From: a virus
Virus record (IMG/VR): IMGVR_UViG_3300027759_000131
Coordinates: 1-48,032 of that record
Strand: one strand, 5' to 3'
Length of the DNA stretch: 48,032 bases
Shown here: one piece after another, positions 1 to 48,032 of the stretch
Position numbering within the stretch: position 1 is the first letter of the stretch
Layout of the letters: each line of letters starts with the position of its first letter
Position numbers and translations under genes: made by a program
Notes under the pieces: model-generated
Database searches by the model: none
Told to the model about the DNA's origin: nothing
What the model saw: the letters and a program-made list of their open reading frames with translations, nothing else

Positions 1-25
1 GGATCGATACCCGTCGACAGTACCA
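1..25 (+). tRNA. tRNA 3' fragment cut by the window edge
   Basis: The first bases read as a T-arm with loop ATCGATA followed by an acceptor strand and CCA at 23-25. The 5' part lies outside the window, so the anticodon is unknown. It could supply the isoleucine acceptor that the rest of the array lacks, but nothing here shows that. Confidence 0.6.
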
Positions 26-29
26 ATAT

Positions 30-104
30 GCCGTAGTAGCTCTCTGGGAGGGTAACTCGTTGTCTGCGAGACTTAGGTGGGTTCGATTCCCATCTACGGC
101 GCCA
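30..104 (+). tRNA. tRNA-Asp(GTC)?
   Basis: Acceptor GCCGTAG pairs with CTACGGC, discriminator G and encoded CCA. The T-arm is canonical (GTGGG/CCCAT around TTCGATT). The anticodon loop TTGTCTG gives GTC by geometry, but pyrimidine 37 and a poor D-stem are unusual, so the identity is less certain than the tRNA call. Confidence 0.7.
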
Positions 105-111
105 AATCTAT

Positions 112-190
112 TCCGAGAAATCCAAGCATGGTGCAAGGACCTGACTGTTAATCAGTGATTAGGTGAGTTCGATCCTCACACTCGGAGCCA
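112..190 (+). tRNA. tRNA-Asn(GTT)
   Basis: Acceptor TCCGAG/CTCGGA, discriminator G, encoded CCA. The anticodon loop CTGTTAA in a CTGA/TCAG stem gives GTT. A second Asn(GTT) lies at 6862. Confidence 0.85.
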
Positions 191-197
191 AACAATT

Positions 198-272
198 GGG
201 GGCAGTAGTGGGCTACGGAGTTGCCTTGCAAGCATCTTGTCTAGAAGGGTTCGATTCCCTCGGCCTCCACCA
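198..272 (+). tRNA. tRNA-Ala(TGC)
   Basis: Acceptor GGGGGC/GCCTCC, discriminator A, encoded CCA. The anticodon loop CTTGCAA sits in a TTGC/GCA stem. A second Ala(TGC) lies at 6955. Confidence 0.8.
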
Positions 273-273
273 A

Positions 274-336
274 TTTTAGGATGCGAACAGCAAATTTAAA
301 AATTCAACTTTTAATTGAAAAATAAGCATCCTGTTT
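274..336 (+). ncRNA. AGGAT/ACAGCAA element 1 (5' leader of the 353 ORF)
   Basis: AGGATGC (278-284) is complementary to GCATCCT (326-332); AACAGCAA follows the 5' strand and TGTTTT the 3' strand. An alternative local helix pairs the AT-rich flank before AGGAT with TAAAAATT. Inside is a 5-bp hairpin, TTCAA/TTGAA (303-319), whose seven-base loop CTTTTAA is exactly like a tRNA-Lys(TTT) anticodon loop. The element ends just before the Shine-Dalgarno of the following small ORF, so it may also act as a translational leader. Five sibling copies occur in the window. Confidence 0.65.
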
Positions 337-352
337 TATAAAAGGAAATCTA

Positions 353-481
353 ATGGCACACAAGCAACAAGGTATTCTAACACGTAGTCCTCAATGGTGG
401 AAACATCTTAAGGATTGGAAACGTGTGTTCTGGAAATCAGAACGTCAAGCACAAAAGAAAAATATCAACAAAGGAGAATGA
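353..481 (+). CDS. Small basic protein, 42 aa, unknown
   Basis: An ATG follows a good Shine-Dalgarno (AAAGGAAA) and opens a 42-residue ORF that is highly basic and rich in Trp, Lys and Gln (SPQWWKHLKDWKRVFWKSER). The composition suggests an amphipathic, nucleic-acid- or membrane-binding peptide, but I do not recognise a family. Its leader is RNA element 1, the same arrangement seen for the Ro-like gene at 10358. A second Shine-Dalgarno (GGAG) overlaps its end and precedes a 7-codon ORF at 483-506. Confidence 0.55.
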   Translation: MAHKQQGILTRSPQWWKHLKDWKRVFWKSERQAQKKNINKGE

Positions 482-505
482 TATGAAACGTTCAGGTAAA
501 CGTTA

Positions 506-541
506 GTGTCATCTTTGACCCCGTATGGTCTTAGATGGCAC
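506..541 (+). ncRNA. Strong hairpin after the 353 ORF
   Basis: GTGTCATCT pairs with AGATGGCAC (one G.U), enclosing an inner GACC/GGTC stem. No T-tract follows, so it is not a typical intrinsic terminator. It begins at the stop codon of a tiny 7-codon ORF (483-506) with its own GGAG site and may be a processing or stability hairpin ahead of tRNA-Lys. Confidence 0.5.
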
Positions 542-567
542 GTAAAAGAAATTAATTACGAATCCAT

Positions 568-642
568 CCACGCTAAACTTTAGTGGCGAAGTACCCGGCT
601 CTTAACCGGACTAACTGAGTTCGATTCTCAGAGCGTGGACCA
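568..642 (+). tRNA. tRNA-Lys(CTT)
   Basis: Acceptor CCACGCT/AGCGTGG, discriminator A, encoded CCA; anticodon loop CTCTTAA in a CCGG/CCGG stem; T-arm CTGAG/CTCAG. Confidence 0.88.
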
Positions 643-645
643 TAT

Positions 646-720
646 GGGGGTATAATTCAAAGGCTAGAATAGCCGGCTTTTAACCGGTCTATCAGGGTTC
701 GAGTCCCTGTGCCCCTACCA
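646..720 (+). tRNA. tRNA-Lys(TTT)
   Basis: Acceptor GGGGGTA/TGCCCCT, encoded ACCA; anticodon loop CTTTTAA in a CCGG/CCGG stem like that of the preceding Lys(CTT). Its CCA end touches the closing helix of the next structured RNA. Confidence 0.88.
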
Positions 721-822
721 TAAGCAAACACATTGTCGCAGTACGCCGAACCGTACTTGATTCTCATGTTGGAACCTAGCATGAAACTAGGGAGATGCGA
801 TTTCATCAGTGTGTTTACTTAT
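721..822 (+). ncRNA. Structured RNA filling the gap between tRNA-Lys and tRNA-Met, with pseudoknot
   Basis: It occupies the whole gap between the two tRNAs. The ends pair over 12 bp (TAAGCAAACACA, 721-732, with TGTGTTTACTTA, 810-821, one mismatch). Inside are TCGCA/TGCGA (736-740/796-800), hairpin GTACG/CGTAC (741-745/752-756) and two interleaved helices, CATG 765-768 with 780-783 and CCTAG 775-779 with CTAGG 787-791, which form an H-type pseudoknot. No coding ORF. RNase P cleavage of the Met tRNA and 3' trimming of the Lys tRNA would release it. I do not recognise the family. Confidence 0.65.
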
Positions 823-897
823 GGTAACGTAGCATAATGGTTGTGCACCTCCTTCATACGGAGCAAGGTGTGAGTTCGAATCTCACCGTTACTACCA
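823..897 (+). tRNA. tRNA-Met(CAT), elongator-like
   Basis: Acceptor GGTAACG/CGTTACT, discriminator A, encoded CCA. Anticodon loop TTCATAC in a CTCC/GGAG stem. The 5' end resembles elongator Met tRNAs. A CAT anticodon could alternatively be Ile2 (lysidine-modified), which would fill the Ile gap of the array. Confidence 0.85.
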
Positions 898-918
898 AAT
901 TAAAACATAAGTAATTTT

Positions 919-1461
919 ATGTTTAATAAAGATGCTTTTAGCAACGGTCAGATAGATAGTAAGCTATGGTTATGTCGCGAGCTCGAAAATCTAGGCTGGA
1001 CTAGTAACCTAACACATATATATGGTGGATGGTATGGTATACTGGCTTTTTTGTTATTGAGTAGAGAGAAGTTTAAAGTTGGTCGTATTGAAAGTTTTGA
1101 TGTTGATCCAACTTGCAAAGAATATGCAGATGCAATTAATGAAAACTGGGTTGTTAATAACGGAACATTTTCTTCTTATACACTAGATTGTAATCAAGAA
1201 GTTCCTAATATTGCTGACCTTATAATTAATACCAGCACTGAACATTTTGAAGGTATGGATTGGTTTAATGAAATACCAAGAGGTACACGGATAATTTTAC
1301 AAGGTAATAATATGCCGCACGATGACCATTTTATTTGCTCGAATAACTTGCAAGAATTTGTTGATCGTTATAAACTACAGACTATTATATATCAAGGTAG
1401 TTTAGATTTTAATTACCCTAGTTGGAATTTTTCCAGATATATGGTAATAGGTATTAAATAA
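919..1461 (+). CDS. SAM-dependent methyltransferase-like protein
   Basis: This 180-residue protein has the layout of a class I Rossmann methyltransferase: a glycine-rich first loop (HIYGGWYGILAF, about residues 33-44), an acidic end of strand 2 (SFDVDPTC, about 58-66) and an INTSTEHF segment at the expected motif IV position. A diverged paralogue at 40059-40664 keeps the same landmarks (HGGWVG, SLDIDPTC, INTSCEHI), which supports a conserved fold and role. Substrate unknown. It lies between tRNA-Met and a structured RNA, and its stop codon abuts the 20-bp closing helix of that RNA. Confidence 0.7.
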   Translation: MFNKDAFSNGQIDSKLWLCRELENLGWTSNLTHIYGGWYGILAFLLLSREKFKVGRIESFDVDPTCKEYADAINENWVVNNGTFSSYTLDCNQEVPNIADLIINTSTEHFEGMDWFNEIPRGTRIILQGNNMPHDDHFICSNNLQEFVDRYKLQTIIYQGSLDFNYPSWNFSRYMVIGIK

Positions 1462-1712
1462 AGATATTAGTAAGAAACTCAAAGTACTATAATGTTCCGT
1501 AAGGGAAATGCATCTGCCGGAAGCGGGTGCATGGAGGGGTTATAAACCCCGGCATTTGCCAATGACGAGGTGATAGTGTTTACGGCATGAATTCACAGTT
1601 GGCAGAAGTACTCCATGTTAGGCAGGACAAAATAGAGCAGGCACTGTAAAGCCTGGGCGGCCTCAGACTCATAAGTCAAACCAGATCTCTTAGAGTTTCT
1701 TACTAATATCTT
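1461..1712 (+). ncRNA. Structured RNA of about 250 nt closed by a perfect 20-bp helix
   Basis: Bases 1461-1480 are perfectly complementary to 1693-1712. The interior has many local helices: AAATGC/GCATTT enclosing GCATCTGC/GCGGGTGC and GGGGTT/AACCCC, and GCAGGC/GCCTG near 1650. No ORF of note. It starts at the stop codon of the methyltransferase-like gene and ends 4 nt before tRNA-Gly. The long perfect helix would be a good RNase III substrate or a device to hold the ends together. Family not recognised. Confidence 0.7.
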
Positions 1713-1716
1713 CTAT

Positions 1717-1792
1717 GCGGGTGTAGCTCAGCTGGTAGAGCGCCACGTTGCCAACGTGATTGTCGTCGGTTCGACCCCGATCACCCGCTCCA
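1717..1792 (+). tRNA. tRNA-Gly(GCC)
   Basis: Acceptor GCGGGTG/CACCCGC, discriminator T, encoded CCA; D-arm GCTC/GAGC; anticodon loop TTGCCAA. Confidence 0.92.
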
Positions 1793-1800
1793 GCGTACTC

Positions 1801-1855
1801 CTTATATGACAGTTGAACACAGTCATATAAGGGAAGGACAGTGTTCAACCTGTCC
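1801..1855 (+). ncRNA. Twin hairpins with perfectly complementary loops (kissing pair)
   Basis: Hairpin 1 is CTTATATGAC/GTCATATAAG (1801-1810/1822-1831). Hairpin 2 is GGACAG/CTGTCC (1836-1841/1850-1855). GTTGAACAC of loop 1 (1812-1820) is fully complementary to GTGTTCAAC at 1841-1849, mostly loop 2, so a kissing interaction or a switch between two structures is possible. It stands immediately before RNA element 2 with its permuted tRNA, so the two may form one transcript. Confidence 0.6.
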
Positions 1856-1860
1856 GAGAG

Positions 1861-1994
1861 TTTTAGGATACTAACAGCAAATTAAAATTCGCCTTCTAAG
1901 CGAGTGGTCGTTGGTTCGAGTCCAACATTTGATCAAGCCTAAAAAGCAGTCAAATTAGCTCAGTTGGTAGAGCACTTAAAAAATGTATCCTGTT
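1861..1994 (+). ncRNA. AGGAT/ACAGCAA element 2 enclosing a circularly permuted tRNA-Arg(TCT)
   Basis: The closing helix is AGGATAC (1865-1871) with GTATCCT (1985-1991), followed by the family motif AACAGCAA. Inside, tRNA parts occur in permuted order: anticodon arm TTCGC-CTTCTAA-GCGAG (1888-1904, anticodon TCT), variable TGGTC, T-arm GTTGG-TTCGAGT-CCAAC, acceptor 3' strand ATTTGAT (1927-1933), a 15-nt loop, acceptor 5' strand GTCAAAT (1949-1955), TA, then D-arm GCTC-AGTTGGTA-GAGC (1958-1973). The break falls between the D-arm and the anticodon stem. No CCA is encoded, unlike the other tRNAs. It could be a tRNA needing circularisation and trimming, or, as I favour, a tRNA-mimicking Y-RNA-like effector. 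Confidence 0.75.
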
Positions 1995-2002
1995 TTTATT
2001 GT

Positions 2003-2076
2003 TGGGGCATTGTGTAATGGTAGCACAACAGACTTTGACTCTGTTAGTTTAGGTTCGATCCCTAATGCCCCTGCCA
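2003..2076 (+). tRNA. tRNA-Gln(TTG)
   Basis: Starts with T1 opposite T72 (a weak first pair is a Gln identity feature), then GGGGCA/TGCCCC, discriminator G, encoded CCA; anticodon loop CTTTGAC in ACAGA/TCTGT. Confidence 0.9.
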
Positions 2077-2085
2077 AGTTTCTAT

Positions 2086-2161
2086 GGTGTCTTTAGTGTA
2101 GTGGCCTGCACCCTGCTCTGTGAAAGCGGTAGTACCGGATCGATACCGGTAAGGCACCCCA
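2086..2161 (+). tRNA. tRNA-His(GTG)
   Basis: The extra G-1 (2086) faces discriminator C73, the hallmark of His tRNA. Acceptor GTGTCTT/AAGGCAC, anticodon loop CTGTGAA, encoded CCA. Confidence 0.92.
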
Positions 2162-2179
2162 ATTTTTAAGGAGAGTATC

Positions 2180-2647
2180 ATGCCGTGGATTGAAAATGTA
2201 GCAGCCAGTGATATCCCAATTGGATTTCATCACGATGCTGGCCCTAACAGTATGCTGATCAGCATTGTTGATCCGGCAAGTTGGCGACCTGAAGCCAAGC
2301 ATGAATTCAAAGAGCGTCACAACTTTGAGTTCTTGGATGTAGAAGAAAAGGACGAAGTTTTAGAAGAAGCTATGAAGTGTAGTCATGAGCAGGCCGCAGA
2401 GCTTGTTCGATTGTTACAACACGCATTAGACTGTCGTATGAATGTGGTAGTTCACTGCTACGCTGGTATTTGCAGATCGGGTGCGGTTTGTGAGGTTGGA
2501 GTCATGATGGGCTTCAATGATACTGAGCGTTTTCGTAGTCCAAATCTCTTGGTTAAGCATCGCATGATGAAGCATTTGGGTTGGACTTACGATGCGGATG
2601 AAAAGCCAAATATTGATGATTGGCGCACTTTTAGGCCGGTTGATTGA
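2180..2647 (+). CDS. Protein-tyrosine/dual-specificity phosphatase-like protein
   Basis: The 155-residue protein carries the cysteine-phosphatase P-loop HCYAGICRS (residues 92-100), which fits HC(X5)R(S/T), with Cys93 as nucleophile and Arg99 as phosphate binder. The size suits a compact DUSP-like domain. The general acid is probably one of the aspartates in the first half. Substrate unknown; it may dephosphorylate protein, RNA 5' ends or a nucleotide, and the RNA-repair genes at 10-13 kb make an RNA role possible. Shine-Dalgarno AAGGAG precedes the ATG. It follows tRNA-His in the early region. Confidence 0.8.
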   Translation: MPWIENVAASDIPIGFHHDAGPNSMLISIVDPASWRPEAKHEFKERHNFEFLDVEEKDEVLEEAMKCSHEQAAELVRLLQHALDCRMNVVVHCYAGICRSGAVCEVGVMMGFNDTERFRSPNLLVKHRMMKHLGWTYDADEKPNIDDWRTFRPVD

Positions 2648-2672
2648 CAGTGTTGCCTGTTTAATGTATAAT
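2644..2672 (+). promoter_or_regulatory. Sigma70 promoter
   Basis: TTGACA (2644-2649), 17-bp spacer, TATAAT (2667-2672): both hexamers are consensus. It overlaps the end of the phosphatase gene and drives the 2702 operon. Confidence 0.88.
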
Positions 2673-2701
2673 ACTTGTATACTAACAAGCAAGGATATAC
2701 T

Positions 2702-2875
2702 ATGGCCGGCAAAGCAAAATCAATCTACTTGACCATTAATCCAAAAGGTAGTTTTACTTCGGTTTTCAAAAAAATGTTCTTTGAAGCTAAATCTTACAAT
2801 GAATATGTTAAAACAGACGAGTTCAAAGCCAAGTGGCCTATTACTGAATATGATATTGTGAAAGAAACATACTAA
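2702..2875 (+). CDS. Small phage protein, 57 aa, unknown
   Basis: I chose the ATG at 2702 because it lies 30 nt after the promoter -10 box and has an AAGGA site; an upstream in-frame ATG at 2675 would sit at the -10 box. The protein (starting MAGKAKSIYLTINPKGSF) is basic and probably a single alpha/beta domain. No family recognised. Its stop overlaps the next start (TAATG), so it is translated with the following two genes. Confidence 0.65.
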   Translation: MAGKAKSIYLTINPKGSFTSVFKKMFFEAKSYNEYVKTDEFKAKWPITEYDIVKETY

Positions 2876-3042
2876 TGAAGATTAAATTTGATAAAGAAAC
2901 TATGCCTGACGAACTGTACAATGCACTACTACAGCATTTTGTAAATGAAGCAGTTGGGCTAGGGGTAGAAGTTAATAAGTTTACCCAATTTAATAATTGG
3001 ATTATTGAATGTACTATAGACGCTAAAGAAGCAGTTCACTAA
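2875..3042 (+). CDS. Small acidic protein, 55 aa, unknown
   Basis: A 55-residue ORF whose ATG overlaps the upstream stop (TAATG), a sign of translational coupling. It starts MKIKFDKETMPDELYNALLQ and ends CTIDAKEAVH. Likely helical with a hydrophobic strand near the end. No recognisable motif. Confidence 0.65.
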   Translation: MKIKFDKETMPDELYNALLQHFVNEAVGLGVEVNKFTQFNNWIIECTIDAKEAVH

Positions 3043-3051
3043 GGAATTATT

Positions 3052-3384
3052 ATGAATGACATTATAACACAAGGTCGTGTCATCCGAGATGGCCGAGTAG
3101 CGGTACTTTACAGTCCGGGATTTGGCGCTGGTTGGAGCACATGGGCACATAGTGGCGAAGGTAAAGATTTAGTATTTGATCCAGTCATAGTTGGATATGT
3201 GGAACGCGGTGCTAAGGCTGAATTAGCGACCTACATGGAAATGCGTTATCCAAATGTCTACACTGGCGGTATGGACGATCTAGTAATTGAATGGGTTCCT
3301 GTTGGAACACTATTCAAGGTTAATGAGTATGACGGTAGCGAATCAATCGAGCTAAAAGAAGCCGATCAATGGATGGTAGCATAA
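3052..3384 (+). CDS. Conserved-type phage protein, 110 aa, unknown
   Basis: A 110-residue ORF with an AAGGAAT site. It contains a glycine/tryptophan-rich segment, PGFGAGWSTW (about residues 22-31), and an acidic C-terminal half. The overall pattern is a small alpha/beta domain; I cannot assign a family. It lies third in the operon from the 2644 promoter, just before the phosphoesterase gene. Confidence 0.65.
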   Translation: MNDIITQGRVIRDGRVAVLYSPGFGAGWSTWAHSGEGKDLVFDPVIVGYVERGAKAELATYMEMRYPNVYTGGMDDLVIEWVPVGTLFKVNEYDGSESIELKEADQWMVA

Positions 3385-3404
3385 CATAAAGAAAGGAGGG
3401 CAAG

Positions 3405-4010
3405 ATGCCTAGTGTATTTTTAGTAAGCGACACACACTTTGGACACACAGGTGTCTGCCGCTTCACACGTAACGACGGTTTTACAAAATTAAGGCCATGG
3501 ACCGATCCAGATGAAATGGACGAGGCAATGGTCAAAGCCTGGAACGAACGGGTAAAGCCCACTGACAAGGTCTATCACTTAGGTGACGTTGTAATTAATC
3601 GTAAGGCTTTAGGTATTTTACGTAGGTTAAACGGAGACAAAGTTTTAATTCGTGGTAACCACGATATCTTTAAAGACGAGGACTATCGTGCTCACTTTAG
3701 AGAACTTAGGGCTTATCACGTTATGAACGGTATGATATTAAGTCATATTCCGTTACACAGTGACAGCTTAGGTCGGTTTGGTGTTAACATCCACGGACAC
3801 TTACACGCAAATCGTGTTAAGAAAGCTCGGGGTGTTGATGCTAAGACCGGGGAAGTCTTATACAGCGATGAAATCGATCCTCGATATCATTGTGTATGCG
3901 TGGAACAAACTCCAGACTTTGCTCCTATCTTATTTGAAGACGTATTAAAGCGTATTGAAGAAGAAGGTGGTAGCGTTGGATTTAAGTCCGGCAACGGTCC
4001 TACTATGTAA
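3405..4010 (+). CDS. Calcineurin-like metallophosphoesterase (copy 1)
   Basis: All metallophosphoesterase motifs are visible: DTHFGH (metal ligands near residues 9-11), GD in YHLGDVV, GNHD, a His in the SHIPLH segment and GHLH at the end. With 201 residues it is a minimal catalytic domain that would bind two metals and cleave phosphomonoesters or diesters. A very close paralogue lies at 12984-13586, with matching Shine-Dalgarno (AAAGGAGGGC) and start context, so this is a recent duplication. It ends the operon, followed by a terminator-like hairpin. Confidence 0.9.
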   Translation: MPSVFLVSDTHFGHTGVCRFTRNDGFTKLRPWTDPDEMDEAMVKAWNERVKPTDKVYHLGDVVINRKALGILRRLNGDKVLIRGNHDIFKDEDYRAHFRELRAYHVMNGMILSHIPLHSDSLGRFGVNIHGHLHANRVKKARGVDAKTGEVLYSDEIDPRYHCVCVEQTPDFAPILFEDVLKRIEEEGGSVGFKSGNGPTM

Positions 4011-4026
4011 GAACAGACCCCCGCTT

Positions 4027-4060
4027 TACAAGTTGTGCGGTGAACAACTTGTACTAATTT
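4027..4060 (+). terminator. Terminator-like hairpin after the phosphoesterase gene
   Basis: TACAAGTTGT pairs perfectly with ACAACTTGTA (4027-4036/4044-4053) around a 7-nt loop and is followed by CTAATTTT. The T-tract is interrupted, so termination may be partial before the next tRNA group. Confidence 0.55.
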
Positions 4061-4061
4061 T

Positions 4062-4137
4062 GCCGCTTTAGCAAATGTGGTCATTGCACCGGTTTGAAGC
4101 ACCGAGGAATGAGGTTCGATCCCTCAAGGCGGCACCA
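4062..4137 (+). tRNA. tRNA-Phe(GAA)
   Basis: Acceptor GCCGCTT/AGGCGGC, discriminator A, encoded CCA; anticodon loop TTGAAGC in CGGT/ACCG. Confidence 0.85.
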
Positions 4138-4299
4138 AGTTTCAAGATAGACGTGGGGATAGAGTCCCGGCAGTCCTAGCATAGTGGCTCAGCTATGTGA
4201 CAGCGCAAGAACGGACACGCTCGGTAGACATAAACTCTCCCTTACGAGACAATCCAATGAGTCCCATAAACGGATAGTTGGGCACTTGAAAACCTTTAT
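4138..4299 (+). ncRNA. Structured RNA between tRNA-Phe and tRNA-Leu
   Basis: The gap is closed by TTTCAAG (4140-4146) with CTTGAAA (4285-4291). Interior helices include CATAG/CTATG around TGGCTCAG (near 4180-4197) and CAA-TCC with GGA-TAG-TTG at the 3' side. No convincing ORF. It fills the space between two tRNAs in the same way as the RNAs at 721 and 4797. Confidence 0.5.
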
Positions 4300-4376
4300 A
4301 CCCCACTGGCGCAATTGGTAGACGCGACTCTCTCAAAAGGAGTGAAGTCCCCGTTCGAGTCGGGGGTGGGGTACCA
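4300..4376 (+). tRNA. tRNA-Leu(CAA), short variable loop
   Basis: Acceptor ACCCCAC/GTGGGGT, encoded ACCA; Leu-like D-arm (TGGCGCAATTGGTAGACGC); anticodon loop CTCAAAA. The variable region is only GAAGT, whereas bacterial Leu tRNAs are class II with a long arm. Confidence 0.8.
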
Positions 4377-4377
4377 C

Positions 4378-4451
4378 GCTCTTGTAGGTAAATGGAATAC
4401 CACTATCTTGGTACGATAGAATTTAAGGTTCGATTCCTTACTTGAGCACCA
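4378..4451 (+). tRNA. tRNA-Thr(GGT)
   Basis: Anticodon loop TTGGTAC in CTATC/GATAG, T-arm TAAGG/CCTTA, encoded ACCA. The acceptor GCTCTTG/CTTGAGC has two U.U mismatches, so function may depend on tolerance or editing. Confidence 0.78.
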
Positions 4452-4452
4452 T

Positions 4453-4527
4453 ACCGCAATAGTCTAAGGGATAGGCAACACTCTTCTAAAGTGTACAATG
4501 TAGGTTCGAGTCCTACTTGCGGTGCCA
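4453..4527 (+). tRNA. tRNA-Arg(TCT)
   Basis: Acceptor ACCGCAA/TTGCGGT, discriminator G, encoded CCA; anticodon loop CTTCTAA in ACACT/AGTGT. It has the same anticodon loop as the permuted tRNA at 1888-1973. Confidence 0.92.
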
Positions 4528-4538
4528 TAAATAGATTA

Positions 4539-4613
4539 CGGGCTTTGGTGAAATGGATATCATTCTGGTCTTCGAAACCAGCGGTGTGGGTTCGATTCCT
4601 GCAAGCCCGGCCA
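4539..4613 (+). tRNA. tRNA-Arg(TCG)
   Basis: Acceptor CGGGCTT/AAGCCCG, discriminator G, encoded CCA; anticodon loop CTTCGAA in CTGGT/ACCAG. Confidence 0.9.
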
Positions 4614-4631
4614 AAATAGTTCACAAATGTG

Positions 4632-4660
4632 TTGACATAGTGCGCTAGATGTTATATAAT
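4632..4660 (+). promoter_or_regulatory. Sigma70 promoter of the second tRNA group
   Basis: TTGACA (4632-4637), 17-bp spacer, TATAAT (4655-4660), both consensus. A boxA-like sequence follows about 30 nt downstream, before tRNA-Glu. Confidence 0.9.
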
Positions 4661-4692
4661 ACGTACATACACTGATAATACAGCAGTATAAA

Positions 4693-4704
4693 CGTTCTTT
4701 AAAA
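4693..4704 (+). promoter_or_regulatory. rrn-type boxA antitermination site
   Basis: CGTTCTTTAAAA closely matches the bacterial rRNA boxA core (TGYTCTTTAANA), the binding site for NusB/S10. It lies between a consensus sigma70 promoter and the first tRNA of a long untranslated run. This is where antitermination would help RNA polymerase through structured tRNA genes. The match and position are visible; the function is inferred. Confidence 0.6.
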
Positions 4705-4720
4705 ATTTAAAAGTTAATTT

Positions 4721-4796
4721 GCTCGGTTCGTCTATCGGTTTAGGACACCGCCCTTTCACGGCGGGAAGAGGGGTTCAACTCCCCTACCGAGTACCA
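4721..4796 (+). tRNA. tRNA-Glu(TTC)
   Basis: Acceptor GCTCGGT/ACCGAGT, encoded ACCA; anticodon loop CTTTCAC in CCGCC/GGCGG. Confidence 0.9.
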
Positions 4797-4961
4797 TTAA
4801 ATAATAACTGCCAGTGGGTATCGTGTAGGGACGCTTACACTAGGCGGGCTGGTCGGGCCATCGATCAGTCCTGAGACAACCACAGCAATGGCTTATGAGA
4901 GGAAGCACCTCACTCAGAAATTTGCCCGGCGTCATAGACCGTGACAGTTATTTTTTAATGG
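4794..4961 (+). ncRNA. Structured RNA between tRNA-Glu and tRNA-Leu
   Basis: The ends pair over 17 positions with one mismatch (4794-4810 with 4945-4961), starting in the CCA of tRNA-Glu. Internal helices include CTGGTC/GATCAG, GCTT/AAGC and GAGG/CCTC. No ORF. It contains ACAGCAA at 4883-4889, a short match to the AGGAT-element motif, but lacks AGGAT and its partner. Confidence 0.6.
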
Positions 4962-4970
4962 TAAAGTTAC

Positions 4971-5053
4971 GCCCCTTTGGTGGAATTGGTAGACACGCTG
5001 GTCTTAGAAGCCAGTGCGCGAGCGTCCGAGTTCGAGTCTCGGAGGGGGCACCA
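4971..5053 (+). tRNA. tRNA-Leu(TAG)
   Basis: Class II tRNA: acceptor GCCCCTT/AGGGGGC, anticodon loop CTTAGAA in CTGGT/GCCAG, long variable arm TGCGCGAGCGT, encoded ACCA. Confidence 0.93.
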
Positions 5054-5058
5054 AATAT

Positions 5059-5144
5059 GGAGTAGAAGCATCAATGGTGATGCAGTGGACTGTAAATCCG
5101 CCGTCGTAATGGCACGCCTGGTTCGATCCCAGGATACTCCACCA
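5059..5144 (+). tRNA. tRNA-Tyr(GTA)
   Basis: Acceptor GGAGTA/TACTCC, anticodon loop CTGTAAA in GTGGA/TCCGC, long variable arm as in bacterial Tyr tRNAs, encoded ACCA. Confidence 0.9.
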
Positions 5145-5159
5145 AATAAAGGAAAGTAT

Positions 5160-5798
5160 ATGAAGTATACTATAATTGAAGATTGCAGTCCATTTTATGT
5201 AAGATTTGCATGGAACGGTATTGAAGACATAATTGCGCTTGTAGCAAGTTTGAGTACTATTGATACAAGTATACGATTTTCAAATAGTACATACACCCAT
5301 TACGATTTTAATGCCGATAAAGCTAATCAAATTATAAACAATTTACCAATGAAATCAGACTTTGATTTTATGATGAATAGAGTAGGGTTGTTTGTCACTA
5401 CACCCGGTTCAAAATCAAGTACTCACAAAGATGCAACAGATCATCGATTCAGTATCAATTTGCCTATTGAAATATTAGACAATAATTGTGTTACTAGTTG
5501 GTATAATGATGAAGAAATTAACGAGTTTAAACTGTCAGACTCTCACCGTGGGTACAGCCGAGTGTTAAAAAGTATAGATTTAACATCTAAAGTACCATCT
5601 AAAACAATGATTGCTCGTCCAAACGAGTGCATATTGTTTAACACTGATGTATTCCATAACTGGGATAACACACAGTCAATTAATCAAAGAATTGTTTTAA
5701 CTCTCCGGGTTAATAATCCCGGCAAAATGTATTTTGATGATGCAAAAAAAATATTATTTGGAAATGTGGCAGAGTCCGGCTTATTGCAACAGTCTTGA
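5160..5798 (+). CDS. 2OG-Fe(II) oxygenase-like protein overlapping tRNA-Ser
   Basis: The ATG at 5160 follows AAAGGAAAG; a longer in-frame reading would run through two tRNAs and is not used. The 212-residue product has a double-stranded beta-helix iron-binding pattern: STHKDATDHRFSINLP supplies HxD (and a following R), DVFHNWDN the distal His, and QRIVLTLR a C-terminal Arg suited to 2-oxoglutarate. The closest style is the aspartyl/asparaginyl hydroxylase group. Its last 39 nt overlap tRNA-Ser(TGA), and its TGA stop codon (5796-5798) is the tRNA anticodon itself. Substrate unknown. Confidence 0.7.
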   Translation: MKYTIIEDCSPFYVRFAWNGIEDIIALVASLSTIDTSIRFSNSTYTHYDFNADKANQIINNLPMKSDFDFMMNRVGLFVTTPGSKSSTHKDATDHRFSINLPIEILDNNCVTSWYNDEEINEFKLSDSHRGYSRVLKSIDLTSKVPSKTMIARPNECILFNTDVFHNWDNTQSINQRIVLTLRVNNPGKMYFDDAKKILFGNVAESGLLQQS

Positions 5799-5849
5799 AA
5801 ACTGTCGATCAGAAATGGTCCGTGAGTTCGAATCTCACCGTTTCCGCCA
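5760..5849 (+). tRNA. tRNA-Ser(TGA)
   Basis: Acceptor GGAAATG/CGTTTCC, discriminator G, encoded CCA; anticodon loop CTTGAAA in ACAGT/ACTGT; long variable arm CGATCAGAAATGGTC. The 5' half overlaps the end of the preceding coding region. Confidence 0.92.
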
Positions 5850-5974
5850 AGTTATACTTGCTGAGTAGCTACACTGGAACACCGAAATACTTGTCAATGT
5901 CGACTATGTACAAGGACCGGCCAGGAAGAGTTGGGCTACCGTGAATTCAAGCGTCACAGCGAGTACCTTTTAAT
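5850..5974 (+). ncRNA. Structured RNA between tRNA-Ser and tRNA-Trp
   Basis: The outer helix TACTTGCTG (5855-5863) pairs with CAGCGAGTA (5957-5965, one G.U). Next comes GTAGC/GCTAC (5865-5869/5935-5939) and an internal CTTGT/ACAAG hairpin. No ORF. It fills the inter-tRNA gap. Confidence 0.55.
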
Positions 5975-6048
5975 GTATCCCTAATGTAATGGCAGCATGA
6001 CAGTCTCCAAAACTGTTCGTCGGAGTTCGAGTCTCTGGGGGTACGCCA
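5975..6048 (+). tRNA. tRNA-Trp(CCA)
   Basis: Acceptor GTATCCC/GGGGTAC, discriminator G, encoded CCA; anticodon loop CTCCAAA in ACAGT/ACTGT. Confidence 0.92.
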
Positions 6049-6052
6049 AGTT

Positions 6053-6127
6053 GGTCTCATAGTATATCGGTTAGTATAATGGCCTGTCACGCCGTAGGGA
6101 CGAGTTCGATTCTCGTTGAGACCGCCA
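6053..6127 (+). tRNA. tRNA-Asp(GTC)
   Basis: Acceptor GGTCTCA/TGAGACC, discriminator G, encoded CCA; anticodon loop CTGTCAC in ATGGC/GCCGT. A canonical Asp tRNA, unlike the odd one at 30-104. Confidence 0.92.
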
Positions 6128-6144
6128 AGTAATTAAAATAGTTG

Positions 6145-6173
6145 TTGACAACAGCGTATATAGAGAGTATAAT
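6145..6173 (+). promoter_or_regulatory. Sigma70 promoter placed for a leaderless transcript
   Basis: TTGACA (6145-6150), 17-bp spacer, TATAAT (6168-6173). The ATG of the next gene starts only 7 nt after the -10 box, at the expected transcription start. Confidence 0.88.
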
Positions 6174-6179
6174 AACAGC

Positions 6180-6410
6180 ATGTATAAAGTTATATGTAAT
6201 GACAAAGAAGTAGAAAGATTTATCACCCTAAACGAAGCAATGTTGTTTGCTAAGTTGTTAGGCACTTTTGTAACTATCAAAGGTCCTGATCTCGAAGTAG
6301 TTGGCCGATTCGGAGTTGACTCTGTAGTAGATGGTAAGTGTCCAGACGGAGTTGCTTATGATTGGAATAAAGCTAGCCGAATTGGTCGTGTAAAACGAGA
6401 ACGAGTTTAA
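6180..6410 (+). CDS. Small phage protein, 76 aa, unknown, probably leaderless
   Basis: The protein begins MYKVICNDKEVERFITL and ends in a basic tail (RIGRVKRERV). The strand-helix-strand pattern suggests a small alpha/beta fold; no family recognised. The start codon coincides with the predicted +1 of a consensus promoter, so there is no room for a Shine-Dalgarno. The same -10 to ATG spacing occurs at the lipoprotein gene at 47230. Confidence 0.65.
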   Translation: MYKVICNDKEVERFITLNEAMLFAKLLGTFVTIKGPDLEVVGRFGVDSVVDGKCPDGVAYDWNKASRIGRVKRERV

Positions 6411-6414
6411 AATT

Positions 6415-6499
6415 GCGACTGTGGTGAAATAGGTAGACACAAGAGACTTAAAATCTCTCGCTGAAGGGCGTGCCGGTTCGATTCCGGCCAGTCGCACCA
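6415..6499 (+). tRNA. tRNA-Leu(TAA)
   Basis: Class II: acceptor GCGACTG/CAGTCGC, anticodon loop CTTAAAA in AGAGA/TCTCT, variable arm CGCTGAAGGGCGT, encoded ACCA. Confidence 0.93.
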
Positions 6500-6506
6500 A
6501 GTATTA

Positions 6507-6594
6507 GGAGAGTTGGCCGAGTGGTTAAGGCAACGGTTTGCTAAACCGTCGTCCCGAAAGGGGCGCATAGGTTCGAATCCTATACTCTCCGCCA
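6507..6594 (+). tRNA. tRNA-Ser(GCT)
   Basis: Class II: acceptor GGAGAGT/ACTCTCC, anticodon loop TTGCTAA in ACGGT/ACCGT, variable arm CGTCCCGAAAGGGGCGC, discriminator G, encoded CCA. Confidence 0.93.
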
Positions 6595-6614
6595 TTAATT
6601 ATAAAAGGAAAAAT

Positions 6615-6854
6615 ATGGCCAAGCCAAATAAAACATTTAAATTGAGCAAGACATCAAAACGTATGATTGCGTTAATGAAAGGCTGTACAGCCGAACAACG
6701 TAATCAATTTAAACGTATGATGATTGATGCTCAAGTATGCAGTGAAATTGTTGTTAAGAGTGCTCCACGTGATAAAAATGCACCACGTGGTGCACCTGGT
6801 GTTGCCGGTACTACTGGCAGTCACGCTTATACAACAACTGCAACAGTAGAATAA
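6615..6854 (+). CDS. Small basic protein, 79 aa, unknown
   Basis: The ATG at 6615 follows AAAAGGAAAA; upstream in-frame reading would enter tRNA-Ser. The N-terminal half is lysine/methionine-rich and helical (KLSKTSKRMIALMKGCTAEQ), the C-terminal tail is Gly/Ala/Thr-rich and probably disordered. A nucleic-acid-binding role is possible but not shown by any motif. Confidence 0.65.
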   Translation: MAKPNKTFKLSKTSKRMIALMKGCTAEQRNQFKRMMIDAQVCSEIVVKSAPRDKNAPRGAPGVAGTTGSHAYTTTATVE

Positions 6855-6861
6855 GAATTAT

Positions 6862-6937
6862 TCCGCCTTAGCTCAGTTGGTAGAGTAGATGACTGTTAAT
6901 CATTTGGTCCCTGGTTCGAGCCCAGGAGGTGGAGCCA
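6862..6937 (+). tRNA. tRNA-Asn(GTT), second copy
   Basis: Acceptor TCCGCCT/AGGTGGA, discriminator G, encoded CCA; D-arm GCTC/GAGT; anticodon loop CTGTTAA in GATGA/TCATT. Confidence 0.93.
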
Positions 6938-6954
6938 AGAAATAAGTAGTATAT

Positions 6955-7030
6955 GGGGGTGTAGCTCAGTTGGGAGAGCGTATGCTTTGCAAGCATAATG
7001 TCGTCGGTTCGATCCCGTCCACCTCCACCA
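6955..7030 (+). tRNA. tRNA-Ala(TGC), second copy
   Basis: Acceptor GGGGGTG/CACCTCC, discriminator A, encoded CCA; anticodon loop TTTGCAA in TATGC/GCATA. Confidence 0.93.
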
Positions 7031-7047
7031 AGTTATAGGAGTTTATT

Positions 7048-7209
7048 ATGGCAGGTAAAGGAAGTAAGCCTAGGCCTTTTAATGTGCCTAAGGAAGAGTT
7101 TGATAAATCGTTTGAAAATATTTTTGGTAAGTATGTTCCGCCTTATTTGCGAAACCGTACAGAAAACAATAGAGAAAAATCAACCGACACCAAACACAAC
7201 GATAAGTAA
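7048..7209 (+). CDS. Small charged protein, 53 aa, unknown
   Basis: The ATG follows TAGGAG at good spacing. The 53-residue product starts MAGKGSKPRPFNVPKEEFDK and ends in a hydrophilic, probably disordered tail. No family recognised. It sits between tRNA-Ala and tRNA-Thr. Confidence 0.6.
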   Translation: MAGKGSKPRPFNVPKEEFDKSFENIFGKYVPPYLRNRTENNREKSTDTKHNDK

Positions 7210-7214
7210 CACAT

Positions 7215-7290
7215 GCCGGTTTAGCTCATTTGGTAGAGCGCCGCTCTTGTAAGGCGGATGTGGTCAGTTCGATTCCGACAACCGGCACCA
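7215..7290 (+). tRNA. tRNA-Thr(TGT)
   Basis: Acceptor GCCGGTT/AACCGGC, discriminator A, encoded CCA; anticodon loop CTTGTAA in CCGCT/GGCGG. Confidence 0.93.
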
Positions 7291-7496
7291 GGTAACCCGT
7301 GATCCCGTACACGTAATAAACGGGGGTGAGGCAATCACCACAGAGAGTGCTAGGTATTCAATGCTATGACCATCCGTCTCCGTTTAGGAGTAGCGGGAAC
7401 GCATTGGGTCAGGACTAACAACCTGCCCAGAAGAAGAAAATGTTACGGACAGAGTAACCGCTCAGTCTAGGGCGCATGTGGTGTGCGTAGCTAGAC
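7291..7496 (+). ncRNA. Multi-hairpin RNA after tRNA-Thr
   Basis: A non-coding stretch of about 200 nt with many clean hairpins: CCGT/ACGG, GGTGA/TCACC, CTCC/GGAG, GGG-CAGG/CCTG-CCC, GTTAC/GTAAC and GTCTAG/CTAGAC with an inner CGCA/TGCG. No ORF. It continues directly into the long helix at 7497-7603, so the two may form one large RNA. Confidence 0.55.
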
Positions 7497-7603
7497 ACTT
7501 TATTAAAACAAATTTAAATCCGTAAAAAGATCAGGTTTGGTATCCCAGGAGCTCTTTGACATAGTCATAACTCTTTATACACCTTAGTTTGTTTTAATAA
7601 AGT
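7497..7603 (+). ncRNA. RNA closed by a perfect 16-bp helix
   Basis: Bases 7497-7512 pair perfectly with 7588-7603. The enclosed 75 nt contain AGCTCTTTGACA (7550-7561), which resembles an rrn boxA core, and no ORF. Together with the hairpins before it and a small TAGTAA/TTACTA-closed stem after it (7628-7684), it fills the 400-nt gap before tRNA-Gly. Confidence 0.55.
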
Positions 7604-7627
7604 ACATTTAACCGATCTATAAGATAG

Positions 7628-7684
7628 GTAGTAAGGACAGGGCACCGGGTGAAACATCCAAAAGCCATAGATGTGCTTTACTAA
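7628..7684 (+). ncRNA. Small closed stem-loop RNA before tRNA-Gly
   Basis: TAGTAA (7628-) pairs with TTACTA at 7684, enclosing GCAC/GTGC and a tight GGGTG-AAA-CATCC hairpin. No coding potential; function unknown. Confidence 0.4.
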
Positions 7685-7689
7685 AATTT

Positions 7690-7763
7690 GCGGGACTAGT
7701 TTAATGGTAAAACAGCAGATTTCCAATCTTCGGTTAGGAGTTCGATTCTCCTGTCCCGCTCCA
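7690..7763 (+). tRNA. tRNA-Gly(TCC)
   Basis: Acceptor GCGGGAC/GTCCCGC, discriminator T, encoded CCA; anticodon loop TTTCCAA, with one C.U mismatch in the anticodon stem. Confidence 0.88.
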
Positions 7764-7783
7764 GAATTTAAAAAGGTCAATAT

Positions 7784-8389
7784 ATGATTTGGTTCGAACC
7801 TCCTTCGCAAATGATAGGATGGGGTTATACAGCACCAAAAGTGCTAGATAACACTATGATTGATTTTGTAACAAGTTATGCCGACGAACATGATTCGTTA
7901 TTTCAATCAGGTGAAATATGGGATAAGGGGAATGAACCAGACAATAATATAGAGAAAAGTTATAGACGAAGTAATATCATGTTCTTAACAGATATGGATT
8001 ATTTTAGAAATTTATACAATCATATTATTGAAACAGTATTAAACGTTAACAATACTCACTTTAAGTATGCGTTAAACTATTTAGAACCCCTACAATATTC
8101 AGTGTATGAATCAGCTAATCTAGGCTATTATGATATTCATACTGATAGTTATTTGCGTAATACTAGCGGGTTTATTAGAAAAGTTTCTTTTAGCATTTTA
8201 TTGGACGATCCGGCAGATTTTGAGGGTGGGGACTTTTTAGTACACGCAACTCAAGAACCTGTAAAAATAGAAATACAAAAGGGAGATATATTTTTATTTC
8301 CATCTTTTGTTCCGCATAGCGTTACACCAGTAACAAAAGGTGTAAGAAGAGCATTAGTAGGTTGGGTTTGCGGACCTAACTTTGTGTAA
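7784..8389 (+). CDS. 2OG-Fe(II) oxygenase, prolyl-4-hydroxylase (PKHD-type) fold
   Basis: The 201-residue protein carries the full signature in its second half: YDIHTDSY (HxD), SFSILLDDPADFEGGDF (typical strand and EGG turn), FPSFVPHSVTPVTKG (distal His) and VRRALVGWV (2OG-binding Arg). This closely follows PiuC/P4H-type hydroxylases, which use 2-oxoglutarate and oxygen to hydroxylate peptide or other substrates. Shine-Dalgarno AAAAGG. It lies between tRNA-Gly and tRNA-Pro, separate from the late oxygenase cluster. Confidence 0.88.
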   Translation: MIWFEPPSQMIGWGYTAPKVLDNTMIDFVTSYADEHDSLFQSGEIWDKGNEPDNNIEKSYRRSNIMFLTDMDYFRNLYNHIIETVLNVNNTHFKYALNYLEPLQYSVYESANLGYYDIHTDSYLRNTSGFIRKVSFSILLDDPADFEGGDFLVHATQEPVKIEIQKGDIFLFPSFVPHSVTPVTKGVRRALVGWVCGPNFV

Positions 8390-8398
8390 AGAATAATT

Positions 8399-8475
8399 CG
8401 GAGTGTAGCGCAGTCTGGTAGCGCACCTGGTTTGGGACCAGGGGGTCCAAGGTTCGAATCCTTGTACTCCGACCA
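8399..8475 (+). tRNA. tRNA-Pro(TGG)
   Basis: Acceptor CGGAGTG/TACTCCG, encoded ACCA; D-arm GCGC/GCGC; anticodon loop TTTGGGA in CCTGG/CCAGG. Confidence 0.92.
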
Positions 8476-8490
8476 TTTTAAGGAAACTGT

Positions 8491-9057
8491 ATGAATACAG
8501 TAGTTGATCAAAATGATTTATGCCGTACTTATAATTTCAACGGACTAATAACCCCGGCTGATAAAGTGCTGGCTATAAGCACTATTGATAGTATAATTGA
8601 TTCTGGCAATTATTTTAAAAACAGTCCCCCATATCAAACACAAGAAAATTTATTTGCTAGACCTGAACCTATTTGGTTAAAATATAGAATGACATTTTTA
8701 ACCAGTGTGTTTTTATATCTAGGGCACGAAGCTCGTGTAGCCAACATGATGGCATGGAGTTTTAAAACTAATCTGAGTACTGTAGAAGATCGTGATAGCT
8801 ATTGGCATCACCATAACAAGCACAGTGGACAAAGTCTTAGCGGTATCATGTACTTACATATACCCGACGATGTACAAGATAGAGATACATGCGGCACTGA
8901 GATGGCACCTAATGGTCCAGAAAGCGATGGCAAGTTTTTTATTCGCCCAAGTTATTATACTTGGATGATTTATCCGGGTGCGGTTTGGCATAGGCCGGGC
9001 ATTGTACAAAGTGATCAATATCGCTATATACTTGCCGCAGATGTAGATATACAATAA
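8491..9057 (+). CDS. Putative 2OG-Fe(II) oxygenase (2OG-FeII_Oxy_5-like)
   Basis: The 188-residue protein has YWHHHNKHSGQSLSGIMYLHIP, which fits the W-x-H-x-H...LSG-x-x-Y pattern of this group, then MIYPGAVWHRPG supplying a distal His, and YRYILAAD as candidate 2OG-binding strand. The HxH in place of HxD is also seen in relatives of this subfamily, so activity is plausible. Shine-Dalgarno AAGGAA. It lies between tRNA-Pro and the initiator-like tRNA. Confidence 0.7.
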   Translation: MNTVVDQNDLCRTYNFNGLITPADKVLAISTIDSIIDSGNYFKNSPPYQTQENLFARPEPIWLKYRMTFLTSVFLYLGHEARVANMMAWSFKTNLSTVEDRDSYWHHHNKHSGQSLSGIMYLHIPDDVQDRDTCGTEMAPNGPESDGKFFIRPSYYTWMIYPGAVWHRPGIVQSDQYRYILAADVDIQ

Positions 9058-9064
9058 TGAATGA

Positions 9065-9139
9065 CGCGGGGTAGAGAAGTGGCAACTCACGAGTCTCATA
9101 AGCTCGAGATCGGCGGTTCGAATCCGTCCCCCGCAACCA
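9065..9139 (+). tRNA. Initiator-like tRNA-fMet(CAT)
   Basis: It starts CGCGGGG and ends CCCCGCAACCA, giving the unpaired C1.A72 end that marks bacterial initiator tRNA for formylation. Anticodon loop CTCATAA. The anticodon stem (CGAGT/GCTCG) lacks the three consecutive G-C pairs typical of initiators, so it is initiator-like with one deviant feature. Confidence 0.85.
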
Positions 9140-9142
9140 ATT

Positions 9143-9217
9143 CTCGCTGTAGTTCAATGGATAGAACAAGGCACTCCTAACGCTTAGATCCAAGTTCGAT
9201 TCTTGGTGGCGGGGCCA
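9143..9217 (+). tRNA. tRNA-Arg(CCT)
   Basis: Acceptor CTCGCTG/TGGCGGG with wobbles, discriminator G, encoded CCA; D-arm GTTC/GAAC; anticodon loop CTCCTAA. The anticodon stem has an A.C mismatch next to the loop. Confidence 0.85.
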
Positions 9218-9218
9218 G

Positions 9219-9247
9219 TTGACAACTATAACTAATAGTGTTATAAT
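9219..9247 (+). promoter_or_regulatory. Sigma70 promoter of the omega-subunit gene
   Basis: TTGACA (9219-9224), 17-bp spacer, TATAAT (9242-9247); it starts 2 nt after the CCA of tRNA-Arg. Confidence 0.9.
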
Positions 9248-9265
9248 TAAATTTTAAGGACTTAT

Positions 9266-9496
9266 ATGCGTAAACTTTCCGATAGTAGAGGCACACTAAT
9301 TGACACAGAACAATGTGTTGAAAATGTAGGAACTAATAGATTTGATTTAGTTTTAATTGCGGCAAGCCGTTCAAGAGAAATCCGTAGACAACATAAAGAA
9401 AGCGAAAAGCGTGAACACATTTTTCCAATCATAACAGCCTTACAAGAAATTCAAGAAGGCAAGATTGGCAAAGAGTACTTGAGTAGAGTACGTTAA
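9266..9496 (+). CDS. rpoZ: RNA polymerase omega subunit homologue
   Basis: The 76-residue protein aligns by eye with bacterial omega: VENVGTNRFDLVLIAASRSREI matches the conserved NRFDLVLVAARRARQ helix region, and ITALQEIQEGKIGKEYL matches IALREIEEGLI. Omega clamps the C-terminus of beta-prime, aids assembly and, in proteobacteria, contributes to the ppGpp site. A phage copy could replace host omega and change the polymerase. It has its own consensus promoter and a TAAGGA site, and is followed by tRNA-Val. It is slightly shorter than host omega and lacks the acidic C-terminal tail. Confident in the family; the effect on transcription is inferred. Confidence 0.9.
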   Translation: MRKLSDSRGTLIDTEQCVENVGTNRFDLVLIAASRSREIRRQHKESEKREHIFPIITALQEIQEGKIGKEYLSRVR

Positions 9497-9503
9497 GAAT
9501 ACT

Positions 9504-9578
9504 GCCTGGTTAGCTCAGGGGTAGAGCAACGCCTTTACACGGCGAAGGTCCGCGGTTCGAAACCGTGACCAGGTACCA
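9504..9578 (+). tRNA. tRNA-Val(TAC)
   Basis: Acceptor GCCTGGT/ACCAGGT, encoded ACCA; D-arm GCTC/GAGC; anticodon loop TTTACAC in ACGCC/GGCGA. Confidence 0.92.
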
Positions 9579-9582
9579 ACAT

Positions 9583-9659
9583 GTGGGTGTGCCGCTGAAT
9601 GGTTAGGCCCCGGATTGCAAATCCGTATTATGCAGGTTCGAATCCTGTCACCCACTCCA
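9583..9659 (+). tRNA. tRNA-Cys(GCA)
   Basis: Acceptor GTGGGTG/CACCCAC, discriminator T, encoded CCA; anticodon loop TTGCAAA in CGGA/TCCG. Last tRNA of the main array. Confidence 0.9.
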
Positions 9660-9664
9660 AACAT

Positions 9665-9717
9665 GTCTTAGTCCATTTTGACTAAGTGGTGGAAATCGAA
9701 CTCTTGAAATCAGTTCG
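9665..9717 (+). ncRNA. Two hairpins preceding RNA element 3
   Basis: CTTAGTC/GACTAAG around CATTTT, then CGAAC/GTTCG around an 11-nt loop. They occupy the same relative position as the kissing hairpins before element 2, although the loop complementarity here is weak (AAAT/ATTT only). Confidence 0.45.
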
Positions 9718-9723
9718 GCCCCA

Positions 9724-9778
9724 TTTAGGATGCTAACAGCAATTCACAATCTTATCCAAGAAGAAAACGCATCCTGTT
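9724..9778 (+). ncRNA. AGGAT/ACAGCAA element 3 (short form)
   Basis: AGGATGC (9727-9733) pairs with GCATCCT (9769-9775); AACAGCAA follows the 5' strand and GTTT the 3' strand. The 35-nt interior holds only a small TCTT/AAGA hairpin. First of four copies in a row upstream of the Ro-like gene. Confidence 0.65.
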
Positions 9779-9805
9779 TATTTTAAGCAGTTTAGCCAAA
9801 ATGTA

Positions 9806-9834
9806 GTGACAAGAAGTACAAAGTATACTATAAT
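9806..9834 (+). promoter_or_regulatory. Sigma70 promoter upstream of elements 4-6 and the Ro-like gene
   Basis: GTGACA (9806-9811, one mismatch), 17-bp spacer, TATAAT (9829-9834). A CAAGCA/TGCTTG hairpin (9845-9860) follows at the expected 5' end of the transcript, just before element 4. Confidence 0.75.
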
Positions 9835-9864
9835 AGATACATAGCAAGCAATAATGCTTGTAAG

Positions 9865-10034
9865 AGTTTTAGGATCGGTACAGCAACATTCATATACTAT
9901 GAATCGTTGGACCCTATGGTAATAACTGGAGTTGAAGGGCTTGCCTGGAGATGTTGAAGGTTATTATTGGAATAGACCAACAAGCACAGAGTGATGGCCT
10001 GTGTAAAATAAAAGCAGTCAACAACGATCCTGTT
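9865..10034 (+). ncRNA. AGGAT/ACAGCAA element 4 (long form)
   Basis: AGGATCG (9871-9877) pairs with CGATCCT (10025-10031), a different sequence from the other copies, so the helix covaries. TACAGCAA follows. The interior forms GTTGG/CCAAC (9906-9910/9977-9981) enclosing GGTAATAAC/GTTATTATT (9918-9926/9960-9968), preceded by ATTCA/TGAAT and followed by CACAG/CTGTG. No ORF. It begins shortly after a sigma70 promoter. Confidence 0.68.
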
Positions 10035-10038
10035 TAGT

Positions 10039-10279
10039 CATAGGATGACTACAGCAATTTAAAACATACTGACCTTAATGCTATAGAAGGTGGTCGCAGG
10101 ACACAGTAGAAATACTGTTCTAGAAATAGACACCGATGGAATAGACGACAGCATGGAAAGACATACTATGTTTCTAACGCAGACACAAGTTTAGATAGTC
10201 AACGTGAATCGTTGATAGGGTCTGGGTGCTATAATTGGCCAGACCAGAATACTAAAAAAATTGGCACACTCATCCTGTT
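10039..10279 (+). ncRNA. AGGAT/ACAGCAA element 5 (longest form)
   Basis: AGGATGA (10042-10048) pairs with TCATCCT (10270-10276); CTACAGCAA follows. It begins 8 nt after element 4 closes. The roughly 220-nt interior has hairpins ACAGTA/TACTGT, CAACG/CGTTG and TCTGG/CCAGA. A competing local hairpin TAGTCAT/ATGACTA uses the 5' strand, so the element could switch. No ORF. Confidence 0.65.
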
Positions 10280-10345
10280 AAAGTTTTAGAATGTTAACAG
10301 CAACTTTAAATTTCAACTATAATCGAAAATAAAATACATTCTGTA
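10278..10345 (+). ncRNA. AGGAT/ACAGCAA element 6 (leader of the Ro-like gene)
   Basis: AGAATGT (10288-10294) pairs with ACATTCT (10336-10342): both strands differ from the consensus AGGAT/ATCCT in a compensating way, which is the best covariation support. AACAGCAA follows the 5' strand. A local helix TTAAAGTT/AACTTTAA (10278-10285/10302-10309) could form a pseudoknot with the closing helix. The 3' strand ends at the Shine-Dalgarno AAAGG of the Ro-like gene, so it could control its translation. Confidence 0.68.
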
Positions 10346-10357
10346 AAGGTAATTAAA

Positions 10358-11767
10358 ATGAACGCATTTGTAACAGCAGTAGCAAACCAAGAAGCCCGTA
10401 CCCAAAACGGTATGAAGGCACGTAAGTCAACAGCTTCGGCTTGTGTTGACTTGTTCTATAACATTGGTGCAAGCCGTGGCAAGGACATCACAGGCGACTT
10501 TACAGCCGCTTATGTAGAAAACTCAGACGTAGCACTACGCATCGCACAATGGGCACGTGATGTCCGTGGTGGTGCAGGTGAACGTCAACTGTTCCGCGAC
10601 ATTCTAGTACATCTAGAAAAGCGTGACCCAGACGCCGCTTTGGCTCTGTTGAAGAAGGTTCCAGAAGTGGGCCGTTGGGATGACATCTTTGTCTTCACTT
10701 CACCAGTGTTGAAGTCAGCCGCTTATACCATGTTGGGCGATGCCCTACGTGCTAAGAACGGTTTGGCTGCAAAGTGGACTCCTCGTAAGGGTAAAATCGC
10801 GGCTGAAGTGCGAGCATTCTTTGGAATGTCTCCTAAGCAGTACCGCAAGTCATTGGTAACAATGACCACAGTTGTTGAAACTCAAATGTGTGCAGGAGAT
10901 TGGGACAACATCAACTTCAGTCACGTGCCAAGTGTTGCTTCACGCAACTATAAGAAGGCATTCAACCGTCACACAACTCTGTTCGCAGAATATGTGGCCA
11001 AGTTGGTAAGTGGTGATAAGACTGTTAAGGTTAACGCCAACGCAATCTTCCCACATGATGTGCTGAAGGGAATCGCTCACAGCTACACCAAGCTGGACAA
11101 GACAGAAACTGACCATGTGATTGCACAATGGGACGCTCTGCCTAACTACGTAGGTGACGCAAGTATTCTACCTCTAGTTGACGTATCAGGTTCTATGACT
11201 ACCCCAACAGGTGGTAAGGGCGATGTGCGTTGTTTGGACGTTGCAGTTAGCCTTGGCTTGTACTTGGCAGATAAGAACAAGGGTGCGTTCAAGGACACAT
11301 TCTTGACTTTCTCCAGCAAGCCAGAACTTGTAACCCTAAAGGGTAACATTGTTCAAAAGGTGGAACAAATGTCTAAGAGCAACTGGGAAATGAGCACTAA
11401 CTTGCATGCCGCTATGGACAAGATCCTAAGCGTTGCAGTTAAGGGTTCTGTACCAGCTAGCGACATGCCAGCCATGTTGTTAATCTTGTCAGACATGCAG
11501 TTTGACCAATGCGCCCGTTACGACGACAGCGCAATGCAAATGATCGAACGCAAGTTCGCAGATGCAGGTTACACTGTGCCGCAGATTGTTTTCTGGAACC
11601 TAAACAGTACCGGTAACGTGCCTGTGGCGGCTGACAAGAGTGGTGCCGCATTGGTAAGTGGATTTAGCCCATCAATCATGACTAGCTTGCTAGCCGCTGA
11701 TATGGATCAATTCACTCCAGAAGGCATCATGCTCAAGACTGTAATGAGTGATCGTTACGCTCTGTAA
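10358..11767 (+). CDS. Ro60/TROVE-vWA-like RNA-binding protein (DUF2828-type)
   Basis: The 469-residue protein has an all-helical N-terminal region (about 1-265) with the GGAGERQLFRDI segment (71-82) typical of this family, then a von Willebrand A domain with an intact MIDAS: DVSGS (275-279), Thr347 in MSTNLH and Asp379 in LSDMQF. This is the Ro60 architecture: a HEAT-like ring that holds RNA 3' ends, plus a vWA domain. Bacterial Ro proteins act with Y RNAs encoded beside them in RNA quality control and repair. Here four copies of a covarying RNA element stand directly upstream. Shine-Dalgarno AAAGG. Codon use is noticeably more host-like (CGT, GGT, GCC-rich) than in the late cluster, suggesting high expression. 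Family placement is by motif and layout. Confidence 0.75.
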   Translation: MNAFVTAVANQEARTQNGMKARKSTASACVDLFYNIGASRGKDITGDFTAAYVENSDVALRIAQWARDVRGGAGERQLFRDILVHLEKRDPDAALALLKKVPEVGRWDDIFVFTSPVLKSAAYTMLGDALRAKNGLAAKWTPRKGKIAAEVRAFFGMSPKQYRKSLVTMTTVVETQMCAGDWDNINFSHVPSVASRNYKKAFNRHTTLFAEYVAKLVSGDKTVKVNANAIFPHDVLKGIAHSYTKLDKTETDHVIAQWDALPNYVGDASILPLVDVSGSMTTPTGGKGDVRCLDVAVSLGLYLADKNKGAFKDTFLTFSSKPELVTLKGNIVQKVEQMSKSNWEMSTNLHAAMDKILSVAVKGSVPASDMPAMLLILSDMQFDQCARYDDSAMQMIERKFADAGYTVPQIVFWNLNSTGNVPVAADKSGAALVSGFSPSIMTSLLAADMDQFTPEGIMLKTVMSDRYAL

Positions 11768-11890
11768 GTAACTGCTGGCCCACCTTAGCCTAGGCTGAGA
11801 ATCCAGCATCCGCGATACACGAAATGTGGGATGGGCTGTGTATCCGGGGTTTTGGGGAGAGTTCCTGACACAAAAATCTCTCCCCACTAA
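11768..11890 (+). ncRNA. Structured 3' region of the Ro-like gene
   Basis: Directly after the stop codon come GCTGG/CCAGC enclosing CTTAGCC/GGCTGAG, then GATACAC/GTGTATC, then GGGGAGA/TCTCCCC. The stems are GC-rich and nested; only the last could act as a terminator, and it lacks a T-tract. TTAGCCTAGG recurs in the terminator at 11920. It may be a 3' UTR element or a separate small RNA. Confidence 0.5.
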
Positions 11891-11913
11891 TTCGTTGTTT
11901 TATTACAACACCG

Positions 11914-11947
11914 GCCCTGTTAGCCTAGGTTGACAGGGCTTCTTTTT
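11914..11947 (+). terminator. Intrinsic terminator overlapping the next promoter
   Basis: GCCCTGT (11914-11920) pairs with ACAGGGC (11933-11939), followed by TTCTTTTT. The -35 box of the next promoter lies inside its 3' arm. Confidence 0.75.
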
Positions 11948-11958
11948 GATGTTATAAT
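11930..11958 (+). promoter_or_regulatory. Sigma70 promoter of the TraR-like operon
   Basis: TTGACA (11930-11935), 17-bp spacer, TATAAT (11953-11958), both consensus; embedded in the upstream terminator. Confidence 0.9.
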
Positions 11959-11992
11959 ATAAGTAATTGATTAACACCAATCTAGGAGTAAT

Positions 11993-12235
11993 ATGAGAGA
12001 ATTTGAGAGTATCCAAGGTGACAACTTAGAAGAAAGCGATATGGCTCAATTGTTGTCAGTAACAGCAAATGCTGATGCTGTAGCAAGAGTACGTGCCGCT
12101 ATCCCAAAAGGACCTAGTTTAAGTCATTGTAACGAATGCGGAGAAGAGATCCCCGTAGCTCGCCAAAAAGCAGTAGCAGGATGTACTATGTGTATCGATT
12201 GTCAGCAGTATGCAGAAAGAATGAAACGTGCCTAA
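11993..12235 (+). CDS. TraR/DksA-family zinc finger protein
   Basis: The 80-residue protein ends in a C4 zinc finger of DksA/TraR type: CNECGEEIPVARQKAVAGCTMCIDCQ, with the conserved I-P-x-x-R between the cysteine pairs. Like phage and plasmid TraR proteins it is about half the length of DksA, with a short N-terminal helix carrying acidic residues. TraR binds the RNA polymerase secondary channel and mimics DksA plus ppGpp. It follows a consensus promoter with a TAGGAG site and overlaps the downstream kinase-like gene. Together with the omega homologue it suggests deliberate tuning of host polymerase. Confidence 0.85.
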   Translation: MREFESIQGDNLEESDMAQLLSVTANADAVARVRAAIPKGPSLSHCNECGEEIPVARQKAVAGCTMCIDCQQYAERMKRA

Positions 12236-12689
12236 ATGTTATCAATTAATTGGAGTGCCTGCCGCAGGTAAAAGTACTTGGCTTAGAAGTCAAAACTGGA
12301 TTGAAGGCATGGAGTATGTGAGTACTGATTATCATGTGCATGAATATGCTAAACTGCAAGGTAAGACTTACAGGGAAGTATTTGAAGAATACATGCCCAC
12401 AGCAGTTGAACTAATGGCCAAAGAAGTTGTTGCCGCTAGACTAGTAGGTCGTGATGTACTTTGGGATCAAACTAGTACTACTGTTAAAAGTCGTGCTCGT
12501 AAGTTCAATATGCTTCACGACTATCATCATATTGCTGTGGTGTTTCCAACTCCAGCAATTGACGTTTTAAAGGAACGTTTGGCATTGCGTATTGACCAAC
12601 CAATTCCTTGGGAAGTTGTACAGGGCATGATTGATAATTTTGAATATCCAACTGAAGCGGAAGGTTTCAAAGAGATTTGGAGAATATAA
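12228..12689 (+). CDS. P-loop kinase, polynucleotide-kinase-like
   Basis: GTG start, overlapping the TraR-like stop by 8 nt. The 153-residue protein has a Walker A GVPAAGKST (9-17), an acidic VSTDYH segment, a WDQTSTTVKSRARK motif like the D-x-T-x(n)-R lid region of T4 Pnkp-type kinases, and a compact AAA_33 size. T4 Pnkp phosphorylates 5'-OH ends during tRNA repair. Next to a Ro-like protein and a large tRNA array, an RNA 5'-end repair role is attractive, but a zeta-toxin-like or other small-molecule kinase cannot be excluded. Confidence 0.75.
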   Translation: MPKCYQLIGVPAAGKSTWLRSQNWIEGMEYVSTDYHVHEYAKLQGKTYREVFEEYMPTAVELMAKEVVAARLVGRDVLWDQTSTTVKSRARKFNMLHDYHHIAVVFPTPAIDVLKERLALRIDQPIPWEVVQGMIDNFEYPTEAEGFKEIWRI

Positions 12690-12913
12690 TGAGAGTTGAA
12701 AACATTAACGGTCGTAATCTAATGTGTGGCTACATTTATCCTTTGGCAGAACTTGCTGTGGGACAAGAATGGGCACAAGCTGATGGTGTTGATCGAGTTG
12801 TAACAATTCGTGAAATTGAAGGCAATACTATTCGTTATGGTGATCACGCTAGCGATACCCTGTACGAAAAGGATCAATTTGCATTTCAAACACGATATTG
12901 CAGGGTAGTATAG
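12689..12913 (+). CDS. Small phage protein, 74 aa, unknown
   Basis: I use the ATG at 12689, which overlaps the kinase stop (TAATG), rather than an upstream in-frame TTG. The product (MRVENINGRNLMCGYIYPLAELAVGQEW...) is predicted to be mostly beta, with the pattern of a small SH3-like barrel (VGQEW...VVTIREIEGNTIRYG). No family assigned. Last gene of the TraR-like operon. Confidence 0.65.
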   Translation: MRVENINGRNLMCGYIYPLAELAVGQEWAQADGVDRVVTIREIEGNTIRYGDHASDTLYEKDQFAFQTRYCRVV

Positions 12914-12926
12914 CCAAAACGAGCAG

Positions 12927-12955
12927 TTGACAAACTCTCCTTTTGGTTGTATAAT
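12927..12955 (+). promoter_or_regulatory. Sigma70 promoter of phosphoesterase copy 2
   Basis: TTGACA (12927-12932), 17-bp spacer, TATAAT (12950-12955), both consensus. Confidence 0.9.
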
Positions 12956-12983
12956 ACATACATAAACAAGAAAGGAGGGCATG

Positions 12984-13586
12984 ATGCCTAGTGTATTTTT
13001 AGTAAGCGACACGCATTTTGGACACACCGGCGTCTGCCGCTTCACACGTAACGATGGTGTTACAAAATTAAGGCCATGGGATAGTCCAGAGGAAATGGAC
13101 GAAGCTATGGTTAAGGCGTGGAACGAACGGGTAAAGCCCACTGACAAGGTCTACCATTTAGGTGACGTTGTTATCAACCGTAAAGCGTTAAAAATCATGA
13201 GCCGCTTAAACGGCGACAAGGTGTTAATCCGCGGTAACCACGACATCTTCAGGGATGACGAGTATCGTATGTACTTTAGAGAATTACGTGCATATCACGT
13301 TATGAACGGAATGATCTTAAGCCATATTCCGTTACACTCAGATTCAATGGGTCGTTTTGGTACTAACATTCATGGACATACCCACGCAAATCGTGTGAAA
13401 CGAGCCCGTGGAGTTGATGCTAGAACTGGAGAAGTTCTGTACAGCGATGAAAACGATGTTCGTTACCATTGCGTTTGTGTAGAACAAACTGACTTTGCGC
13501 CCATACTGTTTGAAGACGTTATAGCACGTATTGAAGCAGAAGGCGGATCAGTAGGATTTAAGAATGGAAACGGTCCTACTATGTAA
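12984..13586 (+). CDS. Calcineurin-like metallophosphoesterase (copy 2)
   Basis: A close paralogue of the protein at 3405-4010, with the same motifs in the same order (DTHFGH, YHLGDVV, GNHD, SHIPLH, GHTH). Of the tandem ATGs I take 12984, because the AAAGGAGG site is then at proper spacing and the N-terminus (MPSVF) equals that of copy 1. Copy 2 has its own consensus promoter and a strong terminator, so it is a single-gene unit. Differences lie mostly in conservative positions, suggesting the same activity under different timing. Confidence 0.9.
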   Translation: MPSVFLVSDTHFGHTGVCRFTRNDGVTKLRPWDSPEEMDEAMVKAWNERVKPTDKVYHLGDVVINRKALKIMSRLNGDKVLIRGNHDIFRDDEYRMYFRELRAYHVMNGMILSHIPLHSDSMGRFGTNIHGHTHANRVKRARGVDARTGEVLYSDENDVRYHCVCVEQTDFAPILFEDVIARIEAEGGSVGFKNGNGPTM

Positions 13587-13602
13587 TAATAGTAGCACTT
13601 TA

Positions 13603-13628
13603 ATAGGGCCTTCGGGCCCTATTTTTTT
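13603..13628 (+). terminator. Strong intrinsic terminator
   Basis: ATAGGGCC-TTCG-GGCCCTAT (13603-13622) with a UUCG tetraloop and a seven-T tract. It separates the early-type region from the tail-fibre gene. Confidence 0.92.
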
Positions 13629-13652
13629 GGCTTGATCATTCGGCGCAATAGA

Positions 13653-13659
13653 ATAAATA
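13653..13659 (+). promoter_or_regulatory. T4-late-like promoter box for the tail-fibre gene
   Basis: ATAAATA 49 nt before the ATG at 13708 resembles the single -10-type box (TATAAATA) of T4-like late promoters. Similar boxes lie at other operon heads between 15 and 28 kb. Confidence 0.5.
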
Positions 13660-13707
13660 GTATATAGAAACATAGGGCCGTGCCCTAACAGTATACGGAG
13701 ATTTTCA

Positions 13708-14988
13708 ATGGCGCTACAAATTAGAAGAGGTTCAGACGCATCTCGAGGAACTACAAGATTCGCATCAGGTGAATTAATTTACACTACTGATCAAAAAGAT
13801 TTGTGGGTTGGAGATGGCACACCTAACGGTGGAACACAAATTGCTCCTGTTAAAAGTGTTAACGGATATCCTGCAACTGTAGCTGGCGCAGGTGCTGGCA
13901 ATGTTGTATTAACTACTGATAATATTGCAGAAGGTGCAAATACAGCAAGAAAATACTACAGTTCAACATCTTCTAAAGCAGACGCCGCGGCGGCCTTGGT
14001 AGCTGGTAACGCTGGAAATACTGGAATCACATTTAGTTATAATTCAGGTACAGGCGCAATTAATGCTGTTCTTCAAAATGCAGGTGGGTTATCAACAGTA
14101 TCAGGAGATCCTAATCCAGCATTAGGTGGCAATTTAAGTTTAAATTCACGTAATATTACAGGTACAGGTAATGTCAATATTACCGGAACTATTACAGCTA
14201 CTAGCTTTACTGGTACTGTAACTACCGATTCAATTACTCCAGTTACTAGTCTAGTTTTATACGGAGCTACTTCAAATCCATTAACTGTTAGAGGAATTCC
14301 AGCAGTAAGCGGATCTGTCAATATTGACATTAACACATTTAAAGGAACTGTCGGTTCACCAACAAATACTGGTGCTGGCGACCAAATTGGTTCTTTTAGA
14401 GCACTTGGTTATAGAGACGGAAATTATAAGATTGGTTCACAAATTACCACAGCATGGACCAGCGATGCAGATTTTACAACAAACAATCCTAAATCAGTAC
14501 TTTTCTTTGCTACTGGTAATAACAATGAAACACAAACTGGACTTCCTCCAGCATCACTAGACGGTAACGGTACATTTACTGCCAAAATTATTCAAATACC
14601 TTCGTATGCGACTGGTGCGTATCCAGCAGGTGGAACAATAACAGCACTGTCTGGTGTGACTATTACAGGAGTTGCTGGACAATTCCAATGTGCATCAACT
14701 ACGTTAACACTTGGTGCAACTGTAACAATTCGTGGTAATATTGCTGGCGCAACAATTAGTGGATATACTAGCCCAACAACATACTATGTTATTGCTACTA
14801 ATGGTTCGACAACATTTACATTATCAACTACCGGCAACGGAACTGGAGTTACAACTAGTGGTACAACTCCAACAGGATTAACATATTCAATGCTGTTGCC
14901 GCAAAAAGGTATGATGATATTTGATAGTACTACAAATGACTTCATGGGCTTCAATGGAACTAACTGGGTCGCATTTACTGGACCTTAA
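13708..14988 (+). CDS. Tail fibre/receptor-binding-like protein with Mtd-type N-terminus
   Basis: The 426-residue protein begins LQIRRGSDASRGTTRFASGELIYTTD..LWVGDG, the pattern of the Mtd N-terminal domain found on phage tail fibres and tropism determinants. The rest is Gly/Thr/Asn/Ser-rich with short repeats (NITGTGNVNITGTITATSFTGT), as in beta-helical or beta-prism fibre shafts, and it ends with a MMIFDSTTNDFMGFNGTNW cap segment seen at the ends of many aquatic phage fibres. It is the only clear virion gene in the window, sits after a strong terminator and a late-type promoter box, and converges with the next gene by 4 nt. Confidence 0.82.
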   Translation: MALQIRRGSDASRGTTRFASGELIYTTDQKDLWVGDGTPNGGTQIAPVKSVNGYPATVAGAGAGNVVLTTDNIAEGANTARKYYSSTSSKADAAAALVAGNAGNTGITFSYNSGTGAINAVLQNAGGLSTVSGDPNPALGGNLSLNSRNITGTGNVNITGTITATSFTGTVTTDSITPVTSLVLYGATSNPLTVRGIPAVSGSVNIDINTFKGTVGSPTNTGAGDQIGSFRALGYRDGNYKIGSQITTAWTSDADFTTNNPKSVLFFATGNNNETQTGLPPASLDGNGTFTAKIIQIPSYATGAYPAGGTITALSGVTITGVAGQFQCASTTLTLGATVTIRGNIAGATISGYTSPTTYYVIATNGSTTFTLSTTGNGTGVTTSGTTPTGLTYSMLLPQKGMMIFDSTTNDFMGFNGTNWVAFTGP

Positions 14989-15542
14989 TTCCAACTAGGG
15001 TACTTGGCTAGTTCTTCATAAAACTTATCGGGGTATAACTGCCAAACTGTTTGGTTAGTTCCCCGATAATTCATTTCCGCAACACGTTTCATCTGGCCAG
15101 TGGCTTCCATAGCTGGCCCAAATATACGATGTACTAGACGTTGCGTTCCAACACTACTTTCATTACTAGTAATATACAATTTACTTCCTGCCGGTGCCCA
15201 GTTAATACAAGCTGGAATTAAGAACTGACTGGTAGCATGTTGGTGTGTTACAATTTGATTGCGAGTGCGCAAAGTAGTCATGGGAAGCTGATCTGTGAAC
15301 ACACAAGTACGTACAGCAATGCGATATGCGTCCAAGCCCATTTCTGGGAACGAATGTGCGCCTACACTGCCTATGGCTTTATTGTTGTAGTAAAGAATCC
15401 AAACGCACCATTCTTGTTCCTTTGCTAGACTATCCACTAACATTTTTTGACTAGCGTTATTAACAAAGCCCTTAGACTCTGCCATAGCATAAAATTCTGC
15501 TAGATCTAAGTTGGGTGTCCATTGTACCATTTTAAAGTTCAT
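14985..15542 (-). CDS. Putative GNAT-like acetyltransferase
   Basis: The 185-residue protein has a weak GNAT-like layout: an N-terminal helix pair, the strand WCVWILYYNNKAIGSVGAHSF like the beta4 region, and an arginine-containing central segment (YRIAVRTCVF). The canonical acetyl-CoA loop R-x-x-G-x-G/A is not clear, so the family is tentative. It is transcribed against the tail-fibre gene and diverges from the TauD-like operon. Proteins of this kind often stand near structural genes of aquatic phages. Confidence 0.45.
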   Translation of the reverse strand: MNFKMVQWTPNLDLAEFYAMAESKGFVNNASQKMLVDSLAKEQEWCVWILYYNNKAIGSVGAHSFPEMGLDAYRIAVRTCVFTDQLPMTTLRTRNQIVTHQHATSQFLIPACINWAPAGSKLYITSNESSVGTQRLVHRIFGPAMEATGQMKRVAEMNYRGTNQTVWQLYPDKFYEELAKYPSWN

Positions 15543-15557
15543 ACAGTAATTATCACC

Positions 15558-15564
15558 ATAAATA
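15558..15564 (+). promoter_or_regulatory. Late-type promoter box of the TauD-like operon
   Basis: ATAAATA 27 nt upstream of the ATG at 15592, followed by a good Shine-Dalgarno (ACGGAG). Matches the T4-like late -10 core. Confidence 0.5.
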
Positions 15565-15591
15565 ACAGCAGAAACTAATTACGGAGAATTT

Positions 15592-16428
15592 ATGAAATAT
15601 CATATCCACAGTAATGGATGGACTGTTATACTTGATGATTTTGATATGGCCACATGCAGTCAAGATGATGTTAATCTGATTGGCAAATTAGTTAACGAAT
15701 ATACACTAGTGGTTGCTAAAAAACAGTTTGTTACAGTGGAAGAAGAAACTAGGTTTGTTAATATGTGGCACAATCCTATCCCGCAGTTAACACCCAAAGA
15801 CGGCGATAAATTTACACACATTGCTGTAGATACAGAAGGAAAGATATTAAGAATTTCTGGAATTAAAGACGAGCATGGAAACGATTTGGGGTTAGCTGGA
15901 CACGAAGATGAAATGGCGTGGCATTCAAACCCTCCAGAAGATCCAGCACGTAATTCAATAGTATATTTAAGAGCAGTAGAAGGGTCAGTAGGTTCACAAA
16001 CAGAATGGAACAATACTATTTTGATATGGAATGAATTGTCCCAAGAAGAAAAAGATAAGTTGCTCCCACTTAAAGTCATACCTAAAGTTGGTGCTAGTTT
16101 ATCTGGCTATAAAGACAGAGATACTAATGGTCAAGAAATGCCTGACCAAACAAGATTTAATCTTGTGCATACTAATCTAGCAGGTAAGACGGGTTTATAT
16201 TTTCCGTTTGTGCAGTTATCGCGTTTTGAAGATATGACGGTAGAGGAAAGTAGAAAGATTATGGATCCACTTGCGGAACTGGTCACTCAACCCAAGTACT
16301 GTTATAAGCATGATTGGGAAGATGGAGATATGGTTATTGCAGAACAATGGCTAGGCATACATAGACGATTGCCTTTTAAAGACATAGGCAAAAGATTATT
16401 ACATAGAGCTGGATTTGACGCACCATGA
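15592..16428 (+). CDS. TauD/TfdA-like dioxygenase, tandem copy 1 (HxN variant)
   Basis: The 278-residue protein follows TauD-type 2OG dioxygenases: an N-terminal YTLVVAKKQ strand, AWHSNPPEDPARNSIVYLRAVEG at the first iron-binding site (His111) and EQWLGIHRR near 251-259 at the distal His/Arg site. The usual HxD is HxN here, as in all four tandem copies. Asn is a poor iron ligand, so the protein may need another ligand, run altered chemistry (halogenase-type enzymes also lack this carboxylate), or be a binding protein. First gene of a four-gene operon with 4-nt ATGA overlaps. Confidence 0.8.
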   Translation: MKYHIHSNGWTVILDDFDMATCSQDDVNLIGKLVNEYTLVVAKKQFVTVEEETRFVNMWHNPIPQLTPKDGDKFTHIAVDTEGKILRISGIKDEHGNDLGLAGHEDEMAWHSNPPEDPARNSIVYLRAVEGSVGSQTEWNNTILIWNELSQEEKDKLLPLKVIPKVGASLSGYKDRDTNGQEMPDQTRFNLVHTNLAGKTGLYFPFVQLSRFEDMTVEESRKIMDPLAELVTQPKYCYKHDWEDGDMVIAEQWLGIHRRLPFKDIGKRLLHRAGFDAP

Positions 16429-17288
16429 AATATCACTTACATGAAAATGGGTGGACTGTTATCCTAGACGATTTTAACATGGCTACTTGTACACAAACTG
16501 AAATTAATTTAATAGAACGACTGATTGCCAAGTATACGCTAGTTATTGCTAAGAATCAACACGTTAATAAAGACGAAGAAATTAGATTTATTAAAATGTT
16601 TCACAATCCAATACCTATCATGCCTCCCGGCAGTCCAGGCTTTGATAGTATTGCAGTAGATCCTGAAGGATTAATTTTAAGGGTAACAGGCGAAAAAGAC
16701 AATGAAGGCAATGTTACCGGCATAGCAGGACACGATGAAGAACTAACATGGCATGCCAATGTGCCGTATGATCCAAATAGAAATTCTATAATTTACCTAA
16801 GGTCGGTGACAGGTTCAGCTGGATCTGTCACCGAGTGGAATAACACAATACTGGCATATCACGATTTACCGCAAGTAACTAAAGATCAATTAGCAACACT
16901 TAAAATCGTTCCTAAGAAAGGAACAGAACGCGATATGCGGATTGGGTATGCTTTAGAAACCGGAGAAGAACAACCTGATCAAACACGGTTTGATTTAGTG
17001 TATACAAACATAGCAGGCCAAATCGGCCTATATTTCCCTTATAATCAAATAGCTCGATTTGATGGCATGACCGTAGAGGAAAGTAGAAAGATTATGGATC
17101 CGTTATTTGAACACGTTACACAATCTAAGTATTGTTATAAGCACAATTGGGACGATGGAGATGCAACCATAGCAGAGCAATGGCTAGGTATACACAGACG
17201 CTTGCACTTCGATCGAATGGAATATCGAGTATTACACAGAGCAGGATTAGATTTTTCTCCGCAAAATTACGATGGAATAATAGAATGA
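16425..17288 (+). CDS. TauD/TfdA-like dioxygenase, tandem copy 2 (HxN variant)
   Basis: A paralogue of copy 1, with 287 residues and the same landmarks: TWHANVPYDPNRNSIIYLRSV at the first site and EQWLGIHRRL at the second. It has a longer insertion around RVTGEKDNEGNVTG. ATGA overlap with both neighbours indicates translational coupling. Divergence between copies is spread over the surface while the KYCYKH(N/D)W(D/E)DGD segment is nearly identical, which suggests a shared core and different substrates, or different subunits of one complex. Confidence 0.8.
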   Translation: MKYHLHENGWTVILDDFNMATCTQTEINLIERLIAKYTLVIAKNQHVNKDEEIRFIKMFHNPIPIMPPGSPGFDSIAVDPEGLILRVTGEKDNEGNVTGIAGHDEELTWHANVPYDPNRNSIIYLRSVTGSAGSVTEWNNTILAYHDLPQVTKDQLATLKIVPKKGTERDMRIGYALETGEEQPDQTRFDLVYTNIAGQIGLYFPYNQIARFDGMTVEESRKIMDPLFEHVTQSKYCYKHNWDDGDATIAEQWLGIHRRLHFDRMEYRVLHRAGLDFSPQNYDGIIE

Positions 17289-18157
17289 AATATCACTTAC
17301 ACGAAAACGGATGGGTAGTTAATATAGAAGACTTTGATATGGCCACATGCACCCAAGACGATATTAATCTAATGGCAAGATTAATTGCCAAATATACATT
17401 TGTAATTGTAAAAAATCAATTTCCAACACCAGCAGAAGAAGTAAGATTTGCTAAACTGTTTCATAACCCGTTACCACTGTTTGGAAGAGACTCTGTAGAA
17501 GTTAGAACAAAAGGTATAGACCCTAATGATGCAGATCCTGAAGGTATATTTTTAAGAGTCACTGGTAAAAAAGATGACGGCTGGGAATTAGGAATAGCAG
17601 GGCATGATGAAGAACTTGCATGGCATTCAAATGTACCGTGGATAGCTGACCGAAGTTCTATAGTGTATCTACGAGCCGTGGAAGGATCTGTAGGATCTAT
17701 AACTGAATGGAATAATACAATATTAGCTTACCACGATTTACCCGGCGAAATTAAACAACAAATAGCAAACCTTAAAACTGTACCTTTGTCAGATGTTAGA
17801 TTGGCATTATCGTTGCAAGGCGACGACATGGGCAAGGAAGTAGAAAATCAACACAGGTTTAACCTAGTACATACAAACATAGCCGGACAAACTGGCTTGT
17901 ATTTTCCGTTCTTACAAATATCTAGATTTGATAGTATGACCAGAGAAGAAAGTAAGCCGTTATTAAACATGTTAGCAGAGCATGTAACCAATCCTAAATA
18001 TTGTTATCAACATCACTGGGAAGACGGTGATGTGGCCATATCTGAACAGTGGTTGGGTATACATCGCCGACTACATTTTGATCGAATGCAAGAAAGAATA
18101 TTGCATAGAGCAGGCTGGGACTTTCCTATACAAAATTATCTTGAGGATATAGCATGA
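17285..18157 (+). CDS. TauD/TfdA-like dioxygenase, tandem copy 3 (HxN variant)
   Basis: The start at 17285 (ATGA overlap with copy 2) gives 290 residues beginning MKYHLHENGW like the others; a longer in-frame reading runs into copy 2 and is not used. AWHSNVPWIADRSSIVYLRAV carries the HxN variant and EQWLGIHRRLHF the distal site. It differs in a charged insertion (DSVEVRTKGIDPNDADPEG) before the first site. Confidence 0.8.
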   Translation: MKYHLHENGWVVNIEDFDMATCTQDDINLMARLIAKYTFVIVKNQFPTPAEEVRFAKLFHNPLPLFGRDSVEVRTKGIDPNDADPEGIFLRVTGKKDDGWELGIAGHDEELAWHSNVPWIADRSSIVYLRAVEGSVGSITEWNNTILAYHDLPGEIKQQIANLKTVPLSDVRLALSLQGDDMGKEVENQHRFNLVHTNIAGQTGLYFPFLQISRFDSMTREESKPLLNMLAEHVTNPKYCYQHHWEDGDVAISEQWLGIHRRLHFDRMQERILHRAGWDFPIQNYLEDIA

Positions 18158-19029
18158 AATATCAAATGCACGAAAACGGTTGGACTGTCATTGTAAGTGA
18201 TTTTGATTTTAATTATGCTACTAAAGAAGATATAGATCTAATATCTAGATTAATTGCCAAGTACACAATAGTAGTTGTAAAAAATCAACAACTATCTTTA
18301 GAAGATGAAATACGTGTGTGTCATATGTTTAAAGATCCAGAGCCAGCTTTTAAACCAACTGAAGGTAGTTTTAAAAGATCAGCGGCCGATTTAAAAATTG
18401 ATCCAACTGGTTTAATTTGCCGAGTCACTGGAGAAAAAAACGAAGACGGTGAAACTGGTATTGCTGGTCATGCTAGCGAAATGGCGTGGCATAATAACAT
18501 GCCATACGAACCAACCCGTAGGTCAATTGTATGGCTGTATGCTGTGCGCGGGTCTAACGGATCAAGAACTAGTTGGAATAATACTATATTAGCATATAAC
18601 GACTTAGACCAAGAAACTAAAAATAAATTTAAAGAACTTAAATGTATATATTTTAGTGGAATTAATCTTGCTAACGAGTATGTTAGCACAGGCAACGCAG
18701 AAGATGAAAACAAACAAGTAATTGAAACATTCACTCCGCCTTTAGTTTATACAAATAACGCCAATCAAACAGGACTTTATTTTTCACCGTACTTACTAGA
18801 AAGATTTGTAGGGTTAACTAAAGAAGAAACTAAAGCAATTGCTGATCCGTTATTTGAATACGTAATACAAGACAAGTATTGTTATCATCACGATTGGCAA
18901 GACGGTGATGTTGTAATATCAGAACAGTGGTTGGGCATACATAAGCGTTGGCCGTTTGAACAAATTGAAAAACGTATGTTACACCGTGCGGCTTTTGAAT
19001 TTACCGACCAAGATTATACTAACCTGTAA
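18154..19029 (+). CDS. TauD/TfdA-like dioxygenase, tandem copy 4 (HxN variant)
   Basis: The most diverged copy, with 291 residues. AWHNNMPYEPTRRSIVWLYAV keeps HxN, EQWLGIHKRW keeps the distal His with K/R, and DPLFEYVIQDKYCYHHDWQDGD keeps the family segment. Its end overlaps by 11 nt the converging SDR-like gene. Conservation of HxN through four diverged copies argues that the Asn is selected, not a sequencing error. Confidence 0.8.
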   Translation: MKYQMHENGWTVIVSDFDFNYATKEDIDLISRLIAKYTIVVVKNQQLSLEDEIRVCHMFKDPEPAFKPTEGSFKRSAADLKIDPTGLICRVTGEKNEDGETGIAGHASEMAWHNNMPYEPTRRSIVWLYAVRGSNGSRTSWNNTILAYNDLDQETKNKFKELKCIYFSGINLANEYVSTGNAEDENKQVIETFTPPLVYTNNANQTGLYFSPYLLERFVGLTKEETKAIADPLFEYVIQDKYCYHHDWQDGDVVISEQWLGIHKRWPFEQIEKRMLHRAAFEFTDQDYTNL

Positions 19030-19597
19030 ACTGAGATTCTAACCCTTTGCGTTTTAAATCGTACCAATTTCTAATAGTGTCGTTCATTTGCTCAACACCA
19101 ATTACTGGTACTTGAAAAGGTGCTTCCACAATCCATTTAATAGCAGTCGCTATATGTGCAGGGTCCATTGTAGTTTTTAAACCTAAAGGTTTGGCTGAAG
19201 ACTTAAATCCGCCTACAGTTACATGTGTAACTTTAAATCGTTCATCAGTTAGACTTAACCCTAATTCTTTTAAATCATTCGATTCTTTATATTTGCTAGG
19301 ATTTGCTGGAAGCCATTTAGCATACTCGTCTATACTTCCAATATTAAACACATGGCCTTCTGCCCATACTTCTCGAGCTATAGTTAATACAGTTGCTTGC
19401 AAACCATTCTTAACGTATGCATTGTTTACAATTACATTGTAGTCTGTTAAAATAGATTTTAATCTAGATAAACCGTCTTCTGTTGATAAATCATATCCGT
19501 TAGATCGACTTACAAAAGTACTGTTAGGAAATAGTTTTTTAATTTCCATAGCAATGCCTATGTGTTCTGGATTTCCAGTACAAAGTACTTTAAACAT
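19019..19597 (-). CDS. SDR-like NAD(P)-binding protein
   Basis: The 192-residue protein starts FKVLCTGNPEHIGIAMEIKK, a Rossmann beta-alpha start with the order of a short-chain dehydrogenase, followed by VIVNNAYVKNG (NNA(G)-like motif) and VFNIGSIDEYAKWLPANPSKYKES with Ser, Tyr and Lys in catalytic-like order. The glycine loop TGNPEHIG is atypical, so the cofactor may differ or the protein may be degenerate. Last gene of a minus-strand operon with a kinase-like protein, two 2OG-fold proteins and a QueC-like protein. Confidence 0.6.
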   Translation of the reverse strand: MFKVLCTGNPEHIGIAMEIKKLFPNSTFVSRSNGYDLSTEDGLSRLKSILTDYNVIVNNAYVKNGLQATVLTIAREVWAEGHVFNIGSIDEYAKWLPANPSKYKESNDLKELGLSLTDERFKVTHVTVGGFKSSAKPLGLKTTMDPAHIATAIKWIVEAPFQVPVIGVEQMNDTIRNWYDLKRKGLESQFTG

Positions 19598-20273
19598 TTA
19601 ATGCCTTTGCAATAAAATCTGCCGGATAGTTTGTTCTAAAACTATTCCAACATAACTGATCCATTGTTTGCCAAGATTGAGGAACATTCCATTCTATACC
19701 CATGCTACTTAAATGTTTGCGTATTTCATCTTGTCTAGTGCTATAGATATGGCTTTCAACTTCTTCGATACTAATATTTGGTTCTGTTACACGGTAGGTG
19801 AAAAAGTAATTGATACTTTTTAATTTTCCATCTACTATAAAATAACTACTTGGGTGCATACTGTATTTGTGCAATCCAAGACTTTTATGGGCGTGAATTA
19901 TTTCTAACATTTGATCCTGCCAATCCGGCAATATTGTATCGTAGTTAGTCATGTCGCATCCTGCTTGTTCCCAAAAATCAGGACCGTCTATTTCTAAATA
20001 CAATTTTCTGTTATCAAGGTCAATATTTTTAATTGTAGGAACTAAGTTAGGGTAATTGTTTCTCATCTGCGTAAGGTAGTTAACTTCACGCAACCATTTT
20101 TCCTCCATTTTAGAAGGATCTACTACTTGGTTTTTTCCTTTGTGATATTCAGTATCATTATGATACCATTGCACAAAAGTTTTTTTATCTTCACTAATAA
20201 GACTAGTGTAGATTAGGTTATTACGGCATAGGCCTTGACCGGGTACGTTATTGTAGTAGTATTCGTATTTCAT
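19590..20273 (-). CDS. Kinase-like (APH/protein-kinase fold) protein, copy 1
   Basis: The 227-residue protein has an N-lobe-like WLREVNYLTQMRNNYPNLVP helix (candidate Glu partner), a hinge-like LYLEIDGPDFWEQAG, and a degenerate catalytic loop LHKYSMHPSSYFIVDGKLKSINYFF in the place of H-x-D-x5-N...DFG. The catalytic Asp is not obvious, so it may be a pseudokinase or a divergent phosphotransferase. A diverged paralogue lies at 26099-26776 in the next minus operon with the same context (2OG-fold neighbour). Confidence 0.55.
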   Translation of the reverse strand: MKYEYYYNNVPGQGLCRNNLIYTSLISEDKKTFVQWYHNDTEYHKGKNQVVDPSKMEEKWLREVNYLTQMRNNYPNLVPTIKNIDLDNRKLYLEIDGPDFWEQAGCDMTNYDTILPDWQDQMLEIIHAHKSLGLHKYSMHPSSYFIVDGKLKSINYFFTYRVTEPNISIEEVESHIYSTRQDEIRKHLSSMGIEWNVPQSWQTMDQLCWNSFRTNYPADFIAKALNV

Positions 20274-20836
20274 AATGTGCTAAACATGATAAAAGAAATG
20301 TTTTCGTTGCCCTCATTAACTATGTTAGCATAGCTTGTTTTGTCTAACATGTCAATGGTGTAAATTTTACCAACTTCTGGAACAACACTATAATGACCGT
20401 TACTGTCATATGCACGTAGCCAATTTGTTCCATTAGTTACTAGCGGTACAAAAACTCTTATATGTGGTTTAACTCCAGCAGTCCATTTACCAATATAATC
20501 GCCAGGTTCAAAGGTCATTACAAAAGATCTAAACACATTGTTAAAATTATCTTTGATCATCTTAAAGAATCCAAATACTAACGCAGTATCTTTAAAATAC
20601 TCTGGACCTTCATCATGCGGATCTATATCGCAATGATAAGGAAACGCAAGATCATTGTAAATAGTCTGCAACCCGTAACCGTGCATTGTCTTTAAACTAA
20701 AATGATCGCTAAGGCTTCTTGTATCATTGTGATCTTTTATGTAGTGCCAATGATAATGTTCGTAGTCAGTTTGTAGTTGTTTTAAATAAGCAACAGCATC
20801 TTGCGGATTATAGGTTAACTCAAGTGTTGTTATCAT
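20270..20836 (-). CDS. Aspartyl/asparaginyl hydroxylase-fold protein with degenerate iron site
   Basis: The 188-residue protein has the hydroxylase core pattern (GVKPHIRVFVPLVTNGTNWLRAYDSNG...VPEVGKIYTIDMLDKTSYANIVNEG..ISFIMF), which matches Asp/Asn beta-hydroxylases after the iron site. The expected HxD is IGKWT and the distal His position reads SYAN, so the usual ligands seem lost. It may be a non-catalytic partner, or my register may be off by one strand. ATGA-type coupling to the kinase-like gene downstream. Confidence 0.5.
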   Translation of the reverse strand: MITTLELTYNPQDAVAYLKQLQTDYEHYHWHYIKDHNDTRSLSDHFSLKTMHGYGLQTIYNDLAFPYHCDIDPHDEGPEYFKDTALVFGFFKMIKDNFNNVFRSFVMTFEPGDYIGKWTAGVKPHIRVFVPLVTNGTNWLRAYDSNGHYSVVPEVGKIYTIDMLDKTSYANIVNEGNENISFIMFSTL

Positions 20837-21421
20837 TTAGTATCCAAGTATATGCAATGTAAACTTTGGAGTCATGCCAGCGTTAATGCCAGTATGCCAT
20901 TCTTTATAATTTTTCCATTTAAAAATAGAACCTTCAGGAACATTATATATGTAATCATCTCCAATTATAAAAATATGTCCCATAGTAGGAGAACACATTG
21001 TTATGCTATAACGTTTAATTTTTCCTTTTTCTAAATATGTTTGTTCGTTGTCGTCTACGTCCCAGTGCCATGGAGCCATGTAGCCAGGATCAATACGACT
21101 AATCCACGCACGATGTACTCCTGTTAAACGTAAGTAATTAGCCACGTCATTGACTAGATCTTGTTTAAAATCTTTGCCTGGGTAATAGTTAATCCACTGC
21201 ATAGAATTGGTGTTAAACTTGGCATCTTTCCACATTTTATTAATATCTGCATAGCCAGGGTCGTCTTGGTGTGCTGTTAACCCAGCCATTACATCGGTAC
21301 CAGGATTGTTAATTAGTTCCTGTGTAAGATTGATTAAATTATGTCTGTAATAGTATCCTAAGTAAATGGTACTTTTAAGACTAGTTAGCAATCGTTTGTC
21401 AAATACAGATGTTGTAATCAT
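20837..21421 (-). CDS. 2OG-Fe(II) oxygenase/cupin-like protein
   Basis: The start at 21421 overlaps the upstream stop as ATGA and gives 194 residues (MITTSVFDKRLL...). APWHWDVDDNEQTY provides HxD, NYKEWHTGINAGMTPKFTLHI the distal His and a basic residue, with IKRYSITMCSPTMGHIFIIGDDY between them as in the double-stranded beta-helix. It resembles the two plus-strand oxygenases at 25076 and 25578 in pattern. Substrate unknown. Confidence 0.7.
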   Translation of the reverse strand: MITTSVFDKRLLTSLKSTIYLGYYYRHNLINLTQELINNPGTDVMAGLTAHQDDPGYADINKMWKDAKFNTNSMQWINYYPGKDFKQDLVNDVANYLRLTGVHRAWISRIDPGYMAPWHWDVDDNEQTYLEKGKIKRYSITMCSPTMGHIFIIGDDYIYNVPEGSIFKWKNYKEWHTGINAGMTPKFTLHILGY

Positions 21422-22125
21422 TCTAAGTATCCAAATGCCCACAAGCGTTCTTTACACCACCAGCAAGATCCGCAGTGTCCTTCTGTATGCGTGTCTGTTT
21501 CACAACTTCTAGTAAATGGAAACAAATCTTTTTCTATTGCTAGCTCTTTATATAACGTAGCAATACCTTGTTTAGTATAATTAATCATTGGATTATAAAC
21601 ACGGCTATCTTGCGAAAGTTTTTCTTTGTATTGGCCGTCTATAGTAAGTGCAGGATTACTACAATCAGTACCCAGCGGAATGTTTATTTCTAAACCAAAT
21701 AACGGATGCACATTATCATAATGTCTCCATTGTCTATGCCACTCAGGGCCGGGCATTCCCCAAGATGCATAAACATCATCAGGTGGAAATTTGGTTAATC
21801 CTGTGTATAAAATATCAATGTCACCCGAGTCTAAAGCATCTTTATAAATTTTAAAAATCATCTCCGGTGTTTGATGAGCCGCAGGCATCTTATGTACAAA
21901 GTAATTAGTTTTGCCTGTAAGTTCTGCACATCGTTTAACTACTTTATCAAACGCTGGTTCTAGTACAAATTGTCTTTTAGCACCGAGCAAGTTATAGATA
22001 TGTAAATCGTGCTTTATTTCTTTCATTAACAAGTATAGTATAACAGCACTATCAGCGCCGCAACTGGTACTAATACCTACTGGACCATCTCTATAAATGC
22101 CAAAATCAATATTGGCTAATTTCAT
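21418..22125 (-). CDS. QueC-like PP-loop ATPase, copy 1
   Basis: PP-loop GISTSCGADSAVILYLL near the N-terminus binds ATP pyrophosphate, and the C-terminus carries the QueC-type zinc site SCETDTHTEGHCGSCWWCKER. QueC converts 7-carboxy-7-deazaguanine to preQ0 by adenylating a carboxylate and adding ammonia. Relatives in other contexts adenylate other substrates. I prefer the second Met (22125), since it has a GAGAG site and an ATAAATA box lies just upstream of the first one (22140). It heads a minus operon. Confidence 0.75.
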   Translation of the reverse strand: MKLANIDFGIYRDGPVGISTSCGADSAVILYLLMKEIKHDLHIYNLLGAKRQFVLEPAFDKVVKRCAELTGKTNYFVHKMPAAHQTPEMIFKIYKDALDSGDIDILYTGLTKFPPDDVYASWGMPGPEWHRQWRHYDNVHPLFGLEINIPLGTDCSNPALTIDGQYKEKLSQDSRVYNPMINYTKQGIATLYKELAIEKDLFPFTRSCETDTHTEGHCGSCWWCKERLWAFGYLE

Positions 22126-22144
22126 GCTCTCTAATTTCATACAA

Positions 22145-22151
22145 TATTTAT
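22145..22151 (-). promoter_or_regulatory. Late-type promoter box, minus strand
   Basis: ATAAATA on the minus strand, 4 nt before the first possible ATG (22140) of the QueC-like gene. The partner box for the plus strand is 20 nt away at 22171. Confidence 0.5.
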
Positions 22152-22170
22152 TTAGGTGGCCGGCCCTGCC

Positions 22171-22177
22171 ATAAATA
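22171..22177 (+). promoter_or_regulatory. Late-type promoter box, plus strand
   Basis: ATAAATA 4 nt before the ATG at 22182 of the first radical SAM gene; back-to-back with the minus-strand box at 22145. Confidence 0.5.
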
Positions 22178-22181
22178 TCTG

Positions 22182-23225
22182 ATGCTAATTAAAACCCTAT
22201 CCATGTGTGAACACTGCTATAGACATATACCAGCTGAACGGTTTGAACGGGACGGCCAAGTATGGTTAGGTAAAACTTGCCCAAAACATGGCTATCATGA
22301 ATGTTTAGTTGAAATTGATTCAAATTTTTATAAAACTCACAAATACACAAAACGTAAACCTAGTTCATACTGGTTAGATATTACTAACAGATGTAATTTA
22401 GAATGTCCGCATTGTTACCAAATGCCCGATAATGAATCAAAAGACCCGGGCATAGGTTATTTGATATCCCAAGTTGAAAGCTGGCCAGATGATGGATTTC
22501 CAATCAGCTTAGTTGGTGCTGAACCAACTACTCGTAAAGACCTTGCAGATTTAATACGTGCTATTCAGGCAATACCTGGTAAGCCTAGAATGATAATGGT
22601 TGTTACCAACGGAATTAATTTAGGTAAAGAAGAATATGCTAAAAAGTTTGTAGGTATAGAAAATCTTAAATGGACTATTGGCCTTAACCATCCCGAATAT
22701 AACGGCGGGGTTATTCGTGTTAAGCAACAAGCAGGGGTAGACAACTGTGTTGCATTAGGACTTACTATTAAAAACTTTACATACACGTTGGGTAGTTTAG
22801 ATCAATTAGAATATTGTTTAAACGAAATGCAAGAATGGAACCGTTTAGGAATTTGCGACAACGCCCGTATACAAGTAGGTGTAGACATTGGACGTATTCC
22901 TGAAGACAATCCTCCTGAACTATACCTTTCACAATTAGTACACGCTACAAAAGAATTATGTAAACATAAAGGCTGGTCGTGGGAGCCTTCAGAAACTGAA
23001 GGCAATAGAACACACTACTTGGTGCGTATTAACGGACTAGTACACAGATTAATTAAATGGGTTGATGTTAAAACTATAGATTTTGAAGAAACGTTTTCAG
23101 AATCGTACGCAGACATGATTCCTACTAAACCTATGAGCCCATTACTGCATCAAGTTATACTGCGTGATAGATTTGTTAATGAAGGTCAAATGCTATTTGA
23201 TACAATACCAAAAGAGTATCTATGA
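22182..23225 (+). CDS. Radical SAM protein with N-terminal zinc-ribbon-like domain, copy 1
   Basis: The protein has CNLECPHC (Cys71, 75, 78), the CxxxCxxC [4Fe-4S] site. Before it stands CEHCYRHIPAERFERDGQVWLGKTCPKHG (Cys9, 12, 33, His36), the small metal-binding module known from Tes/MJ0619-type radical SAM enzymes, some of which act on lipids or as methylases. VGAEPT replaces the common GGEP. Start is 22182 or Met8 at 22203; neither has a clear Shine-Dalgarno, and 22182 is close to the predicted transcription start. It overlaps its paralogue by 4 nt. Confidence 0.82.
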   Translation: MLIKTLSMCEHCYRHIPAERFERDGQVWLGKTCPKHGYHECLVEIDSNFYKTHKYTKRKPSSYWLDITNRCNLECPHCYQMPDNESKDPGIGYLISQVESWPDDGFPISLVGAEPTTRKDLADLIRAIQAIPGKPRMIMVVTNGINLGKEEYAKKFVGIENLKWTIGLNHPEYNGGVIRVKQQAGVDNCVALGLTIKNFTYTLGSLDQLEYCLNEMQEWNRLGICDNARIQVGVDIGRIPEDNPPELYLSQLVHATKELCKHKGWSWEPSETEGNRTHYLVRINGLVHRLIKWVDVKTIDFEETFSESYADMIPTKPMSPLLHQVILRDRFVNEGQMLFDTIPKEYL

Positions 23226-24289
23226 ATAAATTAGAAGATACACAGTCCCTATGTGAGCATTGCTATAGACACGTTCCTGCTGTTAGGTTTGAACGTGACG
23301 GACAAATATGGCTATGGAAAAAATGTAAATGGCACGGTGAAAGCGAACACTTAGTAGAACCTGATGCTGAGTTTTATTTAAATTACAAATATCCTAGACA
23401 AGCATTAAACAGCTATCTAATAGAAGTAACTAACAAATGTAATCTAGCATGTCCTAATTGTTATCAAGAACCTGATAACATGAGCAAGGATCCAAGCATA
23501 GAATATTTGACAACATTAATATCAAGCTGGCCTGATGATGGTAAACCTGTAGCATTATGCGGGGCAGAGCCTACTGTACGCAAAGACTTAAAAGAACTAG
23601 TATTAGCCATACAAGCACTGCCAGGTAAATCCCGTAGTATAATGATACTAACTAATGGCGTGTATTTTGCAGATAGAGAATACACAGAACAATTTAAGGA
23701 TTTAAAAGATGTAATGTGGACGATTGGACTTAACCATCCAGATTATCAAGGTCGTACTGTGCGAGCCAAACAAATGGAAGGTATTAAAAATTGTACAGAC
23801 TTTGGCTTAAGAATTAAAAATGTCAGCTATACATTAGAAACAATGGATCAGTTGGAATACTGTTTAGAAGAAATACAAGAATTTGGAAATAGTATATGTG
23901 AGCAGTATCGTGTACGCTGTGGCGCCGATATTGGAAGACATCCAGGCGGCCCAAAGGTATTCCTTTCAGACTTATTAAAAGAAACTAAACTAATTTGTGA
24001 AAAGAAAGGTTGGACGTTTGAGTATAGTCCTGGCGGTGGCAATCGAGCGCATTACCCTGTGCTAATTAATGGAATGTATGTTAAAATAATACAGTGGCCC
24101 GATGTTCGAACAATTGACTTACTAGAGGTACAGACAGAAGCTATATCTGATATACTCCCCGGCAAACCGCCAAGTCCGTTAGTACATCAAGTTATACTAC
24201 GAGATCAAGCAGTTAATAAAGGACTGCCGTTATACGATACAATACCGCAGGAGTACATAGATAATTATGGCAATATTAGGAATCAATAA
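23222..24289 (+). CDS. Radical SAM protein with N-terminal zinc-ribbon-like domain, copy 2
   Basis: A full-length paralogue of the preceding gene: CEHCYRHVPAVRFERDGQIWLWKKCKWHG (Cys11, 14, 35, His38) and CNLACPNC (Cys73, 77, 80), then CGAEPTVRKDL and the shared C-terminal PSPLVHQVILRDQAVN segment. The pair may act on two related positions or form a heterodimer. The first gene ends in an ATGA overlap with this one. Its own end overlaps the 2OG oxygenase start by 23 nt. Confidence 0.82.
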   Translation: MNKLEDTQSLCEHCYRHVPAVRFERDGQIWLWKKCKWHGESEHLVEPDAEFYLNYKYPRQALNSYLIEVTNKCNLACPNCYQEPDNMSKDPSIEYLTTLISSWPDDGKPVALCGAEPTVRKDLKELVLAIQALPGKSRSIMILTNGVYFADREYTEQFKDLKDVMWTIGLNHPDYQGRTVRAKQMEGIKNCTDFGLRIKNVSYTLETMDQLEYCLEEIQEFGNSICEQYRVRCGADIGRHPGGPKVFLSDLLKETKLICEKKGWTFEYSPGGGNRAHYPVLINGMYVKIIQWPDVRTIDLLEVQTEAISDILPGKPPSPLVHQVILRDQAVNKGLPLYDTIPQEYIDNYGNIRNQ

Positions 24290-25073
24290 ACAACCGTACT
24301 TTGATATGGCTCCGCATTTAGATATGCAAGAGTTTGATAGATTGCAACCTGAGATATTGTCAGGCTTTGCTCTAGCACGACACTACGCTAAAGAAGGCAC
24401 GTGGATGAAACCAGGTTTTACTTTTGACGACATGAGCTATAAACTTAGTTGGAAACCTATCTATCAGTCTATGGATGAATTTATGGAACTGCCAAAAGAC
24501 GATCCTATATATCAAGCAGGCATGGCACTAATGCCTAACAATTTTAAAAATTTCCAAGAACGCAACGTGTTCACACGTTTCTTAAAAATGGCAATGGGTG
24601 CGTATGATCCTTACATTTATTATTACTTGTGGGAAGAAGGATCGTGGGATGACAGAACAGCGCCACGTAAACTAACACCAGAAGCACAATACTTTCCTAA
24701 CACAGTCAAGTGGGTTGAAAGTCTAGTAGGCACAGTGTTTGAAGACATTGGTCGTGTTATATTTTTTCACTGCGAAGCAGATGGTATTCCATTTGAGCAC
24801 AGGGACTTAGATGCTAATAACGGTGTTAACATAGTTAAACCGCACCGTAACGAATTTATACACATCCGTCCTAATACTAAGAAAGCTATGTACTTGTGGG
24901 ATCCAGAGAATAAAAACAAAGTGTATCTTAACACTAGAGCGGCTTGGTGGAATGACGTCGACTGGCACGGCGGTGAACGCATTATGGAACAAAGTTACAG
25001 TCTACGTATTGACGGCAAATTTACAGAAGACTTCCGCAAGGCACTGGGTATCGATCATTTAGATACCTATTAA
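24267..25073 (+). CDS. 2OG-Fe(II) oxygenase-like protein, type A copy 1
   Basis: The 268-residue protein has GIPFEHRDLD (HxD), EFIHIRPNTKKAMYLWDPENKN (central strands) and WWNDVDWHGGERIMEQSYSLRIDG (distal His and 2OG-binding Arg). A paralogue at 37266-38048 shows the same pattern (SFEHRDN, EFIHVRVNTKRPFYVY, WWNDKDTHGG, YAVRIDG), and both stand next to radical SAM genes. The start at 24267 overlaps the upstream stop but aligns with the paralogue N-terminus. Family is clear at fold level; the substrate is not. Confidence 0.75.
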   Translation: MAILGINKQPYFDMAPHLDMQEFDRLQPEILSGFALARHYAKEGTWMKPGFTFDDMSYKLSWKPIYQSMDEFMELPKDDPIYQAGMALMPNNFKNFQERNVFTRFLKMAMGAYDPYIYYYLWEEGSWDDRTAPRKLTPEAQYFPNTVKWVESLVGTVFEDIGRVIFFHCEADGIPFEHRDLDANNGVNIVKPHRNEFIHIRPNTKKAMYLWDPENKNKVYLNTRAAWWNDVDWHGGERIMEQSYSLRIDGKFTEDFRKALGIDHLDTY

Positions 25074-25075
25074 TT

Positions 25076-25576
25076 ATGATATACATCGGCAATTATAAAG
25101 ATTGGATACAGCAAGAGTGGATTGACTACTTACTAACTACTGACGGAACTCCTCGACCACAGACAACAAGTGAAAACCCTAATAGCCCAGAGTTTAGAAA
25201 AGCCGCTAGTGTAGGTTATGATTTAACTAAAATTTATTGGTACCATTACACCAATACCAATAATACATTTCCGTTACCCTTAGAACTTCCGTTTGACAAT
25301 AACCGCAATCACATTTGGTGGTTTATAAAAATGAATCCCGGAATGTTTATGCCTATGCATAAAGATCCGCATGCCGTAGAAGAAAAAAATGTTAAACGAT
25401 ATTGGATAGCATTACAGGATTATGAAGAAGGACATATACATATCAATGCTGGGCAGTTTTTATCTAATTATAAAAAAGGCGATATGTATATGTATGATGA
25501 CCCAACAGCAATACATGGTGCATGTAACATAGGTTACAACCCACGAATAGTTTTTAACTTTAGCACATACGATTAA
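25076..25576 (+). CDS. 2OG-Fe(II) oxygenase-like protein, type B copy 1
   Basis: The 166-residue protein has WWFIKMNPGMFMPMHKDPHA (HxD), RYWIALQDYEEGHIHINAGQFLSNYKKGDMYMYDDPTAIHGACN (beta-helix core and distal His) and PRIVFNFSTYD with the 2OG-binding Arg. The order and spacing are those of compact PhyH/hydroxylase-like phage oxygenases. A tandem paralogue follows with 1 nt between them. Confidence 0.78.
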   Translation: MIYIGNYKDWIQQEWIDYLLTTDGTPRPQTTSENPNSPEFRKAASVGYDLTKIYWYHYTNTNNTFPLPLELPFDNNRNHIWWFIKMNPGMFMPMHKDPHAVEEKNVKRYWIALQDYEEGHIHINAGQFLSNYKKGDMYMYDDPTAIHGACNIGYNPRIVFNFSTYD

Positions 25577-25577
25577 T

Positions 25578-26102
25578 ATGGAATATATTGGTAATTATAA
25601 AGACTGGATTACTCCAGAATTAATGAATCATCTTAAAACACGAACCGGAGACACAACTCCTGTGTGGCAACCAGATAGATGGAAAGGTCACCCAATGTTG
25701 GATGAATTTAGAGAACTGGCCCGACCGGGATTTGCGCACAAGGACCACGACTTTCAACAGTTTAATTCTTCATCCAAAGATATGCAAGATTTTAAATTTC
25801 AGCTACCTGATCTTCCTAAGCAAGGAGACCATCAACGTTGGTGGTTTATTAAATTGTTGCCAGGACAAATGCAGGCTATGCATATTGATCCGCATCTTGT
25901 AGAAGTAAAAAATCCTGTACGTTATACTATGTTTTTAGAAGATTACCACCCTGGACATATATTTGTTTGGAATGACAAATTAGCTAGTAATTACAAAGCT
26001 GGGGATGTGTTCGAGTGGAGTGATCCTATGATTGTACACGGCTGTGTAAACATTAGTTTTCAAACACGTTACACTATGCAAATCACAATGTTTGACGATT
26101 AA
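25578..26102 (+). CDS. 2OG-Fe(II) oxygenase-like protein, type B copy 2
   Basis: A paralogue of the preceding protein: MEYIGNYKDWITPELMNHL start, WWFIKLLPGQMQAMHIDPHL (HxD), RYTMFLEDYHPGHIFVWNDKLASNYKAGDVFEWSDPMIVHGCVNISFQTRYTMQI (distal His, Arg). Tandem duplication with clear divergence. It ends the plus operon and overlaps the converging kinase-like gene by 4 nt. Confidence 0.78.
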   Translation: MEYIGNYKDWITPELMNHLKTRTGDTTPVWQPDRWKGHPMLDEFRELARPGFAHKDHDFQQFNSSSKDMQDFKFQLPDLPKQGDHQRWWFIKLLPGQMQAMHIDPHLVEVKNPVRYTMFLEDYHPGHIFVWNDKLASNYKAGDVFEWSDPMIVHGCVNISFQTRYTMQITMFDD

Positions 26103-26776
26103 TATATTTTTTTAAAATACTCAGGAAATGGATTATCTGGCCAGCGTTCGTCAAGGTGATGCATAACAGTATTTTTAAAGAATACTTCAAAATTAATATT
26201 ATCACCCTCTGTAGCATTATCAAATCTAGTTGTACTATCGCCACCAATTAATTTTTCTATAATAGTGCGTGGAATTAAACTATTGCTTTTTTCTACACAA
26301 GAATAAAAATCAAAAGTTTTTAATTGTTTGTTACGGTCAAAGAAAAAACAGTGAGGGTACAATGCCATTTTATAACACTCAGCCTGTGTTAAATCCGAAA
26401 GAAATGCAAACATTTGTGTTTTCCAATCTGGATATTCTACATCGAGATTTCTACCTTCAGTCATTAAAATTCTATTGATAGTATTTGTACCATCAAATTC
26501 TACAAACACGGATCTTGTATCTACATTAACATCTAGTAATTTTGGTGCCCAATTGTATCCTTGAAACTTTGTTAAGAATTTAACTTCGCGTTCAAAAAAG
26601 AAATCTACAACTTCTTTAGTTAACCTTTTATTTTTTTGATACGGGCTATTCTCATCATATTGCATACACATGATTGTTTCCCCAGGATTAACGATTGGTG
26701 TATATAATAAGTTAGTTGTGTCCCATGTATTACCACGAGTCATCTTGTAATAGTATTTCCAGTTATCCATTATCAT
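26099..26776 (-). CDS. Kinase-like protein, copy 2
   Basis: A 225-residue paralogue of the protein at 19590-20273: FFFEREVKFLTKFQGYNWAPKLLDVNVDTRSVFVEFDGTNT matches its N-lobe and hinge, and YKMALYPHCFFFDRNKQLKTFDFYSCV its degenerate catalytic loop. As in copy 1 the catalytic Asp is not obvious. Both copies are the gene after a 2OG-fold protein on the minus strand, so gene pair and order are conserved within the cluster. Confidence 0.55.
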   Translation of the reverse strand: MIMDNWKYYYKMTRGNTWDTTNLLYTPIVNPGETIMCMQYDENSPYQKNKRLTKEVVDFFFEREVKFLTKFQGYNWAPKLLDVNVDTRSVFVEFDGTNTINRILMTEGRNLDVEYPDWKTQMFAFLSDLTQAECYKMALYPHCFFFDRNKQLKTFDFYSCVEKSNSLIPRTIIEKLIGGDSTTRFDNATEGDNINFEVFFKNTVMHHLDERWPDNPFPEYFKKIY

Positions 26777-27438
26777 AGTATTTTAAATTCTTCAGGTAGC
26801 ATACGTTTAAACGATTCTAGTTTATCCTGCTCTATATTAAATGTTATTCCCACAACCCCTTGCGTAAAATTGTTTATCAATCCTAATTTGTTTGCTTCGT
26901 TAAACCATGGACTCATGGTGTTATCAAATAAAAATCTAGCGTGGCCTGTATTCTCCATACTAGTAGCTAACGATACTTCGACTGGATTGTTTAATTTATT
27001 ATTTTTTAATAGTTTTCTAACTACCAATTGTACTCTTGCTCTACGGCCAAAATTTGTAGCAGTATGTAGGAAACTTGCATCCATGTCGTACCAAATACCG
27101 TCTTGTGACAACGGATACATTGTTTCTCTTACTAGGTCAATTAGATAGCTGTTGTCACCTAGTATATTCAAATGGTACCTATCATCTATGTCAGCATGAA
27201 TTTGATAACATTGGTTAGGATCTAAAATAATGATTCTTGCTTCGCCTTTACTTACAGGCAATGAATCATAAAGTGTTTCCCAAACTGTACCTTTGTACTC
27301 ATCTTTTAAAACCCACGGGTCATAGAAGAAGTTACCAGTTGGCTGGTTGATAGTTGTTTTCATTCCTCCAGTTGGCAAATGGTGACATGCCTCTTGAAAT
27401 AAGTTTGGATTAGTAGTATAATTAGTAGGAGTTAGCAT
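26773..27438 (-). CDS. Aspartyl/asparaginyl hydroxylase-like protein
   Basis: The 221-residue protein has an intact site: CYQIHADIDDRYHLNIL (HxD plus the R-x-H pair typical of Asp/Asn beta-hydroxylases), WYDMDASFLHTATNFGRRARVQLVV (distal His, Arg). It is the intact counterpart of the degenerate 20270 protein. The first ATG lies 5 nt after a minus-strand ATAAATA box, at the expected transcription start, and no Shine-Dalgarno is visible, so a leaderless start is possible. Confidence 0.75.
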   Translation of the reverse strand: MLTPTNYTTNPNLFQEACHHLPTGGMKTTINQPTGNFFYDPWVLKDEYKGTVWETLYDSLPVSKGEARIIILDPNQCYQIHADIDDRYHLNILGDNSYLIDLVRETMYPLSQDGIWYDMDASFLHTATNFGRRARVQLVVRKLLKNNKLNNPVEVSLATSMENTGHARFLFDNTMSPWFNEANKLGLINNFTQGVVGITFNIEQDKLESFKRMLPEEFKIL

Positions 27439-27443
27439 AGAAA

Positions 27444-27450
27444 TATTTAT
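27444..27450 (-). promoter_or_regulatory. Late-type promoter box, minus strand
   Basis: ATAAATA on the minus strand with a 5-nt gap to the ATG at 27438; in T4 geometry the ATG would be +1. Confidence 0.5.
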
Positions 27451-27467
27451 GTGCTACTATTATGACT

Positions 27468-27474
27468 ATAAATA
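27468..27474 (+). promoter_or_regulatory. Late-type promoter box, plus strand
   Basis: TATAAATA with a 5-nt gap to the ATG at 27480; again the ATG falls at the expected +1. Divergent partner of the box at 27444. Confidence 0.52.
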
Positions 27475-27479
27475 TTTCC

Positions 27480-28727
27480 ATGACACAATCACCCACATTT
27501 TGTATGCATCCATTTACCGGATTGGCTACCCGAGAAGATGGCGCAGTCAAAGCCTGTTGCCGTAGCCACCCAGTTGGGTTTATACAAGATGATACATTAG
27601 AAGGTATTTGGAACAACGATACAATGCAACGTATTCGTCGGCAAGTGTTAAGCGGCGAGCGTCCTGCTGAATGTGCGCCATGTTTTAACTTAGAAGACCA
27701 GGGTGTTGAAAGTTTACGGCAACGACATATTAAAGGTGAAATACCCGAAGCACGTATTAACTTGTATCCTAATACTCCATTACAAGAAATTATGCCGTTT
27801 GAATTTCCCACAATGGAAATTAAGATGAATAATTTATGTAATCTTAAATGTCGTATGTGTAACCCTATGGACAGTACTAGTTGGAATGATTGGCAAGAAG
27901 TAGAATCACATTACAAAAAAGAAGATAATTTCCTAGTACAAAAAATTATTGATTTAAACTTAAAAAAGAAGCCATTCCTTGATAGTTTTGTTGATACAGA
28001 TAACTGGTGGGCTAGTTTTGAAAAATTACTGCCTTACTTTAGACGTGTGGAATTTGCTGGAGGCGAACCTTTGATGGATCCTGCTCACTATAAAATTCTA
28101 GACATGCTAGCACCGTATGGCAATAACATTGAGATCAAGTATGCTACCAACTTGACCATGCTGGGAAAGAGTAATCGTACTATATGGCAATATTGGCCTA
28201 AATTTAAAAGCGTTGCTGTTAACGTGAGTATAGACGGCATAGGTGATAGTTATGAATATGTACGTGGCAATGCATCGTGGTCAGAGCTTGTTAATAATAT
28301 TAAACAAATTCAAACCATACCTAATATTAGTCGTATTGTTGGTGCTGTTGCTGTACAGGTTAGTAATATTTTAATACTAGATAAGATGATTAAGTATTTC
28401 TTAGACGATTTAGGAATTGTATTTTACACTAACATGGTTAACTATCCAAATGTGTTATCTGCACAAGTATTGCCGACTGAATTGAAGGCACTTGCTATTA
28501 CTAAACTAAAAGCAGTACGAGAACTTGTACCTAAATTTAAACACGTTAAGGCTAATCCTATATTGTTAGGGATTACACTGGGACAAATAGACGGCGTTAT
28601 AAATTACTTGAATGCCCAAGATCAAAGCGATAAATGGCAAGAGTGTATAGAGTTTAATCGTAAGTTGGATGCTACTCGAAATCAGAACTTTTTTAGTACT
28701 ACACCGGAATTTAAAGAATGGCAATGA
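27480..28727 (+). CDS. Twitch-domain radical SAM protein (N_twi_rSAM-like), copy 1
   Basis: Unusually, a SPASM/twitch-like cysteine module precedes the radical SAM domain: CMHPFTGLATREDGAVKACC and CAPC (Cys8, 26, 27, 65, 68), then CNLKCRMC (Cys120, 124, 127) and AGGEPLMDP. This order is that of twitch-domain radical SAM proteins, which often accompany modified peptide or glycan systems. I take the ATG at 27480, because an ATAAATA box overlaps the in-frame ATG at 27462. A paralogue lies at 31193-32500. It overlaps the QueC-like gene. Confidence 0.82.
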   Translation: MTQSPTFCMHPFTGLATREDGAVKACCRSHPVGFIQDDTLEGIWNNDTMQRIRRQVLSGERPAECAPCFNLEDQGVESLRQRHIKGEIPEARINLYPNTPLQEIMPFEFPTMEIKMNNLCNLKCRMCNPMDSTSWNDWQEVESHYKKEDNFLVQKIIDLNLKKKPFLDSFVDTDNWWASFEKLLPYFRRVEFAGGEPLMDPAHYKILDMLAPYGNNIEIKYATNLTMLGKSNRTIWQYWPKFKSVAVNVSIDGIGDSYEYVRGNASWSELVNNIKQIQTIPNISRIVGAVAVQVSNILILDKMIKYFLDDLGIVFYTNMVNYPNVLSAQVLPTELKALAITKLKAVRELVPKFKHVKANPILLGITLGQIDGVINYLNAQDQSDKWQECIEFNRKLDATRNQNFFSTTPEFKEWQ

Positions 28728-29482
28728 AAGAGGAATTAGAAAAGTTATGCAACGTAGTTGAATTTGACGGAGTGTACTTGCCTATCAATCCTTCTTGGAA
28801 AAATATAGCAATTAGTTTAAGCGGCGGTGCAGATAGTGCATTACTAGCATATCTAATATGTAGTAATTTAAAAAATGTTAACGTACATGTAATCAGTAAT
28901 ATTAGAATGTGGAGATCACGTCCATGGCAACGGACAATTTCCGTTGAGATTTTCAACTGGTTAAAAAATAGATTTCCAGAGCATAATTTTTACAGGCACG
29001 AAAATCTTATCAGTCCAGAATTAGAACACGGATCTATTGGGACCACTATAAAAGATAGATTTGGTAATATGAAATCTGGTGATCAAATCATGTCCCGCAG
29101 TTTTGCAGAATACATTGGGCACTATAATAACATAGAGATTTGGTTCGCAGGTATTACTCGCAATCCTAAATTAGATTCAATTACTATGCGACCAACTGAT
29201 CGAAATGTAGACTATTCTGACAAAACAGATATATCGCTAATGCTACTTAAATTTGGATCTGCTTTGGTATCCCATCCGTTTGTATTTGTCAGCAAGGATT
29301 GGGTTGTAAAACAATACAAGGATTTAAATATACTTGATTTGTTTAACGCCACTCGCAGTTGTGAAGGTGAGTTTGAAGGATTAGATTATCTAACATATAC
29401 TCCAGGACAGTATGTTCCTGTATGCAAGAAATGTTTTTGGTGCCAAGAACGAACTTGGGCCAAACAGGAAAACGGACTATGA
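28724..29482 (+). CDS. QueC-like PP-loop ATPase, copy 2
   Basis: PP-loop ISLSGGADSALLAYL and a C-terminal zinc site TRSCEGEF...VCKKCFWCQERTWA, again the QueC layout. It is diverged from the copy at 21418 in the central region. Start chosen as the ATGA overlap with the upstream stop (28724); an ATG 6 nt earlier is possible. It lies between two radical SAM genes, which is the context expected if it activates a carboxylate for amidation or ligation in the same pathway. Confidence 0.75.
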   Translation: MKEELEKLCNVVEFDGVYLPINPSWKNIAISLSGGADSALLAYLICSNLKNVNVHVISNIRMWRSRPWQRTISVEIFNWLKNRFPEHNFYRHENLISPELEHGSIGTTIKDRFGNMKSGDQIMSRSFAEYIGHYNNIEIWFAGITRNPKLDSITMRPTDRNVDYSDKTDISLMLLKFGSALVSHPFVFVSKDWVVKQYKDLNILDLFNATRSCEGEFEGLDYLTYTPGQYVPVCKKCFWCQERTWAKQENGL

Positions 29483-30375
29483 ATAAAGTAACTAGCCGTT
29501 GGCCACATCAGAGTAGTATTAAGATTGAATGGAATCTTGGCAAACGATGTAATTACGATTGTAGTTACTGCCCGGCAAGTATACACGACAACTCTAGCGC
29601 ACATACTGATATAGAAACGCTTAAGGCAACGGTAGACAAGTTGATGACATTAGGCAAACCTATACGTCTTAGCTTTACAGGCGGTGAACCGTGTGTGCAT
29701 CCTAAATTTTTAGAGTTGGTCAAGTATTGTAAACATGTAGGCATTACATGGATCAGTGTAACAACCAACGGTACACTGCCATACGAATTTTATTCAGCAC
29801 TAGAAGCAGATCAGATTGTGTTTAGTATACACTTAGAGTTTGACTGGAGGCGTGTATTCAATACTGTGGAAAGTGTAGTAGATTTAACAAACAAAAAAGT
29901 TATAGCACAAATAATGGCACATCATGATTACATGGATGCTGTATTACAATTACGTGCTAAATGTTTGTTAGCACACATTCCTAATACTGTAAGACGTATA
30001 CGCTGGACAGAAGGCGATCACGATTTGTTTGATGACATGCGTTACAACGCAAACGATTTAAACTGGCTTAAAGAACAAGAAGCTACCGTAGAAGGTAATT
30101 GTGTAATCGATGCTACACAAATTATGCATGCCAACGATGTAATAAAATTGAATATGAACAAATACAAAGGTTGGACTTGCAACGCAGGTATAGAAAGCCT
30201 AATGATAAATTGGGACGGAGATGTACACAGAGCGACTTGTAGAGTCGGTGGTAGTCTTGGCAACATATATGAAGGCAACTTCGTTGCTCCTAGCGAACCC
30301 GTAACTTGTGACCGTAATTTCTGTACCTGCGCGGCAGACATTCCATTGACAAAATATGCGACTTCAAACAATTAA
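29479..30375 (+). CDS. Radical SAM protein, short CNYDCSYC type, copy 1
   Basis: The start at 29479 overlaps the QueC-like stop (ATGA). CNYDCSYC (Cys24, 28, 31) and FTGGEPCVHP form the radical SAM core; C-terminal cysteines (WTCNAGIESLMINWDGDVHRATC ... CDRNFCTCAAD) make a SPASM-like auxiliary-cluster region. Related short forms lie at 35109 and 38048 on the minus strand. SPASM enzymes usually modify peptides or sugars through their auxiliary clusters. Substrate unknown. Confidence 0.82.
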   Translation: MNKVTSRWPHQSSIKIEWNLGKRCNYDCSYCPASIHDNSSAHTDIETLKATVDKLMTLGKPIRLSFTGGEPCVHPKFLELVKYCKHVGITWISVTTNGTLPYEFYSALEADQIVFSIHLEFDWRRVFNTVESVVDLTNKKVIAQIMAHHDYMDAVLQLRAKCLLAHIPNTVRRIRWTEGDHDLFDDMRYNANDLNWLKEQEATVEGNCVIDATQIMHANDVIKLNMNKYKGWTCNAGIESLMINWDGDVHRATCRVGGSLGNIYEGNFVAPSEPVTCDRNFCTCAADIPLTKYATSNN

Positions 30376-31198
30376 CCCTTCTAAATATAAAAGACTATTT
30401 GCCTTTGGGTGTAGTTTTACAAGATACTATTGGCCGACTTGGGCCGACATTCTTTCACAGGATATTCCATACTACGAAAATTGGGGTTGGGGCGGTGCTG
30501 GCAATCTTTATATTTCAAATGCCATTATGGAGGCAAATAATAGGCACAAGTTTACTAAAGATGATTTGATTGTAGTAATGTGGAGTCAAAAAGGTCGAGA
30601 AGATCGTTACGTTAATAACGAATGGATGGTAACTCCAGGAGCAATGCTAGAAGAGCGTTATGGTACTGACTGGATTAAAAGATTTTATGATGACCGTGGT
30701 GCAGTCATAAGAGATCTTGCATTAATACAATCAACGCAAATATACTTAGATACTTTAGATTGCGATTGGATTAACATGGCTATTAACAGTTTTGCCAACG
30801 GAGATGTTGATAAAATAAGAAAAACTGCTCCGGGGTATTTTAAAGGTAAAGCAGACTGGAACGATGTTATTGTAGAGTTGCACAAAGGAACAATTTCAAA
30901 TTTACTTAAAAATCAAGATGTGCTTACGTGCTACAAAGATGTATTTTTAAAAATAGAACCGTCAGTGTTTAATATACTACAAGACACTAAGGAATACAGA
31001 TCACGTGGTAGACCTAACAATGGCGATGGGCATCCTACACCTGCTGAGATTTTAAAATATCTCGATTTAGTGTTTCCTAACAATACTATTAGCAGTGCGG
31101 CAAGAGAGTATGCGGTTTCGTTTGAAGAACAAATATGGAGTCAAAAAACTACTACAGAAATTTTTGAATCTAAATCTGTTAAAATTGCTAGATTATAA
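30356..31198 (+). CDS. SGNH/GDSL hydrolase-like protein
   Basis: The 280-residue protein has FAFGCSFT with the nucleophile-like Ser20, GWGGAGN as the Gly/Asn oxyanion blocks, and DGHPTPAEILKYLD near the C-terminus as the catalytic D-x-H block. This is the SGNH order, so an esterase or O-acetyl/acyl hydrolase or transferase is likely. It overlaps the radical SAM gene by 20 nt and converges with the next minus operon by 6 nt. In phages such proteins often act on surface polysaccharide; here it may act on the product of the modification cluster. Confidence 0.7.
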   Translation: MRLQTINPSKYKRLFAFGCSFTRYYWPTWADILSQDIPYYENWGWGGAGNLYISNAIMEANNRHKFTKDDLIVVMWSQKGREDRYVNNEWMVTPGAMLEERYGTDWIKRFYDDRGAVIRDLALIQSTQIYLDTLDCDWINMAINSFANGDVDKIRKTAPGYFKGKADWNDVIVELHKGTISNLLKNQDVLTCYKDVFLKIEPSVFNILQDTKEYRSRGRPNNGDGHPTPAEILKYLDLVFPNNTISSAAREYAVSFEEQIWSQKTTTEIFESKSVKIARL

Positions 31199-32500
31199 CA
31201 AATCGCCCAACTCTGGAAATATTTTTCTAAAATCTGTTCCACGTTGTTGATCCGTTACAGTTAAATAATCCTCAAGCATAGGAAGTTTGTTAGACCAATC
31301 TTCTGCCATCATGTACTGTACTAATCCTTGCCAACGTTTAACTCCGTATGGGTTAGTCATAAATTCGTTATCAGATAATCGTCGAGAACAGAAATAGTCA
31401 ACTTGTTTTACAACTTTGTCTTTTAAATGTTGTGGAAGTACTCTAACATTTAGATAGCTAGGTAAGTATACTAAGTGTGTTCCTATTAAGCCGGCGCCGT
31501 AAGGAGGCAAGTTAATCTTTTTGAAGTTTTTACTTTCCTTCCAATGCACTAAGTCTGGTATATTCATTACATTTAACAACTGCACAGCGCAGGCAATATT
31601 AACTGTAATGTTGTTAGGAGTATCGTCTAGTCTTTCTAAGTTGGTAACAACATCACTCCATTTGCTAGGATAACGTATATAATCATTACGGACGCCTACT
31701 GCATCGACACTAAAGTTGAATTTAACTTCTTTAAAATGTTTCCATAAATCAAATAATTTTTCTGGAAGTTCAAGCCCGTTAGAATTATAACGCAAGACGC
31801 ATAATTTGGCGGCACCTGTTTCCACCATAAACTCTAATATCTTGTAGTGTTCAGGGATTAACAGAGGTTCTCCGCCTGCAAAATAAAGCTCGCGAATATT
31901 ATATGCTTGCAAACGCATATCACTTAGGAAACTACCTTTCTTATACCACGTATAATCAAAGTCGCTATTCCATTGCTGATCTTGTTTTAGTTCAATAGTT
32001 TTATATTTAGGATATTGCAGTTTCCACTCTTTAATCCAACTGCTACTATCGTGTGGACTACACATAATACATTTAAGTTGGCACAAATTTCCTAAGCGCA
32101 AATCAAAATAAGGAATGTCTACAGGTAAACTACCATCTTTGCCGGTAGCATCTATAATAGTTGGCATATCCAATCGTTCGTTCCAAACTACGGATTCCCA
32201 TTGACGTTTACTTACAATACCTTTAGATTCTTCTTCAAAGCATTTGGTACAGCTTGGAGGAACTTTATTATCTAGCATTTGAAGGCGAACTGCCTTCATA
32301 TAGTCACTATTCCAAACTTCGGCAATGGAATGTGTTTGCAAATTCATAACTTGGCCGTTTTGCTTTACAAGGCCAACATCTTTAACATCCTCTTCACCTG
32401 CGCCACTAGCATTAGCAGTACAACACACACGAACATCGCCGTTAGGGCGAGTAGCAAGATGTATCCATGGCAAAGGGCATATAGATGTTTTATTTGTCAT
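31193..32500 (-). CDS. Twitch-domain radical SAM protein (N_twi_rSAM-like), copy 2
   Basis: A paralogue of the protein at 27480: CPLPWIHLATRPNGDVRVCC and CTKC form the leading twitch module, then CQLKCIMC (Cys140, 144, 147) and AGGEPLLIPEHYK. It has 435 residues. It is the last gene of the long minus operon that begins at 39010. Reciprocal copies on both strands fit a history of block duplications in this cluster. Confidence 0.82.
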   Translation of the reverse strand: MTNKTSICPLPWIHLATRPNGDVRVCCTANASGAGEEDVKDVGLVKQNGQVMNLQTHSIAEVWNSDYMKAVRLQMLDNKVPPSCTKCFEEESKGIVSKRQWESVVWNERLDMPTIIDATGKDGSLPVDIPYFDLRLGNLCQLKCIMCSPHDSSSWIKEWKLQYPKYKTIELKQDQQWNSDFDYTWYKKGSFLSDMRLQAYNIRELYFAGGEPLLIPEHYKILEFMVETGAAKLCVLRYNSNGLELPEKLFDLWKHFKEVKFNFSVDAVGVRNDYIRYPSKWSDVVTNLERLDDTPNNITVNIACAVQLLNVMNIPDLVHWKESKNFKKINLPPYGAGLIGTHLVYLPSYLNVRVLPQHLKDKVVKQVDYFCSRRLSDNEFMTNPYGVKRWQGLVQYMMAEDWSNKLPMLEDYLTVTDQQRGTDFRKIFPELGDLL

Positions 32501-33572
32501 TGTTTAAGATTTTTTGTTTGTCTATTTTTATAAAAGGGCTATTAGGGCCGCACATGATTATACAAGTACTACTTGATTTTTCAGTCCATTTCTTTTGCCA
32601 CATTGTTTGCCACGCATCAGTTTCTACTATATTTTTAAGGCCTAATTCTAAAACATTTAATTTATTAAATCCTAGTACTTGTTGTTGTATAATGGCGCCT
32701 TCTTCTAAGACAGAATCGTCTTCATATAAACTGTATTGCTTTAATAAATTGCTATCATAGTTCGTATATAAGAACGCACCTATCATACAGCACGGGCTTA
32801 ATGTATATTGAGCATCAATGTATAGTTCTTTGTTGCGTAGACTTTGGCAATCTATAATTTCAGCGCCAGCCCATTTTTGATGCCCGGCTACCTGTTTACG
32901 TCCAATAAACTCTACTATCGTATCTTCTGGCTGTTCTATATTATAAATGAACTTGCCGCCTTTATCAACTACTGGGAACGGTCGGCTAAATCGTTTACTA
33001 TTTTTTACAGTAAATTTTTTAAATCCTAGTTCACAGGATAATTGTTCAGCTTGTTTAACTTGGTGTTGATTATGTTTAAATCTAATAAAGCACCATTCCG
33101 CTTTGCCGCCCGAGTTAATAAATGCACTTGAGTTTTTTATTATCTTATCAAAATCTGTACCAATACGATATGTTGAATGTGTATCCTCTAAGCCATCCAA
33201 TGCAAACACTACTATATGATTAGTGGGCAAACTTTCTGCTAAACTGCGCCACCAGTTTTCACTACGGGCACTGCCATTAGTATGGATCTGTAATTCTATT
33301 GTTGGGGATACAGAAGATACATAACTACACATTTTAATTAAATCGTTGTTAAGAATAGGATCTCCAAAGTCTCCACAAAAATTTAATAATCTAAGTTGAG
33401 ATAACACATCAACCGTAAATATTTTTACAAAATTATCGTAAGTCCAATCATTCAATTTAAGTAGCGGGTTATCTATGCCGCCGTGAATGTTTCGAGGACA
33501 CATTGGGCAACTAGCTTGACAACGGTTAGTTATTTCAATTTGTATCATTTCTAGCTGGTTAAATTTAAACAT
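32490..33572 (-). CDS. Radical SAM/SPASM-like protein, CQASCPMC type, copy 1
   Basis: CQASCPMC (Cys18, 22, 25) very near the N-terminus, FCGDFGDP in the GGEP position, and a late cysteine group (DCQSLRNKELYIDAQYTLSPCCMIG ... CIIMC) forming a SPASM-like region. It has 360 residues. Its paralogue at 36197-37273 keeps all of these. Overlaps the neighbouring genes by 8-11 nt, so translation is coupled. Confidence 0.82.
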   Translation of the reverse strand: MFKFNQLEMIQIEITNRCQASCPMCPRNIHGGIDNPLLKLNDWTYDNFVKIFTVDVLSQLRLLNFCGDFGDPILNNDLIKMCSYVSSVSPTIELQIHTNGSARSENWWRSLAESLPTNHIVVFALDGLEDTHSTYRIGTDFDKIIKNSSAFINSGGKAEWCFIRFKHNQHQVKQAEQLSCELGFKKFTVKNSKRFSRPFPVVDKGGKFIYNIEQPEDTIVEFIGRKQVAGHQKWAGAEIIDCQSLRNKELYIDAQYTLSPCCMIGAFLYTNYDSNLLKQYSLYEDDSVLEEGAIIQQQVLGFNKLNVLELGLKNIVETDAWQTMWQKKWTEKSSSTCIIMCGPNSPFIKIDKQKILNNDK

Positions 33573-35112
33573 TTGATTTCCAGCTTAACTTTTTATCGAT
33601 ATAAGTTTGCACAAAGTTTTTAAATTTATCGTCGGAAGTATTTAAATTAGATAACTTATAATCGTATACATTTTCATATTGATTTGTTTCGTGGTATACA
33701 AACAGCCTGTCAGTTAAGAACGGATTACAACCTCTAAGGCCTTTGAAACCATTGTCTGAATAAAATTCTTGAACTAAGGTTTCTGCTTGGTACCAATCCA
33801 TAGTATCATGTTTCCAGATAACGACATCATTTCTAGTGCTACCCACGCCACCACCCCTAGGAGTTGTAGATTGGAATAGAACATTACCGCTATCGTCTTT
33901 AGTTACAGTATATCCAGGATTTTGTCTAGCTTCTAATTTAACTAAGCCGTTGCCTACAAGTTCTTTAGTAAAACGACTTTGATTTGTTAATGTTTCATCA
34001 TAGTCGGGAACTTCTAAAATATGGGCACTGGCACTTTGTCTAGACCATTTAGTGTTTAACCATTCTAACGAGTTGTTCCATGACTCTACACTTTCGCCTG
34101 GTATACCACAAATCATCTGTATGTTTGCTCTGTAGCGTTTAGGTGCATGTATGTCAGTATAGGCTTGAAAGTCTAACAAACCGTCTTGTAACTTTTCAGG
34201 ATCCATTCCCTTACGTACAAGTTTACCAGCCGCATGATTAAATGTTTCAATACCCATACTATGTCCAAGGAAGCCTAGACGGATATAAGTATCCCAATGC
34301 TCACGATGTTTGACAACTAAGTCTCCACGAGCAAATCCACATATCCAAGGATTGTAATTTAATTCATCTACCGCATCGGCATACTTCTGTAATTTCTCAG
34401 GACGATCATTAAATGTTTCGTCCATAACACGCCAGTTCTTAATACCCCATTTTTCAAATCCTGTTTGCATTTGCAGTTTAAATTGTTCTTTGCTTACACT
34501 AACATCTTTAGCCTGTCCTATGATAGGAAAGTTACAATAACTACAACTAAACATACAGCCTCGGGCAGTTTCAATCTGCGGGCACTCGTATGCTAACATG
34601 AAATCTCTAGCTTCGTAATCAACAAGGTAACTGTCTAATGGCGCACTTGGATAGTGATGCAAACCGCGTATAACTTTCTTGTTTCCAAAGAAAGCAGAGT
34701 CTGTCATTAACGGTGCTCCTAGTGTTCCTACAAGATGCTTACACAATGCCAATATAGCATTTTCACCATAACTGTCAACCCAATAGTCCACCCCTTGTGC
34801 CGGAGTAGTCAACGCATTGTTTCCTCCTATTACAACTGGAATAGTAGGATATGATAGTTTAAGCCATGCTATGAATTCGTTTAAGTAAGGACTCCATGGA
34901 TTTAAAAATGCTGTGCCAAAACAAAACATAACTGTATTTGTATTAGTGCGGGAACGAACTAGTTCTTGTAATTCTTCCAATTGCCAAAACGCAGTAAAAT
35001 CTACCACTTCGGCATCCCAATCGTTCATCCGTAAAAATGTTGCTACACGATGTGTCCACAAGGATCTTTCCCAGCGTTTACCTGTTAAACTAAAAAATAT
35101 TGCGTGTCTCAT
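33565..35112 (-). CDS. B12-binding-type radical SAM protein
   Basis: The largest radical SAM protein here (515 residues). The N-terminal 140 residues form a Rossmann-like domain of the cobalamin-binding kind found in class B enzymes (TVMFCFGTAF, IPVVIGGNNA), although the D-x-H-x-x-G motif is not visible. C-terminal to it, GCMFSCSYC (Cys186, 190, 193) is the radical SAM site. Class B enzymes methylate unactivated carbons or do other B12-dependent radical steps. Whether cobalamin binds here cannot be told from the sequence. Confidence 0.78.
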   Translation of the reverse strand: MRHAIFFSLTGKRWERSLWTHRVATFLRMNDWDAEVVDFTAFWQLEELQELVRSRTNTNTVMFCFGTAFLNPWSPYLNEFIAWLKLSYPTIPVVIGGNNALTTPAQGVDYWVDSYGENAILALCKHLVGTLGAPLMTDSAFFGNKKVIRGLHHYPSAPLDSYLVDYEARDFMLAYECPQIETARGCMFSCSYCNFPIIGQAKDVSVSKEQFKLQMQTGFEKWGIKNWRVMDETFNDRPEKLQKYADAVDELNYNPWICGFARGDLVVKHREHWDTYIRLGFLGHSMGIETFNHAAGKLVRKGMDPEKLQDGLLDFQAYTDIHAPKRYRANIQMICGIPGESVESWNNSLEWLNTKWSRQSASAHILEVPDYDETLTNQSRFTKELVGNGLVKLEARQNPGYTVTKDDSGNVLFQSTTPRGGGVGSTRNDVVIWKHDTMDWYQAETLVQEFYSDNGFKGLRGCNPFLTDRLFVYHETNQYENVYDYKLSNLNTSDDKFKNFVQTYIDKKLSWKSNV

Positions 35113-36200
35113 GCTATTATTGTATTTTTAATTTCTATAAAATCTTGGTAGTCTTTGGCTTTAGGTATACACATACCGCACCCGCAACGTTTGTTAGGAC
35201 ATACTATAAATTTATCTTTTTGCTCAAGTCGGTTTCTTAAATCTTCAAGTAACTTATCACTATCATCTAAATTACCAATTGGGCCACGCTGTTCGTCGTA
35301 CAATGCTTGGCAGGTTTGGTGATGATAAACTAAATTTGTTTCTTGGTCAACATATAAGAAATACCAATCGACCATACAATTCCATTTTTCAAAATTAGTA
35401 TTAATTAATTTAATAGGTTGCCATGCCCCGTCAACTTTGCCTTCCACACATCGACCGCCACAACAAGCACGGCCTAGTTGGTCTCCACCTGCAACTGATT
35501 TAGGCTTGTCTTCCAATCCCATCTCGGTCCAAAACCATGCTTGCTGTTCCTTTGAATATTCATGACTAGTTCTGCGATTTGTGCCGTCTGCATCAATAAA
35601 CCAACCTTTACGTATAATTGCACCATCACCAATTGGTCTTGGATTTGCACGTATTCCTTGTTCTTTTAATTGATTGTATACTCCAGTTGTTTCTTCCCAA
35701 TGGTCTGCATGTAACATTACATTAACTTGTAGCTTAACATCTGTTTTGGATAATGCTATGATGTTTTTTATTGCACGTTCTTTTAACTTAGGATCTGCTT
35801 CTGCATGGTAGCTGATAGTTACATGGTTAATTGTATCTATAATCTTCTTAGAATAATTTTCTCCCCAGGCTCCGTTAGTAGTAAGACCTAGATAATAAAA
35901 TTCAGGCTGAGACTTAATATGATCTAGTAGATTCCAGAAATTAGGATTGGCAGTTGGTTCGCCCCCTGTAAAATTAATATTAGTGTGCGTATCTTGTTTA
36001 CGTTTAGAATTATACAAGTTAGCCCATGATTGTATAAAGCTAAATGTCTTTTTAAATTCTTCTAAACTTTTAAAATTACTAGTATTGTTATGTCTGGATG
36101 ATTCACAATAAGAGCAGTCGTAGTTACATCGTTTGCCAGTATCCCAAACAACTGAAAATGACTCATTATTAGAATTGCGTATTGCGGAAGTTTCAATCAT
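35109..36200 (-). CDS. Radical SAM protein, CNYDCSYC type, copy 2
   Basis: CNYDCSYCESSRHNN (Cys25, 29, 32), NFTGGEPTANP, then a cysteine-rich C-terminal half: GRACCGGRCVEG, CQALYDEQRG and CPNKRCGCGMC. The extra cysteines can bind one or two auxiliary clusters. It has 363 residues and ATGA-type overlaps to both neighbours. Its core resembles the protein at 29479 on the other strand. Confidence 0.82.
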   Translation of the reverse strand: MIETSAIRNSNNESFSVVWDTGKRCNYDCSYCESSRHNNTSNFKSLEEFKKTFSFIQSWANLYNSKRKQDTHTNINFTGGEPTANPNFWNLLDHIKSQPEFYYLGLTTNGAWGENYSKKIIDTINHVTISYHAEADPKLKERAIKNIIALSKTDVKLQVNVMLHADHWEETTGVYNQLKEQGIRANPRPIGDGAIIRKGWFIDADGTNRRTSHEYSKEQQAWFWTEMGLEDKPKSVAGGDQLGRACCGGRCVEGKVDGAWQPIKLINTNFEKWNCMVDWYFLYVDQETNLVYHHQTCQALYDEQRGPIGNLDDSDKLLEDLRNRLEQKDKFIVCPNKRCGCGMCIPKAKDYQDFIEIKNTIIA

Positions 36201-37273
36201 AGGGTTTCTCTTTCAGCAAACTGGTCAATTGGTTTGCTTAATGCATTAGTTCCGCAAGCTCTAGCACACGTTACCATTTTAGGGTCTGACCAATATCGAT
36301 CCCACACCGTTTGATAGACCTCAGAGTCTACAATAGATTTAATACTGCGATACTGTGTATCGATGTTGTTGATTCCACCAAAGTCTTCAATCATAGCATT
36401 GTATTGGTCTACTATTACTTGCCTAACTTCTAGTATAGAAGATCCATCTTCTGTATAGTTGTAAGGAGTACTTGCTAGCCAGCAACAGGGAAATACTCTG
36501 CCAAACGCATCTATGTAGATTTCTTTGTTTTGCTGTGCATAGCAATTGATTGTGCTGGCCGCTACTATTTGTTTATAGCTGTCAAGTACCTTGCGGTCAA
36601 TAAAAACAATTTTACTTTCATTAGCTGGTTCAAGATAGTGTGTTACTTTGCCTAGTTTATCAAGTACAGGGAATTTGCTTTCTAGTACAAATCTACTGCT
36701 GTCTTTCATAACAAATCGTTGAAATCCTAATTCGCTTGCAATAGATTTGGCAGTTTCTACTTCGTGGGCATTGTGTTTAAATCTAATAAATGCCCATTCG
36801 GCAATGCCACCGGCTTTTATATAGGATACTGCATTGCGAAGTATTTGATTATAATCAGTACCTATGCGATATAAACTATGCGTTTCATCCAGCCCGTCTA
36901 TAGCAAACACTACTAAATGATTCTCTGGCATTGCGCGAGCAAGACGTTCCCACCAACTGCTATTTCTAAGGCTACCGTTTGTATGTATTCTAATTTCAAT
37001 ATTTGATTTATACTTGACACTGTATTCAATCATTTCTATTAAATCGTTATTAAGCAACGGGTCACCAAAATTACCGCAAAAATATAAGGCGTCAACTTGA
37101 TCCAGCACTTCTTGATTTATTGTATGTTTAAAATGTTCAAGAGTCCAGCTGTTAATTTTAATTAACGGATTATCAACACCGCCGTGGTGATTGCGACTGC
37201 ACATGGGACAACTAGCTTGGCAGTTATTTGTTATTTCTAAATGTATTTGTTTCAGTTCAGAGAATTTAAACAT
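36197..37273 (-). CDS. Radical SAM/SPASM-like protein, CQASCPMC type, copy 2
   Basis: A 358-residue paralogue of 32490-33572: identical start MFKF, CQASCPMC (Cys18, 22, 25), YFCGNFGDP, VVFAIDGLDETHSLYRIGTDY, and the late CYAQQNKEIYIDAFGRVFPCCW plus CARACG region. Both copies flank the B12-type and CNYDCSYC-type genes in one operon, which points to an internal duplication. Confidence 0.82.
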   Translation of the reverse strand: MFKFSELKQIHLEITNNCQASCPMCSRNHHGGVDNPLIKINSWTLEHFKHTINQEVLDQVDALYFCGNFGDPLLNNDLIEMIEYSVKYKSNIEIRIHTNGSLRNSSWWERLARAMPENHLVVFAIDGLDETHSLYRIGTDYNQILRNAVSYIKAGGIAEWAFIRFKHNAHEVETAKSIASELGFQRFVMKDSSRFVLESKFPVLDKLGKVTHYLEPANESKIVFIDRKVLDSYKQIVAASTINCYAQQNKEIYIDAFGRVFPCCWLASTPYNYTEDGSSILEVRQVIVDQYNAMIEDFGGINNIDTQYRSIKSIVDSEVYQTVWDRYWSDPKMVTCARACGTNALSKPIDQFAERETL

Positions 37274-38048
37274 TTTTTATTTTATTCTTAAATTCTTCAG
37301 TAAACACCCCGTCAATGCGTACAGCGTATGCCGGCTCCGGAATAGGATCGCCACCATGTGTGTCCTTGTCGTTCCACCATCCTACACGGGACTCTATGTA
37401 AAATCGTTCTTTGGTTTCTGCATTGTAAACGTAAAACGGACGCTTTGTATTGACCCTGACGTGTATAAATTCTGAATCAGTATTTGATTCAGGGTCTGCT
37501 AAATTGTCTCTATGTTCAAATGAAATTCCAAACGAATCAACAGATACTATGTAGGCCCTGCCCACGTGTGTAAATATTCCAGCCGTTACTAGACTTTCTA
37601 TCCATGCCAGTAGCGAAGGAAAATATTCTGCAATTTCGTTTGGTGGACGTTTTTTAGGATCAGCTTTCCAACCAGGAACGCCATCCCAGAAATTATAAAC
37701 AGTATAGTGGTCGTGAGCACCGTAAGCATATTTCATAAATTCAACAAATGCGTGATTGTCCTGATCGCGAATGGCCAATCCTGTTTGCTTTAACGGATCG
37801 TCGTCTGGCAATGCCATAAATTCTTCATACGCATGAAACATCGGTTTAACTTTGTCAAACACATAGCTACGCTGTTCGTCTACGATTGGATTTCTAAATT
37901 GTCCACGTATTGTTAATTTTTTAGACAATGCCATACCTTTCAGTATATCAAGTTGAATAGCATCAAACGTTGTTAAGTCAATAAGATGTTCTAATTCAAA
38001 ATGTGTTTGTCCGTAAGACCCAATCATTCCAGGTTTAACTGCCGGCAT
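37266..38048 (-). CDS. 2OG-Fe(II) oxygenase-like protein, type A copy 2
   Basis: A paralogue of the protein at 24267: ISFEHRDNLADPE (HxD), EFIHVRVNTKRPFYVYNAETKE, VGWWNDKDTHGG (distal His), YAVRIDGVFTEEFK (Arg). It has 260 residues, with 1-8 nt overlaps to radical SAM genes on both sides. Conserved association of this oxygenase type with radical SAM genes on both strands suggests that they act in sequence on one substrate. Confidence 0.76.
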   Translation of the reverse strand: MPAVKPGMIGSYGQTHFELEHLIDLTTFDAIQLDILKGMALSKKLTIRGQFRNPIVDEQRSYVFDKVKPMFHAYEEFMALPDDDPLKQTGLAIRDQDNHAFVEFMKYAYGAHDHYTVYNFWDGVPGWKADPKKRPPNEIAEYFPSLLAWIESLVTAGIFTHVGRAYIVSVDSFGISFEHRDNLADPESNTDSEFIHVRVNTKRPFYVYNAETKERFYIESRVGWWNDKDTHGGDPIPEPAYAVRIDGVFTEEFKNKIKNV

Positions 38049-39010
38049 TATATTTTCCTTTTGGGTATTTTGCTATCTGCACTACTTACGCACATAGGAG
38101 TAATACATATTTTAGGTTCTTTGAATAATTCAAAACCTGTAAGGATATTTCCTATATTATTTTCCTTACAACTGTAAGCACGTTTAACTTCAGTACCTCT
38201 TATTATAACACTTTGATAGCCTGCATTGCAACCCCATCCTTGGAACTTATTAAATCCTAATGCGTTAAATCTTTCTGCTTGATCGATGTAGTAATCTTTC
38301 TCTCCATCATTAAGTCTAATTTGAAAAACTTCTCGTTGTTCATATTCGTCCTGCATAATTTTAATCATTTCAGGAGTGTATCCTTCTACAATAGCAGTAG
38401 CAGTATCATTGCTTTGTGGTTTGAGTGTTACATTAATCCCACGTTTGCGTAATCGTTCACAACGTTCTAGTGTTTCAAAAAACTTGGCTGGAACCATTAC
38501 TTGATTGACAGTAACGTGTACTAGTTCGTACATTAACTGTAGACACTTGTCGCCAAACTCTTGCTCCTTGGCAAACTCATCATGAAAGCTGGCTGTAATA
38601 CTTCTACGTTGTAACATCTCAGTGTTCTTACACCAAGTGTTCCACCATTTACTACCAGGCGACAAATTAGTAGTCATGTGTATACTCTGGTAAGTACTTT
38701 CAAGTTCGTCTAGGTATTTTACCAATTCGGGTAATTGTTTATATGCTGTAGGTTCGCCACCACTAAAGCTCCAATGAAATCTATCAAAACCATTAGCTCG
38801 TGCCTGACGCTTAATTTCATCTATTGCAGACTTGTACACATCTAAAGTTTGGTAATCTAATTTGTCGCTTCGGGCATATGGCCAACAATAGCTACAGTTA
38901 TAGTTACAAAATCTACCCAGTATCCAACTTACGTTAAATAGTTTGGTATCCAACATGGTTTGTTGTCCAAATTGGACTATATTTTGGAAAGGAATTTGGC
39001 TAAAGTTCAT
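38048..39010 (-). CDS. Radical SAM protein, CNYNCSYC type, operon head
   Basis: CNYNCSYCWPYARS (Cys35, 39, 42), FSGGEPTAYKQL, and a C-terminal GWGCNAGYQSVIIRGTEVKRAYSC ... ICITPMC region with auxiliary-cluster cysteines. It has 320 residues. First gene of an eight-gene minus operon. A TATTTAAT (minus-strand ATTAAATA) 8 nt before the ATG is a weaker late-type box. Confidence 0.82.
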   Translation of the reverse strand: MNFSQIPFQNIVQFGQQTMLDTKLFNVSWILGRFCNYNCSYCWPYARSDKLDYQTLDVYKSAIDEIKRQARANGFDRFHWSFSGGEPTAYKQLPELVKYLDELESTYQSIHMTTNLSPGSKWWNTWCKNTEMLQRRSITASFHDEFAKEQEFGDKCLQLMYELVHVTVNQVMVPAKFFETLERCERLRKRGINVTLKPQSNDTATAIVEGYTPEMIKIMQDEYEQREVFQIRLNDGEKDYYIDQAERFNALGFNKFQGWGCNAGYQSVIIRGTEVKRAYSCKENNIGNILTGFELFKEPKICITPMCVSSADSKIPKRKI

Positions 39011-39051
39011 ACTGGCAGTATTTAATGTTTACAGTATGAGCTCAAAAATAA

Positions 39052-39080
39052 TTGACATGCTAGCCAAAAGACAGTATACT
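39052..39080 (+). promoter_or_regulatory. Sigma70 promoter upstream of the tRNA-like RNA
   Basis: TTGACA (39052-39057), 17-bp spacer, TATACT (39075-39080). Predicted start is at or just before the tRNA-like acceptor strand at 39087. Confidence 0.82.
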
Positions 39081-39086
39081 TACATT

Positions 39087-39204
39087 GTAGACGTGAGTGG
39101 AACATGGTATACCTCCTCCTAGTAAGCTGACCCCCAGCTGAACGGAGGGACAGGGCTTGTGACTTAGTCATGCTTTGCAGGTTCGAATCCTGCCGTCTAC
39201 ACCA
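39087..39204 (+). ncRNA. 118-nt tRNA-like RNA with expanded central region
   Basis: Acceptor GTAGACG (39087-39093) pairs with CGTCTAC (39194-39200), followed by ACCA; T-arm GCAGG-TTCGAAT-CCTGC is canonical. The part that should hold D- and anticodon arms is about 43 nt too long: CCTCC/GGAGG encloses AGCTG/CAGCT, then GTGAC/GTCAT with a 3-nt loop. No standard anticodon arm is seen. The transcript would start almost exactly at the acceptor, needing little 5' processing. It may be a tRNA mimic, a tRNA with an insertion, or a degenerate tRNA. Confidence 0.65.
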
Positions 39205-39233
39205 TTTTTAACACAGGCACAGAAAGGCATTTT

Positions 39234-39536
39234 ATGAAAAAAGTATTTTTAATCTTAGCGTTGATTTCTAATGTGGCAACTGCCCAGACTATAGGTATGA
39301 TTTATCCTAGTAAGAATTTGATTACTAGTACTACAATTACTTGGAAATTTTCAGACAACGTACCTGAAGCATGTAATGCCGAAAGAAAACGTTGGGGCGA
39401 ACCTGCTTATCAAGTACCTAGTAGAGCTTGTGCCTTTTGGACTAAAGATACTTGTTTAATTATTACGGCACGTGAGACACTGCCAGAATCACTAGCACAT
39501 GAAGTATTACATTGTTTCCAAGGTAAATGGCATTAA
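39234..39536 (+). CDS. Exported zincin-like protein
   Basis: A signal peptide (MKKVFLILALISNVATAQ, cleavage after ATA or TAQ) precedes a roughly 82-residue mature domain with five cysteines and LAHEVLHCFQGKWH, an HEXXH zinc site with Gly and a third His close behind, similar to but one residue longer than the metzincin HExxHxxGxxH. Probably a small periplasmic or cell-wall-side metalloprotease or a degenerate relative. Shine-Dalgarno GAAAGG. It follows the tRNA-like RNA, and the next gene starts in its stop codon. Confidence 0.72.
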   Translation: MKKVFLILALISNVATAQTIGMIYPSKNLITSTTITWKFSDNVPEACNAERKRWGEPAYQVPSRACAFWTKDTCLIITARETLPESLAHEVLHCFQGKWH

Positions 39537-40075
39537 TGAAAAACGTAGCATCAAGTCCTGAACGACACACTTTCCAAAAGGAAGGCGCAATCCAACGGGC
39601 AGAAGAAGCGGGCGAAGAGCCCAATCAAGCCTACATTGACATGTGGGATCAAATCAAGATTGACGACGCCAACAAGATCCACGATCCAGCCTGGCAACGG
39701 AACAATATGGAGTATGATCTCCGTAGTAGTAAAGAACTGTGCGACAAAGTCAAAGCCAGCGATGCTTATGCTCAGAATTTGTATGCGGCTATGTGTAATA
39801 TGACTTGGCAAAGTCGTGAGTTTTGGCAAGAGCTAAAAGGCGAAGTATGGAGTGCTAGTTGGCGCCATAGCGGTGGCATTGTTGCTGACATGCGTGAACA
39901 AGGTGACTACATTGATTGGTACTGTAGCGGTATTGGTAACGATGACTTGGGATACGGATTAGATTCTAGACCAGCAACTGGCTATGTTCCAGAAGGGCAA
40001 GTAACAGAAGAAATTGAATTGGATTTGAATCGATTAGGTTGGCGGCCAGTTCCTTGGAATGATGATGAAGATTGA
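39536..40075 (+). CDS. Phage protein, 179 aa, unknown
   Basis: The start at 39536 (TAATG overlap) is preferred over one at 39527. Acidic, Trp-rich protein (NMEYDLRSSKELCDKVKASDAYAQNLYAAMCNMTWQSREFWQEL) with a final acidic tail (VPWNDDED). Looks like a soluble helical domain. No family assigned. Overlaps the methyltransferase-like gene. Confidence 0.65.
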   Translation: MKNVASSPERHTFQKEGAIQRAEEAGEEPNQAYIDMWDQIKIDDANKIHDPAWQRNNMEYDLRSSKELCDKVKASDAYAQNLYAAMCNMTWQSREFWQELKGEVWSASWRHSGGIVADMREQGDYIDWYCSGIGNDDLGYGLDSRPATGYVPEGQVTEEIELDLNRLGWRPVPWNDDED

Positions 40076-40664
40076 TTTAGAACACTTACACTATTGGATG
40101 CAAGCCATTAGGCAAAGTCCAGATCCTATGCGAACCATGGATGCTTTTTGGTCTGGACAACTTAACAGCAAATCATGGCTCATACAAGCCCTGAGTATGC
40201 AATATTCAGTTAAAGATGATCCAGTCAGTATAGAAATACACGGCGGCTGGGTAGGTGTGTTGGCTAGCATGTTGTTTCAAAGTAAGATTCCTATCAAACG
40301 CATTTATAGTCTTGACATCGATCCCACCTGTGAGCCTATTGCTACCATGATGAACAAGGGCGAAGAGATGCAAGGCAGGTTTCAGGCTAGTACCGGCGAC
40401 ATGTGCAATCTAATATCATTTGTTGATGTAGTGATCAATACCAGTTGCGAACATATAACACAAGAACAATATGAAACATGGTTAAGCAAGCGCCAAGATA
40501 ATCAGTTGTTAGTGTTGCAAAGTAATAATTATAATATAGACGAACATATTAGAATTGCCAAGTCAGTTGACGAATTTGCAGAACAGTGTAAAATTAAAGT
40601 TAAATGGAGTGGAGAATTACAATTGCCGCTATACAAACGATTTATGATAATTGGAACCAAATGA
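40059..40664 (+). CDS. SAM-dependent methyltransferase-like protein, copy 2
   Basis: A 201-residue paralogue of the protein at 919-1461: HGGWVGVLASMLF (glycine loop), IYSLDIDPTC (acidic strand end), VVINTSCEHI (motif IV position), LQSNNYNIDEHI. It has an extra 30-residue N-terminal helix. Three in-frame ATGs in a row (40059, 40062, 40065) could serve as start. The gene is followed by an AbrB-like protein and IF-1 with overlapping ends, so it may belong to a translation-linked operon. Confidence 0.7.
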   Translation: MMMKIDLEHLHYWMQAIRQSPDPMRTMDAFWSGQLNSKSWLIQALSMQYSVKDDPVSIEIHGGWVGVLASMLFQSKIPIKRIYSLDIDPTCEPIATMMNKGEEMQGRFQASTGDMCNLISFVDVVINTSCEHITQEQYETWLSKRQDNQLLVLQSNNYNIDEHIRIAKSVDEFAEQCKIKVKWSGELQLPLYKRFMIIGTK

Positions 40665-40831
40665 CAACATTAACATTTACAGTTGAAGAACTTTTTGAAG
40701 ATATTCCCGGGGATCCGGATAATGTTATTTTAAAACTTCCTCCAGAAATTTGCGAAGCACAAGGATGGGTAGAAGGTACTACTCTCAACATTCAAGTAGA
40801 AGATGGAAAAATGATTATTAGCAAAGTATGA
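40661..40831 (+). CDS. AbrB/MazE-like DNA-binding protein
   Basis: The start at 40661 overlaps the methyltransferase stop as ATGA; an earlier in-frame ATG would overlap by 60 nt. The 56-residue product has the SpoVT/AbrB swapped-hairpin pattern: VILKLPPEICEAQGWVEGTTLNIQVEDGKMIISK, where L-P-x-E and the G-W-x-x-G-x-x-L turn are typical. Such proteins dimerise and bind DNA, as MazE antitoxins or regulators. No toxin partner is obvious next to it, so a regulator is more likely. Confidence 0.75.
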   Translation: MTTLTFTVEELFEDIPGDPDNVILKLPPEICEAQGWVEGTTLNIQVEDGKMIISKV

Positions 40832-41046
40832 GTAAGGACGATTTACTGGAACTGACTGGACAAGTCACTGAAGTATTACCGGGTAATATGTATAGGGTAC
40901 AGCTAGATGATAACCAGCATATTATCCTAGCCTACTTGGGCGGCAGGCTAAAACAACATAAAATTAAAATTATTTTGGGCGATAAGGTCCGGGTGGAAAT
41001 AAGCACTTACGACTTATCAAAAGGTCGTGTAACATATAGGTTATAA
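40828..41046 (+). CDS. infA: Translation initiation factor IF-1 homologue
   Basis: The 72-residue protein matches bacterial IF-1 over its whole length: LTGQVTEVLPGNMYRVQLDDNQHIILAYLGGRLKQHKIKIILGDKVRVEISTYDLSKGRVTYRL aligns with the OB-fold including the GDKV-x-VE and YDLSKGR-I hallmarks. IF-1 occupies the 30S A site and helps select initiator tRNA. With the initiator-like tRNA at 9065 and the large tRNA array, a phage copy could bias initiation toward phage mRNAs, several of which look leaderless. Translationally coupled (ATG overlaps upstream stop). The family call is strong. Confidence 0.93.
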   Translation: MSKDDLLELTGQVTEVLPGNMYRVQLDDNQHIILAYLGGRLKQHKIKIILGDKVRVEISTYDLSKGRVTYRL

Positions 41047-41047
41047 C

Positions 41048-41716
41048 ATGAATACAGTAATGGAAACGGTATCTTCTGTTTGCAATCAAGTTAGACATAA
41101 CAGCAAACACGGTGTAAGTTTTCAAAATCTGTTGACCATGCTACGCAGAGAATTTCGAGAGCGCGGATTTAATCTCAAAATAAAATCTGATAGAGACAAG
41201 CATCTTGGAACAGAGGAATTTTACGTCAATGCGTACTATGACTCGGATGACGATCAAAACAATGAAATCCCCATTGAAGTTGTTGTACATCACAATTTTG
41301 AGAAATCTGCTGTTTGGGACAAAAAGCATACCACAGAATTTTTAATACAAATATTTGATGCTACTGTACATGAATACAAACATCAAAGACAGAGTATCAA
41401 ACGTAAACATCATGTGTACACTCAGAATGTCAAATCACCATACAAAGAATATCTAGCCGAAGACGATGAACTCGATGCTTATGCACTTAGCATTGCTATT
41501 GAACTTTGCCGCACATTGGGAAAATTTAGAGCATTGCGTTACATGCATCGAATCTCAGCTCTTGCCAAATTAAAATTTAACGGTAGATATGTTAGCCCAA
41601 ACCTAGCGGCTTATTTTGGACAGTTTGAATCAATAGACAATCCTTTGCTCAAAAAGTTATCCAAAAAGGTATATGTACGACTACAGAAGATTGACACAGA
41701 TGCAGTTTTCGTATAA
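41048..41716 (+). CDS. HEXXH zincin-like phage protein
   Basis: The 222-residue protein has DATVHEYKHQRQ (His108, Glu109, His112), an HEXXH site, followed about 30 residues later by AEDDELDAYA, which can supply a third acidic ligand as in gluzincins and SprT-like proteins. No signal peptide, so it acts in the cytoplasm, or in the virion. Unrelated in sequence to the exported zincin-like protein at 39234. Starts 1 nt after the IF-1 stop. Confidence 0.65.
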   Translation: MNTVMETVSSVCNQVRHNSKHGVSFQNLLTMLRREFRERGFNLKIKSDRDKHLGTEEFYVNAYYDSDDDQNNEIPIEVVVHHNFEKSAVWDKKHTTEFLIQIFDATVHEYKHQRQSIKRKHHVYTQNVKSPYKEYLAEDDELDAYALSIAIELCRTLGKFRALRYMHRISALAKLKFNGRYVSPNLAAYFGQFESIDNPLLKKLSKKVYVRLQKIDTDAVFV

Positions 41717-41719
41717 AAT
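41691..41719 (+). promoter_or_regulatory. Sigma70 promoter of the HNH operon
   Basis: TTGACA (41691-41696), 17-bp spacer, TAAAAT (41714-41719, one mismatch), inside the end of the zincin-like gene. Confidence 0.72.
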
Positions 41720-41746
41720 ACTTGCATATTAACTAAGAAAGACATT

Positions 41747-42331
41747 GTGGCATACTACACTATCAAAGAACTTAACCAGTTTAGTCATAGGATAGCAAGG
41801 GAGATTGCTCTTGAACAAGGAATAAAACGCAAGCCGCATCCTAGTTACAGTGATTTGGATCATCCAGAGTGTGAAACGCACGGATGTTCAAATCCCAAAC
41901 AAGTATCAAATTGGCACTGGACTAGCGGTGAGCCTGTTTATCGACCTGTATGCCAATTGTGTCACGATGTCAATACTGCTAAAAGATACGCTGAAAAAAC
42001 AGGTGCATCGTGGGTACAGAATGTACAAGATGTTTGTGCCCATAAAGAAGGTTTTAATTCTGCTACTGAATGGTTAAACAGCAAACACCCGTATAGGCAA
42101 TATCGTAAAGACTATTGTGAAAATATAGACGGACGATTAGGATTTGTATGTACTACAACTATAGTTTGGGATGGTATGTTAGATGTGGATCATATTGACG
42201 AAGATCCGTCCAATAATAATCCAAAGAATCTACAAACCTTGTGTTCCTGTTGTCACAAATACAAAAGCAATATATTTGTTAAAGAAAACGGAAGAACTCC
42301 TGGACGTAAAACTTTAGGCATAAAATACTAG
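41747..42331 (+). CDS. HNH endonuclease
   Basis: GTG start with a weak AAGAAAG site. The 194-residue protein ends in LDVDHIDEDPSNNNPKNLQTLCSCCHKYKS, a full HNH motif (DHID, N-x-x-N-L, C-x-x-C-H) with a structural zinc; more CxxC pairs (CETHGC, CQLC) lie in the N-terminal half. Could be a free-standing homing nuclease or a packaging or host-degrading nuclease; there is no interrupted gene beside it. Confidence 0.88.
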   Translation: MAYYTIKELNQFSHRIAREIALEQGIKRKPHPSYSDLDHPECETHGCSNPKQVSNWHWTSGEPVYRPVCQLCHDVNTAKRYAEKTGASWVQNVQDVCAHKEGFNSATEWLNSKHPYRQYRKDYCENIDGRLGFVCTTTIVWDGMLDVDHIDEDPSNNNPKNLQTLCSCCHKYKSNIFVKENGRTPGRKTLGIKY

Positions 42332-42339
42332 GAAGAAAA

Positions 42340-43026
42340 ATGAAAGAATTTCCTACCCAACAAGTTCTAGAATTAGCTTGTGCGGCACAACGGGTCAACG
42401 GTGCTTATATTAAAGAGTCCGCACCAGTATATTCGGAAGACGGTGCGTTCATGTATCTCAAACAGACCAACAAGATGATGATGCTCTGCACACTGGATCA
42501 TCGACATTGGACTGCGGATCCAAAAGATGCACCAATGCCTCTTAAAGTATTGCCAGAAGACATAGCACAAGCAGAAGAGATCCGCAAGTACTTTCGTAAA
42601 TTCTTGTTTAGTGCTATTGAAGGTGAAAATGATTTTCAAACTAATATAAACACAATCCTATCAAGCGATACAGTCAAACAAAATCAATTTGGTTATGTAG
42701 CTTGTTTGCCCAGCGTTCATATTAGAGATGTTGCTCAAACCAAAGTTAAGAAGGCCGCACGAGCAGTTGAAGAAGGATGTTTAGCAGAAATTGGTAGTAC
42801 AGTTAAAGATTTGGATGCGGAAATAATCTCCTCAGTTAAGTCAAAAAACTTTGAAGGCTGGAATATAGATGCTATAATAAACAACAAGATGGTGTCTTGG
42901 ATGAACAAAACGGATCTTAAATTAGGGCCTGCTGTAATAGTTAAAGCCAAAGTTAAAGATTGTAATAAGCATTGGAAACATCAAAACGATGTTACTAGAT
43001 TACACTATGTAAAGGCGGCGCAGTAA
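42340..43026 (+). CDS. Phage protein, 228 aa, unknown
   Basis: Starts MKEFPTQQVLELACAAQRVNGAYIKES. Basic middle section with repeated Lys/Ala (TKVKKAARAVEEGC), and a C-terminal AVIVKAKVKDCNKHWKHQNDVTRLHYVKA that looks like a beta-barrel strand pair with a basic end. Organisation suggests a nucleic-acid-associated T4-type early protein; no family assigned. It overlaps the following start by 1 nt (TAATG). Confidence 0.65.
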   Translation: MKEFPTQQVLELACAAQRVNGAYIKESAPVYSEDGAFMYLKQTNKMMMLCTLDHRHWTADPKDAPMPLKVLPEDIAQAEEIRKYFRKFLFSAIEGENDFQTNINTILSSDTVKQNQFGYVACLPSVHIRDVAQTKVKKAARAVEEGCLAEIGSTVKDLDAEIISSVKSKNFEGWNIDAIINNKMVSWMNKTDLKLGPAVIVKAKVKDCNKHWKHQNDVTRLHYVKAAQ

Positions 43027-43247
43027 TGTATAAAACTATCTACACAGAAGTTGAAGTGGATGTTAATTTGAGTGACTTTGAAACAGATGATCTAATTGAA
43101 GAATTAGAGTCACGTGGGTCGGGTGTTATGGACTATGGTGATGGTAAGGAAGTATTACAGTCAATTTTTGAAAAGCGCAGGCTTGGACAAGACTATCAAA
43201 CAGAATTGGAAACTTTAATCTATTTGGGATTGGGACGGATCATATGA
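43026..43247 (+). CDS. Small acidic phage protein, 73 aa, unknown
   Basis: MYKTIYTEVEVDVNLSDFETDDLIEELESRGSG... is a strand followed by an acidic helix, a layout often seen in small T4-type early proteins. TAATG/ATGA overlaps on both sides show coupling. Confidence 0.62.
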   Translation: MYKTIYTEVEVDVNLSDFETDDLIEELESRGSGVMDYGDGKEVLQSIFEKRRLGQDYQTELETLIYLGLGRII

Positions 43248-43600
43248 GTGGTTGGAACACAATTCAAAGGATCAAGCGTATCGAAGAAGAAATCGACAAG
43301 CTGGGCTTTAAGTTTGCCAAAAGTAAGCACACTGATTGGTCGGAAGATCACGGGGCCTTAAGTCTTTTACCAAAAGATCACGAAGCACTACCAATTTACA
43401 ATCGTGATGCTGAACTGTTTGTTGGCAGTTTAGAACGATTGGAAGATTGGATAAATGGTGTGCGTTGGGCACGTGAATACGATCGTATGCTTAAGATCAG
43501 CGACGATGACAAACGTGCTAAAGCAGAACAGAAAGAAAAGAATCGTATTCTAATGCGTATGATTAAAGAAGGCAAACAAGTAGAAGGAATAGAGAAATGA
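43244..43600 (+). CDS. Charged helical phage protein, 118 aa, unknown
   Basis: Two long charged helices at the ends (TIQRIKRIEEEIDKLGF and RAKAEQKEKNRILMRMIKEGKQ) are likely coiled coils; the middle has HDALP/EDW segments. No motif recognised. ATGA overlaps with both neighbours. Confidence 0.62.
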   Translation: MSGWNTIQRIKRIEEEIDKLGFKFAKSKHTDWSEDHGALSLLPKDHEALPIYNRDAELFVGSLERLEDWINGVRWAREYDRMLKISDDDKRAKAEQKEKNRILMRMIKEGKQVEGIEK

Positions 43601-43815
43601 CATACTCTTGGATTTTAATTGTTGCTATGTATAGTCCTGCCGGAGACTTTATGAGTAAAGATACTCTACAATTTAATAGCCGAAAAGACTGCGAGGCAGT
43701 ACGTGTACAGCTACCAAACTTAGATCATCCAATGAAGGTGCGTCATAAAGGGTTATGCGTAACACGAGATCATTGGGAAGGTAAGAAACAAATGCCCGGT
43801 GTGGCATACGACTAG
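43597..43815 (+). CDS. Small phage protein, 72 aa, unknown
   Basis: Starts with a hydrophobic strand or signal-like segment (YSWILIVAMYSPAGDF) followed by a basic domain with two cysteines (KDCEAVRV, GLCVTRD), which could form a disulfide if exported. The hydrophobic segment is short for a signal anchor, so location is unclear. Confidence 0.58.
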   Translation: MTYSWILIVAMYSPAGDFMSKDTLQFNSRKDCEAVRVQLPNLDHPMKVRHKGLCVTRDHWEGKKQMPGVAYD

Positions 43816-43823
43816 GAAAATAT

Positions 43824-44438
43824 ATGAAACAAGAACTAGATAAGTTGTTGTGCGAGCGGTATCCAAAGATGATGGTTAATCGCAACAAGAACATGCAAGA
43901 AACTTGCATGTGTTGGGGATTTGAATGTGGCGATGGCTGGTTCAATATCCTAGATCAGCTGATGGGCAGTATTCAGCATCATATCGATTGGAAAGAGAAA
44001 CAGCGTAAGTGGGCAATTGAATATAACGAAATGGCCACTCAGGCAAAAGCTGGTAACTTTGATTTGTTTGAAGAAACTACAAAAGCTCAACCCAATGACG
44101 AATACAAAGAAAAGCGACTGGCGGAAATTGTTGCTGGAGACTTTAGAGAAGTGCCCGAATCTATTCCGCAGGTAACACTGGATCAAGTCAAAGAAAAGTT
44201 TGGCACACTGAGATTTTATTACTCAGGTGGAGATGACTACATCAGCGGTATGGTGTCGTTGGCAGAAAGCCTAACAGGCGTCACTTGCGAAAGCTGTGGC
44301 AATGTTGGAGAGCGCCGTGGCGGCGGATGGGTGCATACATACTGCACACCATGTGAAGAAGCACGTGAAATCAAACGTGCTAAAGAGACGGAAGAATGGG
44401 AACAACGTAAACTACTTAAAGAAGGATTTGAAGAATAA
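43824..44438 (+). CDS. Phage protein with C-terminal zinc-ribbon-like module, 204 aa
   Basis: The C-terminal third holds VTCESCGNVGERRGGGWVHTYCTPC, two CxxC pairs as in a zinc ribbon, preceded by QVKEKFGTLRFYYSGGDDYISGMV, a segment that recurs in many phage and bacterial small proteins. The N-terminus has another cysteine-containing CMCWGFECGDGW block. Probably a metal-binding domain of unknown role. Shine-Dalgarno AGGAAA. Confidence 0.68.
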   Translation: MKQELDKLLCERYPKMMVNRNKNMQETCMCWGFECGDGWFNILDQLMGSIQHHIDWKEKQRKWAIEYNEMATQAKAGNFDLFEETTKAQPNDEYKEKRLAEIVAGDFREVPESIPQVTLDQVKEKFGTLRFYYSGGDDYISGMVSLAESLTGVTCESCGNVGERRGGGWVHTYCTPCEEAREIKRAKETEEWEQRKLLKEGFEE

Positions 44439-44611
44439 TGGAAAAATTTATGGAATGGTTTGGTCGTAACCGTATAACGATCGGATATACTATTGGTGGA
44501 ATAAACGTGTTGAACGGAGTTACGAGTGTGGCTCTTGGAGACACATTAGGCGGCGTATTTTTTATTGTGTTAGGTTCAGCAATTATTTTTGATTCAAAGG
44601 TGTTCAAATGA
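44438..44611 (+). CDS. Small membrane protein, 57 aa
   Basis: The ATG overlaps the upstream stop (TAATG) and the stop overlaps the next start (ATGA). The 57-residue product has two hydrophobic glycine-rich segments, ITIGYTIGGINVLNGVTSVAL and GGVFFIVLGSAIIF, likely a helical hairpin in the inner membrane. Possible holin- or inhibitor-type role cannot be judged. Confidence 0.65.
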   Translation: MEKFMEWFGRNRITIGYTIGGINVLNGVTSVALGDTLGGVFFIVLGSAIIFDSKVFK

Positions 44612-45225
44612 TTACAATGAAAGAATGGATGGAATTGGTCGACTATAAAATCACCGAAGGCGGCGATTATGGTTGGGGTTGTTACGGACCAAATGCCTAT
44701 ACACTGGATTCATGGAATGGTGTTCATGGCGTGGGTGGATATAGTTTTAGTATTGTGTTCAGTACCAAGAGCCAAAAAGTATACGAAGTCAGTATGTGCG
44801 ACTATACTAACGACCGTGCTTATCGAATGATTAACCCAAAGAATCAGGAAAAGCATGCCAACGAAGCATTAGCTCGCGATGTTAATTTGAACGAAGCATG
44901 GGATGATGTTGACTATGTTGATTTGGACGTGGTAGACGACTTTATCCAAAAAGCACTTGCCATTCGGGCTGGTGAGGCCTATGATACCCGTGTGCAAGTA
45001 GAGGTTGACTTTTCGGATGAAGAACTGTTACAATATATGAAACTAGCGCACGAGCGTGATATGACTTTTAACGAGCTTGTTGAAGAAGCATTACGTCATG
45101 CTATTAGTGAATACGAAGCTGGACGTCTTACTAGAGAAGATGCTCAGAAATGGAAATTGGAAAGTCAAGGAAAACCTTGGCCATTTGCGGAAGAAGAAAG
45201 CGATGAAGATAAAGCTAGTCAGTGA
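44608..45225 (+). CDS. Phage protein with C-terminal ribbon-helix-helix-like domain, 205 aa
   Basis: An N-terminal acidic domain is followed at about 130-170 by VQVEVDFSDEELLQYMKLAHERDMTFNELVEEALRHAI, a strand-helix-helix pattern typical of ribbon-helix-helix DNA-binding dimers. The acidic tail (AEEESDEDKASQ) overlaps the next gene. Could be a transcriptional regulator. The start overlaps the upstream stop. Confidence 0.65.
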   Translation: MITMKEWMELVDYKITEGGDYGWGCYGPNAYTLDSWNGVHGVGGYSFSIVFSTKSQKVYEVSMCDYTNDRAYRMINPKNQEKHANEALARDVNLNEAWDDVDYVDLDVVDDFIQKALAIRAGEAYDTRVQVEVDFSDEELLQYMKLAHERDMTFNELVEEALRHAISEYEAGRLTREDAQKWKLESQGKPWPFAEEESDEDKASQ

Positions 45226-46063
45226 CCTTCACTTAGAGTTCAGTGATGTCAATATTGTTAATGATCAGGACTATGATGTTTTGATCCTTGGTGGTGATAT
45301 TTGTATCGCCCAGGATCTCCACGACCATCCTGAGCCTGCCAATACTGCGGACCAGTTAGCGATTGCTAACGGCACTGGATTAGGTCGTAGACAAATGACA
45401 GCACAGCGTTTTAGAGATTTCTTTAAGCGTTGTAGTTTTCAGTTCCCTCATGTAATTTACATTATGGGTAATCACGAATTCTACAATGGCAAGTTCTATG
45501 CGGCTATCGATTACATGCGTGACGAGTGCGCCAAATACCCTAATGTGTATATGTTAGAGCAAGACACTAAGATTATTGACGATGTTGTGTTTGTCGGTGG
45601 AACACTTTGGACAGATATGAACAAGCGTGATCCGCTTACTATGCATGCCATTGAAGGTATGATGAACGACTTTCGTATCATTCGTAACGACAAGCGAAAC
45701 TATGCCACTATGAGTGCGTTGGATGTTGCTATTCGTCACGATAAGACTCTGGGCTACATCAAACAGATTGTTCAGGAACACAAGGACAAGAAGTGTGTTG
45801 TAGTAGGTCATCACAGTCCTAGTTTTCAAAGTGCTCATCCAATGTACGCACACGAAACTTTGATGAATGGTGGCTACCACAGTGACTTGAGTGAGTTCAT
45901 TTTGGATCACCCACAGATCAAACTGTGGACACACGGTCATACTCATCATCCTTTTGATTATACAATTGGTGAGACTAGAGTTGTGTGTAACCCACGTGGT
46001 TACGAAAACGATGGTTACAGCGAGAACAGTGGCTGGAACCCAAATATTTTATTGGAGGTTTAA
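45203..46063 (+). CDS. Metallophosphoesterase, larger type
   Basis: The ATG at 45203 opens with MKIKLVSDLHLEF, the true start of the domain; longer in-frame reading overlaps the preceding gene. Motifs: SDLHLE, GGDI, MGNHEF, VVGHHSP, HGHTHHPFDY. The 286-residue product is of a different subfamily from the two small copies at 3405 and 12984. Likely a two-metal phosphodiesterase or monoesterase with unknown substrate. Overlaps the RHH-like gene by 23 nt. Confidence 0.9.
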   Translation: MKIKLVSDLHLEFSDVNIVNDQDYDVLILGGDICIAQDLHDHPEPANTADQLAIANGTGLGRRQMTAQRFRDFFKRCSFQFPHVIYIMGNHEFYNGKFYAAIDYMRDECAKYPNVYMLEQDTKIIDDVVFVGGTLWTDMNKRDPLTMHAIEGMMNDFRIIRNDKRNYATMSALDVAIRHDKTLGYIKQIVQEHKDKKCVVVGHHSPSFQSAHPMYAHETLMNGGYHSDLSEFILDHPQIKLWTHGHTHHPFDYTIGETRVVCNPRGYENDGYSENSGWNPNILLEV

Positions 46064-46219
46064 ATGGAAGAAGTTAAAATGTCAGTTCCTGAAATGGTAA
46101 AAACTACTGGGGAGAATACCCATAAGTTTATGCTACAAATTTCTGAACATATTGCCAAATTAGAAGCAGAAGTTTTTAATTTGCGTCAACGTATTTCAGA
46201 ACTAGAAAGCGCAGAATGA
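46064..46219 (+). CDS. Small coiled-coil protein, 51 aa
   Basis: Follows a strong TTGGAGG site. The 51 residues end in a clear heptad-type helix (ISEHIAKLEAEVFNLRQRISELESAE), so it likely forms a dimer or binds a partner by coiled coil. Overlaps the next start by 4 nt. Confidence 0.65.
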   Translation: MEEVKMSVPEMVKTTGENTHKFMLQISEHIAKLEAEVFNLRQRISELESAE

Positions 46220-46542
46220 CCACCGTTGGCAATCTAAGCGAAAAGGACACGGCCTTATTTAAGAAGTGGCTGAAAGGCAATCTTAAATCTGGCCCTGTCA
46301 CTGTGACATTTACCAAGAAGGACGGTACAGAACGCATTATGAAATGTACTACCAATCCAACTTACGTGTTGTTCAAAGATCCAACTATTGTTGAATCTAA
46401 AAAAGAACGTAAGGTAAATGAAGATATTATGCCAGTATATGACATGGAGTCAAATCATTGGAAAAGTTTTCGTTGGGATAGTGTCAAGAGTATTATGATT
46501 ACCCTAGGAGAAGAACGTGAATACAATAACGAGACACAGTGA
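46216..46542 (+). CDS. SH3-barrel (WYL_2-type) phage protein
   Basis: The 108-residue protein contains GPVTVTFTKKDGTERIMKCTTN ... MPVYDMESNHWKSFRWDSVKSI, the pattern of the SH3-fold WYL_2-type protein that is common in T4-like and cyanophage genomes. Function unknown; some relatives lie in replication or auxiliary gene clusters. ATGA overlap with the coiled-coil gene. Confidence 0.75.
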   Translation: MTTVGNLSEKDTALFKKWLKGNLKSGPVTVTFTKKDGTERIMKCTTNPTYVLFKDPTIVESKKERKVNEDIMPVYDMESNHWKSFRWDSVKSIMITLGEEREYNNETQ

Positions 46543-46756
46543 TACTTGTCAAATTAAACAATCCTCAAGTGGAAAGATTGTTGAAGCAGTTGTACAAGAT
46601 TTCCAAGAGAATGTTGTACTTCACGTTATCGTTAGTAAAGCAGTAAAAATAGCCATGAAATGGAATGGCAAAGTTTACGAAGGTCGTATGGCCAGTATGG
46701 ACTTTGTGTCCGATGGTCCTACTATATCTAAAACATCAACCAGCAGTAGAGGTTAG
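46517..46756 (+). CDS. Small beta-rich phage protein, 79 aa, unknown
   Basis: Overlaps the end of the SH3-barrel gene by 26 nt. KIVEAVVQDFQENVVLHVIVSKAVKIAMKWNGKVYEGRMASMDFVSDGP reads as a small beta-barrel with alternating hydrophobic residues. Possibly a diverged relative of its neighbour. No assigned function. Confidence 0.6.
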   Translation: MNTITRHSDTCQIKQSSSGKIVEAVVQDFQENVVLHVIVSKAVKIAMKWNGKVYEGRMASMDFVSDGPTISKTSTSSRG

Positions 46757-46757
46757 T

Positions 46758-47198
46758 ATGAAAATTGGACTTAGTTATAGTCGATGTGTACGTGACATTG
46801 TAGACGGTGTAGTAGACATCGATGATGTGTTGGTGCTGATCACTCGCACAGATTTCGATCCACATGATGACGAACAGTGGCAGGGTATTTGGGTTGGCTA
46901 TGGCGGCGGCACTGACAATGCTTACAGTCGCGGATTCTTTGCCCAAAGCAATCCCGAATGGGCAGGCTATCACGACGAAGATCGATTCCGTAGTGTTAGC
47001 ATTGAACTTTGGGAAACTGGCAAATTACATCAGCCTCGCAAGTTTGGCGCACACCCTAGTCGACGTCCAGAAATTTGGTTAGAAGCAGTATTACCAAACA
47101 GCGAATTAGAAAAGAATCCTACAGCCAAACTGGCTTGGGACAAATTCCAAACCATTGCAGGATTGGCTAGCGTAGAATTAGACGACAAGTACCGTTGA
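46758..47198 (+). CDS. Phage protein, 146 aa, unknown
   Basis: The ATG at 46758 follows AGAGGTTAG and stands 1 nt after the preceding stop. The product starts MKIGLSYSRCVRDIVDGVVDIDDVLVLI, continues with an acidic TDFDPHDDEQW segment and GGGTDNAYSRGFFAQSNPEW, and ends acidic. The start is reminiscent of small regulatory proteins of T4-type phages, but I cannot place it. Confidence 0.62.
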   Translation: MKIGLSYSRCVRDIVDGVVDIDDVLVLITRTDFDPHDDEQWQGIWVGYGGGTDNAYSRGFFAQSNPEWAGYHDEDRFRSVSIELWETGKLHQPRKFGAHPSRRPEIWLEAVLPNSELEKNPTAKLAWDKFQTIAGLASVELDDKYR

Positions 47199-47223
47199 CA
47201 TAAAGCACCTTTGGTGCTATACT
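47195..47223 (+). promoter_or_regulatory. Sigma70 promoter with inverted repeat in the spacer
   Basis: TTGACA (47195-47200), 17-bp spacer, TATACT (47218-47223). The spacer holds a perfect inverted repeat, AGCACC-TTT-GGTGCT (47204-47218), a possible operator. The lipoprotein ATG starts 7 nt after the -10 box. Confidence 0.75.
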
Positions 47224-47229
47224 AATGGC

Positions 47230-47901
47230 ATGAAGAAACTAATACTCATATCAGCATTGGTGCTCGTTGGTTGCAATAATGCGGCCAGCGGGCCATCACC
47301 TGCCAAAATGTTAACTTACGAAGAGTTATCTAATTTTGATACAAAATGTGAATTGGCTGATCAACAACAAGCCTTACTCAAAAGCATTTTGATTAGAAAG
47401 AATTTTGATCCAGATCCAGATAATCTCAACGATAATGACAGGGCTTATAACAGTCTTTTGAAAGCTACCCTTTGGTGGTATGAATACAGGTGCGGAAATA
47501 AGAAACAAATTGAGAACAATATTAGTGCTAGTGTTAGTGATAGTATTAGCACACCAAAATCATCTAAAGTAAAGAGTGCTGTATTATCAAATGACGGATG
47601 CTCAACAAGAATGTCTATCGCAGAAAACGAAGACGGTACCGTTAGCTCAAACACGCTGACTGTTTGTGGAGGCGAAGCTGTACCTAAGTTACCAGAAAAA
47701 GTTAAAATTGGAGATAATATTTTGGAAAATGAAGTAGCAGAAATACCTGCACTCAATTTTACGTACTTTAAACACCGACATTCAAAATGCCGATTGTTTA
47801 GAGAACGATACATGTTCCAAAATGTATTGCAAGTTAATCACGGCATAATTTGCCAAACGGATCCAAACATGGATACATGGTCAGTTGTTGATAAATGGTA
47901 A
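47230..47901 (+). CDS. Phage lipoprotein, probably leaderless
   Basis: The 223-residue protein starts MKKLILISALVLVGCNNAASG: a type II signal peptide with lipobox LVGC, so Cys15 should be lipidated and the protein anchored in the outer or inner membrane of a Gram-negative host. The mature part is Asn/Ser-rich, with a late cysteine group (SKCRLF, GIICQTD). A role in superinfection exclusion is possible but not shown. The start codon falls at the predicted +1, without a Shine-Dalgarno. Confidence 0.78.
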   Translation: MKKLILISALVLVGCNNAASGPSPAKMLTYEELSNFDTKCELADQQQALLKSILIRKNFDPDPDNLNDNDRAYNSLLKATLWWYEYRCGNKKQIENNISASVSDSISTPKSSKVKSAVLSNDGCSTRMSIAENEDGTVSSNTLTVCGGEAVPKLPEKVKIGDNILENEVAEIPALNFTYFKHRHSKCRLFRERYMFQNVLQVNHGIICQTDPNMDTWSVVDKW

Positions 47902-47918
47902 TTTGATTACCAAAGTCG

Positions 47919-47947
47919 TTGACAATTGAACACATATCACATATAAT
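47919..47947 (+). promoter_or_regulatory. Sigma70 promoter of the last gene
   Basis: TTGACA (47919-47924), 17-bp spacer, TATAAT (47942-47947), both consensus. Confidence 0.9.
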
Positions 47948-47980
47948 ATAGACTAGTTAAACACACAGAAAGAGTTAGAA

Positions 47981-48032
47981 ATGACTAAATGGATTGTTAT
48001 TCTTGCATTGGTAATCCTTGCTCCTACATTTG
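47981..48032 (+). CDS. Start of a small exported or membrane protein (cut by window end)
   Basis: The ATG follows an AAAGAG site and opens MTKWIVILALVILAPTF, a hydrophobic signal-like segment. The rest lies outside the window. Confidence 0.6.
   Translation, partial: MTKWIVILALVILAPTF

Follow-up and report, generated by a model that had tools for sequence, protein, structure and literature searches.

A radical-SAM and oxygenase gene island beside a tail-fibre-like gene in a T4-like phage, probably serving the virus surface

Introduction

A 24-kb block of radical-SAM and oxygenase-like genes lies between positions 15592 and 39010 of the window, the 48,032-nucleotide stretch of viral DNA analysed here (IMG/VR record IMGVR_UViG_3300027759_000131), and raises the question of what a phage would make with such a set of enzymes. 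What tail-linked islands of T4-like phages produce has been asked ever since halogenases in cyanophages and islands in pelagimyophages were reported. Because at least 24 kb (36 kb in one relative) is devoted to costly, oxygen-sensitive radical enzymes kept under strong purifying selection, whatever they make must be important to infection. Their probable task is to synthesise or chemically alter something destined for the virus surface, and the reading that we tentatively favour is a virion-decorating set of tailoring enzymes, expressed late and open to gene exchange, of the host-recognition-cluster kind, in a T4-superfamily phage.

Results

Gene content and layout

A sequence-only reading had described a large radical-SAM and oxygenase block in closely packed operons. 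We recovered all 27 of its ORFs at the positions it gave, separated by only 85 non-coding bases (Table 1). They comprise ten radical-SAM, eleven oxygenase-like (four TauD-like and seven other), two QueC-like, two kinase-fold, one SDR-like and one SGNH-like gene. The products, about 27, are predicted to be soluble enzymes; none in the window looks membrane-bound, and across cluster proteins there are few or no membrane segments, with 2 of 2770 above a KD of 1.9 vs 12 of 492 outside the cluster. The limits are wider than 15592-39010, as the flanking GNAT-like and methyltransferase-like genes belong to the cluster in relatives, the latter because it stands beside rS7 there. The window cluster holds no precursor peptide gene or other short extra gene, and an Rfam search of 39000-39300 gave no match.

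Table 1 Features of the island and its flanks
Feature	Position	Strand	Basis or remark
Tail-fibre/virion-like gene, abuts cluster	13708..14988	+	late-promoter element AATAAATA at 13652
GNAT-like acyltransferase, core gene	14985..15542	-	56/59 oxyC1 loci
Divergent gap	15543..15591		late-promoter element CATAAATA at 15557 (+)
TauD1, WHSN variant, metal Asp to Asn	15592..16428	+	PF02668 E 1e-25
TauD2, WHAN variant	16425..17288	+	aligned paralogue
TauD3, WHSN variant	17285..18157	+	aligned paralogue
TauD4, WHNN variant, 2,4-D dioxygenase-like	18154..19029	+	PF02668 E 3e-31
SDR/NAD-binding-like protein	19019..19597	-	sequence look, no Pfam match; homologues in relatives
kin1, core gene, protein-kinase-like fold lacking the catalytic residues	19590..20273	-	59/59 loci
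oxyA, oxygenase-like candidate, no family match	20270..20836	-	HxD present
oxyB, 2OG oxygenase-like	20837..21442	-	HxD...H intact in 77/77 homologues
QueC1, QueC-like PP-loop ATPase, CxxCxxC	21418..22140	-	PF06508 28 bits, over cut-off; alignment
Divergent gap	22141..22181		late-promoter elements 22170 (+), 22152 (-), ~11 nt before start codons
rS1, radical SAM, N-terminal zinc ribbon (Tes/HMPTM-like)	22182..23225	+	PF23545, PF04055
rS2, rS1 paralogue	23222..24289	+	alignment; in 49/59 loci
oxyC1, 2OG oxygenase-like core gene	24267..25073	+	HxD...H...R
AspH1, Asp/Asn beta-hydroxylase-like	25076..25576	+	PF05118 20.8 bits, below cut-off
AspH2, Asp/Asn beta-hydroxylase-like paralogue	25578..26102	+	
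kin2, kinase-fold-like without catalytic HRD	26099..26776	-	alignment; 50/59 loci
AspH3, Asp/Asn beta-hydroxylase-like	26773..27438	-	PF05118 18.9 bits, below cut-off; 48/59 loci
Divergent gap	27439..27479		late-promoter elements 27467 (+), 27451 (-)
twi1, N-terminal twitch radical SAM	27480..28727	+	NCBIfam NF033640 336.7 bits, cut-off 170
QueC2, QueC-like PP-loop ATPase, SGGADS and CxxCxxC	28718..29482	+	weak PF06508; alignment; motif 33/33
rS3, radical SAM	29479..30375	+	PF04055 E 1e-12; viperin-like 63 bits
SGNH/GDSL-like hydrolase	30356..31198	+	GDSL-like sequence, itself without Pfam match
twi2, N-terminal-twitch-like radical SAM	31193..32500	-	PHROG radical-SAM matches; motif 73/73
rS4, radical SAM	32490..33572	-	PF04055 22 bits, below cut-off; PHROG 21308
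B12rS, radical SAM, apparent N-terminal B12-binding region (PhpK/ladderane-like)	33565..35112	-	PF04055; TIGR04479 61.8 bits
rS5, radical SAM	35109..36200	-	PF04055
rS6, radical SAM, SPASM-type similarity	36197..37273	-	NCBIfam; Mosig homologue 98 bits
oxyC2, oxyC1 paralogue, 39%	37266..38048	-	
rS7, radical SAM	38048..39010	-	PF04055 E 2e-13
MT, methyltransferase-like gene	40059..40664	+	adjoins rS7 in relatives; in 34/36 B12rS loci

It had also been proposed that most genes have a paralogue on the other strand and that the block grew by duplication. Some pairs are so arranged, but TauD1-4, rS1/rS2 and AspH1/AspH2 stand in tandem and kin1 and kin2 are both on the minus strand. Since kin1/kin2, rS1/rS2 and twi1/twi2 are each kept separately in most relatives, the duplications are old, which argues against recent growth.

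Radical-SAM enzymes

All ten proteins counted as radical-SAM enzymes carry CxxxCxxC and have family or alignment support. The seven scanned with the Pfam Radical_SAM profile all match it (rS1, rS3, rS4, rS5, rS7, B12rS and twi1; rS4 below cut-off), twi1 and rS3 having been scanned as the ORFs from 27462 and 29422; rS2 was assigned by its alignment to rS1, twi2 by PHROG and rS6 by NCBIfam radical-SAM matches. twi1 is a member of the N-terminal twitch family by score. The closest solved structure to the rS1/rS2 profile is Tes (7tol, E 3e-26); assignment as tetraether synthase itself was rejected, the equivalog score being 73 bits vs an NCBIfam cut-off of 450. B12rS, conserved at 80-86% in relatives, was likewise rejected as a PhpK P-methyltransferase (subfamily cut-off 600 in TIGR04479), and a PDB profile search with it found nothing. 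By tblastn in cultured phages, rS1 and B12rS gave short weak matches only. A scan of 84,980 prokaryote genomes, pattern-based and so able to miss distant relatives, returned two remote relatives of B12rS and none of oxyC1.

The viperin-like score of rS3, against prokaryotic models, and the action of QueC-family proteins in qatABCD and type IV CBASS (PMC13279940, PMC13329287) could point to a phage-borne defence or counter-defence module of viperin, Qat or Cap9 type. We give this next to no weight: the matches span only the shared radical-SAM or QueC core, the partner genes of these systems are absent and the enzymes are far too many. PADLOC reported only such shared-core matches and one unnamed candidate-system match for B12rS.

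Oxygenase-like and other enzymes

Four TauD-like genes had been claimed, and their TauD/TfdA family membership holds by PF02668 (TauD1, TauD4) or by alignment (TauD2, TauD3), but the iron-binding HxD of the His-X-Asp/Glu...His site is replaced by HxN, with Asn in 54 of 67 sequences, among them the four from the window; the two His and the Arg never vary. Seven other genes were counted as oxygenase-like (oxyA, oxyB, oxyC1, oxyC2, AspH1-3), oxyA on its HxD and the rest on HxD...H within families and weak Asp_Arg_Hydrox matches for AspH1 and AspH3. oxyC1 has a P4H/PHD2/AlkB-like fold.

Two kinase-like proteins had been read from the sequence. The kinase-like fold of kin1 is supported by Foldseek on a predicted model (pLDDT 83), but a catalytic H[GR]D occurs in only 3 of 60 kin1 and 7 of 71 kin2 sequences, which argues against membership among protein kinases and leaves active kinases unsupported. 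The SDR- and SGNH-like labels come from the look of the sequence, with no Pfam match on the window proteins themselves; the SGNH-like family, present in 63 relative loci, has a weak GDSL match. Nine of 16 GNAT-like members show weak FeeM similarity, and the family gave no PDB profile match and nothing by tblastn in cultured phages. PDB profile searches with two further families found nothing (fam0) and one chance-level match (fam2).

Both QueC-like ATPases were confirmed, at the two score levels in Table 1, and a PDB profile search with them found nothing. Their presence, together with PTPS in four relatives (G002, G006, G008, G010) and FolE in one (G008), would suit a pathway that hypermodifies DNA, for instance one of 7-deazaguanine type with the two ATPases as its basis. 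We regard this as very improbable, as seven records, all fragments, hold no TGT/DpdA family and no QueC match outside the cluster, the contigs tested give no dCMP hydroxymethylase-like match, and the promoters are late where pre-replicative timing would be expected. The set FolE, QueD, QueC and TGT/DpdA was not found together in the records searched, which are fragments; to that extent the earlier statement that no known phage pathway fits is upheld.

Conservation across relatives

Relatives of oxyC1 are encoded at no fewer than 189 viral loci, and no near DNA match was found in cultured phages. Across 59 longer loci, some of them near-identical, kin1 is present in 59, the GNAT-like gene in 56 and most other core genes in 44-51, and this co-occurrence, the opposite of a scatter of homologues, indicates that the cluster is not a chance assembly. 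dN/dS values of 0.03-0.11 indicate purifying selection, and active-site motifs are intact within families except for the kinase residues and the TauD HxN. The conserved core comprises the GNAT-like gene, the two kinase-fold genes, oxyC1, oxyB and AspH3, and several radical-SAM genes including twitch and B12 types. TauD and AspH copies, QueC-like, SGNH, PLP-enzyme, methyltransferase, halogenase and AMP-ligase genes vary between phages, and 73 accessory gene clusters were counted around the core. With its stable core and interchangeable tailoring genes, the island gives a well-defined starting point for identifying the products of T4-like tail-linked biosynthetic islands.

The accessory genes bear on a different product, a diffusible secondary metabolite (a halogenated or acylated amino-acid or sugar derivative) that would serve as a toxin, as a signal or against host defence. 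Relatives encode a Trp halogenase (288 bits; 6 loci), an AMP-binding enzyme, a class III aminotransferase, and DegT-like and AcpS-like proteins, and Iyer et al. 2021 suggest such a product for the cyanophage S-SSM6a cluster (PMC7824862). Against it, no exporter, NRPS or PKS was found, the halogenase, AMP-binding and similar accessory genes are sporadic, and regulation shared with tail genes points to a function in the virion, so that we consider a free metabolite rather unlikely. Neither halogenase nor carbamoyltransferase, hallmarks of the cluster of Iyer 2021, was recognised in the window cluster.

Late promoters and phage identity

The cluster had been called late. Of 115 divergent gaps within clusters, 84 contain the late-promoter element NATAAATA vs 18.1 expected, its position peaking 11-15 nt ahead of the ATG, and the element also precedes portal, baseplate and tail-fibre genes; late expression is thereby supported, and a gp55-like sigma factor is encoded in two relatives (G005, G007). 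The source appears to be a large T4-like virus of bacteria: relatives carry the T4-superfamily markers gp55, portal, MCP, gp46/47, clamp loader and baseplate, and the window fragment itself gave no match to the T4 core genes tested.

In the window and in relatives a tail-fibre-like gene adjoins the cluster. The window protein has no PHROG match of its own and is 49% identical over 318 aa to a 694-aa protein of relative G003 with PHROG tail matches. Judged roughly by composition, and with many of the loci incomplete, only 22 of 57 have a fibre-like protein no further than 4 kb from the GNAT end. Tail-fibre adjacency strengthens the earlier suggestion, itself plausible, of use on virions or the host surface. 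Tail-fibre adjacency, hypervariable content and, in relatives, T4-superfamily identity match a host recognition cluster; VrlC and the neck gene gp14 were not located adjoining the cluster in these fragmentary records.

Comparison with related islands

The claim that no known phage pathway fits was otherwise too strong, as tail-fibre-linked islands, without an assigned product, occur in Mosig, pelagimyophages, cyanophages and K566 and are homologous or analogous to the window cluster. Nearest are the enzyme cluster of Mosig and the radical-SAM cassettes in the host recognition clusters of pelagimyophages. The cultured T4-like Pelagibacter phage Mosig EXVC030M (MT647606) has its cluster at about 54-71 kb, between virion genes and beside tail fibres. 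Profile search finds six families in common (MT, annotated there as a methyltransferase, rS3, rS6, SGNH, TauD4 and oxyB/AspH), rS6 and TauD4 at 98-99 bits. Unlike the window, Mosig has only two radical-SAM genes in its genome (Pfam) and no detectable kin1, oxyC1, B12rS or twi1, and it adds a carbamoyltransferase, an ArnB-like aminotransferase, nitroreductases and a desaturase.

The pelagimyophage host recognition cluster is hypervariable, tail-fibre-associated and furnished with radical-SAM cassettes (PMC7029224), and a T4-like TARA genome reported in 2017 has 12 radical-SAM genes and an Fe-S carrier (PMC5332604). Compared by description, these resemble the window and its relatives in an island with radical-SAM cassettes and in many radical-SAM with Fe-S assembly genes; the conserved core and late promoters are window features that the available text does not describe for either. 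Cyanophage halogenase/2OG cassettes (syn9, Sf-FR1, S-SSM7; VirX1-type halogenase) lie directly downstream of tail fibres, include several oxygenases and share the halogenase family with some window relatives, but have no radical-SAM-rich core, and homologues of window families, oxygenases included, were undetectable there by profile search. The Vibrio phage K566 island VPK566_0302-0314 has four twitch-type radical-SAM genes related to twi1/twi2, placed inside it by locus numbers; it is smaller, carries a glycosyltransferase and PagP, and other core genes were not detected.

These islands also bear on a role at the host envelope late in infection, where LPS, lipid or capsule would be remodelled, for example to keep out competing phages or to help progeny leave the cell. 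O-chain modification was proposed by the pelagimyophage authors for their cluster (PMC7029224), and the K566/K567 island, which includes glycosyltransferase and lipid A genes, replaced another island in a receptor-switching clade (PMC12028318). Relatives of the window contribute KdsA and weak GT8-like matches, rS1/rS2 resemble the lipid-coupling enzyme Tes, and the GNAT is weakly FeeM-like. We nevertheless judge an envelope role unlikely, given the scarcity of hydrophobic proteins noted above, the lack of any recognised flippase, exporter or glycosyltransferase in the window cluster, and the little time that late expression leaves.

Proposed role

Virion decoration is favoured by core co-occurrence with accessory turnover, purifying selection and intact motifs, by the promoter motif shared with tail and head genes, by T4-superfamily identity, the tail-fibre-like neighbour and few or no membrane segments, and by the Mosig, cyanophage and pelagimyophage enzyme cassettes that adjoin tail fibres. 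The soluble enzymes would act in the cytoplasm of the infected cell while virions are being assembled, building or modifying an amino-acid-, acyl- or sugar-derived group through C-H chemistry (radical-SAM abstraction, B12-dependent methylation, hydroxylation, acylation, amide or nitrile formation). This group may decorate virion proteins, most likely tail fibres or adhesins, directly or pre-made, and exchange of accessory enzymes would diversify the chemistry of the surface, much as phages diversify their adhesins. Three relatives (G002, G006, G008) encode IscU, IscA and superoxide dismutase, which also favour this reading and would help load and protect Fe-S clusters. Against decoration, adjacency and timing suit any late product equally, a fibre-like neighbour was seen in the minority of loci given above, the window fragment lacks matches to the T4 core genes tested, and the glycosyltransferase-like, KdsA, AMP-ligase, AcpS-like and amidinotransferase-like genes of some relatives count against it because a glycan or free metabolite fits them equally well.

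In polytheonamide-type (proteusin) RiPP maturation, radical-SAM, B12-radical-SAM, 2OG oxygenase and methyltransferase enzymes act on one peptide. The window resembles such clusters in its enzyme mix but has no precursor peptide gene, and we claim no membership; a virion protein encoded elsewhere might be the substrate. It is doubtful, but conceivable, that the phage hyper-modifies its own adhesins in this RiPP-like way by radical-SAM, B12 and 2OG/iron chemistry, the HxN TauD subfamily catalysing something out of the ordinary, for example a halogenation-type rebound. This subfamily is shared with a cultured Pelagibacter phage, the Mosig TauD also being WHSN, and poses a separate, testable problem in enzymology.

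Composition of the cluster

The IMG/VR virus fragment of 48,032 bases carries 27 genes in the cluster, in six blocks of alternating strand (+, -, +, -, +, -); neighbouring genes overlap by a few bases and only 85 of 23,419 bases are non-coding. Ten CxxxCxxC proteins had been counted in the sequence-only reading and the motif is indeed present in ten; all seven cluster proteins scanned matched Radical_SAM (Pfam), one of them below cut-off. Among the radical SAM (rSAM) proteins, twi1 clearly belongs to the N-terminal twitch type (336.7 bits against a cut-off of 170), rS1 carries an HMPTM zinc ribbon, the nearest solved structure to the rS1/rS2 profile is the tetraether synthase Tes, and B12rS resembles PhpK/ladderane enzymes with a score far below equivalog cut-offs. 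The remainder comprises four TauD-like and seven further oxygenase-like proteins, two QueC-like and two kinase-fold genes, and SDR-like and SGNH-like genes, the last two being weak assignments. No separate precursor gene was found in the window cluster.

In 54 of the 67 TauD family members, all four window copies among them, Asn stands in the place of the iron-binding Asp; both His and several Arg are invariant. The solved TauD homologue has WHSD, unlike these copies; Fe/2OG halogenases also lose the iron-binding carboxylate, but to Ala or Gly. The Asn variant recurs in the cultured Pelagibacter phage Mosig.

Of the two proposed kinase-like proteins the fold stands, as kin1 is modeled with a kinase-like fold (pLDDT 83) and kin2 can be aligned with it, but that alignment shows no catalytic Asp, and no more than 3/60 kin1 and 7/71 kin2 homologues have H[GR]D; both are probably pseudokinase-like. 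The duplications behind the paralogue pairs are old: kin1 shares about 21% identity with kin2, and most relatives have both. Recent growth of the block by internal duplication is not supported.

Conservation in related viruses

Pattern scans of viral contigs gave 189 relatives with the oxygenase-like oxyC1 family (80 kept) and 218 with B12rS (79 distinct loci kept). The genes co-occur rather than scatter: the 59 oxyC1 loci of at least 18 kb contain kin1 (59), the GNAT-like acyltransferase (56), oxyB (51), kin2 (50), rS2 (49), AspH3 (48), twi1 (46) and B12rS (44), counts that are neither independent nor complete, several loci being near-identical and all cut 10 kb from oxyC1. Active sites also hold up: practically all homologues in the rSAM, AspH, oxyB, oxyC1 and QueC2 families have intact motifs. 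By family, dN/dS has medians of 0.03-0.11 (approximate; some dS >1). In whole contigs the core genes are kept, shuffled among other genes; the block in contig G002 spans ~36 kb, and that contig has 15 rSAM matches.

Accessory families vary. A family read from sequence as PLP-enzyme-like, with no Pfam match (fam0), is found at 88 relative loci (L034, L035, L037 and 85 others) and is absent from the window; it usually adjoins AspH3. An SGNH family occurs at 63 loci, a 480-aa family without assigned function at 50 and a Trp halogenase at six, with AMP-binding, class III aminotransferase, AcpS-like and (by sequence inspection) amidinotransferase-like families besides. IscU, IscA and Fe/Mn-SOD, encoded by contigs G002, G006 and G008, fit the Fe-S demand; none of the three turned up in the fragments G005 and G007, and the window ends short of this region. 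KdsA and PTPS lie close by in G002 and G006.

Coordinates of features in the window and in related phages
Feature	Source	Position	Remark
rSAM/oxygenase cluster	window	15592-39010
tRNA genes	window	1-9578 (+)	28 predicted
PHROG 850 'RNA-binding protein'	window	10358-11767	adjoins tRNA genes
tRNA-Thr(AGT)-like gene	window	39087-39204 (+)	20-nt anticodon-loop insertion; 3' CCA
IscA/IscU/superoxide dismutase genes	G002 (L012-L013)	21648-22887
IscA/IscU/superoxide dismutase genes	G006	355-1568
IscA/IscU/superoxide dismutase genes	G008	116213-117617
TauD-like gene	Mosig (L217)	17980-18789	WHSN
Giant ORF	G005	14701-30258	5185 aa; amid tail genes
Giant ORF	G007	49091-65275	5394 aa

Predicted late promoters

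TATAAATA is rarer in the window than expected (1 vs 6.35). NATAAATA has seven sites on the two strands, five of them inside the window's three divergent cluster gaps and one further site ~50 bases upstream of the tail-fibre-like gene. Of 115 unique divergent gaps in clusters of this kind, 84 contain the element, where dinucleotide shuffles predict 18.1, and its position peaks 11-15 bases upstream of ATG, which suggests that 5' leaders would be very short or absent. In relatives the motif also precedes portal, baseplate-wedge and tail-fibre genes, and G005 and G007 encode gp55-like late sigma factors. The original description of the cluster as late is borne out to this extent, the timing being inferred from predicted promoters.

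Proposed role and known relatives

Relatives carry genes of the T4 superfamily. Jumbo phages such as Vibrio 2.275.O and PA5oct have capsid proteins with 63-68% identity to that of G007, and Atu_ph07 has the closest counterpart of the G005 baseplate protein. The GNAT end of the cluster is flanked by a tail-fibre-like gene in the window and in G002-G005, and a crude composition test places a fibre-like protein within 4 kb at 22/57 loci. Membrane proteins are scarce (2/2770 cluster proteins above KD 1.9). We infer that the enzymes would make or modify a chemical group in the cytosol during virion assembly, and that this group would end up on virion adhesins. Envelope remodelling is the best supported of four rivals, followed by a free metabolite, DNA modification and, least supported, a role in defence.

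Among cultured phages Mosig comes closest: its enzyme cluster sits beside tail fibres and has six families in common with ours, a WHSN TauD among them. Published work describes hypervariable, tail-fibre-associated islands of pelagimyophages that contain rSAM cassettes (PMC7029224) and a T4-like genome that combines 12 rSAM genes with an Fe-S carrier (PMC5332604). Also known are a cyanophage cluster proposed to make a halogenated metabolite (PMC7824862) and the replacement of one island by another in the Vibrio phages K566/K567 (PMC12028318). Searches of open-access papers turned up no description of the conserved core, the late-promoter wiring or the Asn-bearing TauD subfamily, which does not prove absence.

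Two cluster-bearing phages contain giant ORFs, and a tRNA array opens the window (Table). The tRNA-Thr(AGT)-like gene between rS7 and the next genes, called solely by ARAGORN with introns allowed and without an Rfam match, is possibly a decayed or odd tRNA.

Follow-up and report, generated by a model that had tools for sequence, protein, structure and literature searches.

Phage-type IF-1 gene and its genomic setting

The stretch of DNA analyzed here, referred to as the window, is a 48,032-base IMG/VR record. At positions 40828 to 41046 on the plus strand, it carries a gene for a phage-type translation initiation factor IF-1 (infA), the 72-amino-acid product of which, MSKDDLLELTGQVTEVLPGNMYRVQLDDNQHIILAYLGGRLKQHKIKIILGDKVRVEISTYDLSKGRVTYRL, contains GDKV and YDLSKGR motifs. 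A preliminary description of the sequence had read this product as a full-length IF-1, and the InfA profile search that it proposed gave a score of 97.3 bits against the NCBIfam equivalog TIGR00008 (infA; cutoff, 61.15). The protein also matched Pfam eIF-1a (1.1e-21) and IF-1 chains in the PDB (7.9e-21), and its PHROGs entry, phrog_30201, is labeled "unknown function." An AlphaFold2 model (pLDDT, 88) predicts a five-stranded OB barrel (strands at residues 6 to 17, 21 to 26, 32 to 37, 53 to 59, and 65 to 71) with a short helix (residues 40 to 43) between strands 3 and 4, and it resembles two 30S-bound IF1 structures, 1hr0_W and 9fco_I (TMq, 0.92). The profile matches and the predicted fold confirm the reading of the gene as one encoding a genuine IF-1. 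A chance open reading frame or another OB-fold protein, such as RsgA or RNase II, was excluded, because the infA scores were far higher.

The IF-1 gene has no Shine-Dalgarno motif of its own, and its start overlaps the stop of the gene directly upstream (40661 to 40831, plus strand) in an ATGA sequence, which probably reflects translational coupling. This small upstream gene is AbrB/MazE-like, with a sub-cutoff match to MazE (9.4e-5) and a match to phrog_661 (1.1e-8), and it was found at 48 of 81 IF-1 loci in a synteny comparison. A downstream gene (41048 to 41716, plus strand), to which protein families assign no function, is conserved at 59 of the 81 loci; its product, which has no good family match, contains a HEYKH motif reminiscent of a metal-binding site. 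In a second group of loci, the IF-1 gene lies within a tRNA array, a few kilobases from an initiator-like tRNA gene. An Rfam scan of positions 39000 to 43000 of the window gave no match. Elsewhere in the window, at least seven radical SAM genes lie between 22182 and 36200 (two with an HMPTM zinc ribbon and two with SPASM), a very dense set for a phage, and a TauD-like dioxygenase is encoded upstream of this cluster at 16425 to 17288.

IF-1 proteins up to 100% identical to that of the window occur across many viral contigs. Two large relatives are a 356-kb contig (G001), with an IF-1 98.6% identical to the window protein, and a 345-kb contig (G002), with an IF-1 73.6% identical. G001 and the window have in common the IF-1 block with the genes on its flanks and parts of the tRNA region, and among the products of G001 are the large terminase subunit, a contractile tail sheath protein, and a ribonucleotide reductase. 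Because G001 shares these blocks and carries terminase and tail sheath genes, the window most likely represents part of the genome of a tailed jumbo phage of about 350 kb. The same two genes exclude a misfiled bacterial contig. We read the origin as freshwater from the contig set and the published counterparts.

Distribution, selection, and residue signature of the phage clade

The preliminary description had called IF-1 rare in phages. This holds for named phage records, of which 36 of 50,697 had an IF-1 match by tblastn, some of these being host DNA, but it fails for uncultured freshwater jumbo phages, since IMG/VR holds at least 194 viral loci with this IF-1 clade. One named record, CAKLQH020000005 ("Acinetobacter phage MD-2021a"), is a bacterial chromosome, with ansA, truA, infA, and leuB, and host DNA may also account for several IF-1 matches in "phage" records of Listeria, Staphylococcus, and Enterococcus. 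The 80 phage loci kept from the at least 194 encode proteins 67 to 100% identical to the window protein, whereas the best 80 bacterial IF-1 loci among the matches listed reach only 46 to 58%. In a maximum-likelihood tree, the main phage clade forms one branch apart from bacteria (support, 100/98; length, 0.61), although the alignment has only 72 columns and deeper placement is unsure. Recent capture from a host was excluded, as the best listed bacterial proteins are this distant and the phage proteins group separately in the tree.

The phage IF-1 is under strong purifying selection, with a median dN/dS of 0.063 over 140 pairs in the clade and, between the window gene and its near relatives, a dN of 0.006 against a dS of 0.32 to 0.99.

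Comparison of 43 distinct clade members with 81 bacterial IF-1s revealed a consistent residue signature. A one-residue insertion between strands 2 and 3 is present in all 43 phage proteins and in none of the 81 bacterial ones. Replacement of H35 by Y is likewise universal in the clade, R41 and the aromatic residue (Y/F) at position 44 are each replaced by K in 42 of 43 members, S37>G and K/M42>Q are further changes, and the clade lacks the basic tail past the last Arg. Retained features include a basic residue at positions 39, 46, and 64, together with R66, R70, Y60, D61, and G65, and the YDLxKGR motif is invariant. According to PMC10913371, K39 contacts the 530 loop, R41 and R46 contact A1492/A1493, and the residues that face S12 are H35, R64, and R66. 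Loss of the basic 30S-binding residues, which the preliminary description had named as evidence against a working factor, was not observed: K39, R46, K/R64, R66, and the C-terminal R70 are basic, and R41 has become K. Since R41, which contacts A1492/A1493, and the aromatic residue at position 44 are both K in the clade, the affinity or behavior of the phage protein may differ from that of host IF-1.

Initiator-like tRNA, accessory genes, and start signals

The window begins with an array of 28 tRNA genes called by ARAGORN, interleaved with small open reading frames (30 to 9578, plus strand), and similar arrays occur in the 356- and 345-kb relatives. ARAGORN called no Ile, Tyr, or Cys tRNA among the 28, and the earlier characterization of the set as nearly complete is fair. 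Adjoining the array, a large DUF7788/DUF2828 protein is encoded at 10358 to 11767 and is classed by PHROGs as RNA binding (phrog_850, 9e-141).

A tRNA(CAU) gene at 9065 to 9139 (plus strand) had been described as initiator-like, and the initiator hallmarks are real. Positions 1 and 72 do not form a Watson-Crick pair (the window has C1.A72, and two relatives have A1.A72 and G1.A72), the formylation determinants A11:U24, G2:C71, and C3:G70 (taken from PMC7949028) are all present, and the anticodon loop is CUCAUAA. The tRNA is nevertheless not canonical. Its anticodon stem reads C27-G43, G28-C42, A29-U41, G30-C40, and U31.G39, so that two of the three consecutive G:C pairs (29-41, 30-40, and 31-39) are replaced, and we therefore term it initiator-like. 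Conservation of these three pairs is high across all domains of life (PMC7949028), and A1339 and G1338 of 16S rRNA grip pairs 30-40 and 29-41 (PMC11497404). Phages were found generally not to encode tRNA-fMet in settings where this tRNA is a VapC target (PMC10264068), and evasion of nucleases could therefore explain the altered stem instead.

The anticodon stems found at IF-1 phage loci were AGU/GCU (six), GGU/GCC (four), and AGG/CCU (one). Natural variants of the three G:C pairs are known from mycoplasma and rhizobia, and one Mesorhizobium genome carries a match to CUCAUAAGC. An initiator-tRNA pattern match in G336, one of the IF-1 records compared below, is not a tRNA, and 13 matches to the U31.G39 pattern in 11 of 80 Bacteroidota genomes were read as non-tRNA sequence.

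We compared 11 IMG/VR records of at least 50 kb selected solely for IF-1 with 24 viral records of at least 50 kb selected for a tRNA-Asn. An initiator-like tRNA was present in 10 of the 11 IF-1 records but in only 7 of the 24 controls (Fisher P = 0.0009, a value that overstates independence because the IF-1 records are related). Among these initiator-like tRNAs, the CUCAUAAGC (G39) type accounted for 9 of 10 in the IF-1 records and 1 of 7 in the controls (Fisher P = 0.004, again with related IF-1 records). The U31.G39 pattern was absent from 200 sampled Pseudomonadota genomes, 129 of which had the G31-C39 pattern, and viral contigs gave at least 120 matches to each pattern. IF-1 was found in 4 of 25 large viral records with the U31.G39 type and in 0 of 17 with the G31-C39 type (P = 0.13). 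The U31.G39 type is thus spread more widely than IF-1, occurring in many viral contigs that mostly lack the factor. Because 21 of the 25 large records with this tRNA lack IF-1, the factor is not required for it, and a strict dependency between the two was excluded. The association of IF-1 with the tRNA is a correlation.

Other initiation genes are unevenly represented. A bS21 gene above the Pfam cutoff is present in six of the seven large IF-1 relatives; a candidate in the window (44281 to 44397) scored 13.6 bits, under the cutoff, and we do not claim it. Neither IF2 nor IF3 was found in the large records tested, which leaves no phage-encoded partner of either kind there, and host IF2 and IF3 would therefore be used. 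Peptide deformylase is present in one large relative only (G001, 174996 to 175445) and was excluded as a constant partner; the enzyme would act on formyl-Met starts.

Messages of this phage had been described as apparently leaderless, a view that the start signals contradict. Shine-Dalgarno-like motifs precede 22% of starts and 4% of internal ATGs in the window, 40% and 5% in G001, and 46% and 6% in G002, a 5- to 8-fold enrichment, and a G peak lies at -11 to -7 before starts in G001 and G002. Such motifs go unrecognized by Bacteroidia ribosomes (PMC9976891), and on that account we infer that the host more likely lies outside Bacteroidia.

Possible roles in initiation and relation to known systems

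That the phage protein works as an IF-1 is most likely and is well supported by its sequence. The reading that we favor, and consider probable, is that the phage makes a functional IF-1 that replaces host IF-1 on the 30S subunit and sustains or biases initiation together with phage tRNA and bS21. The gene would be expressed, probably with its translation coupled to that of the AbrB-like gene upstream, and its product would bind the host ribosome, take the A site of the 30S subunit, and displace host IF-1, cooperating there with host IF2 and IF3. The phage fMet-type initiator tRNA would act alongside, as would phage bS21 in the relatives, and the outcome could be initiation that is sustained during infection or biased toward phage messages, and phage mRNA or the initiator tRNA of the phage might be preferred. 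Against this explanation stand the changes at positions 41 and 44, the fact that bacteria already possess their own IF-1, which makes the benefit questionable, and the normal use of Shine-Dalgarno motifs at starts, which provides no special cis-signal marking phage messages.

IF1 anchors both IF2 and IF3 and has been proposed to stabilize the discriminating position of the IF3 C-terminal domain (PMC5037330), so the altered decoding face of the phage protein could alter the stringency of the checks on initiator tRNA and start codon. Such a change would suit an accompanying initiator tRNA that deviates from the three G:C pairs. One possible, though doubtful, alternative is accordingly that the clade surface is tuned to the phage tRNA, relaxing IF3 inspection so that a tRNA with A29-U41 and U31.G39 is accepted. 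The anchoring role of IF1, the part played by the three G:C pairs in IF3 inspection of initiator tRNA (PMC7949028, PMC11497404), the enrichment of initiator-like tRNAs and of their G39 type in IF-1 records, and the absence of the U31.G39 type from the Pseudomonadota sample all point in this direction. They are set against the many U31.G39 records without IF-1, the relatedness of the records, which makes the counts nonindependent, and G002, which pairs IF-1 with a G31-C39 tRNA; moreover, the phage tRNA retains G30-C40, which is among the two pairs that 16S rRNA grips, and may thus already be acceptable. We think it unlikely that phage IF-1 with its altered decoding face, a phage-specific initiator tRNA lacking the full set of three G:C pairs, and bS21 form a dedicated module, that is, a parallel pathway in which shifted IF3 inspection would favor phage tRNA and messages over those of the host.

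The clade-wide changes at the decoding face (R41>K, Y/F44>K, H35>Y, S37>G, and the loop insertion) would also be expected of a decoy or inhibitor, an IF-1 homologue that fills the A site with altered contacts, slows host initiation, and favors mRNAs with strong signals. Every basic contact position and the core fold are kept, however, and strong purifying selection suits a working factor at least equally, which makes a decoy quite improbable. IF1 has side activities as an RNA chaperone and in transcription antitermination, and small OB folds are versatile; in addition, the window-type gene adjoins AbrB-like and unassigned genes rather than translation genes. An RNA-binding OB-fold protein with such a job outside initiation nevertheless seems very improbable given a score 36 bits over the infA equivalog cutoff, the retention of initiation-specific residues, and the location of IF-1 in other members inside a tRNA array near an initiator-like tRNA.

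Phage takeover of translation has mostly been attributed to codon supply or to shutting off the host, whereas a conserved phage IF-1 accompanied by a noncanonical initiator tRNA draws attention to the initiation step. This combination also brings within reach of experiments the long-standing question of why nearly all initiator tRNAs have the three G:C pairs and by what means a virus might loosen or circumvent the check on them. Should phage IF-1 alter the choice of start site or initiator, it would also offer orthogonal translation a compact tool.

Phage IF-1 as such is already known, and the idea that huge phages use it to redirect initiation was published in 2020 (Al-Shayeb et al., PMC7162821). 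As here, that study found phage IF1, along with tRNAs and ribosomal proteins, in genomes larger than 200 kb, but there IF1 and IF3 are two entries in a long list of factors, whereas we found no IF3 in the large records tested and describe a defined IF-1 clade with a residue signature, its selection, and a co-occurring noncanonical initiator tRNA. The clade signature and the link with an initiator tRNA deviating from the three G:C pairs look new, no report of them having been found within the literature searched. Phages of about 300 kb from freshwater also encode bS21, an initiation-related ribosomal protein, together with tRNAs (Chen et al. 2022, PMC9723584), as do most of our large relatives for bS21; we found IF-1 nowhere in the main text of that study. 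Its phages were predicted to infect Bacteroidetes, whereas the Shine-Dalgarno use of our relatives is a poor fit to a Bacteroidia host.

The phage clade shares with bacterial IF-1 (Pseudomonas aeruginosa 2n78, Escherichia coli 9fco, and Thermus 1hr0) its length, OB fold, basic 30S face, YDLxKGR motif, and C-terminal Arg; it differs in the strand 2-3 insertion, R41>K, Y/F44>K, H35>Y, and the missing basic tail. By tblastn, IF-1-like proteins are also encoded by Lak phage, Sinorhizobium phage Phosso, the annotation of which includes IF-1, and Bacteroides DAC phage. These are only 42 to 48% identical to the window protein, and the aligned copies are without the beta2-beta3 insertion. In our tree, Phosso, LR756511, and the DAC16 Bacteroides phage fell on other branches, and Lak merely joined the base of the main clade. 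A "translation initiation factor 1A" has also been named in Jug phages (PMC12363816).
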